Of a stretch of 64,000 nucleotides of DNA, positions 1 to 64,000 are shown piece after piece. Source of the stretch: Pseudoxanthomonas yeongjuensis (GTDB lineage Bacteria; Pseudomonadota; Gammaproteobacteria; Xanthomonadales; Xanthomonadaceae). A program made the translations under genes and the position numbers. Under the pieces are notes generated by a model that saw only the letters and a list, made by a program, of their open reading frames with translations, did no database searches and was not told the DNA's origin. Position 1 is the first letter of the stretch; each line of letters starts with the position of its first letter. Where the stretch lies: positions 434,001-498,000 of the forward strand of contig NZ_PDWT01000001.1 of assembly GCF_010093345.1 (NCBI RefSeq), read 5' to 3'.

Positions 1-510
1 GCGGAGCGCGACAACATCGCGCGCAAGCTGGGCCTGGCGGAGTGCGGCGACGACGACATCGCATTGATGGAGAAGTTGCACGCGCTGCTGCATGCGGGCG
101 AAATGGACATGACGATCTTCTTCCGCAACCTGGCTGATGTGGACCTGTCCATGCTGGGCATCGCATCGTTGGCGGATGCGTTCTACGACGCGGGCAAGCG
201 CGATGCGATAGAACCCGCATTGGCCGACTGGCTCCAGCGCTATGCGCGGCGGGCGGCGGACGATCCGTTGGACATCGAAGCCAGGAAAGCCAGGATGCGT
301 GCGGCCAATCCGCGTTACGTGCTGCGCAATTACCTGGTCCAGCAGGTGATAGACCGGGCCGAGGCTGGCGATGAGTCCGGGATCGCCGAGTTGCTGGAAG
401 TGATGCGACGGCCCTACGACGACCAGCCCGGCAACGAACGCTTCGCGCAACGGCGGCCGGATTGGGCGCGCGACCGGGCCGGGTGTTCGATGCTGTCCTG
501 CAGTTCCTGA
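1..510 (+). CDS. selO: Protein adenylyltransferase SelO, C-terminal part (5' end outside window)
   Basis: An open frame runs from the first base to a stop at 508-510 and gives the last 169 residues of a SelO/YdiU family protein. SelO is a pseudokinase-fold enzyme that transfers AMP from ATP to Ser, Thr or Tyr hydroxyls. The visible part carries the family C-terminus, with NPRYVLRNYLVQQVID, the RPYDDQPG segment, and the end CSMLSCSS; eukaryotic SelO has its selenocysteine in this tail and here the residue is Cys. The kinase-like core lies upstream of the window and cannot be judged. A palindromic repeat follows 10 bases after the stop. Confidence 0.9.
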   Translation, partial: AERDNIARKLGLAECGDDDIALMEKLHALLHAGEMDMTIFFRNLADVDLSMLGIASLADAFYDAGKRDAIEPALADWLQRYARRAADDPLDIEARKARMRAANPRYVLRNYLVQQVIDRAEAGDESGIAELLEVMRRPYDDQPGNERFAQRRPDWARDRAGCSMLSCSS

Positions 511-519
511 CCCGGAGTG

Positions 520-590
520 GTAGGAGCCACGCAAGTCGCGAAGTCCGCACGGTTTGAGGTTACGGACTTGGCGACTTGCGTCGCTCCTGC
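520..590. repeat. REP-like palindrome, GTAGGAGCGACGCAAGTCGC type
   Basis: The left arm GTAGGAGCCACGCAAGTCGC and a matching right arm ending GCGTCGCTCCTGC flank an inner inverted pair around GGTTTGAGGTTA. The element lies between the converging ends of selO and dbpA. It is almost the same, loop included, as the copy at 20503-20573. As RNA it would fold into a long hairpin and could act as a bidirectional terminator or mRNA stabiliser. Confidence 0.85.
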
Positions 591-607
591 ATTGCATTCT
601 TTGGGAT

Positions 608-2008
608 TCAGATCTTGCGCACGCGGAAGTTGCGGCCCTTGATCTTGCCGGCATCGAGCCGCGCCAGCGCGTTGTTGGCCTGGTTGCGCACGATGGCGAC
701 ATAGGAACGGGTGGCGAAGATGTCGATCTTGCCGATGGAGCTGGCCGGCAGGCCCGCGTCTCCGGTCAACGCGCCGAGGATGTCGCCCGGGCGCAGCTTG
801 TCGGTGCGTCCGGCGTCGATGCGCAGGGTCGCCATCGCCGCGGGCGGCGCGCTGCGCGCGGCAGGAGCCACCGCGACCGGTTTCTTCCAGCGCAACGGCA
901 CGCCTTGTCGCTCTTCGAGCGCATGCGCGCGCGAGATCTCGCGCGGGGTGACCAGGCACAGGACTTGGCCGCCATTGCCGGCGCGGCCGGTACGGCCGAT
1001 GCGGTGCACGTACACGTCGGGATCGGTCGGCAGTTCGTAGTTGATCACGGTGGCCAGTTCGTCGATGTCCAGTCCGCGCGCGGCCACGTCGCTGGCCACC
1101 AGCACGTTGCAACTGCGGTTGGCGAAGCGCACCAGCACCTCGTCGCGGTCGCGCTGCTCCATGTCGCCATGCAGGGCCAGGGCGGTGAAGCCGAAGTGCT
1201 TCAGCGACTCGGCCACTTCGTCGACGTCGCGGCGGGTATTGCAGAACACCACGCTGGATTCGGGGCGCTGCTCGAACAGCAATCCGGCCAGGGTGGTCTG
1301 CTTGCGCGACAGTTCCACCTCGTAGAAGGTCTGCTCGATTACGGGTTGCTCGGCCACGCCGCCTGCGGTGACCTCGAGCGCATCGCGCATGGTGTTGCGG
1401 CCGATTCCACGGATGGCCTCGGGGAAGGTCGCCGAGAACAGCAGCGTCTGCCGCTCCTTCGGGGTCTTGCCGACGATTTCCCGGATCGCTTCCTCGAAGC
1501 CCATGTCGAGCATGCGGTCGGCTTCGTCCAGGACCAGCGTGCGGATGCCGCCCAGGTGCAGGACTTTTTTGCGCATCAGCTCCTGGATGCGGCCGGGGGT
1601 GCCGACGACCACGTGCGGATCATGGGTCAGCGAAGCCAGTTGCGGCGCCAGCGGCATGCCGCCGGTCAGCACCAGCACCTTGAGGTTGGGAATGCCGCTG
1701 GCAAGCTTGCGCAGCTGCTTGCCGACCTGGTCGGCGAGTTCGCGGGTGGGGCACAACACCAGCGCCTGGGCGCGGATCAGTCCCGGGTCGAGCCGCTGCA
1801 GCAGGCCCAGGCCGAAGGCGGCGGTCTTGCCGCTGCCGGTCGGCGCCTGCGCGATCACGTCGCGCCCGGCGAGGATCGCAGGCAGGCTTTCGGCCTGGAT
1901 CGGGGTCATCTGCGTGTAGCCAGCGGCTTCCACGCCCTGTTGCAGTCCGGGCGACAGGCCCAGGCTGGCGAAGTCTTTGTCGTCGTCGGTCATGTCGTTT
2001 TCAGTCAT
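608..2008 (-). CDS. dbpA: ATP-dependent RNA helicase DbpA
   Basis: A DEAD-box helicase of 466 residues from the chosen start MTENDM. Visible motifs are the Q motif (MTPIQAE, about 34-40), Walker A APTGSGKT (55-62), PTRELA, GTPGR, DEAD within LVLDEADRML, SAT, ARGLDI and HRIGRTGRAG. The last 70 or so residues, with RPGDILGALTGDAG and ending GRNFRVRKI, match the DbpA RNA-binding domain that docks on hairpin 92 of 23S rRNA. The protein should therefore act in late 50S assembly. An in-frame ATG at 2026 and one at 1993 are also possible; none has a clear ribosome binding site. Confidence 0.93.
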   Translation of the reverse strand: MTENDMTDDDKDFASLGLSPGLQQGVEAAGYTQMTPIQAESLPAILAGRDVIAQAPTGSGKTAAFGLGLLQRLDPGLIRAQALVLCPTRELADQVGKQLRKLASGIPNLKVLVLTGGMPLAPQLASLTHDPHVVVGTPGRIQELMRKKVLHLGGIRTLVLDEADRMLDMGFEEAIREIVGKTPKERQTLLFSATFPEAIRGIGRNTMRDALEVTAGGVAEQPVIEQTFYEVELSRKQTTLAGLLFEQRPESSVVFCNTRRDVDEVAESLKHFGFTALALHGDMEQRDRDEVLVRFANRSCNVLVASDVAARGLDIDELATVINYELPTDPDVYVHRIGRTGRAGNGGQVLCLVTPREISRAHALEERQGVPLRWKKPVAVAPAARSAPPAAMATLRIDAGRTDKLRPGDILGALTGDAGLPASSIGKIDIFATRSYVAIVRNQANNALARLDAGKIKGRNFRVRKI

Positions 2009-2068
2009 GCGCCATGATCGCAGCATCGCGCTGAACTGCGTAGGCCTGGCGGCGGATGAGTGGCGCGA

Positions 2069-2506
2069 TCAGTCCTCGAGTTCGACGAAATCCCGTTCGC
2101 GCAGAGCCAGGAAGGCCCAGAACGGGACCTCGCGCGCCTTCCATGCCTGGTTGGCTTCGTCGAGGATGCTGACCAGCGTGTCGAAATCCTCTTCGTCCTC
2201 GTGATGCAGTTCGCCGGCGCCTTCGAACAGCAGGACATAGCCGCCGGCCGGCATCCAGTTGAGGTCGCGGAGGCAGTCCGACAGCGCGTCCCAGTTGCGG
2301 CTGGAAGTGGTCGGGAACTCCATGGCCACGGCGATGCGCAACAGCAGGGTGGCCTTGTTGGCGCAGCCCATCAGGTCGACATGGCAGGGCAGCAGGCCGG
2401 CATCGTGCGCGGCCGCGCCCAGCACGTTGAGGTCTTCGTTGGTGACGAAGAAGACGCCGGCGCGCGCGGGATCGTCCAGCCCCAGGTCAAAACCGGACTG
2501 GGTCAT
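2069..2506 (-). CDS. Barstar-family ribonuclease inhibitor
   Basis: A 145-residue acidic protein with the barstar fold signature, including the NWDALSDCLRDLNW segment of the barnase-binding helix and loop and an acidic stretch HHEDEEDFD. Its start overlaps the stop of the preceding RNase gene by four bases (ATGA), which gives translational coupling. By family knowledge it should bind and block the partner RNase, keeping any uncleaved or mislocated enzyme harmless in the cytoplasm. It is the last gene of a three-gene operon. Confidence 0.85.
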   Translation of the reverse strand: MTQSGFDLGLDDPARAGVFFVTNEDLNVLGAAAHDAGLLPCHVDLMGCANKATLLLRIAVAMEFPTTSSRNWDALSDCLRDLNWMPAGGYVLLFEGAGELHHEDEEDFDTLVSILDEANQAWKAREVPFWAFLALRERDFVELED

Positions 2507-3024
2507 CGCGCCACCTGGAAACTGCGGAACGTGTCGTAGTGGTCATCGGTGTAGTAGTAGGTGACGGGCGGTTGCCCGCCGGTGACGATGCGGCGCGTGC
2601 CGCGATGGCTCAGGCCAGGGGTATCCACGGTGTACTCGTGGTAGTAGCCACGCGGTTTGTCGGGCAGGCGCCGTTCGCGATTGCCGAACACGCTGCCGTC
2701 CTGCGGATACGGGAACGGTCCGCCGCGTGCGATCAGGCGCAGCGTCCCGTGCGCTTCCGGCGGCAGGAAGACGGGCAGAGTGTCGGCGGGTCGACCGGCG
2801 TCGTTTCCGTTTCCGTTTTCGCTTTCCGCTCCGGGCAGAGGCAGTGGCTTGATCTGCCTGTCGCTGCCGGAGATCGTCGAAGATGTGGCTTCCTGCGCAA
2901 CCGTCGGCTTCTGCGTCCGTTGCTGCTGCCAGAACCAGCCGGCCAGCAGCACGACCAGGACCAGGGCGATGAGCCCCGGCTTGCGCGCGGTGGATCGGTT
3001 GCGGGAACGGGAGCGACGGGTCAT
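2503..3024 (-). CDS. Membrane-anchored or exported guanyl-specific ribonuclease (N1/T1, barnase type)
   Basis: A protein of 173 residues. The N-terminus is strongly basic (RRSRSRNR), followed by one hydrophobic segment at about 17-32, then a low-complexity linker and the catalytic domain from about 83. The domain shows GPFPYPQDGSVFGNRE, GYYHEYTV, GTRRIV and DDHYDTF. By comparison with RNase Sa the catalytic residues would be Glu130, an Arg at 144-145 and His162, and all are present. It starts 7 bases after the lipoprotein gene with an AGGAA site upstream and overlaps its inhibitor gene by ATGA. The hydrophobic segment may be an uncleaved anchor or a signal peptide. Confidence 0.87.
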   Translation of the reverse strand: MTRRSRSRNRSTARKPGLIALVLVVLLAGWFWQQQRTQKPTVAQEATSSTISGSDRQIKPLPLPGAESENGNGNDAGRPADTLPVFLPPEAHGTLRLIARGGPFPYPQDGSVFGNRERRLPDKPRGYYHEYTVDTPGLSHRGTRRIVTGGQPPVTYYYTDDHYDTFRSFQVAR

Positions 3025-3031
3025 CTGGTTT

Positions 3032-3487
3032 TCATTCCTGCAGGAAGCGGCCGCAGCCCGTGTAGGTCTTGTCGCCGACGTTGAGCTTCGCGGAGACCGG
3101 ATAGGTCTCATCGCTCATGCCGTCGCTGCAATCCCCGCGCTGCAGTCGCAGTTTCACTTCAACGCCATCGCCGGTCGTGCCCATGTAACCCGTGGCTGCG
3201 GCGAGCGGCTGTGCGTGTGCGACGTCGATCCTGCGCTCGCCGTAATCCAGCTCGGCATGCAGTGCGGGAGTTTCGCCGGTACCGACCTCCACCAGCCAGC
3301 CCGGCTCGTTGCCGATGCCGCGGAAGAAGATGCCGCGCGTCCTGGCCTGTTCCCAGGGCGAAGCCTGTGCGGTCGCGGGAGCCGAAGGTTCCGCAGGCAT
3401 CGGAACGGCCCCGGTGGAAGGCGACTTGTCCGAAGTGCAAGCGGACAGCGCGATGGCGCCGATCAGGAGCAGGGCGCGTGCATTCAT
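3032..3487 (-). CDS. Small lipoprotein, COG3650/YajI-like
   Basis: A protein of 151 residues starting MNARALLL, with lipobox LSAC near residue 17 predicting a lipid-modified Cys. The mature part has a Pro/Ala-rich linker, then a domain with FFRGIGNEPGWLVEV and a C-terminal DGMSDETYPVSAKL...YTGCGRFL, which resembles uncharacterised exported COG3650 proteins of proteobacteria. The frame stays open for another 128 codons upstream, but this ATG has a GAGGG site and begins a proper signal peptide. It heads the operon with the RNase and barstar genes. The function is unknown. Confidence 0.75.
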   Translation of the reverse strand: MNARALLLIGAIALSACTSDKSPSTGAVPMPAEPSAPATAQASPWEQARTRGIFFRGIGNEPGWLVEVGTGETPALHAELDYGERRIDVAHAQPLAAATGYMGTTGDGVEVKLRLQRGDCSDGMSDETYPVSAKLNVGDKTYTGCGRFLQE

Positions 3488-3585
3488 GCGGATACCCTCG
3501 GGGGAAAGGAGCGCGCGGGAAGGACCGGCATGGTCGCCCGCCAACGGCCGGTAGTAAAGTGCCGCATTCACAGTCGAGCGTTGCC

Positions 3586-3895
3586 ATGTCCGACCCCGAC
3601 CCGCGTATCGATGCCTATATCGCGAAAAGCGCCGGCCCATCCTGCGGCATCTGCGCAGCCTCGTGCACGGGGCCTGCCCGCAGGTAGAGGAAAGCATCAA
3701 GTGGGGTGCGCCGTCCTTCGGCCATGCGGGTGGAATCCTCTGCGGGATTTCGATGCCTTCGGCCCCGGTGCTCGTCGCGAATACATGCAATGGATCATCG
3801 AAGCTAAGCGCGACGAAACCCGGCGGCGCCGCATCGCCCAGGCGGTCGAGTGGATGGCGGAGGGCAAGCAACGCAACTGGAAATACCAGAGTTGT
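3586..3895 (+). pseudogene. Decayed DUF1801/YdeI-type protein gene
   Basis: Three blocks of one protein family follow each other in three different frames. They are MSDPDPRIDAYIAKSA from 3586, then RPILRHLRSLVHGACPQVEE and IKWGAPSFGHAGGILCG to about 3750, then EYMQWIIEAKRD...AVEWMAEGKQRNWKYQSC to 3895. The order matches YdeI/DUF1801-like proteins, but the total is only about 100 codons against roughly 190-200 in the family, so the middle is deleted as well as frame-shifted. The original stop is gone and the frame runs into a palindromic repeat at 3907. No function is expected. Confidence 0.75.
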
Positions 3896-3906
3896 CGAGG
3901 GCGTTT

Positions 3907-3970
3907 GTGGGAGGGGCGTCAGCCCCGGTGCTTTCCGTCGGACTCCGTCGGGGCTGAAGCCCCTCCTGCA
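3907..3970. repeat. REP-like palindrome, GGGAGGGGCTTCAGCCCC type
   Basis: The arms GTGGGAGGGGCGTCAGCCCC and GGGGCTGAAGCCCCTCCTGC are inverted and separated by about 25 bases. The element has replaced the end of the pseudogene at 3586-3895 and abuts the 3' end of the EEP lipoprotein gene. Related copies are at 23187-23252 and 33472-33535. Confidence 0.85.
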
Positions 3971-3973
3971 ACT

Positions 3974-4810
3974 TCAGTCCTTGCCAGCGGATTGGAAACG
4001 CAGGATCGCCAGCATTCCATAGTGGTCCGACGCCCAGGTGCCGTCGGCATCGGCCTGGTTGAAGATGACCTGCGACGAAACCGGGGTGAACTCGCCGCGC
4101 TGGTAGAAGACATGGTCGATGCGCTTCGGCGCGTAGTACTTCAGGTTCAAGGTGCTGCTGGAAACCGGGTCGGCGTCGGGATGCTGGCTGCCGTAGGTGT
4201 CGATGAAGCCGCCGTGCAATGAGGTCAGCTCCGGGGAATCTGCAGTCGCATTGAAATCGCCGGCGACGATGCTGGCAATGCCTTCGGAGGTCGCGGCGAT
4301 GTACTGGAGCAGGTCGGCCACCTGTTGAGCGCGGATCGGGCCGCCCTGGTCGGTCCAGTGCAGGTGGGTGACATAGACATTCAGCGCACGCCCGTCCAGG
4401 TCGATGCGCAACAATCCTGCCGTACGACTGTCGTCCAGCGGACGCAGGCGTTGTTCGCCGCGTAGCAGGACGGGATGGCGGGTGAGGATCGCGTTGCCGT
4501 AGCGCATCGGCTTGCCGGGCGGGTCGGTGCTGACGAAATGCCAGGCGTATCCCAGCTGACCGGCGAGCCACTCGGCCTGGTTGACCAGGCCTTCGCGCTG
4601 GATCACTTCCTGCAGCGCGATTACGTCGGGCCGTTCCCGCTTGAACTCCTCGACGATCTGCACGCGCCGCCTGGGCCAGTCGTCCTTGTCGTGATAGAGG
4701 TTGAGGGTCGCGATCTTGAGCGTGCCGTGCTCCGGAGCGTCGGTTGCGGGCATGGTCCGGCATCCATTCAAGAGGATGAGCAGGAAGAAGAGGGAGATGG
4801 AAATTTTCAT
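3974..4810 (-). CDS. Lipoprotein of the endonuclease/exonuclease/phosphatase family
   Basis: A protein of 278 residues from MKISISLF, with lipobox LNGC, so it should be anchored in the cell envelope. EEP-fold motifs are LKIATLNLYHD, VIALQEV (metal-binding Glu), GNAILTRHP, VTHLHW, IVAGDFNA and the C-terminal WASDHYGMLA with the catalytic Asp-His pair. The motif set is that of the sphingomyelinase/DNase I-like superfamily. The substrate, whether a phosphodiester lipid or a nucleic acid, cannot be read from the sequence. The frame continues 26 codons upstream, but this ATG has a GGGAGAG site and starts the signal peptide. Confidence 0.85.
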   Translation of the reverse strand: MKISISLFFLLILLNGCRTMPATDAPEHGTLKIATLNLYHDKDDWPRRRVQIVEEFKRERPDVIALQEVIQREGLVNQAEWLAGQLGYAWHFVSTDPPGKPMRYGNAILTRHPVLLRGEQRLRPLDDSRTAGLLRIDLDGRALNVYVTHLHWTDQGGPIRAQQVADLLQYIAATSEGIASIVAGDFNATADSPELTSLHGGFIDTYGSQHPDADPVSSSTLNLKYYAPKRIDHVFYQRGEFTPVSSQVIFNQADADGTWASDHYGMLAILRFQSAGKD

Positions 4811-4837
4811 GAGGGCCGACTCTCCCGCGCCAGCTTT

Positions 4838-4863
4838 GCGGATCCGGGCAAGCCCGGATCTGC
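4838..4863. repeat. Short palindrome GATCCGGGC-AA-GCCCGGATC
   Basis: A perfect 9-bp stem with a 2-base spacer at 4841-4860, in the gap between the M14 peptidase stop and the EEP lipoprotein start. The sequence is a single unit of the repeat seen twice at 54738-54838. It may fold as a hairpin between the two co-directional genes. Confidence 0.7.
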
Positions 4864-4871
4864 AGCGATCG

Positions 4872-6632
4872 TCAATCCGGAACAGCATCGGTCCGCATCA
4901 CCGGGTACAGGTTGTAGCGCTCATCCCAGGAAGAATGCAGCCGGTAGAAGAAGTCGAGGCGCGCCTGCGGGTCCTTGGCGAACGCCGCGTCCTCGGCGAC
5001 GCGCTTCTCGAACCGCGCCTTCAATGCGGGATCCTTGCCCAGCATCTCCCGCGCCACGTCCTCGGCCACGTAGTCCTCCATGTATTCCTTGCGCTCGAAG
5101 GCATTGTTGAATTCGCCCCAGCCGGCCAGCGAATCCGGGGCCAACGGTTCCAGGATCGACATCGCCAGTTTCGACTTCGGCTGGGTGATGGGGACGAACA
5201 ATGCGCCATCGCCGATGTCGCGGGTTTCCGCTTTCCACTCGCCTTTCAAAGCCATGCGCTGGTGGCCTTCGACGGATGCCGCGGCCGGCGTCGCCTCGCT
5301 GGCGCGGAAGGTTTCGACCGCCGCCCGGGGTTGCGCGGAGATTGTGCGGAACTCGATGCCGTGCTGTTTCAGCTTCGCGCCTACCCACGCCGCATGGGCC
5401 GCAGGCACCAGGTATCCGGCGGCAGGCGGCACCACGCTGACGCTGGGTTGCACGTTGTCGCGCAATGGAACCTTCCAGACCTGCGGCCTGCTTTCGTCAT
5501 AGCGCGTCATCAGTGCGCCGGACACTTCCGAGGGCGTGCGCGTGTACTCGTAGCCGCGGAAATCCACCAGGTGCGATTCCTTGCCCGCGGCATAAGCCAG
5601 GGGTACCGCAAGCTTGCCGGGATGGCTGGAACGCGCATCGGCTTCATGGGCGACCCGCAGCCATTGCCGACCGTGCTGCGCCACCTGTTCCAGCACCGAG
5701 ACGATCGCGTTGCGGGTCACCCGCACGCGTACCGGATAGGTCTTCCACGAATGGGTTTCCACCAGCATGCCCATGCGGTTGCGCAGCCAGAAGTAGCCAT
5801 GCGAAAAACGTGGCGGCGCCACACCGTCCTCGAAGCCCGAAGCGGGGTCGTCATAAACCACGAACGAAGGATAGTAGGGCAGGGGGAGCGAACCCTGTGC
5901 GGCAAGATCGGCGAGCACTCCGTCGCGCCAGGCGCGGCCGGCCTTGCGCAATTCCGCATCGCCGGCATGCAGCGGTTCGACCTGGAGGGAGACATCGTGC
6001 TCGAACTTGGCGCCATCGGTGACGTGCAGGTCGACTTCGACCAGCGGGTCCCATTCGTTGACCAGGCCCAGCATCGCCTGCATTTCCGGCGCGTCGGCCT
6101 TCACGTAATCGCGGTTGAGGTTGTAGCCCTGGGCGGTGGTGCGCCAGCCCATCTGCTCGGGCCCGCGCTGGTTGGGACGGTTCCAGGCGCCGAAGCGCTC
6201 GTGGCCGTCCACGCTGAACACCGGCACGAACACCCACACCAGTCTGTCCAGCGCGCCCTTCGCGACCTTGCCTTCCAGGATCTCGCGCAAGGCCAGGAAG
6301 CCTGCGTCCTTGCCGTCGATTTCGCCGGAATGGATGCCGCCCTGGATCAGGACCACGGGCAAACCACGTTCGCGCGCACCGGCGGCATCCAGCGTACCGC
6401 TGGTGGAGGCGACCAGGGCCTTCATCGGCCGGCCTTCGGGCGAGGTGCCGAAATCGATGCAGCGCACCGATTCCGGGTAAGCCTTGGCGAAGGAATCGCA
6501 GAGCGCGATCACCTCGGCGTAGCGTCCGGTCTGGACGAAGCCGGAGCGCTCGGAAACCGTGCTCAGCGCGTCGTCGCTGGCGTGGGCGGGAATACTGAAT
6601 ATGAGCAGCGAGAACCAGATCAGTTTGGACAT
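4872..6632 (-). CDS. Exported M14-family zinc carboxypeptidase
   Basis: A protein of 586 residues with a signal peptide MSKLIWFSLLIFSIPAHA. The M14 zinc ligands are visible as HSGE (His101, Glu104) and a later His in EVDLHVTDG; MLVETHSWK carries the likely catalytic Glu. The C-terminal 200 or so residues are an extra domain without a clear motif. It should trim amino acids or modified peptides in the periplasm or outside the cell. It is transcribed divergently from a POT peptide transporter, which fits peptide scavenging. A TTG 10 codons upstream keeps the frame open, but the ATG begins the signal peptide. Confidence 0.87.
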   Translation of the reverse strand: MSKLIWFSLLIFSIPAHASDDALSTVSERSGFVQTGRYAEVIALCDSFAKAYPESVRCIDFGTSPEGRPMKALVASTSGTLDAAGARERGLPVVLIQGGIHSGEIDGKDAGFLALREILEGKVAKGALDRLVWVFVPVFSVDGHERFGAWNRPNQRGPEQMGWRTTAQGYNLNRDYVKADAPEMQAMLGLVNEWDPLVEVDLHVTDGAKFEHDVSLQVEPLHAGDAELRKAGRAWRDGVLADLAAQGSLPLPYYPSFVVYDDPASGFEDGVAPPRFSHGYFWLRNRMGMLVETHSWKTYPVRVRVTRNAIVSVLEQVAQHGRQWLRVAHEADARSSHPGKLAVPLAYAAGKESHLVDFRGYEYTRTPSEVSGALMTRYDESRPQVWKVPLRDNVQPSVSVVPPAAGYLVPAAHAAWVGAKLKQHGIEFRTISAQPRAAVETFRASEATPAAASVEGHQRMALKGEWKAETRDIGDGALFVPITQPKSKLAMSILEPLAPDSLAGWGEFNNAFERKEYMEDYVAEDVAREMLGKDPALKARFEKRVAEDAAFAKDPQARLDFFYRLHSSWDERYNLYPVMRTDAVPD

Positions 6633-6758
6633 GGGCGGCTTTTCAGGAGGATTCGGGACCAATGATGCACGTTGCGGGCCCGCGCCGCATCAGCCGGGAA
6701 CATCGATCGGCAGTGGGTCCATGGGTTACCCTTCCTGAAATCAATGCAGGAACACCGT

Positions 6759-8378
6759 ATGAACCCGACCGCCGGAGCGCAACCCGCACGCTTGCCGCGA
6801 CAAGTCCCCTACATCATCGGCAACGAGGCCTGCGAGCGCTTCAGCTTCTACGGGATGCGCAACATCCTGGTCCAGTTCCTGGTCAGCAGCGTGATCCTTG
6901 CCTATCTGCCGGAGGCGGATCGCCAGGGCGCGGCCAAGGATGTGTTCCACAGCTTCGTGATCGGGGTGTATTTCTTCCCGCTGCTCGGCGGATGGTTGTC
7001 GGACCGGTTTTTCGGCAAGTACGACACCGTGCTGTGGTTCTCGCTGATCTACTGCGCCGGCCATGCCTGCCTCGCGTTGTTCGAGGACAACCGCAACGGC
7101 TTCTACACCGGCCTGTTCCTGATCGCGCTGGGTTCGGGCGGGATCAAGCCGCTGGTGGTCTCGTTCGTCGGCGACCAGTTCGACGAGTCGAACAAGAGCA
7201 TGGCCAAGGTCGTGTTCGATTTCTTCTACTGGATCATCAACTTCGGCAGTTTCTTCGCTTCGCTGCTGATGCCGCTGTTCCTGCGCAGCTACGGCCCCGC
7301 GGTGGCCTTCGGCATCCCGGGCGTGCTGATGTTCATCGCGACCCTGATCTTCTGGCTGGGGCGCAGGCAATACGTGCGGGTGCCGCCCACGCGCGGCGAG
7401 GATCCCGATTCGTTCTTCAACGTCGCACGCACCGCACTGACTACGCGCGTCGAGGGCCAGGGCAGCGCGGGCCTGCGGGTAGTGCAGGCTGGCATGGTGC
7501 TGGCGGTGGCAATGCTGCTGTGCTGGGCATTCAAGCCCGGTTTCTGGCCGGAGGATTTCGGTTTCGTCATCACCGCCTGCCTGGCGCTGGGCGCGTTGAT
7601 CGCCTTTGGCGGCATCGGCGTGTCGATGCAGCTCGAACGCGCCCGTGGCCGCCATCCCGATGCCGCCATCGACAGCGTGCGTTCGGTGCTGCGGGTGATC
7701 ATCGTGTTCGCGCTGACCACGCCGTTCTGGTCGTTGTTCGACCAGAAGGCCTCGACCTGGGTGCTGCAGGGCAAGACCATGATGGTGCCGCACGACCAGT
7801 GGTGGTGGCCGAGCTGGCTGGTCAAGGAAGCCAGCCAGATGCAGGCGCTGAATCCGTTGCTGGTGATGGCCATCATCCCGTTCAACAACCTGGTCCTGTA
7901 CCCGGCGCTGCGCCGCTGGGGCTTCGAGCCGACCGCGCTCAGGCGGATGGGCTGGGGCATCGCGTTTTCCGGCGTGGCCTGGATCGTGGCGGGCATGATC
8001 CAGCTGTCGATAGACGGCGGGGATCCGGTGTCGCTGGCGTGGCAGATCGCGCCGTATGCGCTGCTCACCTTCGGCGAGGTATTGGTCTCCGCGACCGCGC
8101 TGGAGTTCGCCTACAGCCAGGCCAGCCAGGCGATGAAGGGCGTGATCATGGCGTTCTGGTACCTGGCCAGCACCTTCGGCAGCCTGTGGGTGCTGCTGAC
8201 CAACGCGGCGGTGCGCAATGAAACGGTCATTTCGAGGATCGCGGGCACCGGGCTCAGCGAGAACGCATTCCTGATGTTCTTCTTCGCCCTGTTCGCCTTC
8301 GTCGCGGCGGCGGTCTTCGCGCTGTATGCGCGCAGCTACCCGATGCAGGACAACTACCGTGCAGCAGGAGCGGTCTGA
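6759..8378 (+). CDS. Proton-dependent oligopeptide transporter (POT/PTR family MFS)
   Basis: A polytopic membrane protein of 539 residues. The N-terminal signature YIIGNEACERFSFYGMRNIL contains the ExxERFxYYG-type proton and peptide motif of POT carriers. The segment GGWLSDRFFGKYDTVLW is the MFS motif between helices 2 and 3, and FYWIINFGSFFASLLMP is the PTR2 family signature. It should import di- and tripeptides with protons through the inner membrane. The start has GCAGG upstream. Its stop overlaps the rhomboid start (TGATG). Confidence 0.92.
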   Translation: MNPTAGAQPARLPRQVPYIIGNEACERFSFYGMRNILVQFLVSSVILAYLPEADRQGAAKDVFHSFVIGVYFFPLLGGWLSDRFFGKYDTVLWFSLIYCAGHACLALFEDNRNGFYTGLFLIALGSGGIKPLVVSFVGDQFDESNKSMAKVVFDFFYWIINFGSFFASLLMPLFLRSYGPAVAFGIPGVLMFIATLIFWLGRRQYVRVPPTRGEDPDSFFNVARTALTTRVEGQGSAGLRVVQAGMVLAVAMLLCWAFKPGFWPEDFGFVITACLALGALIAFGGIGVSMQLERARGRHPDAAIDSVRSVLRVIIVFALTTPFWSLFDQKASTWVLQGKTMMVPHDQWWWPSWLVKEASQMQALNPLLVMAIIPFNNLVLYPALRRWGFEPTALRRMGWGIAFSGVAWIVAGMIQLSIDGGDPVSLAWQIAPYALLTFGEVLVSATALEFAYSQASQAMKGVIMAFWYLASTFGSLWVLLTNAAVRNETVISRIAGTGLSENAFLMFFFALFAFVAAAVFALYARSYPMQDNYRAAGAV

Positions 8379-8995
8379 TGCAATCCCCCGTCACTTACGC
8401 ATTGATCGCCATCACCTGCCTGGTGTCGTGGCTGGCCTTCAACAACCGCAAGCTGGCCGACCGCCTGATCCTGTGGCCGCCGGCGATCGACAAGCACAAA
8501 CAGTACGACCGGCTGGTGACGTATGGATTCATCCATGCCGATTTCATGCACCTGCTGTTCAACATGATGACGCTGTATTTTTTCGGCCGGCAGATCGAAA
8601 TGCTGATGAGCGGTCTGGTCGGCGTTTGGGTGTATCCGGTTTTCTACATTTCCGCGCTGGTGGTTTCGATCCTGCCGACCTATCTCAAGAACCAGCACAA
8701 CCCCAATTACTTGAGCCTGGGCGCGTCCGGTGCGGTCTCGGCGGTACTGTTCGCCTTCATCCTGGTCGCGCCCTGGCAGCTGATCTTCGTCTTCTTCATC
8801 CCGTTGCCGGCGATCGTTTTCGCGGTGCTCTACGTGGGTTACAGCATCTGGATGGACCGGCGCGGCGGCGATCGCATCAACCACAGCGCGCATCTAGCGG
8901 GTGCGGCTTACGGCATATTGTTCATGCTGCTGATGGATGGAAGAGTGCTGGGGCATTTCCTGCAGCAACTGTTGAATCCCTCGCTCGGCGGTTGA
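8378..8995 (+). CDS. Rhomboid-family intramembrane serine protease
   Basis: A protein of 205 residues with about six hydrophobic segments. The catalytic serine lies in GASGAVS (Ser117) and the partner histidine in INHSAHLAG (His172), so the Ser-His dyad is complete. HADFMHLLFNM is the conserved helix-2 region. It overlaps the peptide transporter gene by one base and is co-transcribed with it. Its substrates are unknown. Confidence 0.9.
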   Translation: MQSPVTYALIAITCLVSWLAFNNRKLADRLILWPPAIDKHKQYDRLVTYGFIHADFMHLLFNMMTLYFFGRQIEMLMSGLVGVWVYPVFYISALVVSILPTYLKNQHNPNYLSLGASGAVSAVLFAFILVAPWQLIFVFFIPLPAIVFAVLYVGYSIWMDRRGGDRINHSAHLAGAAYGILFMLLMDGRVLGHFLQQLLNPSLGG

Positions 8996-9040
8996 AGGCC
9001 GATCGTTCGCGATCACCGGATCTGAATGTTCCGCATGCTA

Positions 9041-9076
9041 TCGATTGATGCATGTGAAGTGATTCATGTGCATCGA
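9041..9076. promoter_or_regulatory. Imperfect inverted repeat upstream of the histone-like gene
   Basis: TCGATTGATGCATGTGAA is followed after four bases by TTCATGTGCATCGA, an imperfect inverted repeat that ends 32 bases before the start codon at 9108. Its size and place suit an operator, but no known regulator site was recognised. A small hairpin (GATCG-TTCG-CGATC, 9001-9014) lies just upstream, after the rhomboid gene. Confidence 0.3.
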
Positions 9077-9107
9077 CTCGTGGAAAACGGACCGGAGGTC
9101 GTGAACG

Positions 9108-9860
9108 ATGGCTACCCGCAGCACACGCAAGCCTGCCAGTAAGGCCACAAGGAAGGTCGCCAGGAAGACTGCCGACAAACCTGCTGCTCCGCGAAAGACA
9201 GCCAAGGCCTCCTCCGCCAGGAAGCCGGTGGCGCGCAAAGCAGTGAAGAAGACGATGGCCTTGAAGGTCGCGGGCAAGAAACCCGCAGCCAAGAAAGCCG
9301 TCAAGAAGGCGATCGCCAAGAAAGCCGTGGGCAAGAAGGCCGTGGCCCGGAAAGCCGCAGGAAAGGAGGCGATTGATCCGGCATTCACCCGGCGGCTGAG
9401 GACAGTCACGAAACCGCCTGCAGCGAAGCCTTCAGCCAAGAAAGCGCCTGTAGCCAAGAAGGCGGCGGTCAGGAAGGAAGCTCCCAAGAAAACGGCTTCC
9501 AAGAAAACAGCCGTCAAGAAAGCGGTCGGCAAGCTCGCTACCGGGCCGGCCACGACCAGAACTGCTCCCACAGTGCGCAAGACACCGGCAAGGAAGGCAG
9601 CTCCACGCAAGCCGACGCCTGCACAGGCACTGGCCAGGACGAAAGAACTGCTGGCGCAGAAACAGGCGCATGACCGCGAGGTGCAGCCATGGCAACAACT
9701 CGATCCACAGCATGCGCACGTGGCCGGGCAGGACCATCAGTCGGTGGTTGCGGCCGACAAGGCAACGGAGCTGCACGCGGCGGAAAGCAGGATGAAGGCG
9801 ATCCAGGGCAGCATCGGCACGCAGGATCGCCACAACCAGGGCAAGCGCGATAATCGCTGA
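9108..9860 (+). CDS. Histone H1-like Lys/Ala-rich DNA-binding protein
   Basis: A protein of 250 residues. The first 185 or so are built from Ala, Lys, Pro and Arg in short repeats such as AKKAVKKA, VARKAAGK and APRKP, like the tails of bacterial H1 homologues (AlgP, HctB, BphA types). The last 65 residues are different, glutamine- and histidine-rich and not repetitive. It probably binds DNA without sequence preference. It has a GGAGG site at good distance and its own intergenic region. Repeat-rich genes of this kind often vary in length between strains. Confidence 0.8.
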   Translation: MATRSTRKPASKATRKVARKTADKPAAPRKTAKASSARKPVARKAVKKTMALKVAGKKPAAKKAVKKAIAKKAVGKKAVARKAAGKEAIDPAFTRRLRTVTKPPAAKPSAKKAPVAKKAAVRKEAPKKTASKKTAVKKAVGKLATGPATTRTAPTVRKTPARKAAPRKPTPAQALARTKELLAQKQAHDREVQPWQQLDPQHAHVAGQDHQSVVAADKATELHAAESRMKAIQGSIGTQDRHNQGKRDNR

Positions 9861-9986
9861 TGCCTTGCGTCGGATCGAAGTTCACCTGGAGATAAATCGA
9901 CGCAGGCGGTCGATGCCGCCCGCGTCCGGACCTGTGGTCAGGCCTCTTGTTGCTTTTTCATGCGCCGGTGGAGGCGGCGCGGAAGA

Positions 9987-10199
9987 TCAGTCCATCATGC
10001 TCTGCGGATTGGCCACGGCATGCATGCCCATGTCCACGCTGTTGTACGAGGACAGCAGGCGCTCGTACACGGCATTGTTCAGGCGCTCGAATTCCCAGTC
10101 ATCGGTGTGGCCGGTGACGGCGAGCTGGTACAGGCCTTCCAGCAGGGTGAAGTCGCTGGAAGTAGCGTTGTTGCTGATGGTTGCGTCGTCAAGGCTCAT
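9987..10199 (-). CDS. Small hypothetical protein, 70 residues
   Basis: A short gene starting MSLDDATISN with a GGGGA site eight bases before the ATG. The product is acidic and predicted soluble, with LLEGLYQLAVTG and EFERLNNAVYERLLSSYNSV likely to form two helices. It ends HAVANPQSMMD. No family was recognised. Coding is supported by the ribosome site and codon use; the frame reaches further upstream only through poor starts. Confidence 0.6.
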   Translation of the reverse strand: MSLDDATISNNATSSDFTLLEGLYQLAVTGHTDDWEFERLNNAVYERLLSSYNSVDMGMHAVANPQSMMD

Positions 10200-10407
10200 G
10201 CCGTTCCCCGTTTGTTTAACTCGTGGGAGGGATAAAGCAGTAATCGTGCCAACTCCGGGAAGGCGTCCGGAAAGCCTTGTGGAAGGGGTGCAGGCGCCGG
10301 ATCGCCGGCTGAATGTGACGTGCAACGTCCAGTTATGCCGCCGCCCGCGACCGCCCACGGCAAAATGGCAGAGTCAGGCAACCCCCCCACCTATCGGAGA
10401 TCCCGCC

Positions 10408-10686
10408 ATGTCCATCCAGATCAGCCACGACCCCGCTTCAGGACGTTTCAGCGCCCGGCTGGACGGCCACGAGGCCGAACTGGTCTATCGCCGCCAGGGC
10501 GGGCGCCTGCTCATCGACCACACCGGCGTGCCGGAAGCCATCGGTGGGCGCGGGGTGGCGGGGGAACTGGTCAGGTCCGCCCTGGACTACGCCCGTGCCG
10601 AGGGCCTGCGGGTAGTGCCGCTATGTTCCTATTCGGCCGAATATATCCGGCGCCATCCCGGATACGCCGATCTGGTCGATGCCTGA
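10408..10686 (+). CDS. GNAT-like N-acetyltransferase, YjdJ type
   Basis: A protein of 92 residues matching the small GCN5-related family (PF14542). It has an antiparallel sheet DGHEAELVYRRQGGRLLIDHT, the acetyl-CoA loop region VPEAIGGRGVAGELVRSALDYARAEG, and the end VVPLCSYSAEYIRRHPGYADLV. The family's acceptor is not settled. It stands alone between a small divergent gene and the DUF3298 lipoprotein. Confidence 0.85.
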   Translation: MSIQISHDPASGRFSARLDGHEAELVYRRQGGRLLIDHTGVPEAIGGRGVAGELVRSALDYARAEGLRVVPLCSYSAEYIRRHPGYADLVDA

Positions 10687-10745
10687 GCGTGGCGGCTTGT
10701 TGCGTCGCGGCATAGACTGTATGCCTCATTGGAAGGAGCCTGACC

Positions 10746-11591
10746 GTGCGATCCCTGTTGAACCTCGCCTTGCTGAAGCCCGCCCTGCTGGTATCGGTCG
10801 TCCTGATGGCAGCGGCGTGCAAGCGCGAAGCCGATGTCCCGGCAGCGCCGGCCCCCGCGCAGACGGTTCCGGCTGATACGGCTACCGGCACCGTCGCCGC
10901 GGTCCCGGAGCTCAAGGACGTCATCGAGACCACCGAGGGCTACATCGTCGGCATCAGTTACCCGCCGACGATCAACAAGTATCCCGGCCTGGCCCAGGCC
11001 GTTTCCGCCTATGCCGATGCCGCCCGCGCGGAGTTGATGCAGGCCGTCGCCGGTTTCGGCAACGACAAGCCTTCCGCGCCGTACGAGTTGTCGCTGAGCT
11101 TCGAGCAACTGGTGGAAACGCCGGAACTGGTCGCGGTCGCCGCCGATGGCAGCCGTTATACCGGTGGCGCCCATGGCGAACCGCTGGTGGCGCGCTTCGT
11201 CTGGTTGCCAGCGCAAAACAAGCTGTTGACCGCCAGCGAACTGGTCCCGCGGGTGGAAGGCTGGGCGGCCATCGCCACTTACATCCGCGAGCAGCTGCAC
11301 ACCAGCGTATCGGTGCGTGCGGATGCCGACGAAATGCCGCCCGAAGAACGCCTCGAGTTCGTGCGCACAGCCGACAAGATGATCGACGAAGGTACCGCGC
11401 CCGATGTCGCCAACTTCGCCGCTTTCCAGCCGATCGTCGATGCGCAGGGCAGGATCACCGCATTGCGCTTCGTGTTCCCGCCCTACCAGGTCGGGCCGTA
11501 CGCCGACGGTACCCAGACCGTCGATGTGCCCGCCGCGGTCCTGTTGCCGCACCTCGCGCCCGAATATACCGGGCTGTTCGCGAAACCCTGA
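10746..11591 (+). CDS. DUF3298 (RsiV-like) lipoprotein
   Basis: A protein of 281 residues with a GTG start behind a strong GGAAGGAG site. The signal sequence ends in lipobox MAAAC. The mature part has DUF4163/DUF3298 features: YTGGAHGEP in the middle and the C-terminal FVFPPYQVGPYADG. Related domains occur in RsiV anti-sigma factors and in lysozyme-binding exported proteins, but there is no sigma factor or transmembrane anchor here. The role in the envelope is not known. Confidence 0.8.
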   Translation: MRSLLNLALLKPALLVSVVLMAAACKREADVPAAPAPAQTVPADTATGTVAAVPELKDVIETTEGYIVGISYPPTINKYPGLAQAVSAYADAARAELMQAVAGFGNDKPSAPYELSLSFEQLVETPELVAVAADGSRYTGGAHGEPLVARFVWLPAQNKLLTASELVPRVEGWAAIATYIREQLHTSVSVRADADEMPPEERLEFVRTADKMIDEGTAPDVANFAAFQPIVDAQGRITALRFVFPPYQVGPYADGTQTVDVPAAVLLPHLAPEYTGLFAKP

Positions 11592-11610
11592 CGGCGACCG
11601 GTCGCAGGCC

Positions 11611-12744
11611 ATGCCGCAGCAACGCTTCCAGAAACGGGTCGGCGATCTGCTTGCGGGAGCGGACATACGCGTGGACGGCGAGCGTCCCTGGGACCTGCAG
11701 GTCCACGATCCGCATTTCTACGCTCGGGTCCTGGGGCAGGGTTCGCTGGGTCTGGGCGAAAGCTACATGGACGAGTGGTGGGATGCGGAATCGCTGGACG
11801 GGTTCCTGTTCCACCTGCTCGCCGCCCGGCTGGACCAGCGCGTGCATGGCGCCGGCGAAATCTGGGATGCCCTGCGCGCGCGCCTGCTCAACCTGCAGAC
11901 GCGCGACCGCAGCCGTGAGGTCGGCGAGCGCCATTACGACCTGGGCAACGATCTTTACGCCGCCATGCTGGGCAAGCGCCTGGTCTACAGCTGCGGTTAC
12001 TGGACCCAGGCCGACGGCCGCGTGCTCGACGGCCTGGACGCGGCGCAGGAAGCCAAGTTGGACCTGGTCTGCCGCAAGCTGCGGATGCGGCCGGGCATGC
12101 GCGTGCTGGATATCGGTTGCGGCTGGGGCGAGGCGCTGAAATTCGCCGCCGAGCGCTACGGCATCAGCGGAGTGGGGATCACCATATCGAAGGAGCAGGC
12201 CGATTACGCGCGCGACCTGTGCAGCGGCCTGCCCATCGAGATCCGGTTGCAGGACTATCGCGAACTCGATGAGCCGTTCGATGCGGCGTTCTCCATCGGC
12301 ATGTTCGAGCATGTCGGGGTGAAGAACTACCGCGGCTACATGGAAGTGGCACGGCGCTGCCTGGCGCAGGGTGGGCTGTTCCTGCTCCACAGTATCGGCA
12401 CCAACCGTTCGGTCAACCATACGGATCCGTGGATCGGACGCTACATCTTCCCTAATTCGATGCTGCCGTCCGCCGCGCAGATCGCGGAAGCGGTGGAGGG
12501 TCTGTTCGTGATCGAGGACTGGCACAACTTCGGTACCGACTACGATCGCACCTTGCAGGCCTGGCGCGACAACGTGGAGCGCGCCTGGCCGTCGCTGCCC
12601 GCGCGCTACGACCAGCGCTTCCGGCGCATGTGGCGATACTATCTGGCCGCCTCGATGGCGACGTTCCGCATCCGCAATTCGCAGTTGTGGCAGGTGGTGC
12701 TTTCGGTGGGCGGAGTGAAGGAAGGCTATCTGGCGCCACGCTGA
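11611..12744 (+). CDS. cfa: Cyclopropane-fatty-acyl-phospholipid synthase
   Basis: A SAM-dependent methyltransferase of 377 residues. It shows the N-terminal lipid-binding region (SLGLGESYMDEWWDAE), the family signature HYDLGNDLYAAMLGKRLVYS, the SAM loop VLDIGCGWGE near residue 165, and FDAAFSIGMFEHVG. The C-terminal RIRNSQLWQVV is typical of Cfa. It adds a methylene group from SAM to unsaturated acyl chains of membrane phospholipids. The start is 19 bases after the preceding stop, so the two genes may be co-transcribed. Confidence 0.92.
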   Translation: MPQQRFQKRVGDLLAGADIRVDGERPWDLQVHDPHFYARVLGQGSLGLGESYMDEWWDAESLDGFLFHLLAARLDQRVHGAGEIWDALRARLLNLQTRDRSREVGERHYDLGNDLYAAMLGKRLVYSCGYWTQADGRVLDGLDAAQEAKLDLVCRKLRMRPGMRVLDIGCGWGEALKFAAERYGISGVGITISKEQADYARDLCSGLPIEIRLQDYRELDEPFDAAFSIGMFEHVGVKNYRGYMEVARRCLAQGGLFLLHSIGTNRSVNHTDPWIGRYIFPNSMLPSAAQIAEAVEGLFVIEDWHNFGTDYDRTLQAWRDNVERAWPSLPARYDQRFRRMWRYYLAASMATFRIRNSQLWQVVLSVGGVKEGYLAPR

Positions 12745-12817
12745 AGCGGCTTCCTTCATGGTCCATGAATCAACGGGGGATTAGTTTCGGGTCATTCCCC
12801 AACCATGGAGTCGCGCC

Positions 12818-13225
12818 ATGAAACGCATTCCTCTCGGCCTGGCCACGCTGATGTGCCTTGCCGCCGGACCTGCGGCTGCGCAGCAGTTGCTGCAACCCTC
12901 CGTTCCGGCCAACAAGCCGGTACCCACGCAAACGGGAGTCGGCCCGCAGCTCGAGCAGGCGCAGCCGATGCAGGTTCCCAAGGTGGCTACGGATCCCGAC
13001 CAGCGCCCGCAATCGTCCAGTCCCATTCCCAGCACGGGACCGGCGAAACAGGTGTCCGCGGAACAGGCCACGCCTGCGCGGAAAAATCCCGCAAGCGTGC
13101 TCGATGCGGCCGGCAAGCCGCTCGGTGGCATGATCCAGGTCGCCCCCAACCGCGTGTACGACCCGGCCACCGGTCTTTATCACTGGACACGGATGGAAGG
13201 GCAGCAGCAAAAGCTGATCGACTAG
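12818..13225 (+). CDS. Exported hypothetical protein, 135 residues
   Basis: A signal peptide (MKRIPLGLATLMCLAAGPAAA) is followed by a Pro/Gln-rich low-complexity stretch and a short conserved-looking end, GGMIQVAPNRVYDPATGLYHWT. It should be periplasmic. No known family was recognised. It converges on the M3 peptidase gene across a strong hairpin. Confidence 0.7.
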   Translation: MKRIPLGLATLMCLAAGPAAAQQLLQPSVPANKPVPTQTGVGPQLEQAQPMQVPKVATDPDQRPQSSSPIPSTGPAKQVSAEQATPARKNPASVLDAAGKPLGGMIQVAPNRVYDPATGLYHWTRMEGQQQKLID

Positions 13226-13297
13226 CAGGGCCGCCCGCCGGGCGCGGGCATGGCTTCAAGGGCGTTGATCGTAAAGTCGATCGTGAAACCGCAAGCA

Positions 13298-13323
13298 ACG
13301 ACGCCACCCGGAGGTGGCGTCGT
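13298..13323. terminator. Bidirectional hairpin between converging genes
   Basis: A perfect 11-bp stem (ACGACGCCACC / GGTGGCGTCGT) with a 4-base loop CGGA, placed between the stop at 13225 and the stop at 13365 of the opposite gene. There is no long T-run on either side, so it is a strong hairpin in a terminator position rather than a textbook terminator. Confidence 0.65.
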
Positions 13324-13364
13324 CGAGGCAACAACCGGGCCGGCATCGGCCGGTGGTGCCGGAC

Positions 13365-15551
13365 TTACTCCTTGCTGGCTTCGGACGCAGGGGCGGCGCC
13401 ATCGCCGGCTTCCGCCAGCAACCCACGCTTTTTCAGCAGCGGCTCGATCTTCGGTGCGTGACCGGCGAAATCCTGGAACAGCTGCAGCGCATCCTTGCTG
13501 CCGCCCTGCGAGAGCAGGGTCTTGCGGAAATGGTCGCCATTGGCGCGGGTCAGGCCGCCATGCTGCTCGAACCATTCCACGCTGTTGGCGTCCAGCACTT
13601 CCGACCAGATGTAGGCGTAGTAACCCGCCGAGTAGCCGCCCATGATGTGGCTGAAATACGGCGTGCGGTAGCGCGGCGGCACCGGCGGATAATTCAGGCC
13701 ATCGGCGGCCTGCGCATCGGCTTCGAATTTCATCACGCCCGCCGCATCGGGCACCTGGTCGGCCCCGATCTGGTGCCAGCGCTGGTCGAGCATGGCCGCA
13801 CCCAGGTATTCGGTGGTGGCGAAGCCCTGGTTGAACTTGGACGCGGCGATCACCTTGTCCAGCAACTCCTGCGGCATCGGCGCGCCGGTTTCGTGGTGCT
13901 TGGCGTAGTTCTTCAGGATCGCCGGCCAGTCGGCCCACATCTCGTTGACCTGCGACGGATATTCGACGAAGTCGCGCGGCACGCTGGTGCCGGTGAAGTA
14001 GGGGTATTCCACATTCGAGAACATGCCGTGCAGCGCATGGCCGAATTCGTGGAAGGCGGTGGTCACTTCGTCCCAGGTCAGCAGCGTCGGCTTGCCGGCC
14101 GGCGGCTTGGGAATGTTGAGGTGGTTGGCGACGACGGGCTTGTAGCCGGTCAGATCGGATTGCGACACATAGGAATTCATCCATGCCCCGCCGCGCTTGG
14201 ACGGGCGCGCGTACATGTCGGCGATGAAGATCGCCAACTGCTTGCCGTCGGTGTCGAATACGTCGTAGGTGGTGACGTCGGGGTTGTACAGCGGCAGGTC
14301 GGTGCGCTTCTTGAAGGTCAGGCCATACAACTGGTTGGCGGCGTAGAACACGCCGTTTTCCAGCACGTTGTTCAATTCGAAGTACGGCTTGAGCTGGGAT
14401 TCGTCGAAGTTGAATTTGTCCTTGCGCACCTTCTCGGTATAGAAGGACCAGTCCCACGGCGCCAGCTCGAAATCGCCGCCTTCCTTCCTGATCATCGCCT
14501 GCAGGTCGGCGGCCTCGCGCTTGGCGTTGGCCACCGCGGCGGGGGCCAGCTTGCCGAGCATGTCGTTGACCGCCTGCGGGGTCTTGGCGGTTTCGTCTTC
14601 CAGCACGTACGCGGCGTGATTGGGATACCCCAGCAGGTTGGCGCGTTCGGCGCGCAGTTTCATGATCCGGGAGATGATCGCGGTGTTGTCGAAATCGCCG
14701 CCGTGGCTGCCGCGGGCGATCGAAGCCTCGTGCAGTTTCTGCCGCGTGGCGCGGTCGGTCAGCTCGGATTCCGGCGGCTGGCCGGTGGTGTTGAGCAGGG
14801 TGATGACGTACTTGCCTTCCAGCTTGCGGGTCTTGGCCACATCGGCGGCGGCGGCGATCTGCTCGGGGGTGAAGCCGTCGAGCTGCTTGGCGTCGTCGAT
14901 GATCACGGCCGAGGCGTTGACGTCCTTCAGCACGTTGTCGCTGAACTTGCTGCCCAGTTCGGCCAGCTCGGAATTCATCGCCTTGAGCTTGGCCTTGTCG
15001 GCATCGGAAAGCTTGGCGCCGGAGCGCACGAAATCGGTGTGGTAGCGCTCGACCAGGCGCACGCCTTCCGCATCGAGGCCCAGCGTGTCGCGCTTGTCGT
15101 ACAGGGCCTGGATGCGTGCGAACAGCTTGCCGTTGAGGCCGATGGCGTCGCCGTGCGCAGCGAACTTGGCCGCGTAATCGGCGCGCAGCTTGTTGCGCGC
15201 ATCGTTGGTGTCGGCGCCGACCAGGCTGAAGAACACGGTCTGCGCACGATTCAGCTGCTGACCGCTTTTTTCCAGGGCCAGGATCGTGTTGTCGAAGCTC
15301 GGGGCTTCGGGGTTGTCGGCGATCGCGTCGATTTCCTTCAATTGCTCGGCCATGCCGGCGTCGAAGGCGGGAGCGAAGTCGCTGTCCTTGATCTTGTCGA
15401 ACTGCGGGTAGTGCAGTGGCAGCGGGCTTTCCGCGGCGAAGGGATTGGAAGTCTGGGCGGCTGCGGCGGTGGCCGGAGCGGCGGCCTGTGCATAGGCGGG
15501 CATGGCGAGTCCAAGGGAGGCGGCAAGCGCCAGGGCGAGGCGGGTGGTCAT
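13365..15551 (-). CDS. Exported M3-family peptidyl-dipeptidase (Dcp-like)
   Basis: A protein of 728 residues with a signal peptide ending around AYAQA. The zinc site HEFGH, in TTAFHEFGHALHGMFSN, lies near residue 500, and the third-ligand region EYPSQVNEMWADW follows, so the catalytic core is complete. Length and layout fit Dcp/oligopeptidase A-type M3 enzymes exported to the periplasm, where they release dipeptides from peptide ends. With the M14 peptidase and the POT carrier it suggests a peptide-consuming lifestyle. Confidence 0.9.
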   Translation of the reverse strand: MTTRLALALAASLGLAMPAYAQAAAPATAAAAQTSNPFAAESPLPLHYPQFDKIKDSDFAPAFDAGMAEQLKEIDAIADNPEAPSFDNTILALEKSGQQLNRAQTVFFSLVGADTNDARNKLRADYAAKFAAHGDAIGLNGKLFARIQALYDKRDTLGLDAEGVRLVERYHTDFVRSGAKLSDADKAKLKAMNSELAELGSKFSDNVLKDVNASAVIIDDAKQLDGFTPEQIAAAADVAKTRKLEGKYVITLLNTTGQPPESELTDRATRQKLHEASIARGSHGGDFDNTAIISRIMKLRAERANLLGYPNHAAYVLEDETAKTPQAVNDMLGKLAPAAVANAKREAADLQAMIRKEGGDFELAPWDWSFYTEKVRKDKFNFDESQLKPYFELNNVLENGVFYAANQLYGLTFKKRTDLPLYNPDVTTYDVFDTDGKQLAIFIADMYARPSKRGGAWMNSYVSQSDLTGYKPVVANHLNIPKPPAGKPTLLTWDEVTTAFHEFGHALHGMFSNVEYPYFTGTSVPRDFVEYPSQVNEMWADWPAILKNYAKHHETGAPMPQELLDKVIAASKFNQGFATTEYLGAAMLDQRWHQIGADQVPDAAGVMKFEADAQAADGLNYPPVPPRYRTPYFSHIMGGYSAGYYAYIWSEVLDANSVEWFEQHGGLTRANGDHFRKTLLSQGGSKDALQLFQDFAGHAPKIEPLLKKRGLLAEAGDGAAPASEASKE

Positions 15552-15720
15552 ACTGCGGATTCCTTGCAGAGTCGGACTTTACAGGCTAACCGATGCCCGG
15601 CCGCCGGGCCTGTGACGAAAGGCAGGGGTAGCCGGAAGTCGGGGCTGGGATATGCTCGCGGCTTCGGCCTGCGGCCAACCGGCGCACGGCCCGGTCCCTG
15701 GATTGCCTGGAGATGCCCTG

Positions 15721-17775
15721 ATGCAGCGTACCTCGATGAAACGTGCCCTTTGCCTGTGCCTTGCGTTGTTCCTTGCCGGTCCGGCGATGGCGGCCGAGAC
15801 CCTGCGTTATGTCGCCCTGGTCGATGGCGGCACCAAGGCCGGCGAACAGGTCGTGCGCAAGGACGAAGACGGCAGCATCCATGTCGATTTCATCTTCAAG
15901 GACAACGGCCGTGGCCCGGAACTGAAAGAGGAGTACCGGCTGGCGGCCGATGGCACCTACAGCGAGTACAAGGTGACCGGCACTTCCACCTTCGGCGCCA
16001 AGGTCGATGAAACCTTCGCGCGCAAGGGCGACCAGGTGGAATGGAAGTCGACTTCCGACCAGGGCAGGCAGGCGGTCGCCGGCAGCGCGATGTATTCGGC
16101 GCTCGGTGGCACTCCGGAGGGTTTTTCGGTAGCGCTGTCGGCCCTGGCCAAACGCAGCGACGGCAAATTGCCGCTGATTCCCAGCGGCACGCTGAGCGTG
16201 CGCAAGGTCGGCGATGCCGAGGTGGCGCGCGGCAGCGACAAGCGCAAGGTGCAACTGGTCGCCATGACCGGCGTCGGCCTGACCCCGACCTTCGCTTGGG
16301 CCACGACCGGCGACGATCCGCGCTTGTTCGCCTTCATCTATCCCGGATTCCTGCAGCTCATCGAAGAAGGCTGGGAAGCCAATGCCGATGCACTGGAAAA
16401 GCAACAGAAGCAGGCCGAAGGCGAAGTGCTGCTGGGCATGCAGCAGCGCCTGGCCCATCCCTTGCCCGGCACGACCCTGATCCGCAACGCCCGCGTGTTC
16501 GACAGCGAGCATGCGATCCTCGGCCCGGCTTCCGACCTGTTGGTCGAGGGCGGGAAGATCGTTTCGATTTCCAAGGGCGGCGGTGAGCTCGCCAAGGCCG
16601 ACAACATTGTCGACGCCGGCGGCAGGATCCTGTTGCCGGGCCTGTTCGACATGCACGCGCATTTCGGTCCGTGGGATGGCGGCCTGCATCTGGCGTCGGG
16701 CATCACCACCATCCGCGACATGGGCAACGACAACGCCACCCTGCAGCAACTGATGGTGCAATTGGGGGAAGGAAAATTGCTGGGCCCGGACATCGTGCCG
16801 GCGGGTTTCCTCGAAGGCGAAAGCAAGATGTCGGCGCGCAACGGCTTCGTCATCAAGGACCTGGCCGAGGCGAAGAAGGCCATCGACTGGTACGCCGACC
16901 ACGGCTATCCGCAAGTCAAGATCTACAACTCGTTCCCGAAGGCGATCCTGCCGGAAACCACCGCCTATGCGCACCACCGCGGCCTGCGCGTCAGCGGCCA
17001 CATTCCTGCGTTCCTGACCGCGCATGAGGCGGTGGAGCAGGGCTACGACGAGATCCAGCACATCAACCAGGTGCTGCTGAACTTCTTCGTCACCCCGGAA
17101 ACCGATACGCGCACACTGGAACGTTTCTATCTGGTGGCGAAGAAGACCGCGGGCCTGGATTTCGACTCGAAGCCGGTGCAGGACTTCATCGGCATGCTGG
17201 CGCAGAAGCGGATCGTGATCGATCCGACCCTGGCGACGTTCGAGTTCCTGCATCAGCGTAATGGCGAGTTGTCGCCGATCGTGGCCGACGTGGCCGATCA
17301 CCTGCCGCCGGACATCCAGCGCAGCCGCCGCGCGGCCGAAATGGATATCCCCGACGATGCCACCGCGGCGCTGTACACCAGATCGTTCGACAAGCTGGTC
17401 GAGTTCGTAGGGCGCATGTACAAGGCGGGCGTGCCGATCGTGGCCGGCACCGACGAGCTGTCGGGTTTCACCCTGCAGCGCGAGCTCGAGCTTTACGCGA
17501 AAGCCGGGTTGACCCCGGCGCAGGTATTGCAGGTGGCGACCTGGAACGGGGCCAGGTACACCGGCACCCTGCAGGACCGCGGTTCGATCGCCGTCGGCAA
17601 GCTCGCCGACCTGGTGCTGGTCGATGGCGATCCCACTACCAATATCTCCGATATCCGCAAGGTCGCGCTGGTGATCAAGCAGGACAAGGCGTATTACCCG
17701 AGCGAGATCGACGAGGCGTTGGGAATCAAGCCGTTCGCGGAACCGGTGCGGGTGAAGGCTCGGGATAGGAAATAG
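15721..17775 (+). CDS. Exported amidohydrolase-family protein
   Basis: A protein of 684 residues. A signal peptide (AMAAE cleavage region) is followed by about 230 residues of beta-rich unassigned sequence, then an amidohydrolase barrel. Metal-site motifs are DMHAHFG (HxH), VKIYNSF with the bridging Lys, SGHIPAF, IQHINQ and AGTDELSG with the catalytic Asp. The end NISDIRKVALVIKQDKAYYP is typical of imidazolonepropionase/prolidase-like amidohydrolases. The substrate is unknown, perhaps a cyclic amide or dipeptide in the periplasm. The ATG at 15736 is an alternative start. Confidence 0.83.
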   Translation: MQRTSMKRALCLCLALFLAGPAMAAETLRYVALVDGGTKAGEQVVRKDEDGSIHVDFIFKDNGRGPELKEEYRLAADGTYSEYKVTGTSTFGAKVDETFARKGDQVEWKSTSDQGRQAVAGSAMYSALGGTPEGFSVALSALAKRSDGKLPLIPSGTLSVRKVGDAEVARGSDKRKVQLVAMTGVGLTPTFAWATTGDDPRLFAFIYPGFLQLIEEGWEANADALEKQQKQAEGEVLLGMQQRLAHPLPGTTLIRNARVFDSEHAILGPASDLLVEGGKIVSISKGGGELAKADNIVDAGGRILLPGLFDMHAHFGPWDGGLHLASGITTIRDMGNDNATLQQLMVQLGEGKLLGPDIVPAGFLEGESKMSARNGFVIKDLAEAKKAIDWYADHGYPQVKIYNSFPKAILPETTAYAHHRGLRVSGHIPAFLTAHEAVEQGYDEIQHINQVLLNFFVTPETDTRTLERFYLVAKKTAGLDFDSKPVQDFIGMLAQKRIVIDPTLATFEFLHQRNGELSPIVADVADHLPPDIQRSRRAAEMDIPDDATAALYTRSFDKLVEFVGRMYKAGVPIVAGTDELSGFTLQRELELYAKAGLTPAQVLQVATWNGARYTGTLQDRGSIAVGKLADLVLVDGDPTTNISDIRKVALVIKQDKAYYPSEIDEALGIKPFAEPVRVKARDRK

Positions 17776-17785
17776 ATAGCGCCCA

Positions 17786-18175
17786 ATGGGATCCATCCCG
17801 CTCTTGCTCGCTTTAACGTTCGCGCCTGGGATAGCTGGCACCTTTGTGCTGTGGCATGAGGCCGCCTGGAAGCTATCGTCAGAGACTACCGGAAGCCCGA
17901 AGCTTCTCACGCGCTGGAGCTACCGCTATCTCATTTTTTCCTTCTGGTTCATGTTTTCATTTCTATCGATTGGCCCACTTACTACTTGGCAGCTGATAAA
18001 GATTCCGGAGATTCAAACTTTCGGCCGTGAGCACGCTTGGCTATTGTTTGCTCTCGCTGTTCCGCCTGCTTTGCTCCTTTATTATCTGCATCGCCGGTTT
18101 GTACGCTGGGCTGATCCCCGAAAGATTGAAGGCCGAAGAAAGCTGGCCGCTCGTGTCGCCCGACTTGGGCGCTAA
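17786..18175 (+). CDS. Low-GC orphan membrane protein, possible integron-cassette gene
   Basis: A hydrophobic protein of 129 residues with about three membrane segments (near 4-22, 46-66 and 84-102) and a basic C-terminus WADPRKIEGRRKLAARVARLGR. No family was recognised. Its bases and codons are clearly less GC-rich than every neighbour (TTT, TTA, ATT and TAT are frequent), which points to foreign origin. Its stop TAA lies inside an attC-like sequence (18169-18203), the usual layout of an integron gene cassette. It starts only 10 bases after the amidohydrolase stop. Confidence 0.6.
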   Translation: MGSIPLLLALTFAPGIAGTFVLWHEAAWKLSSETTGSPKLLTRWSYRYLIFSFWFMFSFLSIGPLTTWQLIKIPEIQTFGREHAWLLFALAVPPALLLYYLHRRFVRWADPRKIEGRRKLAARVARLGR

Positions 18176-18203
18176 CAATCCATTAAAGCCGCCCCGCTTT
18201 GCG
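18169..18203 (+). other. attC-like left half, probably truncated
   Basis: The sequence GCTAACAATCCATTAAAGCC followed by GCCCCGCTTTGCG resembles the left half and loop of the attC sites of many integron cassettes (CTAACAATTCATTCAAGCCG type). The expected right half, GGCTTAA...GCGTTAG, is not seen; a different repeat begins at about 18222. The comparison is from memory of typical attC sites and not from an alignment. Confidence 0.4.
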
Positions 18204-18221
18204 TATCGACCGGTCGAAGAG

Positions 18222-18350
18222 CTCCTCTCCCATCGGGAGAGGGGTGAGGGTACGGTGGAGCTGAGGTGGTTCAATCGTCATCAGTCTCGTCGTACCCTCA
18301 TCCACCCCGTATCAAGTACGGGGCAGGCTCTTCTCCCGGGGGGAGAAGGG
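18222..18350. repeat. Compound inverted repeat of CTCTCCC/GGGAGAG type
   Basis: CCTCTCCCATCGGGAGAGGG and GTGAGGGTAC face GTACCCTCATCCACCCCG and TTCTCCCGGGGGGAGAAGGG across about 40 bases. Each arm also contains its own small hairpin. The layout is like the elements at 44562-44744 and 49232-49367. It fills most of the gap before the glutathione peroxidase gene. Confidence 0.75.
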
Positions 18351-18457
18351 ATCGATACAGCCAGCCCAGCCATTTCTATCTGACGGCCCACGCATTCCGG
18401 TATTGCCAGTACGCCCGATGCGGTGTCTGATGTCGCATCCCCATACGGAAGACGGCC

Positions 18458-18940
18458 ATGACCACCGCATACGACTTCGACGCCATCGACATCGATGGGA
18501 AAACGGTGTCCCTCGCCGACTACCGGGGCAAGGCCCTGCTGGTCGTCAACGTGGCTTCCAAATGCGGCTTCACCCCGCAATACGCCGGGCTGGAAAAGCT
18601 CTGGCAGGATTACCGCGAGAGCGGCCTGGTGGTGCTGGGTTTTCCCTGCGATCAGTTCGGCAACCAGGAACCGGGCAACGAGGAAGAGATCAAGAACTTC
18701 TGCTCGCTGACCTATGAAGTGGACTTCCCGATGTTCGCCAAGATCGAAGTCAACGGCGCCCAGACCCATCCGCTGTGGAAGTGGTTGAAGAAAGAGAAGG
18801 GCGGGTTGCTCGGAATCGATGCGATCAAGTGGAATTTCACCAAGTTCCTGGTCGGACGCGACGGCAAGGCGATCAAGCGTTACGCACCGACCGACAAGCC
18901 CGAATCCATCGCTGGCGATATCGAAGCCGCACTGGGTTGA
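18458..18940 (+). CDS. Glutathione peroxidase
   Basis: A protein of 160 residues of the GPx family. The peroxidatic cysteine is Cys36 in NVASKCGFTPQY, where animal enzymes have selenocysteine; LGFPCDQFGNQEPG brings the Gln and WNFTKFL the Trp of the catalytic set. It has no signal peptide and should reduce hydroperoxides in the cytoplasm, with thioredoxin or glutathione as donor. A small gene of unknown role follows after 7 bases. Confidence 0.93.
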   Translation: MTTAYDFDAIDIDGKTVSLADYRGKALLVVNVASKCGFTPQYAGLEKLWQDYRESGLVVLGFPCDQFGNQEPGNEEEIKNFCSLTYEVDFPMFAKIEVNGAQTHPLWKWLKKEKGGLLGIDAIKWNFTKFLVGRDGKAIKRYAPTDKPESIAGDIEAALG

Positions 18941-18947
18941 TTCCGCG

Positions 18948-19346
18948 ATGGCTGGGTCCCCGGCTGCAAACCCCTTCGATATCGTCTTCACGCAGATGGA
19001 CTATGGCCTGCGTGCGCACGTGACCGGCATCAACGGCACGTTGGAAACGACGCTGGCCTACTGGCGTCGCATTGCAGAGGAAGTGCGCAGGGTGCGGCCG
19101 CCGGGCGTGCTGGTGGTGGACGACATGGATGGCGAGCCACCTCCGCCAGAACAACTGCTGACCTTCGTCCTGTCGATGAAAGGCGAAGGCATGGAGGATG
19201 TGCACATCGCCTGTGTCGAGAGGGATGCGGCTCAGATCCCCCAGGTCGAACTGGCCGGATTGATGGCCTACGAACACGGATTCAATGCACGCATCTTCGA
19301 CCGGGAAGAGGCTGCCGTCGTATGGATGCGCTACGGCGAGCGTTGA
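18948..19346 (+). CDS. Hypothetical protein, possibly SpoIIAA/STAS-like
   Basis: A soluble protein of 132 residues placed 7 bases after the glutathione peroxidase gene and likely co-transcribed. The pattern VTGINGTLETTLAYWRRIAEEV, then VLVVDDMDG, then MEDVHIACVERDA and a final MAYEHGFNARIFDREEAAVVWM alternates strands and helices, as in SpoIIAA/STAS-like proteins that sense or transmit signals. No exact family was recognised, so the assignment is a guess from the fold pattern. Confidence 0.65.
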   Translation: MAGSPAANPFDIVFTQMDYGLRAHVTGINGTLETTLAYWRRIAEEVRRVRPPGVLVVDDMDGEPPPPEQLLTFVLSMKGEGMEDVHIACVERDAAQIPQVELAGLMAYEHGFNARIFDREEAAVVWMRYGER

Positions 19347-19378
19347 CCATCCGGCTGCCGTTCAAATACTTCTTCCGG

Positions 19379-19459
19379 TAGGGCATAAGGCGGGCTCAGG
19401 CCCGCCGCATGCGGCAATGGCGATTCCATTCGACGGGCCGGGGCCCGCCCTATGCGCTA
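19379..19459. repeat. Long palindrome GGGCATAAGGCGGGCTCAGGCCCG type
   Basis: The arms TAGGGCATAAGGCGGGC and GCCCGCCCTATGCGCTA are inverted, with an inner GGCGGGCTCAGGCCCGCC palindrome, over about 80 bases. It lies between the converging SpoIIAA-like gene and the TlpA remnant. Confidence 0.75.
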
Positions 19460-19463
19460 GGCA

Positions 19464-19664
19464 TCAGCTACCGCCGGCGGGTCGCTTCAACGCGTCTTCC
19501 GGCAGCAGGGCCAGGATTTCCTTCATGAATCCCTCGAGCATTTCCGGCGAATAGCCGCGATGGACATGGACGATCCTGCCGTCGCGATCGATCACGAACA
19601 TGTTGGGTAGCGACTGCACGCCGTATTCGTCGCTGGCGATACCCCTCACGCCAGCGGGCGGCGG
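19464..19664 (-). pseudogene. C-terminal remnant of a TlpA/thioredoxin-like protein
   Basis: About 60 codons directly after the ferredoxin reductase stop encode YGVQSLPNMFVIDRDGRIV followed by HVHRGYSPEMLEGFMKEIL, the C-terminal half of a TlpA/ResA-type thioredoxin with its cis-proline. The N-terminal half with the CxxC redox site and the signal peptide is absent, and the sequence joins the end of the upstream gene without a proper start. It is best read as the leftover of a deletion. Confidence 0.7.
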
Positions 19665-20444
19665 TTACTTTTCGACGAAAGCGCGCTCGAAGACGTACTG
19701 GCCGGCGCTGCCGATGCGTGGCGCGGGAGCGAAGCCGCGCGCATCGAGGATCCCGCGCAGGTCGGCGAGCATCTGCGGGCTGCCGCAGATCATGGCGCGG
19801 TCGTGCTGCGGATCCAGTGGCGGCAAGCCCAGCGATTCGCTCATCCGGCCGCTTTCCAGCAGTTCGGTCAGTCGCCCATGGTTGGCGAAATCCTCGCGGG
19901 TGACCGCCGGATAGTAGAGCAGTCTTTCGCGGATCTGCTCGCCCAGGAATTCGTGCTGCGGCAATTCCTTCTCGAAATAATCGCGGTAGGCGAGGTCGTG
20001 CGCATGGCGCACGCCATGGGTCAGGATCACGCGGTCGAAGCGTTCGTAGGTCTCGGGATCCTTGATGATCGACAGCCATGGCGCCAGGCCGGTGCCGGTG
20101 CCGAGCAGGTAGAGGTTGCGTCCGGCATGCAGGTCGCTGATCAGCAGGGTGCCGGTGGGTTTCTTGCCGATCAGGATCGTGTCGCCGGGCTGGATGTGCT
20201 GCAGGCGCGAAGTCAGCGGGCCGTGGGGCACCTTGATGCTGAAGAATTCCAGTTGTTCTTCCCAGTTGGCGCTGGCGATGGAATAGGCGCGCATGAGGGG
20301 TTTCGTTTCCCCTTGCAAGCCGATCATCACGAACTGGCCGTTGTCGAAACGGAAGCCGTCATCGCGGGTGGTGGTGAAGCTGAAGTAATCGTCGGTCCAG
20401 TGACGGACGTCGAGCACCGTTTCGGTGCCAAAGGCGGAGGACAT
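19665..20444 (-). CDS. fpr: Ferredoxin--NADP(+) reductase
   Basis: A flavoprotein of 259 residues. FAD-binding motif RAYSIAS, the NADP-binding GTGTGLAPWLSI, GVRHAHDLAYR and the end YVFERAFVEK with an aromatic residue in the C-terminal tail match bacterial subclass FPRs. It exchanges electrons between NADPH and ferredoxin or flavodoxin, often in oxidative stress defence. The gene ends against a thioredoxin remnant, so a deletion may have removed DNA just downstream. Confidence 0.92.
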   Translation of the reverse strand: MSSAFGTETVLDVRHWTDDYFSFTTTRDDGFRFDNGQFVMIGLQGETKPLMRAYSIASANWEEQLEFFSIKVPHGPLTSRLQHIQPGDTILIGKKPTGTLLISDLHAGRNLYLLGTGTGLAPWLSIIKDPETYERFDRVILTHGVRHAHDLAYRDYFEKELPQHEFLGEQIRERLLYYPAVTREDFANHGRLTELLESGRMSESLGLPPLDPQHDRAMICGSPQMLADLRGILDARGFAPAPRIGSAGQYVFERAFVEK

Positions 20445-20502
20445 GGGGATCGGATGCGGTGAGTCAGGTGCGTATTGTAGCCGGCGCGGGAAAACGAGCC
20501 TT

Positions 20503-20573
20503 GTAGGAGCGACGCAAGTCGCGAAATCCGCACGGTTTGAGGTTACGGACTTCGCGACTTGCGTCGCTCCTAC
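20503..20573. repeat. REP-like palindrome, GTAGGAGCGACGCAAGTCGC type
   Basis: Perfect arms GTAGGAGCGACGCAAGTCGC and GCGACTTGCGTCGCTCCTAC flank ATCCGCACGGTTTGAGGTTA, almost the same loop as at 520-590. It lies between rluB and fpr, which are both on the minus strand. Confidence 0.9.
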
Positions 20574-20618
20574 GCGCGCGGGGGTTCATGGAAAAGGGCG
20601 CCGAAGCGCCCCTTTCGA

Positions 20619-22262
20619 TCAACCGTGGCCGCCACCGCGCGGACCGCGTGGCCCGCGGTTGCCGCCACTGGGCGGCCGGCCGGCGCCGCGTGGGCCCGCG
20701 GGGCGTGGACCGGCATTGTTGCCAGGACGATTGCCGGCCGGGCGTGCGCCCTGCGGACGCGGTGGGCGCGGCTGCTGGCCATACGGGTTGTAGGCGCCAG
20801 GGTTGGCGTGGTCGGAAGGAAAGCTCGGCGCATTGCCCGGATGGCCGTAGGGGCGCGGTGCGCGCTGCTGGCCTTCTCCCTGACCAGCCGGACGGGGACC
20901 GCGTGCGCCGGGGCCGCGCGGGCCACGCGCTTCGTTGCCGAAGTTGCCTTCGCTGCGTGCCGCGTACGGACGGTTGCCGCCTGCGCCAGGACGTCCCGCT
21001 CCGCCCGGGCGTGCTCCGCCGGGACGCTGGCCACCCGGCTTCGCACCGTAGGGCTTCGGCGGTCCCGCATTGCGGTGGCCGGTCGGGCCGGTATCCACGC
21101 CTTCTGGCACATACCAGCTGCGGAACGCGGCCGGATTGCCATCGGGAAGCGGCTTGGGTCCCTTGGTGGGGCGCGACTTGAACGGCTTCTGCGATTGCTT
21201 GGCCGCGGCTTCGCCGCTGACCGTCAACCCGCCATGCGGCTTCTTGCTGCCGAAACGGCCACGGCCGCGGTCTTCGCGCACGTTGTCGAAACGGCGCAGT
21301 TCACGGCCTTCATCGGCGGTGTTGTGGCCGTTGACATAGGCCTGTCCCGTGCCACGACCCGCGCCGATGTGCACGGTGGCCTTGGCCGCCTTGCGTTGGC
21401 CGATCACCGGCTGCAGGGTGAGTGCGGGCGGAGCGCCGGTTTCCAGGTTGAGTTCGGCGCGCAGCTTCTCGACCTGCGCTTCGGGCAATTCCTGCGACTG
21501 CCCGCGCAGCAGCGGCTGCGGCAGGCTGATCTTGCCGTAGCGCGTGCGCTTGAGGCGGCTGACCTGGCAACCCTGCGATTCCCACAGGCGGCGGACTTCG
21601 CGGTTGCGGCCTTCCTTGACCACCACGCGGAACCAGTCGTGCGAGTCGGTGCCGCCGATGCGTTCGATCACATCGAACTTGGCCGGACCGTCTTCCAGCG
21701 CCACGCCACGGGCAAGGCGATCCACGAGATTGTCGGGAACCGTCTCCATGCCTTCGGGCGCGCGCACGCGGCAGACGTATTCGCGTTCGACTTCATGCGA
21801 CGGGTGCATCAGCGCGTTGGCGAGTTCGCCATCGGTGGTCAGCAGCAGCAGGCCGGTGGTGTTGATGTCCAGGCGGCCGATCGCGATCCAGCGCGCGCCC
21901 TTCAAGGCCGGCAGCGCTTCGAAAATGGTGGGGCGGCCTTCCGGGTCTTCGCGCGTGGTCACCTCGCCTTCGGGCTTGTTGTACAGCAGCACGCGCGCCG
22001 GTTCGGTCAGGGCGCTGGCGACGAAGGTCTTGCCATCCAGCTCTATCTTGTCGCCGCCGGTGATGCTCATGCCGGTCTGCGCGACTTCGCCATTGACCTT
22101 GACCAGTCCATCGGCGATGCGCTGTTCCAGCGCGCGGCGCGAACCCAGGCCGGCCTGGGCCAGGACCTTGTGCAGGCGTTCGGAAAGCTTGCTGGTGTCG
22201 CCGGCTTCGGCGTTGTCGCCGCCGCGCTTCAGGGAAAGCTTGTTGCGGGGGGTGTCGCTCAT
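20619..22262 (-). CDS. rluB: 23S rRNA pseudouridine(2605) synthase RluB with long basic tail
   Basis: A protein of 547 residues. An S4 RNA-binding domain (about 25-60) is followed by the RsuA/RluB catalytic domain, with GRLDINTTGLLLLTTDGELA and catalytic Asp132. It makes pseudouridine at position 2605 of 23S rRNA. From about residue 290 the protein continues for some 250 residues rich in Gly, Pro, Arg, Asn and Ala (AGRPGAGGNRPYAA, GPRGPGARGPRPAG), an unstructured RGG-like extension. The E. coli enzyme is about 290 residues long. Its start overlaps the scpB stop (ATGA). Confidence 0.92.
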   Translation of the reverse strand: MSDTPRNKLSLKRGGDNAEAGDTSKLSERLHKVLAQAGLGSRRALEQRIADGLVKVNGEVAQTGMSITGGDKIELDGKTFVASALTEPARVLLYNKPEGEVTTREDPEGRPTIFEALPALKGARWIAIGRLDINTTGLLLLTTDGELANALMHPSHEVEREYVCRVRAPEGMETVPDNLVDRLARGVALEDGPAKFDVIERIGGTDSHDWFRVVVKEGRNREVRRLWESQGCQVSRLKRTRYGKISLPQPLLRGQSQELPEAQVEKLRAELNLETGAPPALTLQPVIGQRKAAKATVHIGAGRGTGQAYVNGHNTADEGRELRRFDNVREDRGRGRFGSKKPHGGLTVSGEAAAKQSQKPFKSRPTKGPKPLPDGNPAAFRSWYVPEGVDTGPTGHRNAGPPKPYGAKPGGQRPGGARPGGAGRPGAGGNRPYAARSEGNFGNEARGPRGPGARGPRPAGQGEGQQRAPRPYGHPGNAPSFPSDHANPGAYNPYGQQPRPPRPQGARPAGNRPGNNAGPRPAGPRGAGRPPSGGNRGPRGPRGGGHG

Positions 22263-23128
22263 TGTTTCTGCTCCGACGAAATCGGGCTGTCCGGATCGGC
22301 GCCTTCGGTTTCGTCCTGTTCTTGATGGATGTGTTCTTCGGAAGACGGGTCTTCGGAAGATTGTGCTTCGGAAGGAATCTCTTCCCGTCCGGGGTCGTCC
22401 TGTCCAAGGTCGTCGGCCGCGTCTTCAGCGTCGGCGTCCCCTTGCATTTCGTCATCGGCCGCCTGTGGCTCGTCGCCGGCTTCCGTCGTCGGGTTTTCCT
22501 GCATGGAGTCTTCCTGCGCAGGGTCTTCCTGTGCGGAATCCGGGCCGGGAAGCCCGGCTGGCACCGGCGCCTCGTCCATGAACAACTGCGGCTCCAGTTC
22601 GCCGATGTCCTTGAGTTCCGACAACGGCGGCAATTCGTCCAGGCGTTTCAGACCGAAATAGTCGAGGAAGATCTTGGTGGTGCCGAACAGCGCCGGCTTG
22701 CCGGGCACGTCGCGGTGGCCGACCACGCGGATCCACTCGCGTTCTTCCAGGGCCTGGATGGTGTTGCTGCTGACCGCCACGCCGCGGACCGCTTCGATCT
22801 CGCCGCGGGTGATCGGCTGGCGGTAGGCGATCAGGGCCAGGGTTTCCAGGGTGGCGCGGGTGTATTTGGTCTTGCGCTCGGTCCACATGCGCGAGACCCA
22901 GCCATGCACTTCCTCCTTCACCTGGTAACGGAAGCCGGAAGCGACTTCGACCAGTTCCACGCCGCGTTCGGCGCAGGCGTCGCGCAACTGTTCAAGCGCC
23001 TGCTCGACGCTGTCGGGCGGTGCCGGTTGCTCCTCCGGGAACAGTCCGTGCAGCTGCGTCAGGGTCAACGGCTGGTTGGCCGCCAGCAGGGCGGCTTCGA
23101 CGATACGGGTGATCAGGGCTTGGTCCAT
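22259..23128 (-). CDS. scpB: Segregation and condensation protein ScpB with acidic tail
   Basis: A protein of 289 residues from MDQALITRIVEAALLA. The two winged-helix domains (about 1-175) contain YTRATLETLALIAYRQPITRGEIEAVRGV and LFGTTKIFLDYFGLKRLDELP, both family hallmarks. The remaining 105 or so residues are an acidic low-complexity tail with DDLGQDDPGREE and similar repeats. ScpB joins ScpA and SMC in the condensin complex; smc is in this window at 44901. The frame has an extra ATG 17 codons upstream, without homology. Confidence 0.92.
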   Translation of the reverse strand: MDQALITRIVEAALLAANQPLTLTQLHGLFPEEQPAPPDSVEQALEQLRDACAERGVELVEVASGFRYQVKEEVHGWVSRMWTERKTKYTRATLETLALIAYRQPITRGEIEAVRGVAVSSNTIQALEEREWIRVVGHRDVPGKPALFGTTKIFLDYFGLKRLDELPPLSELKDIGELEPQLFMDEAPVPAGLPGPDSAQEDPAQEDSMQENPTTEAGDEPQAADDEMQGDADAEDAADDLGQDDPGREEIPSEAQSSEDPSSEEHIHQEQDETEGADPDSPISSEQKQ

Positions 23129-23186
23129 GCGGTCGTATATTTTCTTGAAGTGTTTTCTTGGTTCGGGCGGGAACTGCAATAAACAT

Positions 23187-23252
23187 GTGGGAGGGGCTTC
23201 AGCCCCGACGCTTTCCGGTCCGTGTTCGTCGGGGCTGAAGCCCCTCCCGCAA
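23187..23252. repeat. REP-like palindrome, GGGAGGGGCTTCAGCCCC type
   Basis: Arms GTGGGAGGGGCTTCAGCCCC and GGGGCTGAAGCCCCTCCCGC around GACGCTTTCCGGTCCGTGTTCGTC-like spacer. It lies between scpA and scpB, which are otherwise co-directional. Confidence 0.88.
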
Positions 23253-23281
23253 CAGCCCTGTCGCGATTGTTCAGAGATTCA

Positions 23282-24196
23282 TCAGGCGTCGTTCGCCGCG
23301 TCGCCGTCATCGAACTCGCTGGAAAACGCCAGCGGTTCATTGGTGTTGTTCAGGGCCAGCGACTTCAGGTAGATCGGCGCCAGCGGCGCTTCCTGGACGA
23401 AGTCGAGCAATTGTTCCTTGGCCAGTTCCAGCATCGCCAGGAAGGTGACCAGCACGCCCTGGCGTCCTTCTTCCGGAGTGAACATGGACTCGAAACGGTG
23501 GAACTTGCCGTCTTCCAGGCGCGTCAGCACATCGCCCATGCGCTGGCGCACGCTCAGCGCATCGCGCTTGATCGCATGGCCGGTGAACAGGTCCGCGCGC
23601 TTGAGCACGTCGTGCAGGGCCAGCAGCATCTCGCGCAGGTCCACCGGTGGCGGCAAGCGGACCACGCTGCGTTCCGGCACATGCGCCTGCACCGGCGTGG
23701 TGTCGCGGTCCTGGCGGGGCAGGGCGTCGATATCCTCGGCGGCCTGCTTGAAGCGTTCGTATTCCTGCAGGCGGCGGACCAGCTCGGCGCGCGGATCGCC
23801 CTCTTCGCCGTTTTCGCTGATCGGGCGCGGCAGCAGCATGCGCGACTTGATCTCGGCCAGGATCGCGGCCATGACCAGGTATTCGGCGGCCAGCTCGAAG
23901 CGCAGGTCCTGCATCGCCCCGATGTAGTCGACGTACTGGCGGGTGATCTCGGCGACCGGGATGTCGAGGATATCGAGGTTCTGCCGGCGGATCAGGTACA
24001 GCAGCAAGTCCAGCGGGCCCTCGAACGCATCCAGGATCACTTCCAGCGCATCCGGCGGGATGTACAGGTCCTGCGGGATCTGCAGCACCGCCTGCCCATG
24101 CACCATCGCCAGCGGCATCTCGTGTTGCTGAGGAGCCTGCTGCGGTTTGGACGTATCGATTTGCGGGTTCGCGTCTTGCGCGAGTTCAGAGGTCAT
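23282..24196 (-). CDS. scpA: Segregation and condensation protein ScpA
   Basis: A kleisin of 304 residues. The N-terminal helix region FEGPLDLLLYLIRRQNLDILDIPVAEITRQY and the segment EYLVMAAILAEIKSRMLLP are the ScpA signature that binds the SMC neck; the C-terminal winged helix (VLVTFLAMLELAKEQLLDFVQ) binds the SMC head. A 35-residue Gln/Pro-rich leader precedes the core, so a start at the internal MPLAM is also possible. No good ribosome site is seen before the chosen ATG. Confidence 0.92.
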   Translation of the reverse strand: MTSELAQDANPQIDTSKPQQAPQQHEMPLAMVHGQAVLQIPQDLYIPPDALEVILDAFEGPLDLLLYLIRRQNLDILDIPVAEITRQYVDYIGAMQDLRFELAAEYLVMAAILAEIKSRMLLPRPISENGEEGDPRAELVRRLQEYERFKQAAEDIDALPRQDRDTTPVQAHVPERSVVRLPPPVDLREMLLALHDVLKRADLFTGHAIKRDALSVRQRMGDVLTRLEDGKFHRFESMFTPEEGRQGVLVTFLAMLELAKEQLLDFVQEAPLAPIYLKSLALNNTNEPLAFSSEFDDGDAANDA

Positions 24197-24535
24197 CTAA
24201 TAAAGCCATGAATTGCAGGCATCACGGTGGCTGGGGCCAGCGTGCTTCGGTATTACGGCTTAACAGCGCGTCGCGGTGCGATCGCATTCCCACACATCAA
24301 GCAGACAGCACGCGCCACGGGGGTGGGGCGGCGGACAGCGAGGAGGTCATCGGGCCCGGGCGGTAGGGGGCAGCGAATCGGCCGTCGGGACGTCTGGCGA
24401 ATGGGCCGGATCCGGGCGGGCCGCTGCTTCCGGCCGTGCAATGGGGCAAGAGTAAGCGGTGGCGAGGCCGGTGTCCAGCGCCCGGCCTGCCGGGGAACCG
24501 TACAATTCAGGCTTGGATGATTCCGGAGAAAATAC
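24197..24535. other. Intergenic region without a recognised gene
   Basis: This 339-base gap between the divergent scpA and yciI-like genes is GC-rich and holds no convincing coding frame, repeat or structured RNA. It must contain the promoters of both genes. A minus-strand frame (24253-24537) lacks family features and runs over the yciI ribosome site, so it was not accepted. Confidence 0.6.
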
Positions 24536-24835
24536 ATGTGGTATGCGATCGAGGGTTACGACGCGGCCGAAGCATTGCCCAGGCGGATGGCCGCAAGACC
24601 CGCCCATGTGGCGCGCCTGATCGCGTTGCGCGACCAGGGTCGGTTGCTGCTGGCGGGGCCGTGCCCGGCCATCGACGCCGAAGATCCGGGCCCGGCCGGA
24701 TACAGTGGAAGCATCGTGATCGCGGAATTCGATTCGCTGCGGGCGGCGCGCGATTGGGCCGATGCCGATCCGTATATGGAAGTGGGCGCCTATGCGCGGG
24801 TCGAAGTCCGTCCCTTCCGCCAGACACTGCCTTGA
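24536..24835 (+). CDS. YciI-family protein
   Basis: A protein of 99 residues with the dimeric alpha-beta barrel pattern of YciI: MWYAIEGYDAAEA, the conserved RPAHVARLIALRDQGRLLLAGP with the putative active His, and AARDWADADPYMEVGAYARVEVRPF. The family is related to muconolactone isomerase-like enzymes, but most members have no known reaction. A GGAGA site precedes the ATG. The stop overlaps the bolA start. Confidence 0.92.
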   Translation: MWYAIEGYDAAEALPRRMAARPAHVARLIALRDQGRLLLAGPCPAIDAEDPGPAGYSGSIVIAEFDSLRAARDWADADPYMEVGAYARVEVRPFRQTLP

Positions 24836-25110
24836 ACCGGGTCGAACGCATCCGCCAGGCGCTGGAGTCGGCCTTCGCCCCCAGCCTGCTGGTAGTGAAC
24901 GACGACAGCCACAAGCATGCCGGCCACGAGGGCGCGCGCGATGGCCGGGGGCATTTCAGCGTGGAGATAGTCAGCGCCGCTTTCCAGGGCAAGGCACCGC
25001 TGGCGCGTCACCGTGCCGTCTATCTCGCGCTCGGGGAAATGATGACTACCGATATCCACGCGCTTTCCATCCAGGCGCGCGACCCGGACCAGACTGCGCC
25101 GGACATTTGA
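24832..25110 (+). CDS. bolA: BolA-family protein
   Basis: A protein of 92 residues read from TTG at 24832, which overlaps the stop of the YciI gene. The BolA fold is clear: RVERIRQALESAFAPSLLVV, the DDSHKHAGH motif, GHFSVEIVSAAFQGKAPLARHRAVY and DIHALSIQA. BolA proteins act with monothiol glutaredoxins in iron-sulphur handling and affect cell shape under stress. The overlap with the YciI gene suggests translational coupling. Confidence 0.9.
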   Translation: MNRVERIRQALESAFAPSLLVVNDDSHKHAGHEGARDGRGHFSVEIVSAAFQGKAPLARHRAVYLALGEMMTTDIHALSIQARDPDQTAPDI

Positions 25111-25209
25111 CGTCCTGGTGGGACCGGGAATGACGCATTGCAGCATCGATGTCGCCCGAATGTTCCACGCAAGCCAATGATTTATATGGCTTTACCAGCG
25201 GCAATAACA

Positions 25210-25242
25210 TTGACTTTACATATGTTGTTGGAAACGTTTACA
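25210..25242 (+). promoter_or_regulatory. LacI-type operator upstream of the lacI gene
   Basis: TGGAAACGTTTACA at 25229-25242 is, on the minus strand, TGTAAACGTTTCCA, one base from a perfect palindrome. It lies 42 bases before the regulator's start and just downstream of a possible -35 box TTGACT (25210-25215), so binding would block its own promoter. The same motif recurs at 26349-26362 and 43317-43330. Confidence 0.75.
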
Positions 25243-25283
25243 GTCCGCCCAGCTTGCTGAGTCCGAATCGTTGAGGGCAGCGA

Positions 25284-26324
25284 ATGGCGCGAACCACAGT
25301 CACCATCAAGGATGTCGCACGCGAGGCTTCGGTCTCCGTCGCCACCGTGTCGCGCGCATTGAACGGACACGAGAATGTCGCCGAGGGCGTGCGCAAGCAT
25401 GTGGTCGAAATCGCCAGCCGCCTGCGCTACCAGCCGCATGCCGCCGCGCGCAGCCTCAGCAGCCGCAGCACCCAGACCATCGGCGTGGTCCTGCCCGACC
25501 TGTATGGCGAGTTCTTCTCGGAACTGATCCGCGGTATCGACGTGGTCGCCCGGGCCCACCGCAAGCATCTGCTGGTTTCCAGTTACCACGGCCATCCGGA
25601 AGAGCAAGGCGAGGCATTGCGGGCCATGCGTGGTCGTGTCGATGGCCTGCTGGTGCTGTCGCCGTACGCGGATCGTCCCGGGTTCCTGACCGACAACCTG
25701 CCCACGGCTCTGCCGGCGGTATTGATCAACACCCAGTTGGCCGATGCCGCCTATCCGGTGTTGAGCATCGACAATTTCGGTGGCGCCACGGCCATGGTCC
25801 GGCACCTGGCCGAAGCCGGGCACCAGCGTATCGCCTTCATCTGTGGCCCCGAGGACAACTTCGATGCGCGCGAGCGCCTGCGTGGCTACCGCAGCGCGCT
25901 GGCTGAATATCTACCGGGGGCCGAGGCCCTGGAACTGCCGGGCGATTTCGACGAGTCGTCCGGTTATGAGGCCGGCAAGCTGATCCTGACGGAGAAGCAA
26001 CGCCCGGATGCGGTTTTCGCGGCCAACGACATGATGGCGTTGGGTTGCCTGTACGCCTTCAACGAGGCCGGCGTGAAAGTCCCGACGGACATCGCCCTGG
26101 CTGGTTTCGACGACATCCCGCTCGCGCGTTTCGTCCATCCCACTCTGACCACGATGCGGATCAGCATCGCCGAACTGGGCGGACTGGCGCTTTCCCGCCT
26201 GTTGCAGGCGATAGAAGCCGATGGCGTCGCCGATCTCACTCCCCATACCCTGGCGCCCGAGTTGATCGTGCGCGAATCGACCCTGCATGCAACGCGCCAG
26301 CGAGCGAAAGCCGGCGATATTTGA
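25284..26324 (+). CDS. LacI-family transcriptional regulator of the glucan locus
   Basis: A protein of 346 residues. The N-terminal helix-turn-helix VTIKDVAREASVSVATVSRA and hinge (YQPHAAARSLSSRST) are followed by a periplasmic-binding-protein-like sugar sensor with FDDIPLARFVHPTLTTMR near the end. Shared palindromes with central CG, in front of this gene, of the TonB-dependent receptor and of bglA, suggest autoregulation and control of the whole locus. The inducer is probably a sugar derived from the imported glucan. Confidence 0.9.
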   Translation: MARTTVTIKDVAREASVSVATVSRALNGHENVAEGVRKHVVEIASRLRYQPHAAARSLSSRSTQTIGVVLPDLYGEFFSELIRGIDVVARAHRKHLLVSSYHGHPEEQGEALRAMRGRVDGLLVLSPYADRPGFLTDNLPTALPAVLINTQLADAAYPVLSIDNFGGATAMVRHLAEAGHQRIAFICGPEDNFDARERLRGYRSALAEYLPGAEALELPGDFDESSGYEAGKLILTEKQRPDAVFAANDMMALGCLYAFNEAGVKVPTDIALAGFDDIPLARFVHPTLTTMRISIAELGGLALSRLLQAIEADGVADLTPHTLAPELIVRESTLHATRQRAKAGDI

Positions 26325-26348
26325 GTCACGCGTTTTTTTGATCTGAAA

Positions 26349-26362
26349 TGTAACCGGTTCCA
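26349..26362 (+). promoter_or_regulatory. LacI-type operator upstream of the TonB-dependent receptor
   Basis: TGTAACCGGTTCCA, with perfect core AACCGGTT, lies 44 bases before the receptor start. It matches the other two sites in the pattern TGTAAmCGkTTyCA. No clear -35/-10 pair was recognised around it. Confidence 0.75.
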
Positions 26363-26406
26363 ATTGCTGTTCTCATCCGACTGCCAACCCTGGGAGGGGA
26401 GAGGTC

Positions 26407-29400
26407 ATGAAAAACCAGAAGCAACGCAACATCCGTCCCACCCGCAAGCTGCTGACCTGCGCGCTGGCAAGTTGCCTGATGCTGGGCGTGGCGCCAACGG
26501 TGTTCGCGCAATCCACGGGCGCGACCCTGCGCGGCCAGGTATCCGCGGATTCCGCGCCCGCCACGGATGCGAAAGTCACCGCAACCAACCTTGCCACGGG
26601 CCTGACCCGCAGCGTGCAGGCCAATGCCAATGGCGGCTACTCGCTGGGTGGTCTGCCGCCCGGTGCCTATCGCATCGATGTTGCCGCCGGAGGCAAGACG
26701 AACTCGCAGAACGTAACTCTGCAGGTGGGTCAAACGGCTACCGTTAATCTCGGCGTAGGCGGTGTCGCGGAGACAACAGCAGGTGAAGCCACCAACCTCG
26801 ATGCCATCACCGTGATCGCACCGATGCTGGTCGAAACGAAGACATCGGAAGTAGCCACCTACGTGACCCAGAAGCAGATCCAGGCTTTGCCGCAAGCCTC
26901 ACGCAATTTCCTTGCATTCGCCGACATCGTGCCCGGTGTCCAGTTCTCGACGGGAGCGGAAGGGTCTACTTCATTGCGAAGCGGCGCCCAGCTTTCCAAC
27001 GGCATCAATGTATTCATCGATGGTGTCGGCCAGAAGGATTATGTGCTGAAAGGCGGCATCACCGGCCAGGACTCCAGTCGAGGGAATCCATTTCCCCAGC
27101 TGGGCATCGCCGAATACAAGGTCATCACCTCGAACTACAAGGCCGAGTACGACCAGCTCAGCAGCGCCGGCATCACGGCGGTGACGCAATCGGGTACCAA
27201 CGATTTCCACGGAAGTTTCTTCTGGGACAAGACCGGGAATGACTGGACCGCCAAAACCGTCCGTGAAGAGAAGGGACTGACGGAACAGCCGCAATCCAAG
27301 GACGAGCAGTACGGCTTCTCGTTGGGTGGTCCGATCATCAAGGATGCGATGCATTTCTTCTTCGCTTACGAAGGGAAGGACTACAACTCTCCCCGTTCGG
27401 TGACTCCAGGGCGGCAATTCCAGGTCGAGGATCTTCCGGCGCGGTTCCAGGAAGCTGCCAGGGCCTCGTTCGGCGCGCCATTCCACGAGGATCTGTACTT
27501 CGGCAAGATCGACTGGGCTTTCGGAGACGCCCATCTGTTCGAATTGACCATGAAACGGCGCGAAGAAGACGAGCTCACCAACGTAGGCAACGGCCCCAAT
27601 GTCAAGGCCTACGGCACATTGAAGACAGGAGAGGAAACCCGTGTCGACCTGCGCTACCAGTACAGCGCGGAGAACTGGTTGAACGATGCCCACGTCACTT
27701 TCGAGGACACCAATTTCGCTCCGCGGCCGGCAACCCTCGAGAACGGATACAAATTGTTCGTGCCGCGGATCGGCCAGGAAGCCAATAACAACCCGGACAT
27801 GGAGGAAGTGCTCAATCTCGGCGGCGGCGGGGACTACCAGAACAAGGGGCAGCGGGGCTATGCCTTCCAGAACGATTTCACTTTCTTCGGATGGGAAGGC
27901 CATACGATCAAGGCCGGCCTCAAGTACAAGGCGATCGACATAACCGCCTTCGAGAAATCGCCCTACACCCCGCAATACCGGTACGACATCAACCAGGACC
28001 TGGACATCCCGTATTTCGTGCAGTTCACGGCTTCCGGCAATGGCTTCCCGACCTCGGTTGAATCGAACGCCAAGCAACTGGGGATCTACCTGCAGGACGA
28101 CTGGGCGGTCAACGAGCATCTGACTCTGAATCTGGGCGTGCGTTGGGACTACGAACAGAACCCCAGCTACGAAGATCACGTGACGCCCGCCACCTTGGTG
28201 TCCGCGCTGCAGAACTACCCGAACATAAACAATCCCGGCGTCGATTACGATTACAACGACTACATCAGCACCGGCAACAATCGCGATTCGTTCAAGGACG
28301 GATGGCAGCCGCGGCTGGGGTTTTCCTATGACTTCAATGGCGACCAGCGCCATGTATTGTTCGGTGGCGCAGGACGCTCGTACAACCGCAACCAGTTCGA
28401 TTATCTTTCCTACGAGCAGTATCGCCTTGCTTTCCAGCGCTATGAATTCTCGTTCAATACTCCTGGGCATTCCTGCGTCGTCGACAATACTTTCTGCTAC
28501 AACTTCGATCCGAGCTACCTGAATCCCGACACCTTGGCCGGACTGGTCGATCCGGGCACCAACTTCGGCTCGGAGGTCTTCCTGCTCAACAACGACCTGA
28601 AAACCCCTTATTCCGACCAGTTCAGCCTCGGGATGCGCAACACCTTCGAATTGTTCGGCAACGACTGGAATTCCTCGGTCACCTTGCTGCATATCCGCAG
28701 TCATGACGGAATCCTGTTCGCCTTGGGTAATCGCAATCCGGATGGCAGCTATTTCCCGCCCGGGCTCGAGTTCGGCAACGGTAATGTGGTGGGCAACAAC
28801 CCGCTACCCGGATACAGGCAGTTTTTCCTTGGCGACAATGCCGTGGAGACGAAACTCAATTCGGTATTGCTCTCGCTCGACAAGCCTTATACACAGGCAT
28901 CGGGCTGGGGCGTGAGCGTCGCCTACACCTACAGTGATGCAAAGGAGAACCGGAACAACTCCGACATATTCACCTTCGACTACCCCAATCTCGACAATGT
29001 CGGATTCACGTCCGCGCTGGGCATCGCCAAGCATCGATTGGTGACTACGGGCATCGTCGATTTCTGGGGCTTCACCGTTTCCGGGAAACTGACGTTGGCT
29101 TCGCCTGTCGCTAAAGAGGCGCTCAACTGCTACGACACCACTGTTGCGGGAAACTGCTATTTCGATCCGTTCTTCGCCTCCGATACGATCGGCTACAAGC
29201 AGTTCGACATGGCATTGCAGAAGGAATGGAATACCGGCACGGACCTCAAGCTGCGGGTTCGCGCGGACATGCTCAATGTCTTCAACTGGCGCAATTACAC
29301 GGACTACTCGACATGGCGCGGTTTTGACCACAATCCAGATCCTGCCTACGGCAGCCGTAATGGTGACGGCATCCTGCTGCCCACCCGCACGTTCAAGCTG

Positions 29401-29421
29401 TCCTTCGGTCTGGACTGGTAG
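26407..29421 (+). CDS. TonB-dependent receptor with N-terminal carboxypeptidase-regulatory-like domain
   Basis: An outer membrane protein of 1004 residues. A signal peptide (to about residue 36) is followed by a CarboxypepD_reg-like beta-sandwich (about 38-115, ATLRGQVSADSAPATDAKV), a TonB-box-like LDAITVIAP, a plug with SLRSGAQLSNGINVFIDGVG, and a beta-barrel ending in aromatic LSFGLDW. The layout is that of Oar-like receptors used by Xanthomonads for carbohydrate polymers. It should bring oligosaccharides through the outer membrane. A LacI-type operator precedes it and a hairpin terminator follows it. Confidence 0.92.
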   Translation: MKNQKQRNIRPTRKLLTCALASCLMLGVAPTVFAQSTGATLRGQVSADSAPATDAKVTATNLATGLTRSVQANANGGYSLGGLPPGAYRIDVAAGGKTNSQNVTLQVGQTATVNLGVGGVAETTAGEATNLDAITVIAPMLVETKTSEVATYVTQKQIQALPQASRNFLAFADIVPGVQFSTGAEGSTSLRSGAQLSNGINVFIDGVGQKDYVLKGGITGQDSSRGNPFPQLGIAEYKVITSNYKAEYDQLSSAGITAVTQSGTNDFHGSFFWDKTGNDWTAKTVREEKGLTEQPQSKDEQYGFSLGGPIIKDAMHFFFAYEGKDYNSPRSVTPGRQFQVEDLPARFQEAARASFGAPFHEDLYFGKIDWAFGDAHLFELTMKRREEDELTNVGNGPNVKAYGTLKTGEETRVDLRYQYSAENWLNDAHVTFEDTNFAPRPATLENGYKLFVPRIGQEANNNPDMEEVLNLGGGGDYQNKGQRGYAFQNDFTFFGWEGHTIKAGLKYKAIDITAFEKSPYTPQYRYDINQDLDIPYFVQFTASGNGFPTSVESNAKQLGIYLQDDWAVNEHLTLNLGVRWDYEQNPSYEDHVTPATLVSALQNYPNINNPGVDYDYNDYISTGNNRDSFKDGWQPRLGFSYDFNGDQRHVLFGGAGRSYNRNQFDYLSYEQYRLAFQRYEFSFNTPGHSCVVDNTFCYNFDPSYLNPDTLAGLVDPGTNFGSEVFLLNNDLKTPYSDQFSLGMRNTFELFGNDWNSSVTLLHIRSHDGILFALGNRNPDGSYFPPGLEFGNGNVVGNNPLPGYRQFFLGDNAVETKLNSVLLSLDKPYTQASGWGVSVAYTYSDAKENRNNSDIFTFDYPNLDNVGFTSALGIAKHRLVTTGIVDFWGFTVSGKLTLASPVAKEALNCYDTTVAGNCYFDPFFASDTIGYKQFDMALQKEWNTGTDLKLRVRADMLNVFNWRNYTDYSTWRGFDHNPDPAYGSRNGDGILLPTRTFKLSFGLDW

Positions 29422-29429
29422 GCAACATG

Positions 29430-29460
29430 CCGACCACTCCCCGGAGGAGTGGTCGGTTTC
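29430..29460 (+). terminator. Hairpin terminator after the TonB-dependent receptor
   Basis: A perfect 11-bp stem CCGACCACTCC / GGAGTGGTCGG (29430-29440 and 29446-29456) with loop CCGGA, followed by TTTC. It starts 9 bases after the receptor stop and should end most transcripts there, so the next gene likely has its own promoter. Confidence 0.8.
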
Positions 29461-29496
29461 CCACCGACGTATCCCATCCAACACAGCATGAAATAG

Positions 29497-29518
29497 GCAT
29501 CCGTCCGCGAACGGATGC
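29497..29518 (+). promoter_or_regulatory. Hairpin in the leader of the glycoamylase-like gene
   Basis: A perfect 8-bp stem GCATCCGT / ACGGATGC with loop CCGCGA lies 30 bases before the start codon at 29548. It may shape the leader mRNA or be a regulator half-site pair. No known motif was recognised. Confidence 0.35.
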
Positions 29519-29547
29519 AATCATTTCCACCAAGGATCCAGGTTTCA

Positions 29548-31173
29548 ATGAAATCCCGCCGCCTGCGTGCAACACTCTGCGTATGCCTTGTCGCGCTGAT
29601 CACCGTGGTGTCGGCGTGCAAGAAGCCTTCGGAGCCGGTGGTGCAACAACCTGTCGTTCCCGCACCGGTCGCAGGGCAACCTGTCGCCAAGCCAGAACCG
29701 CCCGCCAGGCCGGAACTGCCGCCGCTGTTCCACGACATCGAGCGCCGCACCTTCCAGTTCTTCTGGGACACCACCAATGAATTGAACGGACTGACCCCGG
29801 ACCGCTTCCCGTCGCGTCCGTTCGCCAGCATCGCCTCGGTCGGGTTCTCGCTCACCGCGTATCCGATCGGCATCGAGAACAATTGGGTCAGCCGCAACCA
29901 GGCCGTGGACCGGACCCTGCTCACGCTGAAATTCTTCCGCGACCTGCCGCAAGGCCCGCAACGTACCGGCAAGGGCGCCTACAAGGGCTTCTATTACCAT
30001 TTCCTGGACATGCAGAAAGGCCAGCGCTACGACAGCTGGGTGGAACTTTCCAGCGTCGATACCGCGCTGCTGATGATGGGCGTGCTGTTCGCCCAGTCCT
30101 ACTACGACCGCGACGATCCGCGCGAGAAGGAAATCCGCGACATTGCCGAGGAGTTGTACAAGCGCGTCGACTGGAACTGGCTGCAGCAGAACAAGCCGCT
30201 GATCTCGATGGGCTGGTTCCCGGAGAGCGGTTTCATCAAGCACGACTGGAGCGGTTACGACGAGGCCATGATGGTCTACATCCTGGCGCTCGGTTCGCCG
30301 ACCCATCCGGTCAGCCCGGATGCGTGGCAGGTGTGGACGCGCACCTACAACGACGTATGGGGCGTGTACCAGGACCAGGAATTCCTGGCCTTCGGCCCGA
30401 TGTTCGGCCACCAGTACAGCCATGTGTGGGTGGACTTCCGCGGCATCCAGGACGACTACATGCGCGAACGCGGCATGGACTACTTCGAGAACAGCCGCCG
30501 GGCCACGCTCGCGCAGCGTTCCTACGCCATCGCCAATCCGATGAAGTGGAAGGACTACGGCGAGAACGTGTGGGGCCTGACCGCCAGCGACGGGCCGCAG
30601 CAGACTCTGCAGGAATACCGCGGCGAGCAGCGCGAATTCCGCCATTATTCGGCGCGCGGCGCCGGCCTGCGGGTGAACTTCGACGACGGCACCATCGCCC
30701 CGACCGCAGCGCTGGGCTCGTTGCCGTTCGCGCCGGAGATCGTGATCCCGGCGGCGGTGGAGATGCACGACCGTTACGGCGAATACCTGTATTCCAGCTA
30801 TGGCTTCCTGGATTCCTTCAACCGCAGCTTCGACTACGACATCCCGCTCAAGACCGGGCGCCTGGTGCCGGGCGAGGGCTGGGTGGCCAGCGACTACATC
30901 GGCATCGACCAGGGCCCGATCCTGACGATGATCGCCAACTACCGCAACGAGTTCGTGTGGAACGTGATGAAGAAGAATCAGCACATCCGCAAGGGCCTGG
31001 AGCGCGCCGGTTTCAAGGGCGGCTGGTTGACGCCGAAGGACGAACCGGTGCCTCCCGTGGCTCCCGCCGATCCGAAGGCCGCGGCTGCGCGCGAGCTGGG
31101 TGGTGCGGAATCACGTGCCAGTAATCCGGACAACCCGCAACCGGAACCGCCGCGACCGCAGCAACCGAAGTAA
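29548..31173 (+). CDS. Glycoamylase-like (PF10091) lipoprotein, candidate GH144 beta-1,2-glucanase
   Basis: A protein of 541 residues. The signal peptide ends in a lipobox-like VVSAC, then a Pro-rich linker leads to an (alpha/alpha)6-type catalytic region from about residue 55: FHDIERRTFQFFWDTTNELNGL, SIASVGFSLTAYPIGIENNW, GMDYFENSRRATLAQRSYAIANP and NVWGLTASDGP. These are hallmarks of PF10091, whose characterised members include GH144 endo-beta-1,2-glucanases. It is probably tethered to a membrane and cuts the polymer or oligosaccharide before ABC import. Beta-1,2 specificity is an inference from family and context. Confidence 0.83.
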   Translation: MKSRRLRATLCVCLVALITVVSACKKPSEPVVQQPVVPAPVAGQPVAKPEPPARPELPPLFHDIERRTFQFFWDTTNELNGLTPDRFPSRPFASIASVGFSLTAYPIGIENNWVSRNQAVDRTLLTLKFFRDLPQGPQRTGKGAYKGFYYHFLDMQKGQRYDSWVELSSVDTALLMMGVLFAQSYYDRDDPREKEIRDIAEELYKRVDWNWLQQNKPLISMGWFPESGFIKHDWSGYDEAMMVYILALGSPTHPVSPDAWQVWTRTYNDVWGVYQDQEFLAFGPMFGHQYSHVWVDFRGIQDDYMRERGMDYFENSRRATLAQRSYAIANPMKWKDYGENVWGLTASDGPQQTLQEYRGEQREFRHYSARGAGLRVNFDDGTIAPTAALGSLPFAPEIVIPAAVEMHDRYGEYLYSSYGFLDSFNRSFDYDIPLKTGRLVPGEGWVASDYIGIDQGPILTMIANYRNEFVWNVMKKNQHIRKGLERAGFKGGWLTPKDEPVPPVAPADPKAAAARELGGAESRASNPDNPQPEPPRPQQPK

Positions 31174-31182
31174 GCTGCGAGG

Positions 31183-32589
31183 ATGATGGGTTCGACAAAC
31201 AGACAACGGGATCGTCGTCCCCGCGAAGGCGGGGACCCAGTGTCTTTGCCCGGATATGCGCATCATCCCAATGCGCGAAGACACTGGGTCCCCGCCTTCG
31301 CGGGGACAACGAAAATTTGTGTAACGGGCTTGTGCTTGTTCCTGCTTTTTTTCATGGTCGCCTGCAGCCACGAGGCCGACGACCGTGAAGTAGTCACTTT
31401 CTGGGCCATGGGTTACGAAGCCGAGGTCGTCGCCCAACTGATCCCCGAGTTCGAGCGCCGCAACCCCGGCATCCGCGTCGACTTGCAGCAACTGCCGTGG
31501 CTGTCGGCACACGAGAAGCTGCTCACCGCGTTCGCCGGCGAATCCTTGCCGGACGTGTCGCCGATCGGCAACACCTGGATTCCCGAGTTCGTGGCGTTGG
31601 GCGCGCTGGATCCGCTGGACGGGGAAATCGCCGCGACCAGGGACTTCGACGTTGCCGATTATTTCCCGGGCGTGTGGGACAGCGGCGTGGTCGATGGCAA
31701 GGTCCACGCGGTGCCGTGGTACGTGGAAACCCGCCTGCCGTTCTATCGCACCGACCTGCTGGCCAAGGCCGGCGTGAGCACGCAGCCACGCAGCTGGAAC
31801 GAGTGGCTGGCGGCGATGACCGCGGTCAAGCGGGAAGTAGGCCCGGACCGTTACGCGATCCTGTTGCCGTTGAACGAATTCGAACCGCTGCTGAGCCTGG
31901 CTATCCAGCAGCCCGAACCGCTGCTGCGCGACGGTGGGCGCTATGGAAATTTCCGCAGCGCCAGCTTCAAGCGCGCGCTGGGTTTCTACAAGGAAATGTT
32001 CGACCGGAAACTCGCGCCGGTGGTCACCAACAACCAGATATCCAATGTCTGGGACGAATTCGGCAAGGGCTTCTATTCGTATTACATCTCCGGCCCCTGG
32101 AATATCGCCAAGTTCAAGGAGCGCCTGCCGCCCGCGCAGCAGGGCGACTGGATGACGATGCCTTTGCCGGGCCCGGACGGCCCGGGCGCTTCGCTGGCCA
32201 ATGGCACCAGCTTCGTCGTATTCGGCCAGTCGCGGCACAAGGCGGCGGCGTGGAAACTGATCGCCTACCTGTCCACGCCGCAGATCCAGGCGCAGTTCCA
32301 TGCACTCACCGGCGATCTGCCGCCGCGACGTTCGCCCTGGCGGACGCCAGCGTTGGCGAACGATCCGTACGCCAAGGCATTCCGCGAGCAACTCGAACGC
32401 GCGGTACCCACGCCCAAGGTGCCGGAGTGGGAACGCATCGCCCAGGAGATGCGGGTGATCGGCGAGGAAGTGGCCAACGGGCGCATGGACGTGGACCAGG
32501 CGGCGGCGGAACTGGACCGGCGCGCCGACCGGTTCCTGGAGAAGCGGCGCTGGATGCTGGACCAGGCGGCGGAGGCGGGCGCGCCATGA
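31183..32589 (+). CDS. Sugar ABC transporter substrate-binding lipoprotein
   Basis: A family 1 extracellular solute-binding protein of 468 residues from ATG 31183. FYSYYISGPWNIAKFKERLP and GTSFVVFGQSRHKAAAWKLIAYL are typical of the family. The lipobox FMVAC sits unusually far in, at about residue 60, because an inverted repeat (31214-31310) is read in frame between the start and the hydrophobic segment. No ATG lies between the repeat and that segment; a TTG inside it is the only other start nearby. The stop overlaps the first permease (ATGA). Confidence 0.88.
   Translation: MMGSTNRQRDRRPREGGDPVSLPGYAHHPNARRHWVPAFAGTTKICVTGLCLFLLFFMVACSHEADDREVVTFWAMGYEAEVVAQLIPEFERRNPGIRVDLQQLPWLSAHEKLLTAFAGESLPDVSPIGNTWIPEFVALGALDPLDGEIAATRDFDVADYFPGVWDSGVVDGKVHAVPWYVETRLPFYRTDLLAKAGVSTQPRSWNEWLAAMTAVKREVGPDRYAILLPLNEFEPLLSLAIQQPEPLLRDGGRYGNFRSASFKRALGFYKEMFDRKLAPVVTNNQISNVWDEFGKGFYSYYISGPWNIAKFKERLPPAQQGDWMTMPLPGPDGPGASLANGTSFVVFGQSRHKAAAWKLIAYLSTPQIQAQFHALTGDLPPRRSPWRTPALANDPYAKAFREQLERAVPTPKVPEWERIAQEMRVIGEEVANGRMDVDQAAAELDRRADRFLEKRRWMLDQAAEAGAP
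31214..31310. repeat. MITE-like inverted repeat inside the 5' coding region
   Basis: 33-bp arms (31214-31246 and 31278-31310, one mismatch) begin with the palindrome TCCCCGCGAAGGCGGGGA and enclose 31 bases. In frame the right arm reads WVPAFAGTT, a well-known translation of this repeat class. It lies between the start codon and the signal sequence of the sugar-binding protein. Confidence 0.9.
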
Positions 32590-33464
32590 AACCTTCGATC
32601 GCAGGCTGGATGTTCGCTGCACCGGCGCTGACCGTGATCGGCCTGTTCTTCGGTCTGCCGGTGATCGCGGCGCTGGCCTTGAGCCTGACCGATTTCGACA
32701 TCTACGCACTGGCCGACCTGCGCAACCTGCGCTTCGTCGGCATCGACAATTACCTGGGCCTGCTGCAGAACCCGCTGTTCTGGAAAACCCTGGGCAACAC
32801 GCTGTATTTCGTCGTCGCCGGGGTGCCGCTGTCGGTGGCCCTGTCGCTGGGCGCGGCCCTGCTGCTGCATTCGAAGCTGGGCCGGTTGAAGCCGTTCTTC
32901 CGCACCGCGTTCTTCGCCCCGGTGGTGACCACGGTGGTGGCGGTGGCGGTGATCTGGCGCTATCTGTTCCACACCAAATACGGCCTGGTCAACTGGGGCC
33001 TGTCTTCGCTCGGCATCGATGCGATCGACTGGCTGGGCGATCCGCACTGGGCCATGCCGACTATCATTTTCTTCGCGGTATGGAAGAACTTCGGCTACAA
33101 CATGATCATCTTCCTGGCCGGCCTGCAGAGCATCCCGGAAGACCTGTACGAAGCCGCGCGCATCGACGGCGCCGGTACCTGGAAGCAGTTCCGCCACGTG
33201 ACCCTGCCGATGCTCGGGCCGGTGTTGCTGCTGGTCAGCATCCTGACCATGGCCGGCTACTTCCAGTTGTTCGCCGAGCCTTACGTGATGACCCAGGGCG
33301 GGCCGCTGGAAAGCACTAAGAGCGTGCTCTACCTGATGTACGAGGAAGGCTTCAAGTGGTGGAACCTGGGCAACGCTTCGGCCGTGGCCTTCCTGTTGTT
33401 CGTGCTGATGGTCGCCACCACCAGCGGCCTGCTGTGGTTCGCGCGCAGGAAGGGGGTCGAGTGA
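32586..33464 (+). CDS. Sugar ABC transporter permease 1 (MalF/UgpA-like)
   Basis: A protein of 292 residues with six hydrophobic segments. The cytoplasmic loop EAARIDGAGTWKQFRHVTLPML is the EAA motif that docks to the ATPase. It overlaps the binding-protein gene by ATGA. With the second permease it should form the inner-membrane channel of a CUT1-type importer for oligosaccharides. Confidence 0.93.
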   Translation: MKPSIAGWMFAAPALTVIGLFFGLPVIAALALSLTDFDIYALADLRNLRFVGIDNYLGLLQNPLFWKTLGNTLYFVVAGVPLSVALSLGAALLLHSKLGRLKPFFRTAFFAPVVTTVVAVAVIWRYLFHTKYGLVNWGLSSLGIDAIDWLGDPHWAMPTIIFFAVWKNFGYNMIIFLAGLQSIPEDLYEAARIDGAGTWKQFRHVTLPMLGPVLLLVSILTMAGYFQLFAEPYVMTQGGPLESTKSVLYLMYEEGFKWWNLGNASAVAFLLFVLMVATTSGLLWFARRKGVE

Positions 33465-33471
33465 AGATCAT

Positions 33472-33535
33472 GCGGGAGGGGCTTCGGCCCCGACGGGATA
33501 ATGGGAAAGGCGTCGGGGCTGAAGCCCCTCCTACA
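33472..33535. repeat. REP-like palindrome between the two permease genes
   Basis: Arms GCGGGAGGGGCTTCGGCCCC and GGGGCTGAAGCCCCTCCTAC around a 27-base spacer. It starts 7 bases after the stop of the first permease and separates two genes that would otherwise be tightly packed. It may adjust the expression of downstream against upstream genes. Confidence 0.88.
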
Positions 33536-33582
33536 AGGGCAGCCGCTCCTGCAGAGGTCGTGCTGATCCGGGAGGTCGGGCG

Positions 33583-34407
33583 ATGAGAAGTCGTCTGCTG
33601 CCCTCGCTGATAATCAATGGCTTGCTGGTGGCGCTGGCGATAATCAGCCTGGCGCCGTTGCTGTGGATGCTGTCGGTGTCGTTCATGCAGACCGGCGAGG
33701 CGGCCCATTTCCCGCCGCCGCTGTTGCCGTCGCGCATGACCCTGGACAACTACCGCGAGTTGTTCGTGCGCGCGGGCATGGGTCGTTTCCTGTTCAACAG
33801 CTTCCTGATCTCCAGCTGCGTGATGCTGCTGTCGGTGCTGTTCAACACGCTGGCCGGCTACGCCTTCGCCAAGCTGCGCTTCAAGGGCCGCGACCGCACC
33901 TTCCGCACGTTGCTGGCCGCGCTGGTGATCCCGGCGCAGGTGGCGATGATGCCGCTGTTCCTGCTGCTGAAGCAGATCGGGCTGGTGAACACCTACATGG
34001 GCGCGATCGTGCCGGGCATGGCCGCGATCTTCGGCATCTTCCTGGTGCGCCAGTACGCGCGCTCGATCCCCGACGAGTTGCTGGAAGCCGCGCGCATCGA
34101 CGGCGCGGGCGAGTGGCGGATATTTTTCCAGATCGTGCTGCCGGCGCTCAAACCGATCCTGGTGACCCTGGCCATCTTCAGTTTCCTGGGCGCATGGAAC
34201 GATTTCATGTGGCCGTTGATCGTGCTCAGCGACGAAAGCCTGCAGACCCTGCCGGTGGCGCTGGCATCGCTGTCGCGCGAGCACGTGACGGATTACGAGT
34301 TGATGATGGCCGGTTCGGTAGTGACTGTGCTGCCGGTGCTGCTGTTGTTCCTGGTGTTGCAGCGGTATTACCTGCAGGGGTTGCTGCTGGGGAGTGTGAA
34401 AGGATGA
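33583..34407 (+). CDS. Sugar ABC transporter permease 2 (MalG/UgpE-like)
   Basis: A protein of 274 residues with six hydrophobic segments and the EAA loop ELLEAARIDGAGEWRIFFQIVLP. GAWNDFMWPLIVLSDESLQTLPVAL is typical of MalG-type permeases. A GGGAGG site precedes the ATG. Its stop overlaps the next start by ATGA. Partner of the permease at 32586. Confidence 0.93.
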   Translation: MRSRLLPSLIINGLLVALAIISLAPLLWMLSVSFMQTGEAAHFPPPLLPSRMTLDNYRELFVRAGMGRFLFNSFLISSCVMLLSVLFNTLAGYAFAKLRFKGRDRTFRTLLAALVIPAQVAMMPLFLLLKQIGLVNTYMGAIVPGMAAIFGIFLVRQYARSIPDELLEAARIDGAGEWRIFFQIVLPALKPILVTLAIFSFLGAWNDFMWPLIVLSDESLQTLPVALASLSREHVTDYELMMAGSVVTVLPVLLLFLVLQRYYLQGLLLGSVKG

Positions 34408-37400
34408 TTCCGACCGGAAACGAATCGTCGATCAATATCAATTCGTCATTCCCGCGAAGGCGGGAATCGCTCTTTGCGAGTTACCCGATCGACGAAGATC
34501 GTGGGTTGCACGGAGACCAAGAAACCAGAGCGATTCCCGCCTTCGCGGGAATGACGAGTTTATTTTTTGCAAGCGCGCTTATTGGACTTGCCTCCTTTGG
34601 CGCTCATGCGCAGAACAAATCCAGGGTCCTGGACGACTTCAGCGATGCCTCCGAGTGGCGCGCCGTCACCTCCAACCAGGTCAGCGGCAGGCTCCGCCAG
34701 GTCGATGGCGCGCAGGGCAAGGCGTTGTGCCTGGACTACGACTTCAATGGCGTGTCCGGTTACGCCGGCATCCAGCGCGACCTGGCGTTGGAGTACCCGG
34801 AGAACTACCGGTTCGATTTCCAGTTGCGCGGCGATTCACCGAAGAACGACCTGCAGTTCAAGCTGGTCGACACCAGCGGCGACAATGTGTGGTGGGTCAA
34901 CAAGCCGAAGTACGGCTATCCGCACGAGTGGACCGGCGTGGTCTACAAGAAGCGGCATATCGGCAAGGCCTGGGGGCCGGATCCGGACCGCGTGCTGCGC
35001 AACAGCGCGAAGCTGGAGTTCACGGTCTACAACAATGCAGGCGGCAAGGGCTCGGTCTGTTTCGACGAACTGACCTTCACCGTGCTGCCCGCCGAAGATC
35101 GTTCACCGCTCACTGCCACGGCCAGCGCCTCGGTCGCCAATGGCAGCGGCGTGGCGGGCAATGCGGTGGACGGTGATGCCGCGACGGCCTGGTACGCCGA
35201 TTTCGCTGCACGGACGCAACCCCGGCTGACCCTGGACATGGGCAAGCTGCGCGAGTTCGGTGGCCTGAAGCTGGCATGGAAGGAGGGCGAATTCGCTTCG
35301 GATTATCTGTTGCAGCTGTCGGACGATGGTGCGGACTGGCGCGATGTGCGTACTGTGGTGGGTGGCAATGGTGGGACCGATTACCTGGCGCTGCCCGAAT
35401 CGGAAGCGCGCTACCTGCGACTCAGCGTGGCATCAGGACCCGGAAAATCATTCGGACTGGCCGAGGCCACGGTCCAGCCTCTGGAATTCGCGGCCACACC
35501 CAACGATTTCATCAGGTCGGTGGCCAGCGAATCCCCGCGAGGCTGGTATCCACGTGGTTTCACCGGCGAACAGCCTTACTGGACCATCGTCGGCCTGGAT
35601 GGCGGCACCGAGCAGGCGTTGATCGGCGAAGACGGAGCGGTGGAAGTGGCCAAGGGAGGCTTCAGCATCGAGCCCTTCGTCATCGCCGACCGCAAGCTCG
35701 TCACCTGGGCCGATGTGGAAACCATGCAGTCGTTGCAGGACGGTTACCTGCCGATTCCCAGCGTGGACTGGAAGCATGAAGCGTTCTCGCTGCAGGTGAC
35801 CGCATTCGCGCAGGGCACGCCACAACATTCGCAACTGGTGACGCGTTATCGCCTGACCAACACCGGCGAGGCGCCGGGCCGGTTCGCATTGGCGCTCGCG
35901 GTGCGGCCGCTGCAGGTGAATCCGCCGACCCAGTTCCTCAGTACCGTCGGCGGGGTCAGCGAAATCCATGGGTTGACGGTCCGGGAAGGAACTGTCGGCG
36001 TGGAGGGCGTGCCGCGTGTGCGCGCCAACAGGAAATCGCTCGCTGCGTTCGCAAGTCCCTTCGATTCTGGCGATATCGTGCAGCGGCTCGCGGATTTGGA
36101 ATGGGCTTCTTTTTCCGACCAGACAGAAACGATGGGAGTCCACTATCGCGGGCCCGATACCGGCGAAGACGCGGTCGATGACCCTACCGGCCTGGCTTCG
36201 GGCGCCTTGCTGTATCGCGTGTTGCTGGCGCCGGGTGAGACCTATGAAGTCGACCTGATCGCACCCATGACGGGTGGCTTCGAGAAGGGAGCCGTATCGG
36301 GTTTTCCGGAAGAAGCCGAGGTTCTGCAGAAGCGCGTGGCGGACCAGTGGCGCGGCAAACTCGACCGCGTGCATATCGAGGTTCCGCCGCAAGGCCAGGA
36401 CTTGGTCGATACCCTGCGCACGGCCGCCGCGCACATGCTGATCTCGCGCATCGGTCCGCGCCTGCAACCGGGCACGCGCTCGTATGCGCGTAGCTGGATC
36501 CGCGACGGGGCGATGATTTCCGAAGGCCTGCTGCGCATGGGCCGCGAGGACGTGGTGCGCGACTACGTGGACTTCTACGCGCCGTACCAGTTCGAGAACG
36601 GCATGGTCCCGTGCTGCGTGGACGACCGCGGCAGCGACCCGGTGCCGGAGAACGACAGCCATGGCGAGCTGATCTTCAACATCGCCGAACTGTATCGCTA
36701 CAACGGCGACAAGGCATTCCTGCGGAAGATGTGGCCGCACGTTCTGGGCGCCTGGACCTACATGGAGAAGTTGCGCCAGCGCGAGCGTACCGAGGCCAAT
36801 CGCGCGCTCAATCCCGCGTTCTACGGGATGATGCCGGCGTCGATCAGCCATGAGGGTTATTCGGCCAAGCCCATGCATTCCTACTGGGACAACTTCTGGG
36901 CCTTGCGTGGCTACAAGGATGCGGTGGAAGTGGCGCAATGGCTGGGCAAGGCCGAAGACGCCAAACGATTCGCTGTCGCGCGCGATCAGTTCCGCGATGA
37001 TTTGTACGACTCCCTGCGCGCGGCCGCGAAGCTGCACGACATCGACTTCCTGCCGGGAGCGGCGGAGCTTGGCGATTTCGACGCGACTTCCACCACCATC
37101 GCGCTGGCGCCGGGTGGGGAGCAGGGCAGGCTGCCCAAGGACTTGCTGGACAATACCTTCGAGCGTTACTGGCGCGAATTCGTACAACGCCGCGACGGCA
37201 AGCGCGAATGGAAGGACTACACCCCCTATGAATGGCGCAACGTCGCCGCGTTCGTGCGCCTGGGCTGGCGCGAGCGCGCCTGGGAGACGGTGCGGTTCTT
37301 CTTCAAGGACCGCGCGCCGCAGCCCTGGAACCAGTGGGCGGAAGTCGTGTCGCGCACCCCGCGCAAGCCGTTCTTCGTCGGCGACCTGCCGCATGCGTGG

Positions 37401-37757
37401 GTGGCATCGGATTTCGTGCGTTCGACGCTGGACATGTTCGCCTACACCCGCGAGATCGACGACAGCATCGTGCTGGCCGCAGGTATTCCGGCCGATTGGC
37501 TGGAAGGCGAGGGCATTGCGATCCGCGATTTGCGCACGCCGGATGGAAAGTTGGGGTATGCGTTGCGCCGGGCAGGTGGAAAGCTCGAATTGCAGGTCGG
37601 CGAGGGATTGGAGGTGCCTGCTGGCGGCCTGGTGCTGCCGTGGCCCTATGCCTCCGTACCCGGCAAGGCCACGGTGAATGGCAAGCCGGCGGCATGGACC
37701 GACAGCGAGTTACGCATCTTGTCGTTACCCGCAAAGGTCAGCATCGAAGCTCCATAG
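34404..37757 (+). CDS. Large exported protein with discoidin domain and six-hairpin-glycosidase-like region
   Basis: The chosen start overlaps the permease stop (ATGA) behind a GGGGAG site and gives 1117 residues. A second start at 34551 is where a typical signal peptide (FFASALIGLASFGAHAQ) begins. An inverted repeat is read in frame between the two starts. Domains: a carbohydrate-binding-like sandwich (about 75-230), a discoidin/F5-8C domain (about 235-360), a beta-sandwich region, and an (alpha/alpha)6 helical region from about 665 with SYARSWIRDGAMISEGLLRMGR and WNQWAEVVSRTPRKPFFVGDLPHAW, as in six-hairpin glycosidases. It probably acts on the imported glucan in the periplasm. The exact family is not recognised. 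Confidence 0.82.
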   Translation: MIPTGNESSININSSFPRRRESLFASYPIDEDRGLHGDQETRAIPAFAGMTSLFFASALIGLASFGAHAQNKSRVLDDFSDASEWRAVTSNQVSGRLRQVDGAQGKALCLDYDFNGVSGYAGIQRDLALEYPENYRFDFQLRGDSPKNDLQFKLVDTSGDNVWWVNKPKYGYPHEWTGVVYKKRHIGKAWGPDPDRVLRNSAKLEFTVYNNAGGKGSVCFDELTFTVLPAEDRSPLTATASASVANGSGVAGNAVDGDAATAWYADFAARTQPRLTLDMGKLREFGGLKLAWKEGEFASDYLLQLSDDGADWRDVRTVVGGNGGTDYLALPESEARYLRLSVASGPGKSFGLAEATVQPLEFAATPNDFIRSVASESPRGWYPRGFTGEQPYWTIVGLDGGTEQALIGEDGAVEVAKGGFSIEPFVIADRKLVTWADVETMQSLQDGYLPIPSVDWKHEAFSLQVTAFAQGTPQHSQLVTRYRLTNTGEAPGRFALALAVRPLQVNPPTQFLSTVGGVSEIHGLTVREGTVGVEGVPRVRANRKSLAAFASPFDSGDIVQRLADLEWASFSDQTETMGVHYRGPDTGEDAVDDPTGLASGALLYRVLLAPGETYEVDLIAPMTGGFEKGAVSGFPEEAEVLQKRVADQWRGKLDRVHIEVPPQGQDLVDTLRTAAAHMLISRIGPRLQPGTRSYARSWIRDGAMISEGLLRMGREDVVRDYVDFYAPYQFENGMVPCCVDDRGSDPVPENDSHGELIFNIAELYRYNGDKAFLRKMWPHVLGAWTYMEKLRQRERTEANRALNPAFYGMMPASISHEGYSAKPMHSYWDNFWALRGYKDAVEVAQWLGKAEDAKRFAVARDQFRDDLYDSLRAAAKLHDIDFLPGAAELGDFDATSTTIALAPGGEQGRLPKDLLDNTFERYWREFVQRRDGKREWKDYTPYEWRNVAAFVRLGWRERAWETVRFFFKDRAPQPWNQWAEVVSRTPRKPFFVGDLPHAWVASDFVRSTLDMFAYTREIDDSIVLAAGIPADWLEGEGIAIRDLRTPDGKLGYALRRAGGKLELQVGEGLEVPAGGLVLPWPYASVPGKATVNGKPAAWTDSELRILSLPAKVSIEAP
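34443..34557. repeat. MITE-like inverted repeat supplying a start codon
   Basis: Perfect 31-bp arms at 34443-34473 and 34527-34557 enclose 53 bases and contain the palindrome TCCCGCGAAGGCGGGA. The right arm ends GGGAATGACGA; its ATG (34551) is the alternative start of the large exported protein. Read in frame the arms give SFPRRRES and IPAFAGMT, the familiar translation of this element class. Confidence 0.92.
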
Positions 37758-37780
37758 GAGCGAAGCGGTGTAGGAACGGT

Positions 37781-38002
37781 GTAGGAGCGACGCGAGTCGC
37801 GATGCCGGAGCGATATCCCGGCATGCAATTCGTGAAGTGGTTTTATTGCCGGTACCTTCGCGGCTTGCGCCGCTCCTACAAGGTGGTCTGGCGCTCTAAG
37901 CGATGTGGCAGCGACGTCAGTCGCGATGCCGGAGCGATATTCCGGATGCAATTCTCGAAGAGACTTTATCGCCAACACCTTCGCGGCTCACGCCGCTCCC
38001 AC
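37781..38002. repeat. Two diverged tandem copies of a 100-base inverted repeat
   Basis: Copy A (37781-37879) and copy B (37905-38002) share GTCGCGATGCCGGAGCGATA, a GCAATTC segment, a TTTTATTGCC/CTTTATCGCC segment and CCTTCGCGGC, and both end in GCCGCTCC(T/C)AC. In each, GTAGGAGCGACG faces CGCCGCTCCTAC. They fill the gap between the converging large-protein gene and eda. Confidence 0.85.
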
Positions 38003-38021
38003 AAATGCGGTCTGTCGCTCT

Positions 38022-38681
38022 TTATGTGCCGCGGACCTTGCCGACGATGGCTGCGGCCTTGGCCGAGCTAGCGGTCACCTTGTCCCATTCCCCGGCTTCG
38101 ATCCAGTTCTTCGGGACCATCCACGAACCGCCGATGCACACGACGTTAGGTTGCGACAGGTAATCGGCCGCGTCGTCCTCGGTGATGCCGCCGGTCGGGC
38201 AGATCTTCAAGTCCGACAGCGGGCCTGCCAGCCCTTTCAGCATCGCCAGTCCACCGACCGCGTTGGCCGGGAACAACTTGCACACGCGGAAACCACGTGC
38301 CATCAGCGACAGCAATTCGGTCGGCGTGGCCGCACCGGGAACAACGGGAATAGGCGCCTTGGCGAGAGCATCGGCCATTTCCGCAGGCGTGCCGGGAGTA
38401 ACCAGGAAATCCGCGCCGGCGGCGATCGACTGTTCCATCTGCCCGATGGTCAGCACTGTGCCAGCGCCGATCACGATGTCCGGCAGTTCCTTCTTCAGCA
38501 TCGCCAGTGCTTCCATCGCCACCGGCGTGCGCAGGGTCAGCTCGATCGCCGGCAGCCCGCCTTGCAGCAAGGCTGCCGATACCTTGCGCGCTTCATCCAG
38601 CGTATACACGGTGACGACGGGAAGGATGCCGGCGGCGCGGAGCAGTTGTTCGGCTTTTTGCTGGTGCTGGGCGATGGTCAT
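38022..38681 (-). CDS. eda: 2-dehydro-3-deoxy-phosphogluconate aldolase
   Basis: A class I aldolase of 219 residues. The Schiff-base lysine lies in RVCKLFPAN, the catalytic Glu in AIELTLRTP, and the phosphate-binding region is CPTGGI. It splits KDPG into pyruvate and glyceraldehyde-3-phosphate, the last step of the Entner-Doudoroff pathway. It lies 17 bases after edd and is co-transcribed with it. Confidence 0.95.
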   Translation of the reverse strand: MTIAQHQQKAEQLLRAAGILPVVTVYTLDEARKVSAALLQGGLPAIELTLRTPVAMEALAMLKKELPDIVIGAGTVLTIGQMEQSIAAGADFLVTPGTPAEMADALAKAPIPVVPGAATPTELLSLMARGFRVCKLFPANAVGGLAMLKGLAGPLSDLKICPTGGITEDDAADYLSQPNVVCIGGSWMVPKNWIEAGEWDKVTASSAKAAAIVGKVRGT

Positions 38682-38698
38682 TCGTTTATCCGTGGTTC

Positions 38699-40609
38699 TC
38701 AGGCGTCTTTGGCTTCATGCGGTGCGGCGGCCGCTGCATGATCATGACCCAACTCGTATTCCGCATCGTATTCCCAGCCGCCTTCCGGCGTCGGCGGGCC
38801 GCAGGAAATCGACAGCGCGCCCTGGTCGGCCGGCGTCACCAGGTTGCGATTCCAGGCGAACAGGTTCCGGCCCAGGTCGTGCGCCGCCGGCGCGGTGTTG
38901 GACGCGTGCGCGCGTGCGTTCCATTCGTCAGCGTCGACCAGCACTTCCAGCGTGCCGGCTGCGGCATCGAGGCGGATCATGTCGCCTTCGCGGAGTTTTC
39001 CGATGGGGCCGCCGCGCGCGGCTTCGGGAGTAAGGTGGATCGCGGCGGGGATCTTGCCGGAGGCGCCGGACAGGCGGCCGTCGGTGACCAGGGCCACGCG
39101 CCGTCCCTGGTTCTGCAGCAGGCCCAGCAGCGGTGCCAGCGAATGCAGTTCCGGCATGCCGTTCGCACGCGGTCCCTGGTAACGCACCACGGCGATGAAA
39201 TCCTGCGGCAGCACGCCGGCGGCATGCAATTTATTGAGTGCGCGCGGGTCGTCGATGACCACCGCGGGCGCTTCGATGCGATGGTATTCCGGCTTCACCG
39301 CCGAGATCTTGATCAGCGAACGGCCCAGGTTGCCGCGCAGCAGGCGCAGTCCGCCGTGCGGATCGAAGGCATCGCCGACCGGCCGCACCACGGCTTCGTC
39401 GGCGCTTTTCTCGATGCCGGGCGAATAATCCAGCTTGCCGTCGGCCAGGCGTGGTTCGTCGCAGTACGCGCGCATGCCGCCTGGGACCACGGTGGCGATG
39501 TCGCCATGCATCAGCCCGGCATCGATCAGTTCGCGGAATACGAACTGGGTGCCGCCAGCGGCGGCGAAACGGTTCACGTCGGCCTCGCCATTGGGATACA
39601 CGCGCGCCAGCAGCGGCACGGTCTGCGAGAGCTGGTCCATGTCGTCCCAGGTCAGCATGATGCCGGCGGCACGGGCCACCGCGATCCAGTGGATGGTGTG
39701 GTTGGTGGAACCACCAGTGGCCATCAGCGCGACCATCGCGTTGACGATGGCGCGTTCGTCGATCAACTGGCCGATCGGGCGATAGTCGTTGCCGAGCGCG
39801 GTGATGCGCAGCGCCCGCTCGGTCGCGGCGCGGGTCAGCGCGTCGCGCAACGGCGTGCCCGGATTGACGAAGGAAGCCCCCGGCAGCTGCAGGCCCATCG
39901 CTTCCAGCAGCACCTGGTTGGAATTGGCGGTGCCGTAGAAGGTGCAGGTGCCCGCGGCATGGTACGACGCGGCCTCCACTTCCAGCAGTTCCTCGCGCGT
40001 GGCTTCGCCGGCGGCGTAACGCTCGCGCACTTCGGCCTTCTGCTTGTTGGGAATGCCCGGAGTCATCGGCCCGGCAGGCACGAACATCGCCGGCAGGTGG
40101 CCGAAGGCGAGGGCGCCGATCAGCAGTCCCGGCACGATCTTGTCGCATACGCCCAGGTACAGCGCCGCGTCGAACATGTCGTGGCTGAGCGAGATGGCGG
40201 TGGCCTGGGCGATGTTGTCGCGAGAGAACAGCGACAGCTCCATGCCCGGGCGCCCCTGGGTGACGCCGTCGCACATCGCCGGCACGCCGCCGGCGACCTG
40301 CGCGGTGGCGCCGAGTTCGCGCGCGGCCCGGCGCACGATTTCCGGGTAATGCTCGAACGGCTGGTGCGCCGAGAGCATGTCGTTGTAGGCGTTGATGATG
40401 CCCAGGTTGGGGGTCGCGTCGGCGCGCAATCGGCCTTTGTCGGGGCCGCTGGCGGCGAAGGCATGGGCCAGGTTGCCGCAGCTCAGGCGGGTGCGGTTGG
40501 GCCCCTCGCGGTGCGCGGCCTCGATGCCTTCCAGGTAGGCGCGGCGCGAATCGGCGCTGCGCTGGCGGATGCGTTCGGTGACTTCGTGGAGGTGGGGATG
40601 CAGGGTCAT
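38699..40609 (-). CDS. edd: Phosphogluconate dehydratase
   Basis: An IlvD/Edd family dehydratase of 636 residues from [14 protein letters not shown]. Cys residues for the [4Fe-4S] cluster are in [10 protein letters not shown] and [15 protein letters not shown]-type and [13 protein letters not shown] segments are also present. It converts 6-phosphogluconate to KDPG. The frame is open for 36 more codons upstream, but those run through the direct-repeat boxes and lack homology. The 232-base gap before it carries two GntR-like boxes, so edd-eda has its own promoter. Confidence 0.94.
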
Positions 40610-40698
40610 GGCGGAAGGCTGGGTCTGCGGGAAAGGCAGAAAGCGACCGGTAGGGATGATCGGCTGGCCAGCGGCAGCGCGGCGAATCTCCACCACGA

Positions 40699-40716
40699 GA
40701 TACCAGCAAAATACCA
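40699..40716 (-). promoter_or_regulatory. Direct-repeat box TGGTATT-N4-TGGTATC upstream of edd
   Basis: On the minus strand TGGTATTTTGCTGGTATC places two 7-base repeats exactly 11 bases apart, one helical turn, 90 bases before the edd start. The form matches the NagQ (GntR-type) box TGGTATT-N4-TGGTATT described for the N-acetylglucosamine regulon of Xanthomonas, as recalled. Confidence 0.65.
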
Positions 40717-40794
40717 ATTATCCGAACCCATTCGCTCCGGATCTGCGTCGCAGCTATCTTAACTGTTCTTGCACTTGAATTTGCGAGAATATTG

Positions 40795-40812
40795 GATACC
40801 AGAAAGATACCA
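40795..40812 (-). promoter_or_regulatory. Second direct-repeat box TGGTATC-N4-TGGTATC
   Basis: On the minus strand TGGTATCTTTCTGGTATC has two identical 7-base repeats with a 4-base spacer, 79 bases from the first box and 30 bases after the glk stop. Two boxes with the same spacing argue for a real regulator site pair that could loop the edd promoter. Confidence 0.65.
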
Positions 40813-40841
40813 GTGCTGTCGATGCGACGGGTGGTCCCGGG

Positions 40842-41846
40842 TCACTTCGCTGCGAGGCTTTCCATGGCGAACGCCGCGGCACCGAGCAATCCTGGCTGCG
40901 GATGGACCACCACCAGCGTAGGTACCCTGGCCATGGCCGGCGAGAACCGGCCCTTGTGTTCGAAGCGCTGGCGGAAGCCGGAATGCTGCAGCGACGACAG
41001 CAGTTTCGGCGCCAGGCCGCCGGTGAGGAACACCCCATCCCAGGCCCCGGCGCTGAGCACCAGGTCGCCGGCGATGGCGCCGAACACCGCGCAGAACACG
41101 TCCAGCGTGCGCATGCAGCGTGGATCGCCGGCGGCGGCACGCGCGGTCACGTCCGCGGGCTGCATCGGGCCCGGGTCTTCGCCCGCGATCTCGCTCAGGG
41201 CGCGATGCAGATTGACCAGGCCGGGACCGCAGATCAGGCGTTCATTGGACACGCGACCGAACTGCGCGGAGAGTTTTTCGAGGATTTCGATTTCTTCCGG
41301 CGTGCCCGGCGGGAAGCTGACGTGGCCGCCTTCGGTTTCGAGCGCATGGCGGTGGCCGTTGCGAACCAGCAGTCCACCCACGCCCAGCCCGGTGCCTGGG
41401 CCGATGACCGCATAGGTCCTGTCCTCGGAAACAGCGGCGGGCGACCAGCGGGCGCCGCCGATCGCGACCACATCGGCCGCCGTCAGCAACGACACCGCCA
41501 TCGCCTGCGCGGCGAAGTCGTTGACCAGTCGCAGTCCATCGAAACCCAGCGCGCTGCGCGTGCGCGACAACGAGATGACCCAGGGGTGGTTGGTGATGCG
41601 CGCTTCGTCGCCATCCACGCGGCCGGCGACGGCGAACACGCCGTTCTGCGCAATGGCGCCAGTCTGGTCGAGGTAGTGCCGGGCGGCGTCGGCGAGCGAG
41701 GGGAAATCCGCCACCGCGTATTCGCCGATGCTGTCGACGATCAAAGGGGTTGCCAGCGACGTATCGGCCAAGGCGAAACGCGCATTGGTGCCGCCGATGT
41801 CGGCGAGCAGCACGCGCGCGGCCGAAGCGGTAGCGGAGCCGGTCAT
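40842..41846 (-). CDS. glk: Glucokinase
   Basis: A protein of 334 residues of the Glk family (PF02685). The ATP site LLADIGGTNARFALAD, the sugar-binding ITNHPWVIS and VNDFAAQAMAVSLL, and the second phosphate motif IGPGTGLGVGGL are all present. It phosphorylates the glucose freed by the beta-glucosidase just upstream, feeding the Entner-Doudoroff genes downstream. The gap to bglA is 49 bases, so the two are likely one transcript. Confidence 0.93.
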   Translation of the reverse strand: MTGSATASAARVLLADIGGTNARFALADTSLATPLIVDSIGEYAVADFPSLADAARHYLDQTGAIAQNGVFAVAGRVDGDEARITNHPWVISLSRTRSALGFDGLRLVNDFAAQAMAVSLLTAADVVAIGGARWSPAAVSEDRTYAVIGPGTGLGVGGLLVRNGHRHALETEGGHVSFPPGTPEEIEILEKLSAQFGRVSNERLICGPGLVNLHRALSEIAGEDPGPMQPADVTARAAAGDPRCMRTLDVFCAVFGAIAGDLVLSAGAWDGVFLTGGLAPKLLSSLQHSGFRQRFEHKGRFSPAMARVPTLVVVHPQPGLLGAAAFAMESLAAK

Positions 41847-41895
41847 GCGGAGTACTTCAAGCGATGGTTACAAAGAGTATTCCGCGGCATCCGGC

Positions 41896-43257
41896 TCAAT
41901 CGTCCTCGTTGGTCAGCGCTGTGCCGTGACTGGCGACAACCTTCGCATAGTAACGTGCGCTGTCCTTCGGTGTGCGGGTCTGGGTTTCGAAGTCCACATG
42001 GACGATACCGAACCGTTTGGAGTAGCCCAGCGACCACTCCAGGTTGTCCAGCAGCGACCAGACGAAGTAACCGCCGATGTCGCATCCGGCTTCGATGGCG
42101 GCATGCACCGCGCGCAGATGCTGGCGCAGGTAGCTGAGCCGCAACGGGTCGCGCACGCGTCCACGCTCGGCCTTGGGCGGATCGAAGAAGGCCGCGCCGT
42201 TCTCGGTGATGAAGACTTTCGGATTTCCGTAGCGTTCCTTGACCCATACCAGAGTATCGGTCAGCCCTTGCGGGAAAACCTCCCAGCCGGTTTCCGTATA
42301 CGTATGCTGTTTCTGCCGGACCGGTGCGACCTTCAGCGGCCAGTTCGATTCCTCGTGCCTGGACACGTTGCGGGTGTAGTAGTTGACGCCGATGAAATCC
42401 AGCGGCTGCCTGATCAGGTCCATGTCCTCCTGCGACCACTCCGGCCAGGCTTCGCCGAAGATCTCGCGCAGTTCTTCCGGATAGGTACCGAAGAACGCCG
42501 GGTCCAGGTACTGGCGATTCATGTAGGCCTCGGCGCGTCGGGTCGCGGCGAGGTCTTCGGGACTGTCGCTGGCCGGGTACTTCGGCTCGATGTTCACCAC
42601 CAGGCCGATCTCGTGCTTGCCGGCCTCGCGGTACGCCTTCACCGCGGCGCCATGCGCGCGCATCAGGTTGTGCGAGGCGATGGGCGCTTCGAAACGGTTG
42701 CGGTGGCCCGGCGCCAGCGCGCCATGCAGGTAGCCGCCATCGGTGACCACCCACGGCTCGTTGAGCGTGGCCCAGCGCTTGATGCGGCCGTCTAAGCGTT
42801 CGAACATCACCCGTCCGTAATCGGCGAACCAGTCGGCGATGTCGCGGTTCAACCAGCCGCCCTGGTCGTCGAGCGCGGCGGGCAGGTCCCAGTGGAACAG
42901 GGTGGCGACCGGCTCGATGCCGTTTTCCAGCAGGGTGTCGACCAGCCGCTCGTAGAAGTCCAGGCCTTTCTGGTTCACCCGGCCCTTGCCTTCGGGCAGC
43001 ACGCGGCTCCAGGAAATACTGAAACGGTAGGCCTGCATCCCCAGTTCTTTCATGATCGCGATGTCTTCGCGCCAGCGGTTGTAGTGGTCGCAGGCCACGT
43101 CGCCGGTGTCGTCGTTGAGCATCCGGCCCGGGGTGTGGGCGAAGCGTTGCCAGATGCTGGGACCAGCACCGTCGGCGAGTGGGGAACCTTCGATCTGGTA
43201 GGCGGCGGTGGCGCTGCCCCAGACGAAGCCTTCCGGGAACTGGTAAATATTCGACAT
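41896..43257 (-). CDS. bglA: GH1 beta-glucosidase
   Basis: A protein of 453 residues from MSNIYQFPEGF behind a GGAGGGG site. The acid/base Glu167 is in TLNEPWV and the nucleophile Glu352 in ITENGAAF; YRFSISWSRVLPEGKG and NWPLKV-type segments complete the GH1 picture. There is no signal peptide, so it works in the cytoplasm on imported disaccharides or oligosaccharides. A LacI-type operator lies 60 bases before the start. The frame is open 52 codons further upstream through the operator, which is not a likely start. Confidence 0.94.
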   Translation of the reverse strand: MSNIYQFPEGFVWGSATAAYQIEGSPLADGAGPSIWQRFAHTPGRMLNDDTGDVACDHYNRWREDIAIMKELGMQAYRFSISWSRVLPEGKGRVNQKGLDFYERLVDTLLENGIEPVATLFHWDLPAALDDQGGWLNRDIADWFADYGRVMFERLDGRIKRWATLNEPWVVTDGGYLHGALAPGHRNRFEAPIASHNLMRAHGAAVKAYREAGKHEIGLVVNIEPKYPASDSPEDLAATRRAEAYMNRQYLDPAFFGTYPEELREIFGEAWPEWSQEDMDLIRQPLDFIGVNYYTRNVSRHEESNWPLKVAPVRQKQHTYTETGWEVFPQGLTDTLVWVKERYGNPKVFITENGAAFFDPPKAERGRVRDPLRLSYLRQHLRAVHAAIEAGCDIGGYFVWSLLDNLEWSLGYSKRFGIVHVDFETQTRTPKDSARYYAKVVASHGTALTNEDD

Positions 43258-43316
43258 GGCCCCTCCGGCGGTGTCGTGGATCATGCTTGGGTGATGTTGG
43301 CTATGGGGTTGCGTTG

Positions 43317-43330
43317 TGAAAACGGTTACA
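43317..43330 (-). promoter_or_regulatory. LacI-type operator between bglA and the ATPase gene
   Basis: The minus strand reads TGTAACCGTTTTCA, matching TGTAACCGGTTCCA (26349-26362) and TGTAAACGTTTCCA (25229-25242). It lies in the divergent promoter region and could control both bglA-glk and the ABC ATPase. Confidence 0.75.
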
Positions 43331-43359
43331 TGGCAGAATAACATGGAGAGGGCAATGAA

Positions 43360-43438
43360 GAACGAGGAGTGAGAGGTGAGGGGTGAGAGGCGACTGCGCT
43401 CCCCGGCTATCACTCACTCCTCACTCCTCGTTCCTCGC
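43360..43438. repeat. Inverted repeat of GAACGAGGAGTGAG type
   Basis: GAACGAGGAGTGAGAGGTGA faces TCACTCCTCACTCCTCGTTC over about 80 bases; each arm is itself made of GAGTGAG-like tandem units. It stands between the operator and the ATPase gene. The GAACGAGGA/TCCTCGTTC word also builds the repeat at 62619-62739. Confidence 0.75.
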
Positions 43439-43469
43439 GCGCAAATCCACCACCAACTCCGGGAGCCCC

Positions 43470-44552
<1,083 letters not shown>

Positions 44553-44900
44553 CGGCGTCCAGGCTCTCCCTTCGTGGGAGAGGTCGACGCGCTTGCGCGT
44601 CGGGAGAGGGGCAGGCGGAGCGATATCAGTTGCACATTGCCTTCCCGTTCCGCGTTCATGACGGTTGTTGGCCGACGCCAAGATCAAAAGCCGAACCCTC
44701 TCCCGGCCTGCGGCCACCCTCTCCCGTAAAGGGAGAGGGAAGGGCCTCCACCGGTCAGTTATACTCGCCCGTGAAACCGCTGCTTATGTCGCGGCACTGC
44801 CATTCAATTCAATGACTTGGCGGAACTTCTTAATACAAATCCATAATTCAAGCGCGGCGTCGCGGACACTGATCCAGACGCTGCCGGAAACCACTGCCGC
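44553..44900. other. Intergenic region before smc, mostly repeats
   Basis: The 348-base gap between the ATPase gene and smc contains the compound repeat at 44562-44744 and then a less GC-rich stretch (around 44810-44860, CTTAATACAAATCCATAATTC) that probably holds the smc promoter. No coding frame is convincing. Confidence 0.6.
44562..44744. repeat. Compound inverted repeat of CTCTCCC/GGGAGAG type
   Basis: GGCTCTCCCTTCGTGGGAGAG with GCGCTTGCGCGTCGGGAGAG at one end and CCCTCTCCCGGCCTGCGG plus CCCTCTCCCGTAAAGGGAGA at the other. The layout is like 18222-18350 and 49232-49367. Confidence 0.75.
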
Positions 44901-47900
44901 ATGCGCCTTTCCACCATCAAGCTGTCCGGTTTCAAATCTTTCGTCGATCCGACCACCCTGCACCTGCCGACCAACATGACCGGCGTGGTCGGGCCCAACG
45001 GCTGCGGCAAATCCAACATCATCGACGCGGTGCGCTGGGTGATGGGCGAAAGTTCGGCCAGCCGCCTGCGCGGCGACTCGCTGACCGACGTGATCTTCTC
45101 CGGTTCGGCCGCGCGCAAGCCGGTGTCGCAGGCCACGGTCGAGCTGATCTTCGACAACAGCGACCACACCATCGCCGGCGAGTTCGCCGCGTTCAACGAG
45201 ATCTCGGTCAAGCGCCTGGTCAGCCGCGACGGCACCAGCAACTACTACCTCAACGGCACCAAGTGCCGCCGCCGCGACATCACCGACCTGTTCCTCGGCA
45301 CCGGTCTGGGCCCGCGCAGCTACTCGATCATCGAGCAGGGCATGATCAGCCAGATCATCGAGGCGCGGCCCGAGGACCTGCGCATCTACCTGGAGGAAGC
45401 CGCCGGCATCTCCAAGTACAAGGAGCGGCGCAAGGAAACCGAAACCCGCATCCGCCACACCCGCGAGAACCTCGACCGCCTGGGCGACCTGCGCGAGGAA
45501 ATCGGCAAGCAGCTCGAACACCTCAAGCGCCAGGCCCGCCAGGCCGAGCAGTACCAGGCGCTGCAGGAAGAGCGCAAGGTCAAGGACGCCGAATGGAAGG
45601 CGCTGGAATACCGCGGCCTGGACGGCCAGTTGCAGAAGCTGCGCGAAGGCCTGTCGCAGGAAGAAACCAAACTGCAGCAACTGATCGCCGAGCAGCGCGA
45701 AGCCGAACGCCAGCTCGAAACCGGTCGCGCCGGCCGCGAATCGGCCAGCGATGCCTTGAACAAGGCCCAGGGCGAGGTCTACCAGGTCGGCAGCGCGCTG
45801 GCCCGCATCGAGCAGCAGATCCAGCACCAACGCGAACTCGCCGAACGCCTGCACAAGGCGCGCGAGGAAGCCGCCAATGCGCTGGCCGAACTCGGCCAGC
45901 ACATCAGCGGCGATGAAACCCGGCTGGGCGTGCTGCGCGAATCGGTCGCCGAGGCCGAGCCGCAGCTGGCGCAGTTGCAGGAAGACGACCAGTACAAGCA
46001 GCAGGCCCTGCGCGACGCGGAAACGAAACTGTCCGACTGGCAGCAGCGCTGGGAAGGACACAGCCGCGAGTCCGCCGAAGCCGCGCGCGCCGGCGAAGTG
46101 GAGCGCACCCGCGTCGATTACCTGGACAAGCAGTCGCTGGAAGCCGATCGCCGCCGCGAAGTCCTGACCAGCGAACGCAGTGGCCTGGACCTGGACGCGC
46201 TGGCGCTGGTGTTCGAGCAGGCGCAGCAGCAGCACGAAACCCAGAAAGCTTCGCTGGATGGCCTGAACACCGATCTGGAAACCCGCAAGCAAGCGGTCGG
46301 CGCGCTGCAGGAGCAGCAGCGCGGCGCGCAGTCGGAGCTGGCCGAGGTCCGCAAGAACACCCAGGCCGCCCGTGGCCGCCTGTCCTCGCTGGAAACCCTG
46401 CAGCATGCCGCGCTGGGCCAGGAGCAGGGCGCGGCGGTGGCGTGGCTGAAATCGCGCGGCCTGGATTCGGCCGCACGCGTCGGCGAAAAACTCACGGTCG
46501 AACCGGGCTGGGAAAATGCGGTCGAAGGCGCGCTGGGCCAGTTGATCGAGGGCGTGCTGGTCGATGCGCCGGAAGCGCTGGTCGGCGCGCTCGCCGAGCT
46601 CGGCGAAGGCCGGATCGCGCTGGTTTCGTCCGATGACGATGGTTCTTCCTTCGCCTCCACTTCGCTCGCCGCCAAGGTGCAGGGTCCGCTGGCGATCCGT
46701 CGCCTGCTCGCGCGCCTGCATGTCGCCGAGGATTTGACCGAAGCCCGTCGCCTGTTGCCGCAACTGGGCGACGGCGATTCGATCATCACCCGCAGCGGCG
46801 AACGCATGGGCGCCGGCTGGATCCGGGTGCTGCGTTCCGGCGCGGCCAAGCAGGGCGCCTTGCTGCGCGAGCGCGAGATCCAGTCGCTGCGCGTGGAGAT
46901 CGAAGCGCTGCAGAAGCGCGAAGCCGAACTCGACCAGTTGCTTACCAGCTTCCGCGACCAGTTGCTTGCCGCCGAACAGCACCGCGAGGACGCGCAGCGC
47001 GCGCTGTACATCGCCCATCGCGGCGTTTCCGAACTCGCCGGCCAGTTGCAGAGCCAGCAAGGCAAGGTGGAATCGGCGCGCAACCGCATCGACCGCATCG
47101 ATGGCGAGCTGCTGCAACTGCACGAGGTCCTGGACAACAGCCGCGAGCAGGCGCGCGAGGCGCGTTCGAAGCTGGAAGACGCGATCACCCGCATGGCCGA
47201 ACTGGAAACCGCGCGCCAGTCGTTGGAATCCGAGCGCCGCCAGCTGGCCGAGGCCCGCGACGCATCGCGCGATGCCGCACGCGGTTCGCGCGATGCCGCG
47301 CATGCGCTCGCGCTGACCCTGGAATCGCAGCGTGCGCAGATCGTTTCGCTGAGCACGGCGCTGGAACGCATGGGCACCCAGCGCGGGCAACTGGATTCGC
47401 GCCTCGGCGACCTCGCCTCGCAGCTCAGCGCGGGCGATTCGCCGGTCGAATCGCTGGAGAACGAACGCCAGGCTGCGCTGGAACAGCGCGTGCTGGCCGA
47501 CCGCGCGCTGGGCGAGGCGAGGGCGGCACTGGAAGGCATCGACAACGACCTGCGCAACTTCGAGCAGGTGCGCCACCAGCGCGACGAGCAGTCGTTGACC
47601 CAGCGCGAAGTGATTTCCCAGCGCAAGCTCGACCAGCAGGCGTTGAGCCTGAAGGCCGACCAGCTTTCATCCGCCGTGGTCAATGCGGGTTTCGTGCTGG
47701 AAGACGTCATCAACAGCCTGCCCGAAGTCGCCGCAGTGGCCGACTGGGAGCAGGCCGTCAATGCCATCGATGGCAAGATGCGCCGGCTGGAACCGGTGAA
47801 CCTGGCCGCGATCCAGGAGTTCGGCGAGGCCTCGCAGCGCGGCGAGTACCTGGAGGCGCAGAACGCCGACCTGACCTCCGCGCTGGAGACCCTGGAAGAA

Positions 47901-48404
47901 GCGATCCGCAAGATCGACCGCGAGACCCGCGGCCGTTTCAAGGACACCTTCGACCGGGTCAATTCCGGCGTGCAGGAGCTGTATCCGCGCCTGTTCGGCG
48001 GCGGCCATGCCTACCTGGAGCTGACCGGCGAAGACCTGCTGGACACCGGCGTGGCGATCATGGCCCGTCCACCGGGCAAGCGCGTGTCCAACATCTCGCT
48101 GCTCTCGGGCGGCGAGAAGGCGATGACCGCGGTGGCGCTGGTGTTCGCCATCTTCCAGCTCAATCCCGCGCCGTTCTGCCTGCTGGACGAGGTGGACGCG
48201 CCGCTGGACGAGGCCAACGTCGGCCGCTTCACCGCCATGGTCAAGGAGATGAGCGAGAAGGTGCAGTTCCTGTTCGTCAGCCACAACAAGTCGACCATGG
48301 AAGCCGCACACCAGCTCAGTGGCGTTACCATGCGCGAACCGGGCGTCAGCCGACTCGTGTCGGTGGACCTGGAAGAAGCGGCACGGCTGGCAGGAGCGGC
48401 TTGA
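44901..48404 (+). CDS. smc: Chromosome segregation protein SMC
   Basis: A protein of 1167 residues, the usual SMC length. Walker A GPNGCGKSN is at 31-39; long Gln/Glu/Arg-rich coiled coils (about 170-500 and 660-1000) flank a hinge near 500-650 (GENAVEGALGQLIEGVLVDAP region). The C-terminal head has signature LSGGEKAM near 1068 and Walker B CLLDEVDAPLDEANVGRF near 1092. With ScpA and ScpB, also in this window, it forms the condensin that compacts and separates chromosomes. Confidence 0.96.
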   Translation: MRLSTIKLSGFKSFVDPTTLHLPTNMTGVVGPNGCGKSNIIDAVRWVMGESSASRLRGDSLTDVIFSGSAARKPVSQATVELIFDNSDHTIAGEFAAFNEISVKRLVSRDGTSNYYLNGTKCRRRDITDLFLGTGLGPRSYSIIEQGMISQIIEARPEDLRIYLEEAAGISKYKERRKETETRIRHTRENLDRLGDLREEIGKQLEHLKRQARQAEQYQALQEERKVKDAEWKALEYRGLDGQLQKLREGLSQEETKLQQLIAEQREAERQLETGRAGRESASDALNKAQGEVYQVGSALARIEQQIQHQRELAERLHKAREEAANALAELGQHISGDETRLGVLRESVAEAEPQLAQLQEDDQYKQQALRDAETKLSDWQQRWEGHSRESAEAARAGEVERTRVDYLDKQSLEADRRREVLTSERSGLDLDALALVFEQAQQQHETQKASLDGLNTDLETRKQAVGALQEQQRGAQSELAEVRKNTQAARGRLSSLETLQHAALGQEQGAAVAWLKSRGLDSAARVGEKLTVEPGWENAVEGALGQLIEGVLVDAPEALVGALAELGEGRIALVSSDDDGSSFASTSLAAKVQGPLAIRRLLARLHVAEDLTEARRLLPQLGDGDSIITRSGERMGAGWIRVLRSGAAKQGALLREREIQSLRVEIEALQKREAELDQLLTSFRDQLLAAEQHREDAQRALYIAHRGVSELAGQLQSQQGKVESARNRIDRIDGELLQLHEVLDNSREQAREARSKLEDAITRMAELETARQSLESERRQLAEARDASRDAARGSRDAAHALALTLESQRAQIVSLSTALERMGTQRGQLDSRLGDLASQLSAGDSPVESLENERQAALEQRVLADRALGEARAALEGIDNDLRNFEQVRHQRDEQSLTQREVISQRKLDQQALSLKADQLSSAVVNAGFVLEDVINSLPEVAAVADWEQAVNAIDGKMRRLEPVNLAAIQEFGEASQRGEYLEAQNADLTSALETLEEAIRKIDRETRGRFKDTFDRVNSGVQELYPRLFGGGHAYLELTGEDLLDTGVAIMARPPGKRVSNISLLSGGEKAMTAVALVFAIFQLNPAPFCLLDEVDAPLDEANVGRFTAMVKEMSEKVQFLFVSHNKSTMEAAHQLSGVTMREPGVSRLVSVDLEEAARLAGAA

Positions 48405-48496
48405 GTTTTCGCGGTACGACCCTTGGCATGACCCTGGCCAGCATGACCTGGACCAACATGATCCCCTCAGCGACCCCCACGCGGAGAAACAGATAA

Positions 48497-49222
48497 ATGT
48501 CCGACATGGCCATGCTTCGAATCGGCATCCTCGTCGCCGGCGTCCTCCTGATCGCCGCGATCGTCTTCTTCGGTCGTCCGCGTAAATCCTCGCAGGGCAA
48601 GCGCATCGAACCCGCCGAGCGCGACGGCGCGCGGGTCGAGCCCAGCCTTGCCGGCGATCTGGCGGCGGATGGCTCCGGCATCGACTACAGCGGCGATGAA
48701 GTCTCCCAGCCCGAACTTGGCCTGCCCGGCGCCGGCCTGGATTCGGACCTGGGCAAACGCCCCAACCAGGACTTCGACAAGATCGTCTCGCTTTACGTCG
48801 CCGCACGCGCCGGCCACACCCTGCGTGGCGAGGACATCGTGGTCGCAGCGGAGAAGACCGGCCTGACCTTCGGCCACATGAACGTGTTCCACCGCCTGGT
48901 CGAGAACCACCCCGAGCGCGGCCCGATCTTCAGCATGGCCAACATCCTGCAGCCGGGCAGTTTCGACATGGCCAACATCCGCGAACTGGAAACCCCGGCG
49001 ATCGCCTTCTTCCTGACCCTGCCGGCGCCGATCACCGCGTTGGAGGCCTGGGAAAAGCTGCTGCCCAACGTACAGCGCATGGCCGAGCTGCTGGACGGCG
49101 TGCCGCTGGACGACAGTCGCAACGCCCTCGGCCGCCAGCGGATCATGCATATCCGCGAAGAGCTCCGCGCTTACGATCGCCAGCATGAAGCGCCGCCGCT
49201 GACCAAGACGCCGCGGTGGTGA
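48497..49222 (+). CDS. zipA: Cell division protein ZipA
   Basis: A protein of 241 residues. An N-terminal membrane helix (about 7-25, LRIGILVAGVLLIAAIVFF) is followed by a basic and then variable linker and the FtsZ-binding domain from about 100, with GEDIVVAAEKTGLTFGHMNVFHRL and FSMANILQPGSFDMANI. It tethers FtsZ to the membrane at the division site. The order smc-zipA-ligA is kept in related genomes. A GGAGA site precedes the ATG. Confidence 0.93.
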   Translation: MSDMAMLRIGILVAGVLLIAAIVFFGRPRKSSQGKRIEPAERDGARVEPSLAGDLAADGSGIDYSGDEVSQPELGLPGAGLDSDLGKRPNQDFDKIVSLYVAARAGHTLRGEDIVVAAEKTGLTFGHMNVFHRLVENHPERGPIFSMANILQPGSFDMANIRELETPAIAFFLTLPAPITALEAWEKLLPNVQRMAELLDGVPLDDSRNALGRQRIMHIREELRAYDRQHEAPPLTKTPRW

Positions 49223-49231
49223 TGGGCGTTT

Positions 49232-51723
<2,492 letters not shown>

Positions 51724-51744
51724 GCGTATCCCTACCTCCGGAAC

Positions 51745-51812
51745 GTAGGAGCGACGTAAGTCGCGAATGGACTTCGCATGTAGTACCCATTCGCGACTTG
51801 CGTCGCTCCTAC
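51745..51812. repeat. REP-like palindrome, GTAGGAGCGACGTAAGTCGC type
   Basis: Arms GTAGGAGCGACGTAAGTCGC and GCGACTTGCGTCGCTCCTAC around AATGGACTTCGCATGTAGTACCCATT-like spacer, itself partly inverted. It lies between ligA and epmA, ending 20 bases before the epmA start. Confidence 0.88.
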
Positions 51813-51832
51813 AATCATCGGCGGCTGTAGCC

Positions 51833-52783
51833 ATGCGCATGGAAGCCCTGCGCCTGCGCGCCGCGGTCAACGCGCTGTTCCGCCTGTATTTCGCCGAGCG
51901 CGATGTGCTGGAAGTGGAAACCCCGATCCTGTCCGAAGCCGGCAACACCGAGCCGAACATCGAGAGTTTCACCACCACCTTCACCGGCCACAGCGATGCC
52001 GGGTCGCGGACGCGCTGGATGCGGACTTCGCCGGAATTCCCGCTCAAGCGCCTGCTCGCCGCCGGCGTGGGCGATTGCTACGAACTCGGCCGCGTGTTCC
52101 GCAACGGCGAGGCCGGGGGGCGCCACAATCCCGAATTCACCTTGCTGGAGTGGTATCGGGTGGGCTGGGACCACCTGCAGCTGATCGATGAAACCGTGGC
52201 TCTGGTGCAACGCGCACTGGGCCTGATCCGCCGCGAAGCCGAGGTGCTCTCCTGCACCTATCGCGAACTGTTCCTGGAAGGCCTGGGAATCGATCCTTTC
52301 GTCGCCACGGAAGCCGAATTGCGCGCACCGCTTTCCGACCATGCCATCGATGGCGCTGGCCTGACCCGGGACGACTGGCTGGACCTGCTCATCACCCATC
52401 GCCTGCAGCCCGCGTTCCCGGCCGACCGCATTACCGTGGTCCGCGACTGGCCGGCCAGCCAATGCGCGCTGGCCAGGATCCGCCCCGGGAATCCGCCCCT
52501 GGCCGAGCGTTTCGAGCTGTACCTGGGCCACCATGAGCTGGCCAACGGCTACCACGAGCTCACCGATGCGGTTGAACAGCGCAAGCGTTTCGAACGCGAC
52601 CTGCGATTGCGCGAATCCAGGGTCGCCTCGTTGCCTTCCCTCGACGAGCGATTGCTGGGAGCCCTGGCGCAGGGAATGCCGGCCTGTGCGGGCGTCGCGC
52701 TGGGCGTGGACCGCTTGCTCATGGCGATGATGGGCAGCGAGCGCATCGCCGATGTGCTGGCCTACGAATTCAGGGAAGCCTGA
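51833..52783 (+). CDS. epmA: EF-P lysine aminoacyltransferase EpmA (GenX/PoxA)
   Basis: A protein of 316 residues that looks like the catalytic domain of class II lysyl-tRNA synthetase without the anticodon-binding domain. Motif 2 (GRVFRNGEAGGRHNPEFTLLEWYR) and motif 3 (GVALGVDRLLMAMMG) are complete. It adds beta-lysine to elongation factor P. The start is taken at the ATG at 51833; the frame continues upstream into the palindromic repeat. Confidence 0.92.
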   Translation: MRMEALRLRAAVNALFRLYFAERDVLEVETPILSEAGNTEPNIESFTTTFTGHSDAGSRTRWMRTSPEFPLKRLLAAGVGDCYELGRVFRNGEAGGRHNPEFTLLEWYRVGWDHLQLIDETVALVQRALGLIRREAEVLSCTYRELFLEGLGIDPFVATEAELRAPLSDHAIDGAGLTRDDWLDLLITHRLQPAFPADRITVVRDWPASQCALARIRPGNPPLAERFELYLGHHELANGYHELTDAVEQRKRFERDLRLRESRVASLPSLDERLLGALAQGMPACAGVALGVDRLLMAMMGSERIADVLAYEFREA

Positions 52784-52860
52784 ACCGCAGCGCTTCCGTG
52801 TCCCTTACCCATCCTTTAACGGCGATAGTGTGATCCTGCCGTCGGAAGCAAGGGGGTGGC

Positions 52861-53577
52861 ATGAAGATTGTTCTCAAAGGATTCGCTGCATCGCTGCTCA
52901 TGGCTTGTTCGGCCAGTGCGCTTGGCGAGCCCCCGGCTGCCGGAGCAGGGAAGGGAATGCGTTTCCGCTGCGAGACCGACAGTAGCCAGCAGCGCTACTG
53001 CAAAGTGGATACCAGCGACGGGATCACCCTGGTCAAGCAGCTTTCCAGAATCCCGTGCATGCAGGGACGCAATTGGGATTACGACCGTCACGGCGTCTGG
53101 GTTTCGCATCGTTGCGGAGGCGAATTCGTGACCGGCAAGCGGATCGAGCAATCGCCAAGGCAGGGCCCGCTGGTGCGATGCGAATCGCAGGCCAACCGGA
53201 TCGAGCGCTGCGCGGCGGACACGCGCAACGGCGTGCAACTGGTGCGGCAGCTATCCGCATCGGACTGCGTCGAAAACCTGGACTGGGGCCATGACGATAA
53301 AGGCATCTGGGTAGCCCGCGGCTGTCGCGCGGAATTCAGGACAGGAGGGGACGAGGCCGTGTCCGGGCAGACGGGTGCGGAGAACGCAGGGATCACGAAG
53401 ATTTCCTGCGAATCCAGCGACAGGCAGCGGCAGCGATGCGATATCGCGGTGAAGACAGGCGTGGACCTGTTCCGCCAGATATCGAAGACGCGCTGCATAC
53501 GGGACCGGAACTGGGGCTGGGATGCCGGCGGCATCTGGGTGGACCACGGCTGCCGCGCCGAATTCAGCGTGCGGTAG
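52861..53577 (+). CDS. Exported DUF3011 protein with three repeats
   Basis: A protein of 238 residues with a signal peptide (about 1-22). Three copies of a 60-residue unit follow, each with a pair of Cys near its start (RCETD..RYC, RCESQ..RC, SCESS..RC), a middle QLS or QIS, then a Cys and W..D..GIWV..GCRAEF. The pattern is that of DUF3011. The paired cysteines suggest disulphides in the periplasm. The function is unknown. Confidence 0.83.
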   Translation: MKIVLKGFAASLLMACSASALGEPPAAGAGKGMRFRCETDSSQQRYCKVDTSDGITLVKQLSRIPCMQGRNWDYDRHGVWVSHRCGGEFVTGKRIEQSPRQGPLVRCESQANRIERCAADTRNGVQLVRQLSASDCVENLDWGHDDKGIWVARGCRAEFRTGGDEAVSGQTGAENAGITKISCESSDRQRQRCDIAVKTGVDLFRQISKTRCIRDRNWGWDAGGIWVDHGCRAEFSVR

Positions 53578-53579
53578 CG

Positions 53580-53653
53580 GTAGGAGCGCCCCTTGGGCGC
53601 GATGCCTTTCTTCCAGGAAAACCAAAAGCATCGCGGGCAAGGCCCGCTCCTAC
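53580..53653. repeat. REP-like palindrome, GTAGGAGCGCCCCTTGGGCG type
   Basis: GTAGGAGCGCCCCTTGGGCG and a partner ending GGCAAGGCCCGCTCCTAC are inverted around GATGCCTTT/AAAAGCATC, which also pair. It lies 2 bases after the DUF3011 gene and 15 bases before mtnA. Confidence 0.85.
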
Positions 53654-53668
53654 GGGTAGACTTCGGGT

Positions 53669-54724
53669 ATGGACAACAAGATCGACTACGCCCGTTACGA
53701 CCGCATCCGCCCGATCCTGTGGACCGGCGAAACCCTGGATCTGCTCGACCAGCGCAAGCTGCCGTTCGAGGTCGAGCATCTCAGTTCCCGGACCAGCGAC
53801 GAAGTCGCCGCGGCGATCCATTCCTTGGCGGTGCGCGGCGCCCCGGCCATCGGCATCGCCGCTGCCTGGGGCGTGGTGCTGGCAGCGCGCGCGATCGAAG
53901 CGGCCGAGGGTGCCGAAGCTGCGTTGAAACTGGAACCGGCCTTGCAGCGTCTCAACGCCGCGCGACCTACCGCGGTGAACCTGGCCTGGGCGCTGGCGCG
54001 CATGCGCCGCGTGCTGAAACCTGCCGGTGCCGATTGGCGGCAAGTGCTGGAACGCGAAGCGCAGGCCATCGCCGAGGAAGACCTGGCCGCCAACCGGCAC
54101 ATGGGCGAACTCGGCGCCGCCTTGATCGAGCCGGGCAGCGGCGTGCTGACCCACTGCAACACCGGTTCGCTGGCGACCGCCGGCTTCGGCACCGCGTTGG
54201 GCGTGATCCGCGCCGGCGTGGCCCAGGGGCGCATCGCGCGCGTATTCGCCGACGAAACCCGGCCCTGGCAGCAGGGCGCGCGCCTGACCGTGTGGGAACT
54301 GCAGCAGGACGGCATCGATGCGACCCTGATCGCCGATTCCGCCGCTGCGCACCTGATGAAGACCGGTGCGGTGCAATGGGTGGTGGTCGGCGCCGACCGC
54401 ATCTGCGCCAACGGCGACACCGCCAACAAGATCGGCACCTACCAGCTGGCCATCGCCGCCCGCCACCATGGGGTGAAATTCATGGTGGTGGCGCCTTCCT
54501 CGACCGTGGACATGGAGACGGCCAGCGGCGACCTGATCGAGATCGAGGAGCGCGATCCGGGCGAAATGCTCGGCATCGGCGGGGTACGCATCGTGGCCGA
54601 GGGGATCCATGCGTGGAATCCGGTATTCGACGTGACACCGGGCGGACTGATCGATGCGATCGTCACCGAAAAGGGCGCGATCGAATGCCCCACGACGGCG
54701 TCCATGCGGGCCGCATTCGGCTGA
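53669..54724 (+). CDS. mtnA: S-methyl-5-thioribose-1-phosphate isomerase
   Basis: A protein of 351 residues of the aIF2B-like family. Hallmarks are [13 protein letters not shown], the catalytic Cys in [11 protein letters not shown] and catalytic Asp in [18 protein letters not shown]. It turns methylthioribose-1-phosphate into methylthioribulose-1-phosphate in methionine salvage. No other salvage gene is in the window. The start is 15 bases after a palindromic repeat, with little room for a promoter, so it may be read through from upstream. Confidence 0.94.
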
Positions 54725-54737
54725 CCACACCCTTGTA

Positions 54738-54838
54738 GATCCGAGCTTGCTCGGATGCTCCTTGCGCCGGATCAAAAGCATCCGAGCAAGCTCGGATCCA
54801 CAAAGCCAAAGCATCCGGGCAAGCCCGGGCCCGCAAGG
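54738..54838. repeat. Inverted repeat GATCCGAGCTTGCTCGGATGCT with a third copy
   Basis: Two perfect 22-bp arms (54738-54759 and 54777-54798) are each also palindromic. A third, variant copy AGCATCCGGGCAAGCCCGGG follows to 54838. The single unit at 4841-4860 belongs to the same class. It lies between mtnA and the gyrA promoter region. Confidence 0.88.
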
Positions 54839-54944
54839 CAAAAAATGGCCGCCAAGTGCTTGATTTCGGAAGGCTTCGGGGTGTCCTTCCGGGGCCTGTT
54901 CGTGGTATCATTCCGAGGTTGAAAATCCCACCGATTTCCGGCCC

Positions 54945-54972
54945 GCCGAACCCGCTTCGGCAGCACGGTTTT
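54945..54972 (+). promoter_or_regulatory. Hairpin followed by T-run in the gyrA leader
   Basis: GCCGAA-CCCGC-TTCGGC, a 6-bp stem, is followed after 6 bases by TTTTT, 33 bases before the gyrA start. The distance between stem and T-run is too long for a standard terminator, so an attenuator is only a possibility. Confidence 0.25.
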
Positions 54973-55005
54973 TGGCCGAAGAAATAACCAGACAACGGAA
55001 CCCGA

Positions 55006-57597
<2,592 letters not shown>

Positions 57598-57598
57598 A

Positions 57599-57626
57599 AC
57601 CCGCTTCGCGGAAATGCGGAGCGGGT
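57599..57626 (+). terminator. Hairpin after gyrA
   Basis: ACCCGCTTCGC pairs with GCGGAGCGGGT (one G-T pair) around loop GGAAAT, 2 bases after the gyrA stop. No T-run follows, so it is a probable but not textbook terminator. Confidence 0.6.
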
Positions 57627-57688
57627 GACCCCGAAGCCCGATCATTTGCGTTCTATACTGCCGACATAATCAGGGCAGGGAGTCGCAC

Positions 57689-60600
57689 ATGGAATCGGAA
57701 TCGCAGGCAAAGACAAGCGCGCGTATCCAGTGGATGCGCGCGTTTTTCGTTTCATTGTCCGTGTTGCTGGCGCTGGGCGCCTGCAAGCGCAATGAGACCG
57801 GGCAGTTGCCCGCTCCCAGCGGCGAACCGATCACGGCGCAGAAGCAGGAGATCAAGGGCTTCGACCTGGCCGGACTCTATCCGGACCAGCACGACGGCGA
57901 CCTTGCCATCGCCCTGGAATTCAGCCGCCCGCTGGTGGGCTCGCAGAATTTCGACGAATTGCTGGCCGTCACCGACGACAAGGGCGCCGCGGTCAAGGGC
58001 AGCTGGGTCCTGGACAAAAAAGGCTTGATCCTGCGCTTCCCGTACGTGGAGGCGGCCAAGGACTATGAAGTGCTGGTGCGCGCCGATCTGTTGGCCGCCG
58101 ACGGCAGCCGCCTGGGCAAGGAACTGAAGGAAAAGGTCCACACCGGACAACTCGACCCGGCGGTGGGGTTCGCTTCGCAAGGCAGTGTGCTGCCGGCGCG
58201 CGAAAGCCGCGGCCTGCCGGTGGTGTCGATCAACGTCAAGGAAGTGGATGTCGAGTTCCTGCGTGTCGGCGAAAAAAACCTGCCCAGGTTCTTCTCCGAA
58301 TACCAGCGCGGCGGACGCCGCGGCAGCTGGGACCTGGACAGCGAATACGGCGACAACACGCCGCTAGGCGAGCTGGCCGAGCCGGTCTACGTCAACCGTT
58401 TCCTGCTGGGCGGCAAGCCCAATGAGCGCCTGCTGACCTACCTGCCGATCCAGGGCATCAAGGAGTTGCAGGAGCCTGGCCTGTATTTCGCGGTGATGAA
58501 GCGCACAGGCAAGTTCTCCGGCGATTTCGAGACCGCGTTCTTCACCGTCAGCGACATCGGCCTGCACGCGCGCGCCTACAAGGACAAGCTGTTCGTGCAC
58601 ACCGCCTCGCTCAACAGCGGCGATGCCGTGGGCGGGGTGGAACTGAAGATCCTCGACGCAAAAGGCGAGGTGTCTCTTAAAGGAGAGACCGACGGCAACG
58701 GCAACGCCTTGCTCAACTACAAGCTCGACGCAGGCCATGTGCTGATCGCCAGCCGCGGCAAGGACGTGTCGATGCTGCCGTTCAACCAGCCGGCGCTGGA
58801 CTTGTCCGAATTCTCGGTCGCCGGCCGCGAGGCCGCCTGGTTCGACGTGTTCGCATGGTCCGGGCGCGATCTCTATCGCCCCGGCGAAACCGTGCGCATC
58901 AATGCCCTGTTGCGCGACAACGACGGCAAGCCGACCAAGCCTCAACCCGTATTCCTGCGCCTGAAGCAGCCTGACGGCAAGACCTTCCGCGAAACCCGCC
59001 TGCAGCCGGGCGCGCAGGGCTATTTCAGCTTCGAGCAGGCTATTCCCGCCGAGGCGCCGACCGGGCGCTGGCAGGTGGAATTCCGCACCGATCCGGCCAG
59101 CAAGGAAGCGGTGCAGGGCATGGCCTTGCGCATCGAGGAATTCCTGCCCGAGCGCATGAAGCTCGACCTCGATACCGCGCAGCAGGTGTTGAAACCGGGC
59201 GAAGCATTCAAGGTGAAGGCCAAGGCGGCCTATCTGTACGGCGCGCCAGCGGATGGCAATCGTTTCACCGCCAAGCTGGCCGTGGCGGTCGAGCAGCACC
59301 CGCTGGAACAGCTGCCGGGTTACTTCTTCGGCGACCCGACCCTGCAGTTGCCAAAGGAAGCCAAGGACGTCATCGACACCACCTTCGATGCGAACGGCGT
59401 GCACGAGGAAGACATCGCGCTCCCCGCCGAGGCGAAGCCCACCAGCACGATCGCGGCCGTCGTTTCCGGCAGCGTGTACGAAACCGGTGGGCGCACCGTC
59501 AATCGCACGCTCAAGCGCGTGCTGTGGCCGGCCGATGCGCTGGTCGGCGTGCGCCCGTTGTTCGACGACAAGGACGGCGCGGACGCCAACGCCAACGCCC
59601 GTTTCGAAGTCATACGCGTGGATGCCGCGGGCAGGCCGCAACCCGCCAGGGGCCTCAAGGTCACCCTGGTGCGCGAACACCGCGACTACCACTGGAACTA
59701 CGACGAGGACGATGGCTGGGATTACGACTTCACCCAGCGCTTCGAGAATCTCGAGGTCAAGACGATCGACATCGGTGCGACCGCGGCCAAGGTCGATTAC
59801 CCGGTGGAGTGGGGCGGTTACCGGCTTGAAGTATTCGATCCGTCCACCGGACTGACCACGCGCTATCCGTTCAATGCCGGCTGGAGCTGGGACGACGAGA
59901 ACCGCGGCCTGGATGCGCGCCCCGACAAGGTCAAGATCGCCCTCGACAAGACCGGCTACAAGGCCGGCGACACGATGAAGGTGACGGTGACCCCACCACA
60001 CCCGGGCAAGGGCCTGCTGATGGTCGAGAGCGACCACATGCTGTATGTGCAGGCCATCGAGGCCAAGCCAGGCAGCACGTTCGAGATCCCGGTGACAAAG
60101 GACTGGGAGCGGCATGACGTGTACGTCACCGCACTGGTGTTCCGTGGCGGTTCGGTGTCGAGCAAGATCACTCCGGCGCGTGCCGTGGGCGTGGCCCATG
60201 TACCGATGGACCGCAGGGCGCGCCGCGTCTCGGTGGGCCTGGTGGCACCTGGGCAGATGCGTCCGCAACAGGACATGCCGGTGACGGTCAGCGTGCCGGA
60301 ACTCGCCGGCAAGCAGGCGTTCGTGACGGTCTCCGCGGTGGACGTGGGCATCCTCAACATCACCCGCTTCCCGGTGCCCGACGCCAACGCACAGTTCTTC
60401 GCCCAGCGCCGGTTGGGCGTGGACGCCTACGACATCTACGGACGCGTGATCGAGAGCTTCGAGGGCGATACCGCGAAAATCCGCTTCGGTGGCGACATGG
60501 CGCTGGCGGCGTTGCCGCAGGCCAAGCGCCCGACTTCGCGCGTGCAGACCGTCGACCTGTTCTCCGGCCCGGTGCAACTGGATGCCAAGGGCAATGCGCG

Positions 60601-62614
60601 GGTGAAGCTGAAGGTTCCCGATTTCAACGGCACCTTGCGCGTATCCGTGCTGGTGTATTCGGACGAACGCTACGGCAACAAGGATCGCGAGACCCTGGTG
60701 CGCGCGCCGATCGTGGCCGAAGCCAGCCTGCCGCGGGTGCTGGCGCCGGGCGACAAGAGCACCGTGACCCTGGACGTGCAGAACTTCACCGGCTCGGCGG
60801 GCGACTTCAAGGTCCAGGTCGATGGCATCGGGCCGCTGTCGATCGCCCAGTCGACGCGCAGTACGAAGCTCGGCAAGGACGCCAAGACCACGCTCAGCTT
60901 CCCGATCACCGCGGGCGAGGGCTACACCACCGCCCAGGTACGGGTGCGCGTGGACGGTGGCGGCTTCAAGGTCGACCGCAAGTACGACGTGCCGGTGCGC
61001 GCGGGCTGGCCGTCGGTGCTGCGCTCGCAGACGCGGGTGCTGGATGCGATGGCGGCGATCGAGCTGGGCAGCGGGTTCGCCGATGGGCTGATGACCGGTT
61101 CGGTCAACGCGCGGATGATGGTCAGCGCCTTGCCGCCGATCCCGTTCGCCAGCGCGCTGCAGGGCGCGCTCGATTATCCCTACGGCTGCGCCGAGCAGAC
61201 CACCAGCAAGGGCTATGCCGCGCTGGAACTGGACGATGCCACAGCGAAGCTGCTGGGAGTGAAGGGACTGGATGCGAAAAAGCGCCGCGAGCGCATGGAA
61301 GGCGCGTTCGGGCGGCTGGCCTCGATGCAGGTTTCCAGCGGACACTTCTCGATGTGGGGCGACGACGGCTACGTCAATCCGGGTCTGACGCCGTACATCG
61401 TGGAATTCCTGCTGGATGCGAAGGAAGGCGGCTTCGCCGTGCCTGATGCCGTATTGCAGAAGGCATTGAACCGACTCAGCGAAGACCTGCTGTCTGGCGG
61501 CGCGCAGTTCTACGGCTACGATTCGCGCGAACACCTGAAGTTCGCAAGCCAGGCTTATTCGGGTTATGTGCTGGCACGGGTCAATCGCGCTCCGCTGGGC
61601 ACGTTGCGCGCGCTCTACGACAACGAACGCGGCAAGAGCCTGACCGGCCTGCCGCTGGTGCACCTGGGCATCGCCCTGTCGCTGCAGGGCGACAAGAAGC
61701 GCGGCGAGAAGGCGATCGCCGATGGCTTCGCCAAGACCGGCGACCGCCCCGGTTACCTGGGCGACTACGGCAGCCGCATCCGCGACGACGCGCTGATGAT
61801 CGCGCTGGTCCACGAGCGCAAGCTGGGCAAGCCCGAATACGAGGCGCGCTCGGTTTCCCTGGGTCGCGAACTGGACGCCCGCCGCAACAGCGGCTGGATG
61901 TACCTGAGCACGCAGGAGCAGATCGCGCTGGCGCGACTGGGCAAGGCCTTGATGGTCGACCAGAAGAAGCTGGTCTCGGGCACTTACAGCGTCGGCGGCG
62001 AAAGCGAAGCGGTCGCGGCGACCCGGATCTTCGGCCGCAGCTTCGATTACGCCACGTTGGCGAAGGGAATCCGTTTCGTTCCCGAAGGCCAGCCGCCGTT
62101 GTTCGCCAGCCTGGAAGTCGCGGGGATTCCACGCAACGCACCGGCTTTCGACAACAGGCAGATCGGGATCGAGCGCAAGTACTACACGACCGACGGCAAG
62201 GAGTGGAAAGGCAGCAGTCTGAAGGAAGGCGACGCATTGATCGTGCGGGTCAGCATCACGCCCAACGTCGGCATGCCCGATGCCTTGTTCACCGACCTGT
62301 TGCCGGCGGGGCTGGAGATCGAGAACTTCAACCTGGGCGACGCCAAGCAGTGGGCCGACGTGGTCGTGGACGGCATCGAGATCGCTGATCGCTCCAGTTC
62401 GGCCGACGTCAAGCACGAGGAGTTCCGCGACGACCGCTATGTGGCCGCGTTGAAGCTCGATCGGGGCGATGCGGCCAAGGTGTTCTACCTGGTCCGCGCG
62501 GTCACGCCCGGCACCTACACCGTGCCGCCGCCGCTGGTCGAGGACATGTATCGTCCGGATATCCGCGGCGTGGGCAAGTCGACGCCGGCGACGATCACGG
62601 TGGTGCAGCCGTAA
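57689..62614 (+). CDS. Bacterial alpha-2-macroglobulin lipoprotein (YfhM type)
   Basis: A protein of 1641 residues with lipobox LALGAC, so it is anchored in the cell envelope. MG-like domains carry YRPGETVRINALLRD and KTGYKAGDTMKVTV. The thioester motif is intact as YGCAEQTTS (Cys1167), followed by an (alpha/alpha)-type thioester domain and a receptor-like end. These proteins trap proteases that enter the periplasm. pbpC follows directly, the usual pairing, which links it to repair of damaged walls. A GGGAG site precedes the ATG. Confidence 0.92.
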   Translation: MESESQAKTSARIQWMRAFFVSLSVLLALGACKRNETGQLPAPSGEPITAQKQEIKGFDLAGLYPDQHDGDLAIALEFSRPLVGSQNFDELLAVTDDKGAAVKGSWVLDKKGLILRFPYVEAAKDYEVLVRADLLAADGSRLGKELKEKVHTGQLDPAVGFASQGSVLPARESRGLPVVSINVKEVDVEFLRVGEKNLPRFFSEYQRGGRRGSWDLDSEYGDNTPLGELAEPVYVNRFLLGGKPNERLLTYLPIQGIKELQEPGLYFAVMKRTGKFSGDFETAFFTVSDIGLHARAYKDKLFVHTASLNSGDAVGGVELKILDAKGEVSLKGETDGNGNALLNYKLDAGHVLIASRGKDVSMLPFNQPALDLSEFSVAGREAAWFDVFAWSGRDLYRPGETVRINALLRDNDGKPTKPQPVFLRLKQPDGKTFRETRLQPGAQGYFSFEQAIPAEAPTGRWQVEFRTDPASKEAVQGMALRIEEFLPERMKLDLDTAQQVLKPGEAFKVKAKAAYLYGAPADGNRFTAKLAVAVEQHPLEQLPGYFFGDPTLQLPKEAKDVIDTTFDANGVHEEDIALPAEAKPTSTIAAVVSGSVYETGGRTVNRTLKRVLWPADALVGVRPLFDDKDGADANANARFEVIRVDAAGRPQPARGLKVTLVREHRDYHWNYDEDDGWDYDFTQRFENLEVKTIDIGATAAKVDYPVEWGGYRLEVFDPSTGLTTRYPFNAGWSWDDENRGLDARPDKVKIALDKTGYKAGDTMKVTVTPPHPGKGLLMVESDHMLYVQAIEAKPGSTFEIPVTKDWERHDVYVTALVFRGGSVSSKITPARAVGVAHVPMDRRARRVSVGLVAPGQMRPQQDMPVTVSVPELAGKQAFVTVSAVDVGILNITRFPVPDANAQFFAQRRLGVDAYDIYGRVIESFEGDTAKIRFGGDMALAALPQAKRPTSRVQTVDLFSGPVQLDAKGNARVKLKVPDFNGTLRVSVLVYSDERYGNKDRETLVRAPIVAEASLPRVLAPGDKSTVTLDVQNFTGSAGDFKVQVDGIGPLSIAQSTRSTKLGKDAKTTLSFPITAGEGYTTAQVRVRVDGGGFKVDRKYDVPVRAGWPSVLRSQTRVLDAMAAIELGSGFADGLMTGSVNARMMVSALPPIPFASALQGALDYPYGCAEQTTSKGYAALELDDATAKLLGVKGLDAKKRRERMEGAFGRLASMQVSSGHFSMWGDDGYVNPGLTPYIVEFLLDAKEGGFAVPDAVLQKALNRLSEDLLSGGAQFYGYDSREHLKFASQAYSGYVLARVNRAPLGTLRALYDNERGKSLTGLPLVHLGIALSLQGDKKRGEKAIADGFAKTGDRPGYLGDYGSRIRDDALMIALVHERKLGKPEYEARSVSLGRELDARRNSGWMYLSTQEQIALARLGKALMVDQKKLVSGTYSVGGESEAVAATRIFGRSFDYATLAKGIRFVPEGQPPLFASLEVAGIPRNAPAFDNRQIGIERKYYTTDGKEWKGSSLKEGDALIVRVSITPNVGMPDALFTDLLPAGLEIENFNLGDAKQWADVVVDGIEIADRSSSADVKHEEFRDDRYVAALKLDRGDAAKVFYLVRAVTPGTYTVPPPLVEDMYRPDIRGVGKSTPATITVVQP

Positions 62615-62618
62615 GGGC

Positions 62619-62739
62619 AGGAACGAGTTTGCAGGAACGAGGAACGAGTGGGGCGGCACGGCACGGCTTGAAGAAGCTGGCCTCGCGGTTGTCGTTCACT
62701 CGTTCCTCGTTCCTCTCCACTCGTTCCTCGCTCCTCTCC
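62619..62739. repeat. Inverted repeat of GGAACGAGGAACGAGTG type at the pbpC start
   Basis: CAGGAACGAGGAACGAGTG on the left faces CACTCGTTCCTCGTTCCTC on the right, followed by a second direct copy CACTCGTTCCTCGCTCCTC. The right side lies inside the pbpC frame and is read as FTRSSFLSTRSSLLSTRL. The same word builds the repeat at 43360-43438. Confidence 0.8.
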
Positions 62740-64000
62740 ACCCGTCTCCTGCCGCTATTACGCTGGGGAACGGCCGTGGTGCTGGCGACGCTGCTCGTCC
62801 TCGACCTGGCATTCCCTCCGCCACTGCCCAAGGCCCGCGACACCAGCACCCTGGTGGTCGCGCGCGACGGCACACCGCTGCGCGCCTTCGCCGACCGCAA
62901 TGGCGTGTGGCGCTATCCGGCCACGATGGAAAGCGTGTCGCCGCTGTACCTGCAGGCGCTGCTGAATTACGAGGACCGCTGGTTCTGGAAGCACCCGGGG
63001 GTGAATCCGTGGGCGTTGCTGCGCGCGGGTGGGCAATGGCTGCGCGGTGGGCGCATCGTTTCCGGCGGCTCGACCCTGACCATGCAGGTCGCGCGCCTCC
63101 TCGATCCGCATACGCGGACCCCGTGGGGGAAGACGAAGCAACTGTTGCGCGCGGTGCAACTGGAAGCGCACCTGGGCAAGCGCGAGATCCTGCAGTTGTA
63201 TCTTGAGCGCGCACCCTTCGGCGGCACCATCGAAGGTGTGGAAGCGGCCAGCTGGGCCTACCTCGGCAAGCCGGCATCACGGCTGTCGCAGGCCGAGGCG
63301 GCCTTGCTCGCAGTGCTTCCGCAATCGCCCAGCCGGTTGCGTCCCGACCGCCATCCCGAAGCCGCACGCAAGGCGCGCGACAAGGTGCTGCAACGCATGG
63401 TCGCGCTCGGCGTGTGGACCCAGGCGCAGGTGGACGATGCGCGCATCGAACCGGTCGTGGCCCGCTCGTTGAAGCCGCCGCTCAGCGCCGCCTTGCTGGC
63501 CGAACGCCTGCACCAGGCCGACCCGAAGGCCGCGCGCATCGTTTCCAGCATCGATCCCGGATTGCAGCGCACCCTGGAAGAACGCGTTTCCGCTTATTTC
63601 TCCAGCCTGCCGGAACGCACTTCCGCCGCGCTGCTGGTGGTCGATAACGCGAGCCTGCAGGCGCGCGCCTACGTCGGTTCGGTGGCTTTCGGCGACAAGC
63701 AGAGGCTGGGCCATGTGGACATGGTCCGGGCCTGGCGCTCGCCGGGTTCCACGCTGAAGCCTTTCCTCTACGGGCTGGCGCTGGATGATGGGCTGATCCA
63801 TTCGGAAAGCCTGATGGTCGATGCGCCGCAGACGTTCGGCGGCTACCGGCCGGGGAATTTCGATTCGGCATTCAATGGTCCGATAGGCGCGGCCGAGGCC
63901 CTGAGGCTTTCCTTGAACGTACCGGCCGTGGACCTGCTGGACCGCGTGGGCCCCGCGCGCTTTTCCGCACGCCTGGCCAACGGCGGCATCGAGTTGAAAT
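62668..64000 (+). CDS. pbpC: Penicillin-binding protein 1C, N-terminal part (runs off the window)
   Basis: About 444 residues are visible. A membrane anchor (WGTAVVLATLLVLDLAFPPP) is followed by the glycosyltransferase domain (NYEDRWFWKHPGVNPWALLRA, GGSTLTMQVARLL) and the start of the transpeptidase domain with active Ser in SPGSTLKPFLYG. It builds or repairs peptidoglycan in the periplasm next to the alpha-2-macroglobulin partner. No ATG exists in frame before the anchor; TTG at 62668 is a guess and GTG at 62776 is too late for a full anchor. The N-terminal region is made by repeat arms. The 3' end is outside the window. Confidence 0.87.
   Translation, partial: MKKLASRLSFTRSSFLSTRSSLLSTRLLPLLRWGTAVVLATLLVLDLAFPPPLPKARDTSTLVVARDGTPLRAFADRNGVWRYPATMESVSPLYLQALLNYEDRWFWKHPGVNPWALLRAGGQWLRGGRIVSGGSTLTMQVARLLDPHTRTPWGKTKQLLRAVQLEAHLGKREILQLYLERAPFGGTIEGVEAASWAYLGKPASRLSQAEAALLAVLPQSPSRLRPDRHPEAARKARDKVLQRMVALGVWTQAQVDDARIEPVVARSLKPPLSAALLAERLHQADPKAARIVSSIDPGLQRTLEERVSAYFSSLPERTSAALLVVDNASLQARAYVGSVAFGDKQRLGHVDMVRAWRSPGSTLKPFLYGLALDDGLIHSESLMVDAPQTFGGYRPGNFDSAFNGPIGAAEALRLSLNVPAVDLLDRVGPARFSARLANGGIELK

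Follow-up and report, generated by a model that had tools for sequence, protein, structure and literature searches.

Does a single regulator couple the outer-membrane uptake of a glucan to its hydrolysis in Pseudoxanthomonas yeongjuensis? An earlier note had proposed as much from three matching 14-bp sites in the window, that is, the whole stretch of 64,000 nucleotides analysed here, and the rarity of the motif, together with its conservation in relatives, supports this proposal. β-1,2-Glucans are important in bacterial physiology and infection, and β-1,2-glucan enzymes are still being discovered. Judging from sequence comparison, we consider it likely, with good confidence, that the LacI-family protein encoded at 25284-26324 acts as an autoregulated, inducer-released repressor of a β-1,2-glucan utilization regulon. 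Such a regulon would provide a concrete operator and regulator for the use of this glucan in Pseudoxanthomonas, Stenotrophomonas, Xanthomonas, Lysobacter and Luteimonas.

Proposed operator sites and gene content of the locus

The three sites (O1, O2 and O3) were re-found by search at the same coordinates and on the same strands as in the earlier note (25229-25242, 26349-26362 and 43317-43330). Their claimed distance of 40-60 bases to gene starts holds, since the measured gaps are 41 bp from O1 to the ATG of lacI (25284), 44 bp from O2 to the ATG of the TonB-dependent receptor (TBDR) gene (26407) and 59 bp from O3 to the ATG of bglA (43257, minus strand). All are centred on CG as described, but the palindromes are imperfect, with 12, 12 and 10 of 14 positions of O1, O2 and O3, respectively, agreeing with the reverse complement. 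The window contains three exact matches to the motif; with up to two mismatches allowed, six rows were returned, which are the same three sites on both strands (shuffled sequences: mean 0.66, largest 4). A weight matrix built from 109 distinct sites of relatives, whose minimum score among the training sites is 18.7, assigned 25.6, 23.8 and 22.5 to the three operators. Next in the window comes the decayed site upstream of the GH144 gene with 6.1, and then background at 0.7. The features of the locus are as follows.

25215..25244, plus strand: candidate lacI promoter; -35 TTTACA at 25215-25220, 18-bp spacer, -10 TACAGT at 25239-25244 overlapping O1
25229..25242: O1, putative operator before lacI (autoregulation), TGGAAACGTTTACA on the plus strand; exact site, motif search
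25284..26324, plus strand: lacI, regulator of the LacI/GalR family, TVSR group with V-A as recognition residues (PF00356, PF13377)
26349..26362: O2, putative operator before the TBDR gene, TGTAACCGGTTCCA; exact site, motif search
26407..29421, plus strand: TBDR with carboxypeptidase-regulatory-like N-terminal domain, outer-membrane uptake (PF13620, PF25183, PF00593)
29429..29457, plus strand: hairpin with a 12-bp stem (z -3.58), after the TBDR gene and before the GH144 gene
29516..29529: decayed operator TGCAATCATTTCCA, with CA in place of the central CG; intact site at this place in P. gei
29548..31173, plus strand: probable GH144 β-1,2-glucanase, lipoprotein as predicted by eye (PF10091); listed ORF from 29515, Met at 29548 the likelier start
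31183..32589, plus strand: ABC sugar-binding lipoprotein (domain search; structure matches 3uor and Lin1841, 5ysb)
32586..33464, plus strand: ABC permease 1, MalF/UgpA type (PF00528)
33583..34407, plus strand: ABC permease 2, MalG/UgpE type (PF00528)
34404..37757, plus strand: gh6h, probably an exported glycosidase, with CBM32-like domain, β-sandwich and helical-barrel region (domain and structure comparison)
38022..38681, minus strand: eda, KDPG aldolase (TIGR01182 above cut-off; PF01081)
38699..40717, minus strand: edd, phosphogluconate dehydratase (TIGR01196 above cut-off); ORF limit, ATG near 40609 the likelier start
40842..41846, minus strand: glk, glucokinase (PF02685; TIGR00749 above cut-off)
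41896..43257, minus strand: bglA, GH1 β-glucosidase (PF00232; TIGR03356 above cut-off)
43317..43330: O3, putative operator between bglA and ugpC, TGTAACCGTTTTCA on the minus strand; exact site, motif search
43331..43340, plus strand: block TGGCAGAATA adjoining O3, interpreted as an extended -10 of ugpC; identical in 15/15 promoters compared
43470..44552, plus strand: ugpC, MalK/UgpC-type ABC ATPase (NF008653 above cut-off)

A TBDR, a sugar regulator, a degrading enzyme and an inner-membrane transporter are thus present in one locus, the composition of a CUT locus. The earlier note described a regulon across 18 kb, defined by three matching operators before lacI, the TBDR gene and bglA; the GH144-ABC genes between these sites have only a decayed operator of their own. 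Because of this decay and of the hairpin after the TBDR gene, possibly a partial terminator or mRNA stabiliser, control of the GH144-ABC genes would rest on read-through.

The sugar

The same regulon might serve a different β-glucan, such as cello- or laminari-oligosaccharides. GH1 enzymes are broad in specificity, and a GH3 enzyme belongs to the regulon of at least one relative (L085, where a β-glucosidase beside lacI is a regulon target that fits the pathway). Moreover, the closest solved relative of the ABC binding protein is 3uor (541 bits; Lin1841, 221 bits), presumably a binding protein of X. citri, for which no ligand was found in the literature. We regard a different glucan as unlikely, given the GH144 enzyme. 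The best structure match of this protein is 8xul, which is XCC2207 (E 5.6e-284, 946 bits over ORF residues 31-547), and near full-length homology to a characterized member makes it most likely a β-1,2-glucanase; XcSGL is a β-1,2-glucanase reported to be narrow for β-1,2-glucan (PMC12102758). A GH144 enzyme of this kind is encoded in 79 of 80 loci of the closest LacI relatives (the best 80 of at least 507 confirmed relatives); the remaining one, L087, ends before that place. Additionally, Lin1841, to which the ABC binding protein is related, binds β-1,2-gluco-oligosaccharides (PMC12369401). The 'glucan' of the earlier note should therefore be narrowed, most likely to β-1,2-glucan. The true start of the ABC binding lipoprotein is probably later than 31183, because the ORF has a repeat within its N-terminal part.

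The regulator and the rarity of its proposed sites

The lacI product combines a helix-turn-helix domain (PF00356, 54.1 bits, cut-off 27) with a periplasmic-binding-protein-like sensor domain (PF13377, 127.2 bits, cut-off 26.5). Its recognition helix reads VATVSR; it fits the TVSR class in which positions 15/16 are V-A, as in E. coli GalR. Recognition classes of LacI/GalR regulators have been described (PMC2978694). Among the six LacI proteins of the genome only the local one has V-A at these positions, as have 78 of its 80 orthologues (best 80 of at least 507 relatives); the other two did not fit the search expression. Scanning the genome (3,937,172 bases) with the 14-bp pattern, as the earlier note had suggested, revealed a rare motif: TGTAAMCGKTTYCA has four exact matches in 3.94 Mb, and the reversed control none. 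With one mismatch allowed there are seven matches versus four for the control, and thus the exact form alone is distinctive; the symmetric form TGNAANCGNTTNCA is found at six places (control 0). The fourth exact site lies on another contig, before a gene for a DUF481 outer-membrane-like protein. The regulator was called local in the earlier note, but the regulon is not purely so and has at least one unlinked member. A site at C11:1412254, which scores 12.5 inside an α/β-hydrolase-like coding region, was taken as chance.

The local LacI was not found in G006, alone among 38 genomes of the genus, and G006 is also the one genome of 19 without a site at bglA/ugpC. This absence of both, in a comparison that consists of one genome (94% complete, 8% contaminated), and the possession of V-A by only one LacI protein of six indirectly support a link between the local LacI and the sites. 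G034, which had appeared to keep the site without having lacI, is not a case of loss, since a piece of lacI, 52 residues with 96% identity, lies at the end of one of its contigs.

These sites could instead be operators for a different protein of LacI type, one that acts as a catabolite regulator on a more global scale and has the local lacI as just one of its targets. Relatives have 5-17 genome-wide matches each, except G006 (1) and G034 (2), and lipoyl-synthase-like genes carry a site in two genomes. Class I fba shows an exact match at 12 of 30 genus loci, a one-mismatch site at 12 more and neither at 6; there is also one in a Stenotrophomonas. In P. yeongjuensis, however, the score of the fba site, 11.8, falls short of the training minimum, and none of the 109 training sites has its TGCAA half, so that fba is at most a possible target here. 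Furthermore, the other five LacI proteins of the genome have MK, LK, KK, PM and QP as recognition residues, and O3-type sites accompany the regulon's own genes even far from lacI. We consider a global regulator improbable.

Conservation and promoter context

The operators claimed for lacI and bglA are conserved at the same promoters in related species. Among the 80 loci, which are biased to close orthologues because they are the best 80 of at least 507 relatives, and which overlap the genus genome set and therefore do not form a set independent of it, all 80 have an exact TGNAANCGNTTNCA within 120 bp before lacI, compared with 0.013% of mononucleotide-shuffled regions. An even palindromic operator with central CG thus lies near the regulator's own gene in 80/80. 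Counterparts of the other sites are more variable in the same loci (again the best 80 of at least 507): an exact site precedes the TBDR gene, in the O2 interval, in 24 of 78, being absent in 54, and the GH144 gene in 56 of 79. Either one is present in 68/80 loci and neither in 12/80. Control by such a repressor, as these comparisons suggest it, is of an ordinary kind and well conserved in related bacteria.

At bglA and the divergent ugpC, an O3-type site is found in 18/19 genomes: in 14 of 15 with bglA and in all four where glk, not bglA, faces ugpC. One of these 14, a Lysobacter genome, has the site at a bglA/ugpC pair approximately 437 kb from lacI. The operator therefore persists with the divergent pair where one gene is missing or where the pair is distant from the regulator gene. 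The earlier note placed O3 before bglA; the site also abuts the putative extended -10 of ugpC and is present beside ugpC without bglA. O3 probably serves ugpC as well, and perhaps glk-edd-eda. UgpC itself probably serves the permeases encoded at 32586-34407.

A promoter scan of 25100-26450 returned the lacI candidate as the sole promoter-like site (shuffles, mean 0.3), and a scan of 43200-43500 around O3 found no consensus promoter. In relatives, too, the site before lacI overlaps a conserved -10-like element (80 loci, best 80 of at least 507). In 64 distinct segments around O1, where the match as such dictates the 10 defining positions, the columns of the lacI promoter are conserved, with T at 25244 in 64/64. 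Outside the motif, the -35-like TTTACA reaches 1.0-1.7 bits and T at +15 2.0 bits, and bases -8 to -1 beside O1 have 0.03-0.31 bits. Positions -24 to -20 and +16 to +22 are moderately conserved as well, so O1 is not a lone conserved island.

This arrangement bears on the direction of control. LacI might act as an activator at some sites, as O2 and O3 could be upstream of unmapped start sites; we judge this very unlikely, since O1 overlaps a -10-like element and O3 immediately precedes the putative -10 of ugpC, a placement that suits repression. That the conserved blocks are promoter elements and not operators is hardly credible: O1 does include the -10-like TACAGT and O3 adjoins TGGCAGAATA, but this would leave unexplained the palindrome, its central CG and the same 14-mer at the O2, GH144, GH3 and DUF481 promoters.

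A model for the regulon and its relation to known systems

The repressor model starts from the observed sites, rare, conserved and overlapping or touching promoter-like elements. When no inducer is present, a repressor dimer would occupy TGNAANCGNTTNCA operators over the lacI (O1) and TBDR (O2) promoters, O3 at the bglA(-glk-edd-eda)/ugpC pair, and the site of the unlinked DUF481 gene. Its release may be triggered by a β-1,2-gluco-oligosaccharide or by a product derived from one. The TBDR would then import glucan fragments, the GH144 lipoprotein would cut them, presumably in the periplasm, and the ABC transporter, powered by UgpC, would take up the oligosaccharides. From these, BglA would release glucose, to be channelled by Glk, Edd and Eda into the Entner-Doudoroff pathway. 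The model supposes repression by LacI, a single bglA-glk-edd-eda operon and co-transcription of the middle genes with the TBDR gene.

Several of these properties have precedents. LacI-family local regulators commonly have an even palindrome with central CG, autoregulation and sugar-utilization targets (Ravcheev et al. 2014, PMC4052901); their sites mostly lie 30-140 bp before the start codon, and 72% are autoregulated. The main text of that article contains 'xanthomon' 0 times, and its passages on such regulators name no β-1,2-glucan regulon. The sucrose locus of SuxR and similar CUT loci in Xanthomonas campestris also place a LacI/GalR-type repressor, a TBDR and carbohydrate enzymes side by side (PMC1790865), but the SuxR locus is for another sugar, has a major-facilitator inner-membrane transporter and, in the passages describing it, no shared operator is mentioned. 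The β-1,2-glucan genes clustered in Listeria innocua and in Streptomyces griseus likewise include an ABC transporter with a Lin1841-like binding protein, and those of S. griseus a GH1 β-glucosidase; in contrast to the present locus, no TBDR or GH144 is mentioned where these clusters are described, and the main text never uses 'laci' (PMC12369401). A literature search of mainly freely accessible papers found no description of the present regulon.

The regulon also flags two uncharacterized partners, gh6h and the DUF481 protein. Unlinked gh6h homologues, 25-38% identical in stretches, are among the motif targets in the genomes of three relatives and suit the pathway. A bolder idea, to which we give little credence, is that one repressor governs the whole route from the outer membrane to the Entner-Doudoroff pathway, recycling or scavenging periplasmic β-1,2-glucan of the Xanthomonadaceae's own type, which in X. 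campestris is α-1,6-cyclised (PMC11228985); on this view gh6h, whose fold is nearest GH94, would represent a new family of glycosidases that attack this glucan, with the DUF481 protein as a new component of its uptake.

A second symmetric motif, TGCAATCGATTGCA, is found in several relatives as pairs separated by about 9 kb; it adjoins a different LacI (recognition residues AG) and was excluded from the regulon. Further sites of the first motif are found in relatives near an S15 peptidase, a GH43-like gene, YaeQ and others.

Predicted operators of the locus and their rarity

Judged from its sequence, the system is a LacI-type regulon of the usual kind. Most of it is local, at least one probable member is unlinked, and operator binding, the direction of control and the inducer are predicted. 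The three 14-bp sites described in the earlier note were all located, and its core proposal of one autoregulated LacI-type regulator serving a glucan regulon is supported at the level of sequence evidence. To this are added an assignment to β-1,2-glucan, a promoter-operator anatomy and a pointer to two uncharacterised proteins. No previous description of the regulon was found in the literature searched, most subscription journals lying outside its reach.

Operators and genes, with TBDR for TonB-dependent receptor
25229-25242, minus strand: O1, TGTAAACGTTTCCA, 41 bp upstream of the lacI ATG
26349-26362: O2, TGTAACCGGTTCCA, 44 bp upstream of the TBDR gene ATG
43317-43330, minus strand: O3, TGTAACCGTTTTCA, 59 bp upstream of the bglA ATG
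From 25284, in order: lacI, TBDR, GH144 glucanase, sugar-binding protein, two permeases, gh6h
34404-37757: gh6h, unassigned glycosidase-like protein; CBM32-like domain, predicted fold closest to GH94 (12-14% identity)
Beyond gh6h, minus strand: eda, edd, glk, bglA (GH1)
Divergent from bglA: ugpC, a MalK/UgpC-type ATPase gene
C22:253911-254770 of the same genome (L004, L205): unlinked DUF481 gene, outer-membrane-like, whose conserved operator is of the type found at the locus

The pattern TGTAAMCGKTTYCA matches exactly at four places in this genome (G000; 3,937,172 bases, 28 contigs) and its reversed control at no place; with one mismatch the counts are 7 and 4, and the symmetric pattern TGNAANCGNTTNCA gives 6 matches against 0. 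On a weight matrix built from 109 distinct sites (training minimum 18.7), the three sites of the window score 25.6, 23.8 and 22.5, all within the training range.

The site at lacI

Conservation was followed in the best 80 of 507 confirmed LacI relatives from a scan of named genomes, covering Pseudoxanthomonas, Xanthomonas, Stenotrophomonas, Luteimonas, Lysobacter, two [Pseudomonas] records and several MAGs; many of the Pseudoxanthomonas records are genomes that also figure in the genus set used below, and the two are therefore not independent samples. An exact site lies at most 120 bp upstream of lacI in 80/80 of these loci, compared with 0.013% of mononucleotide-shuffled copies of the same regions. 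In the 64 distinct segments, the bases beside the site at -8 to -1 vary almost at random. Conservation is seen in a -35-like TTTACA (-14 to -9) and in a T at +15, and to a moderate degree at -24 to -20 and +16 to +22. The sole candidate from a promoter scan of 25100-26450 consists of TTTACA, an 18-bp spacer and TACAGT; the right half of O1 would make up most of this -10 element, an arrangement that suits repression.

The regulator

The LacI of the window is 86-87% identical to those of P. gei and P. sacheonensis, which places the stretch in Pseudoxanthomonas. Of the six LacI proteins encoded by the genome, it alone carries V-A as its pair of specificity residues; the other five carry MK, LK, KK, PM and QP. 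V-A is also found in E. coli GalR, and in 78 of the 80 orthologues, the remaining two falling outside the search expression. These two specificity residues have been linked to two operator bases (PMC2978694).

Sites within the locus

The interval from lacI to the first TBDR gene has an exact site in 24/78 loci (two have no TBDR match), and the region upstream of the GH144 gene has one in 56/79; at least one of them is present in 68/80 loci and both in 12. Most Stenotrophomonas loci have the site upstream of the GH144 gene and none upstream of the TBDR gene. The GH144 site of the window has decayed to TGCAATCATTTCCA (29516-29529), and P. gei has TGTAACCGCTTCCA at the equivalent position. Downstream of its TBDR gene, the window has a 12-bp hairpin. 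A run of seven T residues (26333-26339) lies a little upstream of O2, and most relatives displayed likewise have T runs ahead of the TBDR operator.

O3 was surveyed in 32 locus rows, each genome being counted once despite several loci per genome. ugpC faces bglA or glk in 19 genomes, 15 with bglA (14 Pseudoxanthomonas and one Lysobacter, whose bglA/ugpC pair lies ~437 kb from lacI on one contig) and four with glk. An O3-type site is kept in 18 of the 19; the one genome without it, G006, is the sole genome of 38 in the genus where the window-type LacI was not found, no match above 35% identity being detected there. This LacI was present in 35/37 genus members, own genome included, and a further search recovered it in G061 and as a fragment in G034. 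The block TGGCAGAATA directly follows the O3-type site in 15/15 promoters displayed, and we read it as a putative extended -10 of ugpC; a consensus promoter scan around O3 reported none in this region. Genomes that lack bglA at this place still have both site and block, which makes ugpC a probable main target of O3, beside bglA; its control may perhaps extend to glk-edd-eda. A 24-nt inverted repeat (43357-43436; 88% complementary, arms 32 nt apart) occupies the ugpC leader.

The sugar

The GH144 protein matches X. campestris XCC2207 (8xul) across most of its length, an enzyme (XcSGL) reported to be narrowly specific for β-1,2-glucans (PMC12102758). The best solved relatives of the binding protein are 3uor and Lin1841, the latter described as a binder of β-1,2-gluco-oligosaccharides (PMC12369401). 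The GH144 match and the relationship to Lin1841 thus suggest β-1,2-glucan as the most likely sugar.

In-frame repeats occur at the N-termini of two ORFs, those of the binding protein (31210-31312, encoding 'RPREGGDPVS...HWVPAFAGTT') and gh6h (34443-34557, encoding 'FPRRRESLF...IPAFAGMT'), and the listed starts of both are therefore probably too early.

The glycosidase-like protein gh6h

gh6h has a match in 67/80 loci; in others the gene may lie beyond the 10-kb flank or the end of the contig. Pfam and NCBIfam matches to its catalytic part are weak, and residues 355-1116 have no sequence match in the PDB at E up to 1. An AlphaFold2 model of these residues (18 sequences, mean pLDDT 78.5, pTM 0.83) combines a β-sandwich with a helical barrel. 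The PDB structures matching it best are GH94 phosphorylases, with cyclic β-1,2-glucan synthase at rank 10 (top 11: 12-14% identity, TM by query 0.51-0.58, rmsd 7.5-11.5 Å), followed by GH116, GH95 and GH65 enzymes. The protein may represent a new glycoside hydrolase family.

Probable unlinked and further members

The fourth exact match lies on contig C22, 51 bp upstream of the DUF481 ORF, and scores 23.1, within the training range. Orthologues in the genus gave 36 matches in 34 genomes, and among the 30 loci examined the site is exact in 24 and has one mismatch in two more; of the other four, one has just 47 bp upstream and three are ~40% identical. In other genera, 11 loci (10 genomes; 15 searched) include three exact and two one-mismatch sites. 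In relatives, sites also precede a GH3 β-glucosidase gene adjoining lacI (L085) and unlinked gh6h homologues in G012, G025 and G005, and one is located at a GH3 gene on a different contig in G016 (L294).

Two sites score below the training minimum, one at C11:1412254 (12.5) and one at fba (11.8). The latter, an operator-like site upstream of class I fba (C23:46721, L007), is partly conserved in relatives (L175-L204), differs from the local sites in its TGCAA half and perhaps belongs to another LacI-type regulator. Perfect palindromes TGCAATCGATTGCA ~9 kb apart (L281:1199 and 10068), with matching pairs in other relatives, look like a separate regulon; one lies 33 bp upstream of the gene for a LacI protein whose recognition residues are AG. 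In two relatives, operator-like sites (L282:1847 and L290:1585) stand 106 and 224 bp upstream of lipoyl-synthase-like genes.
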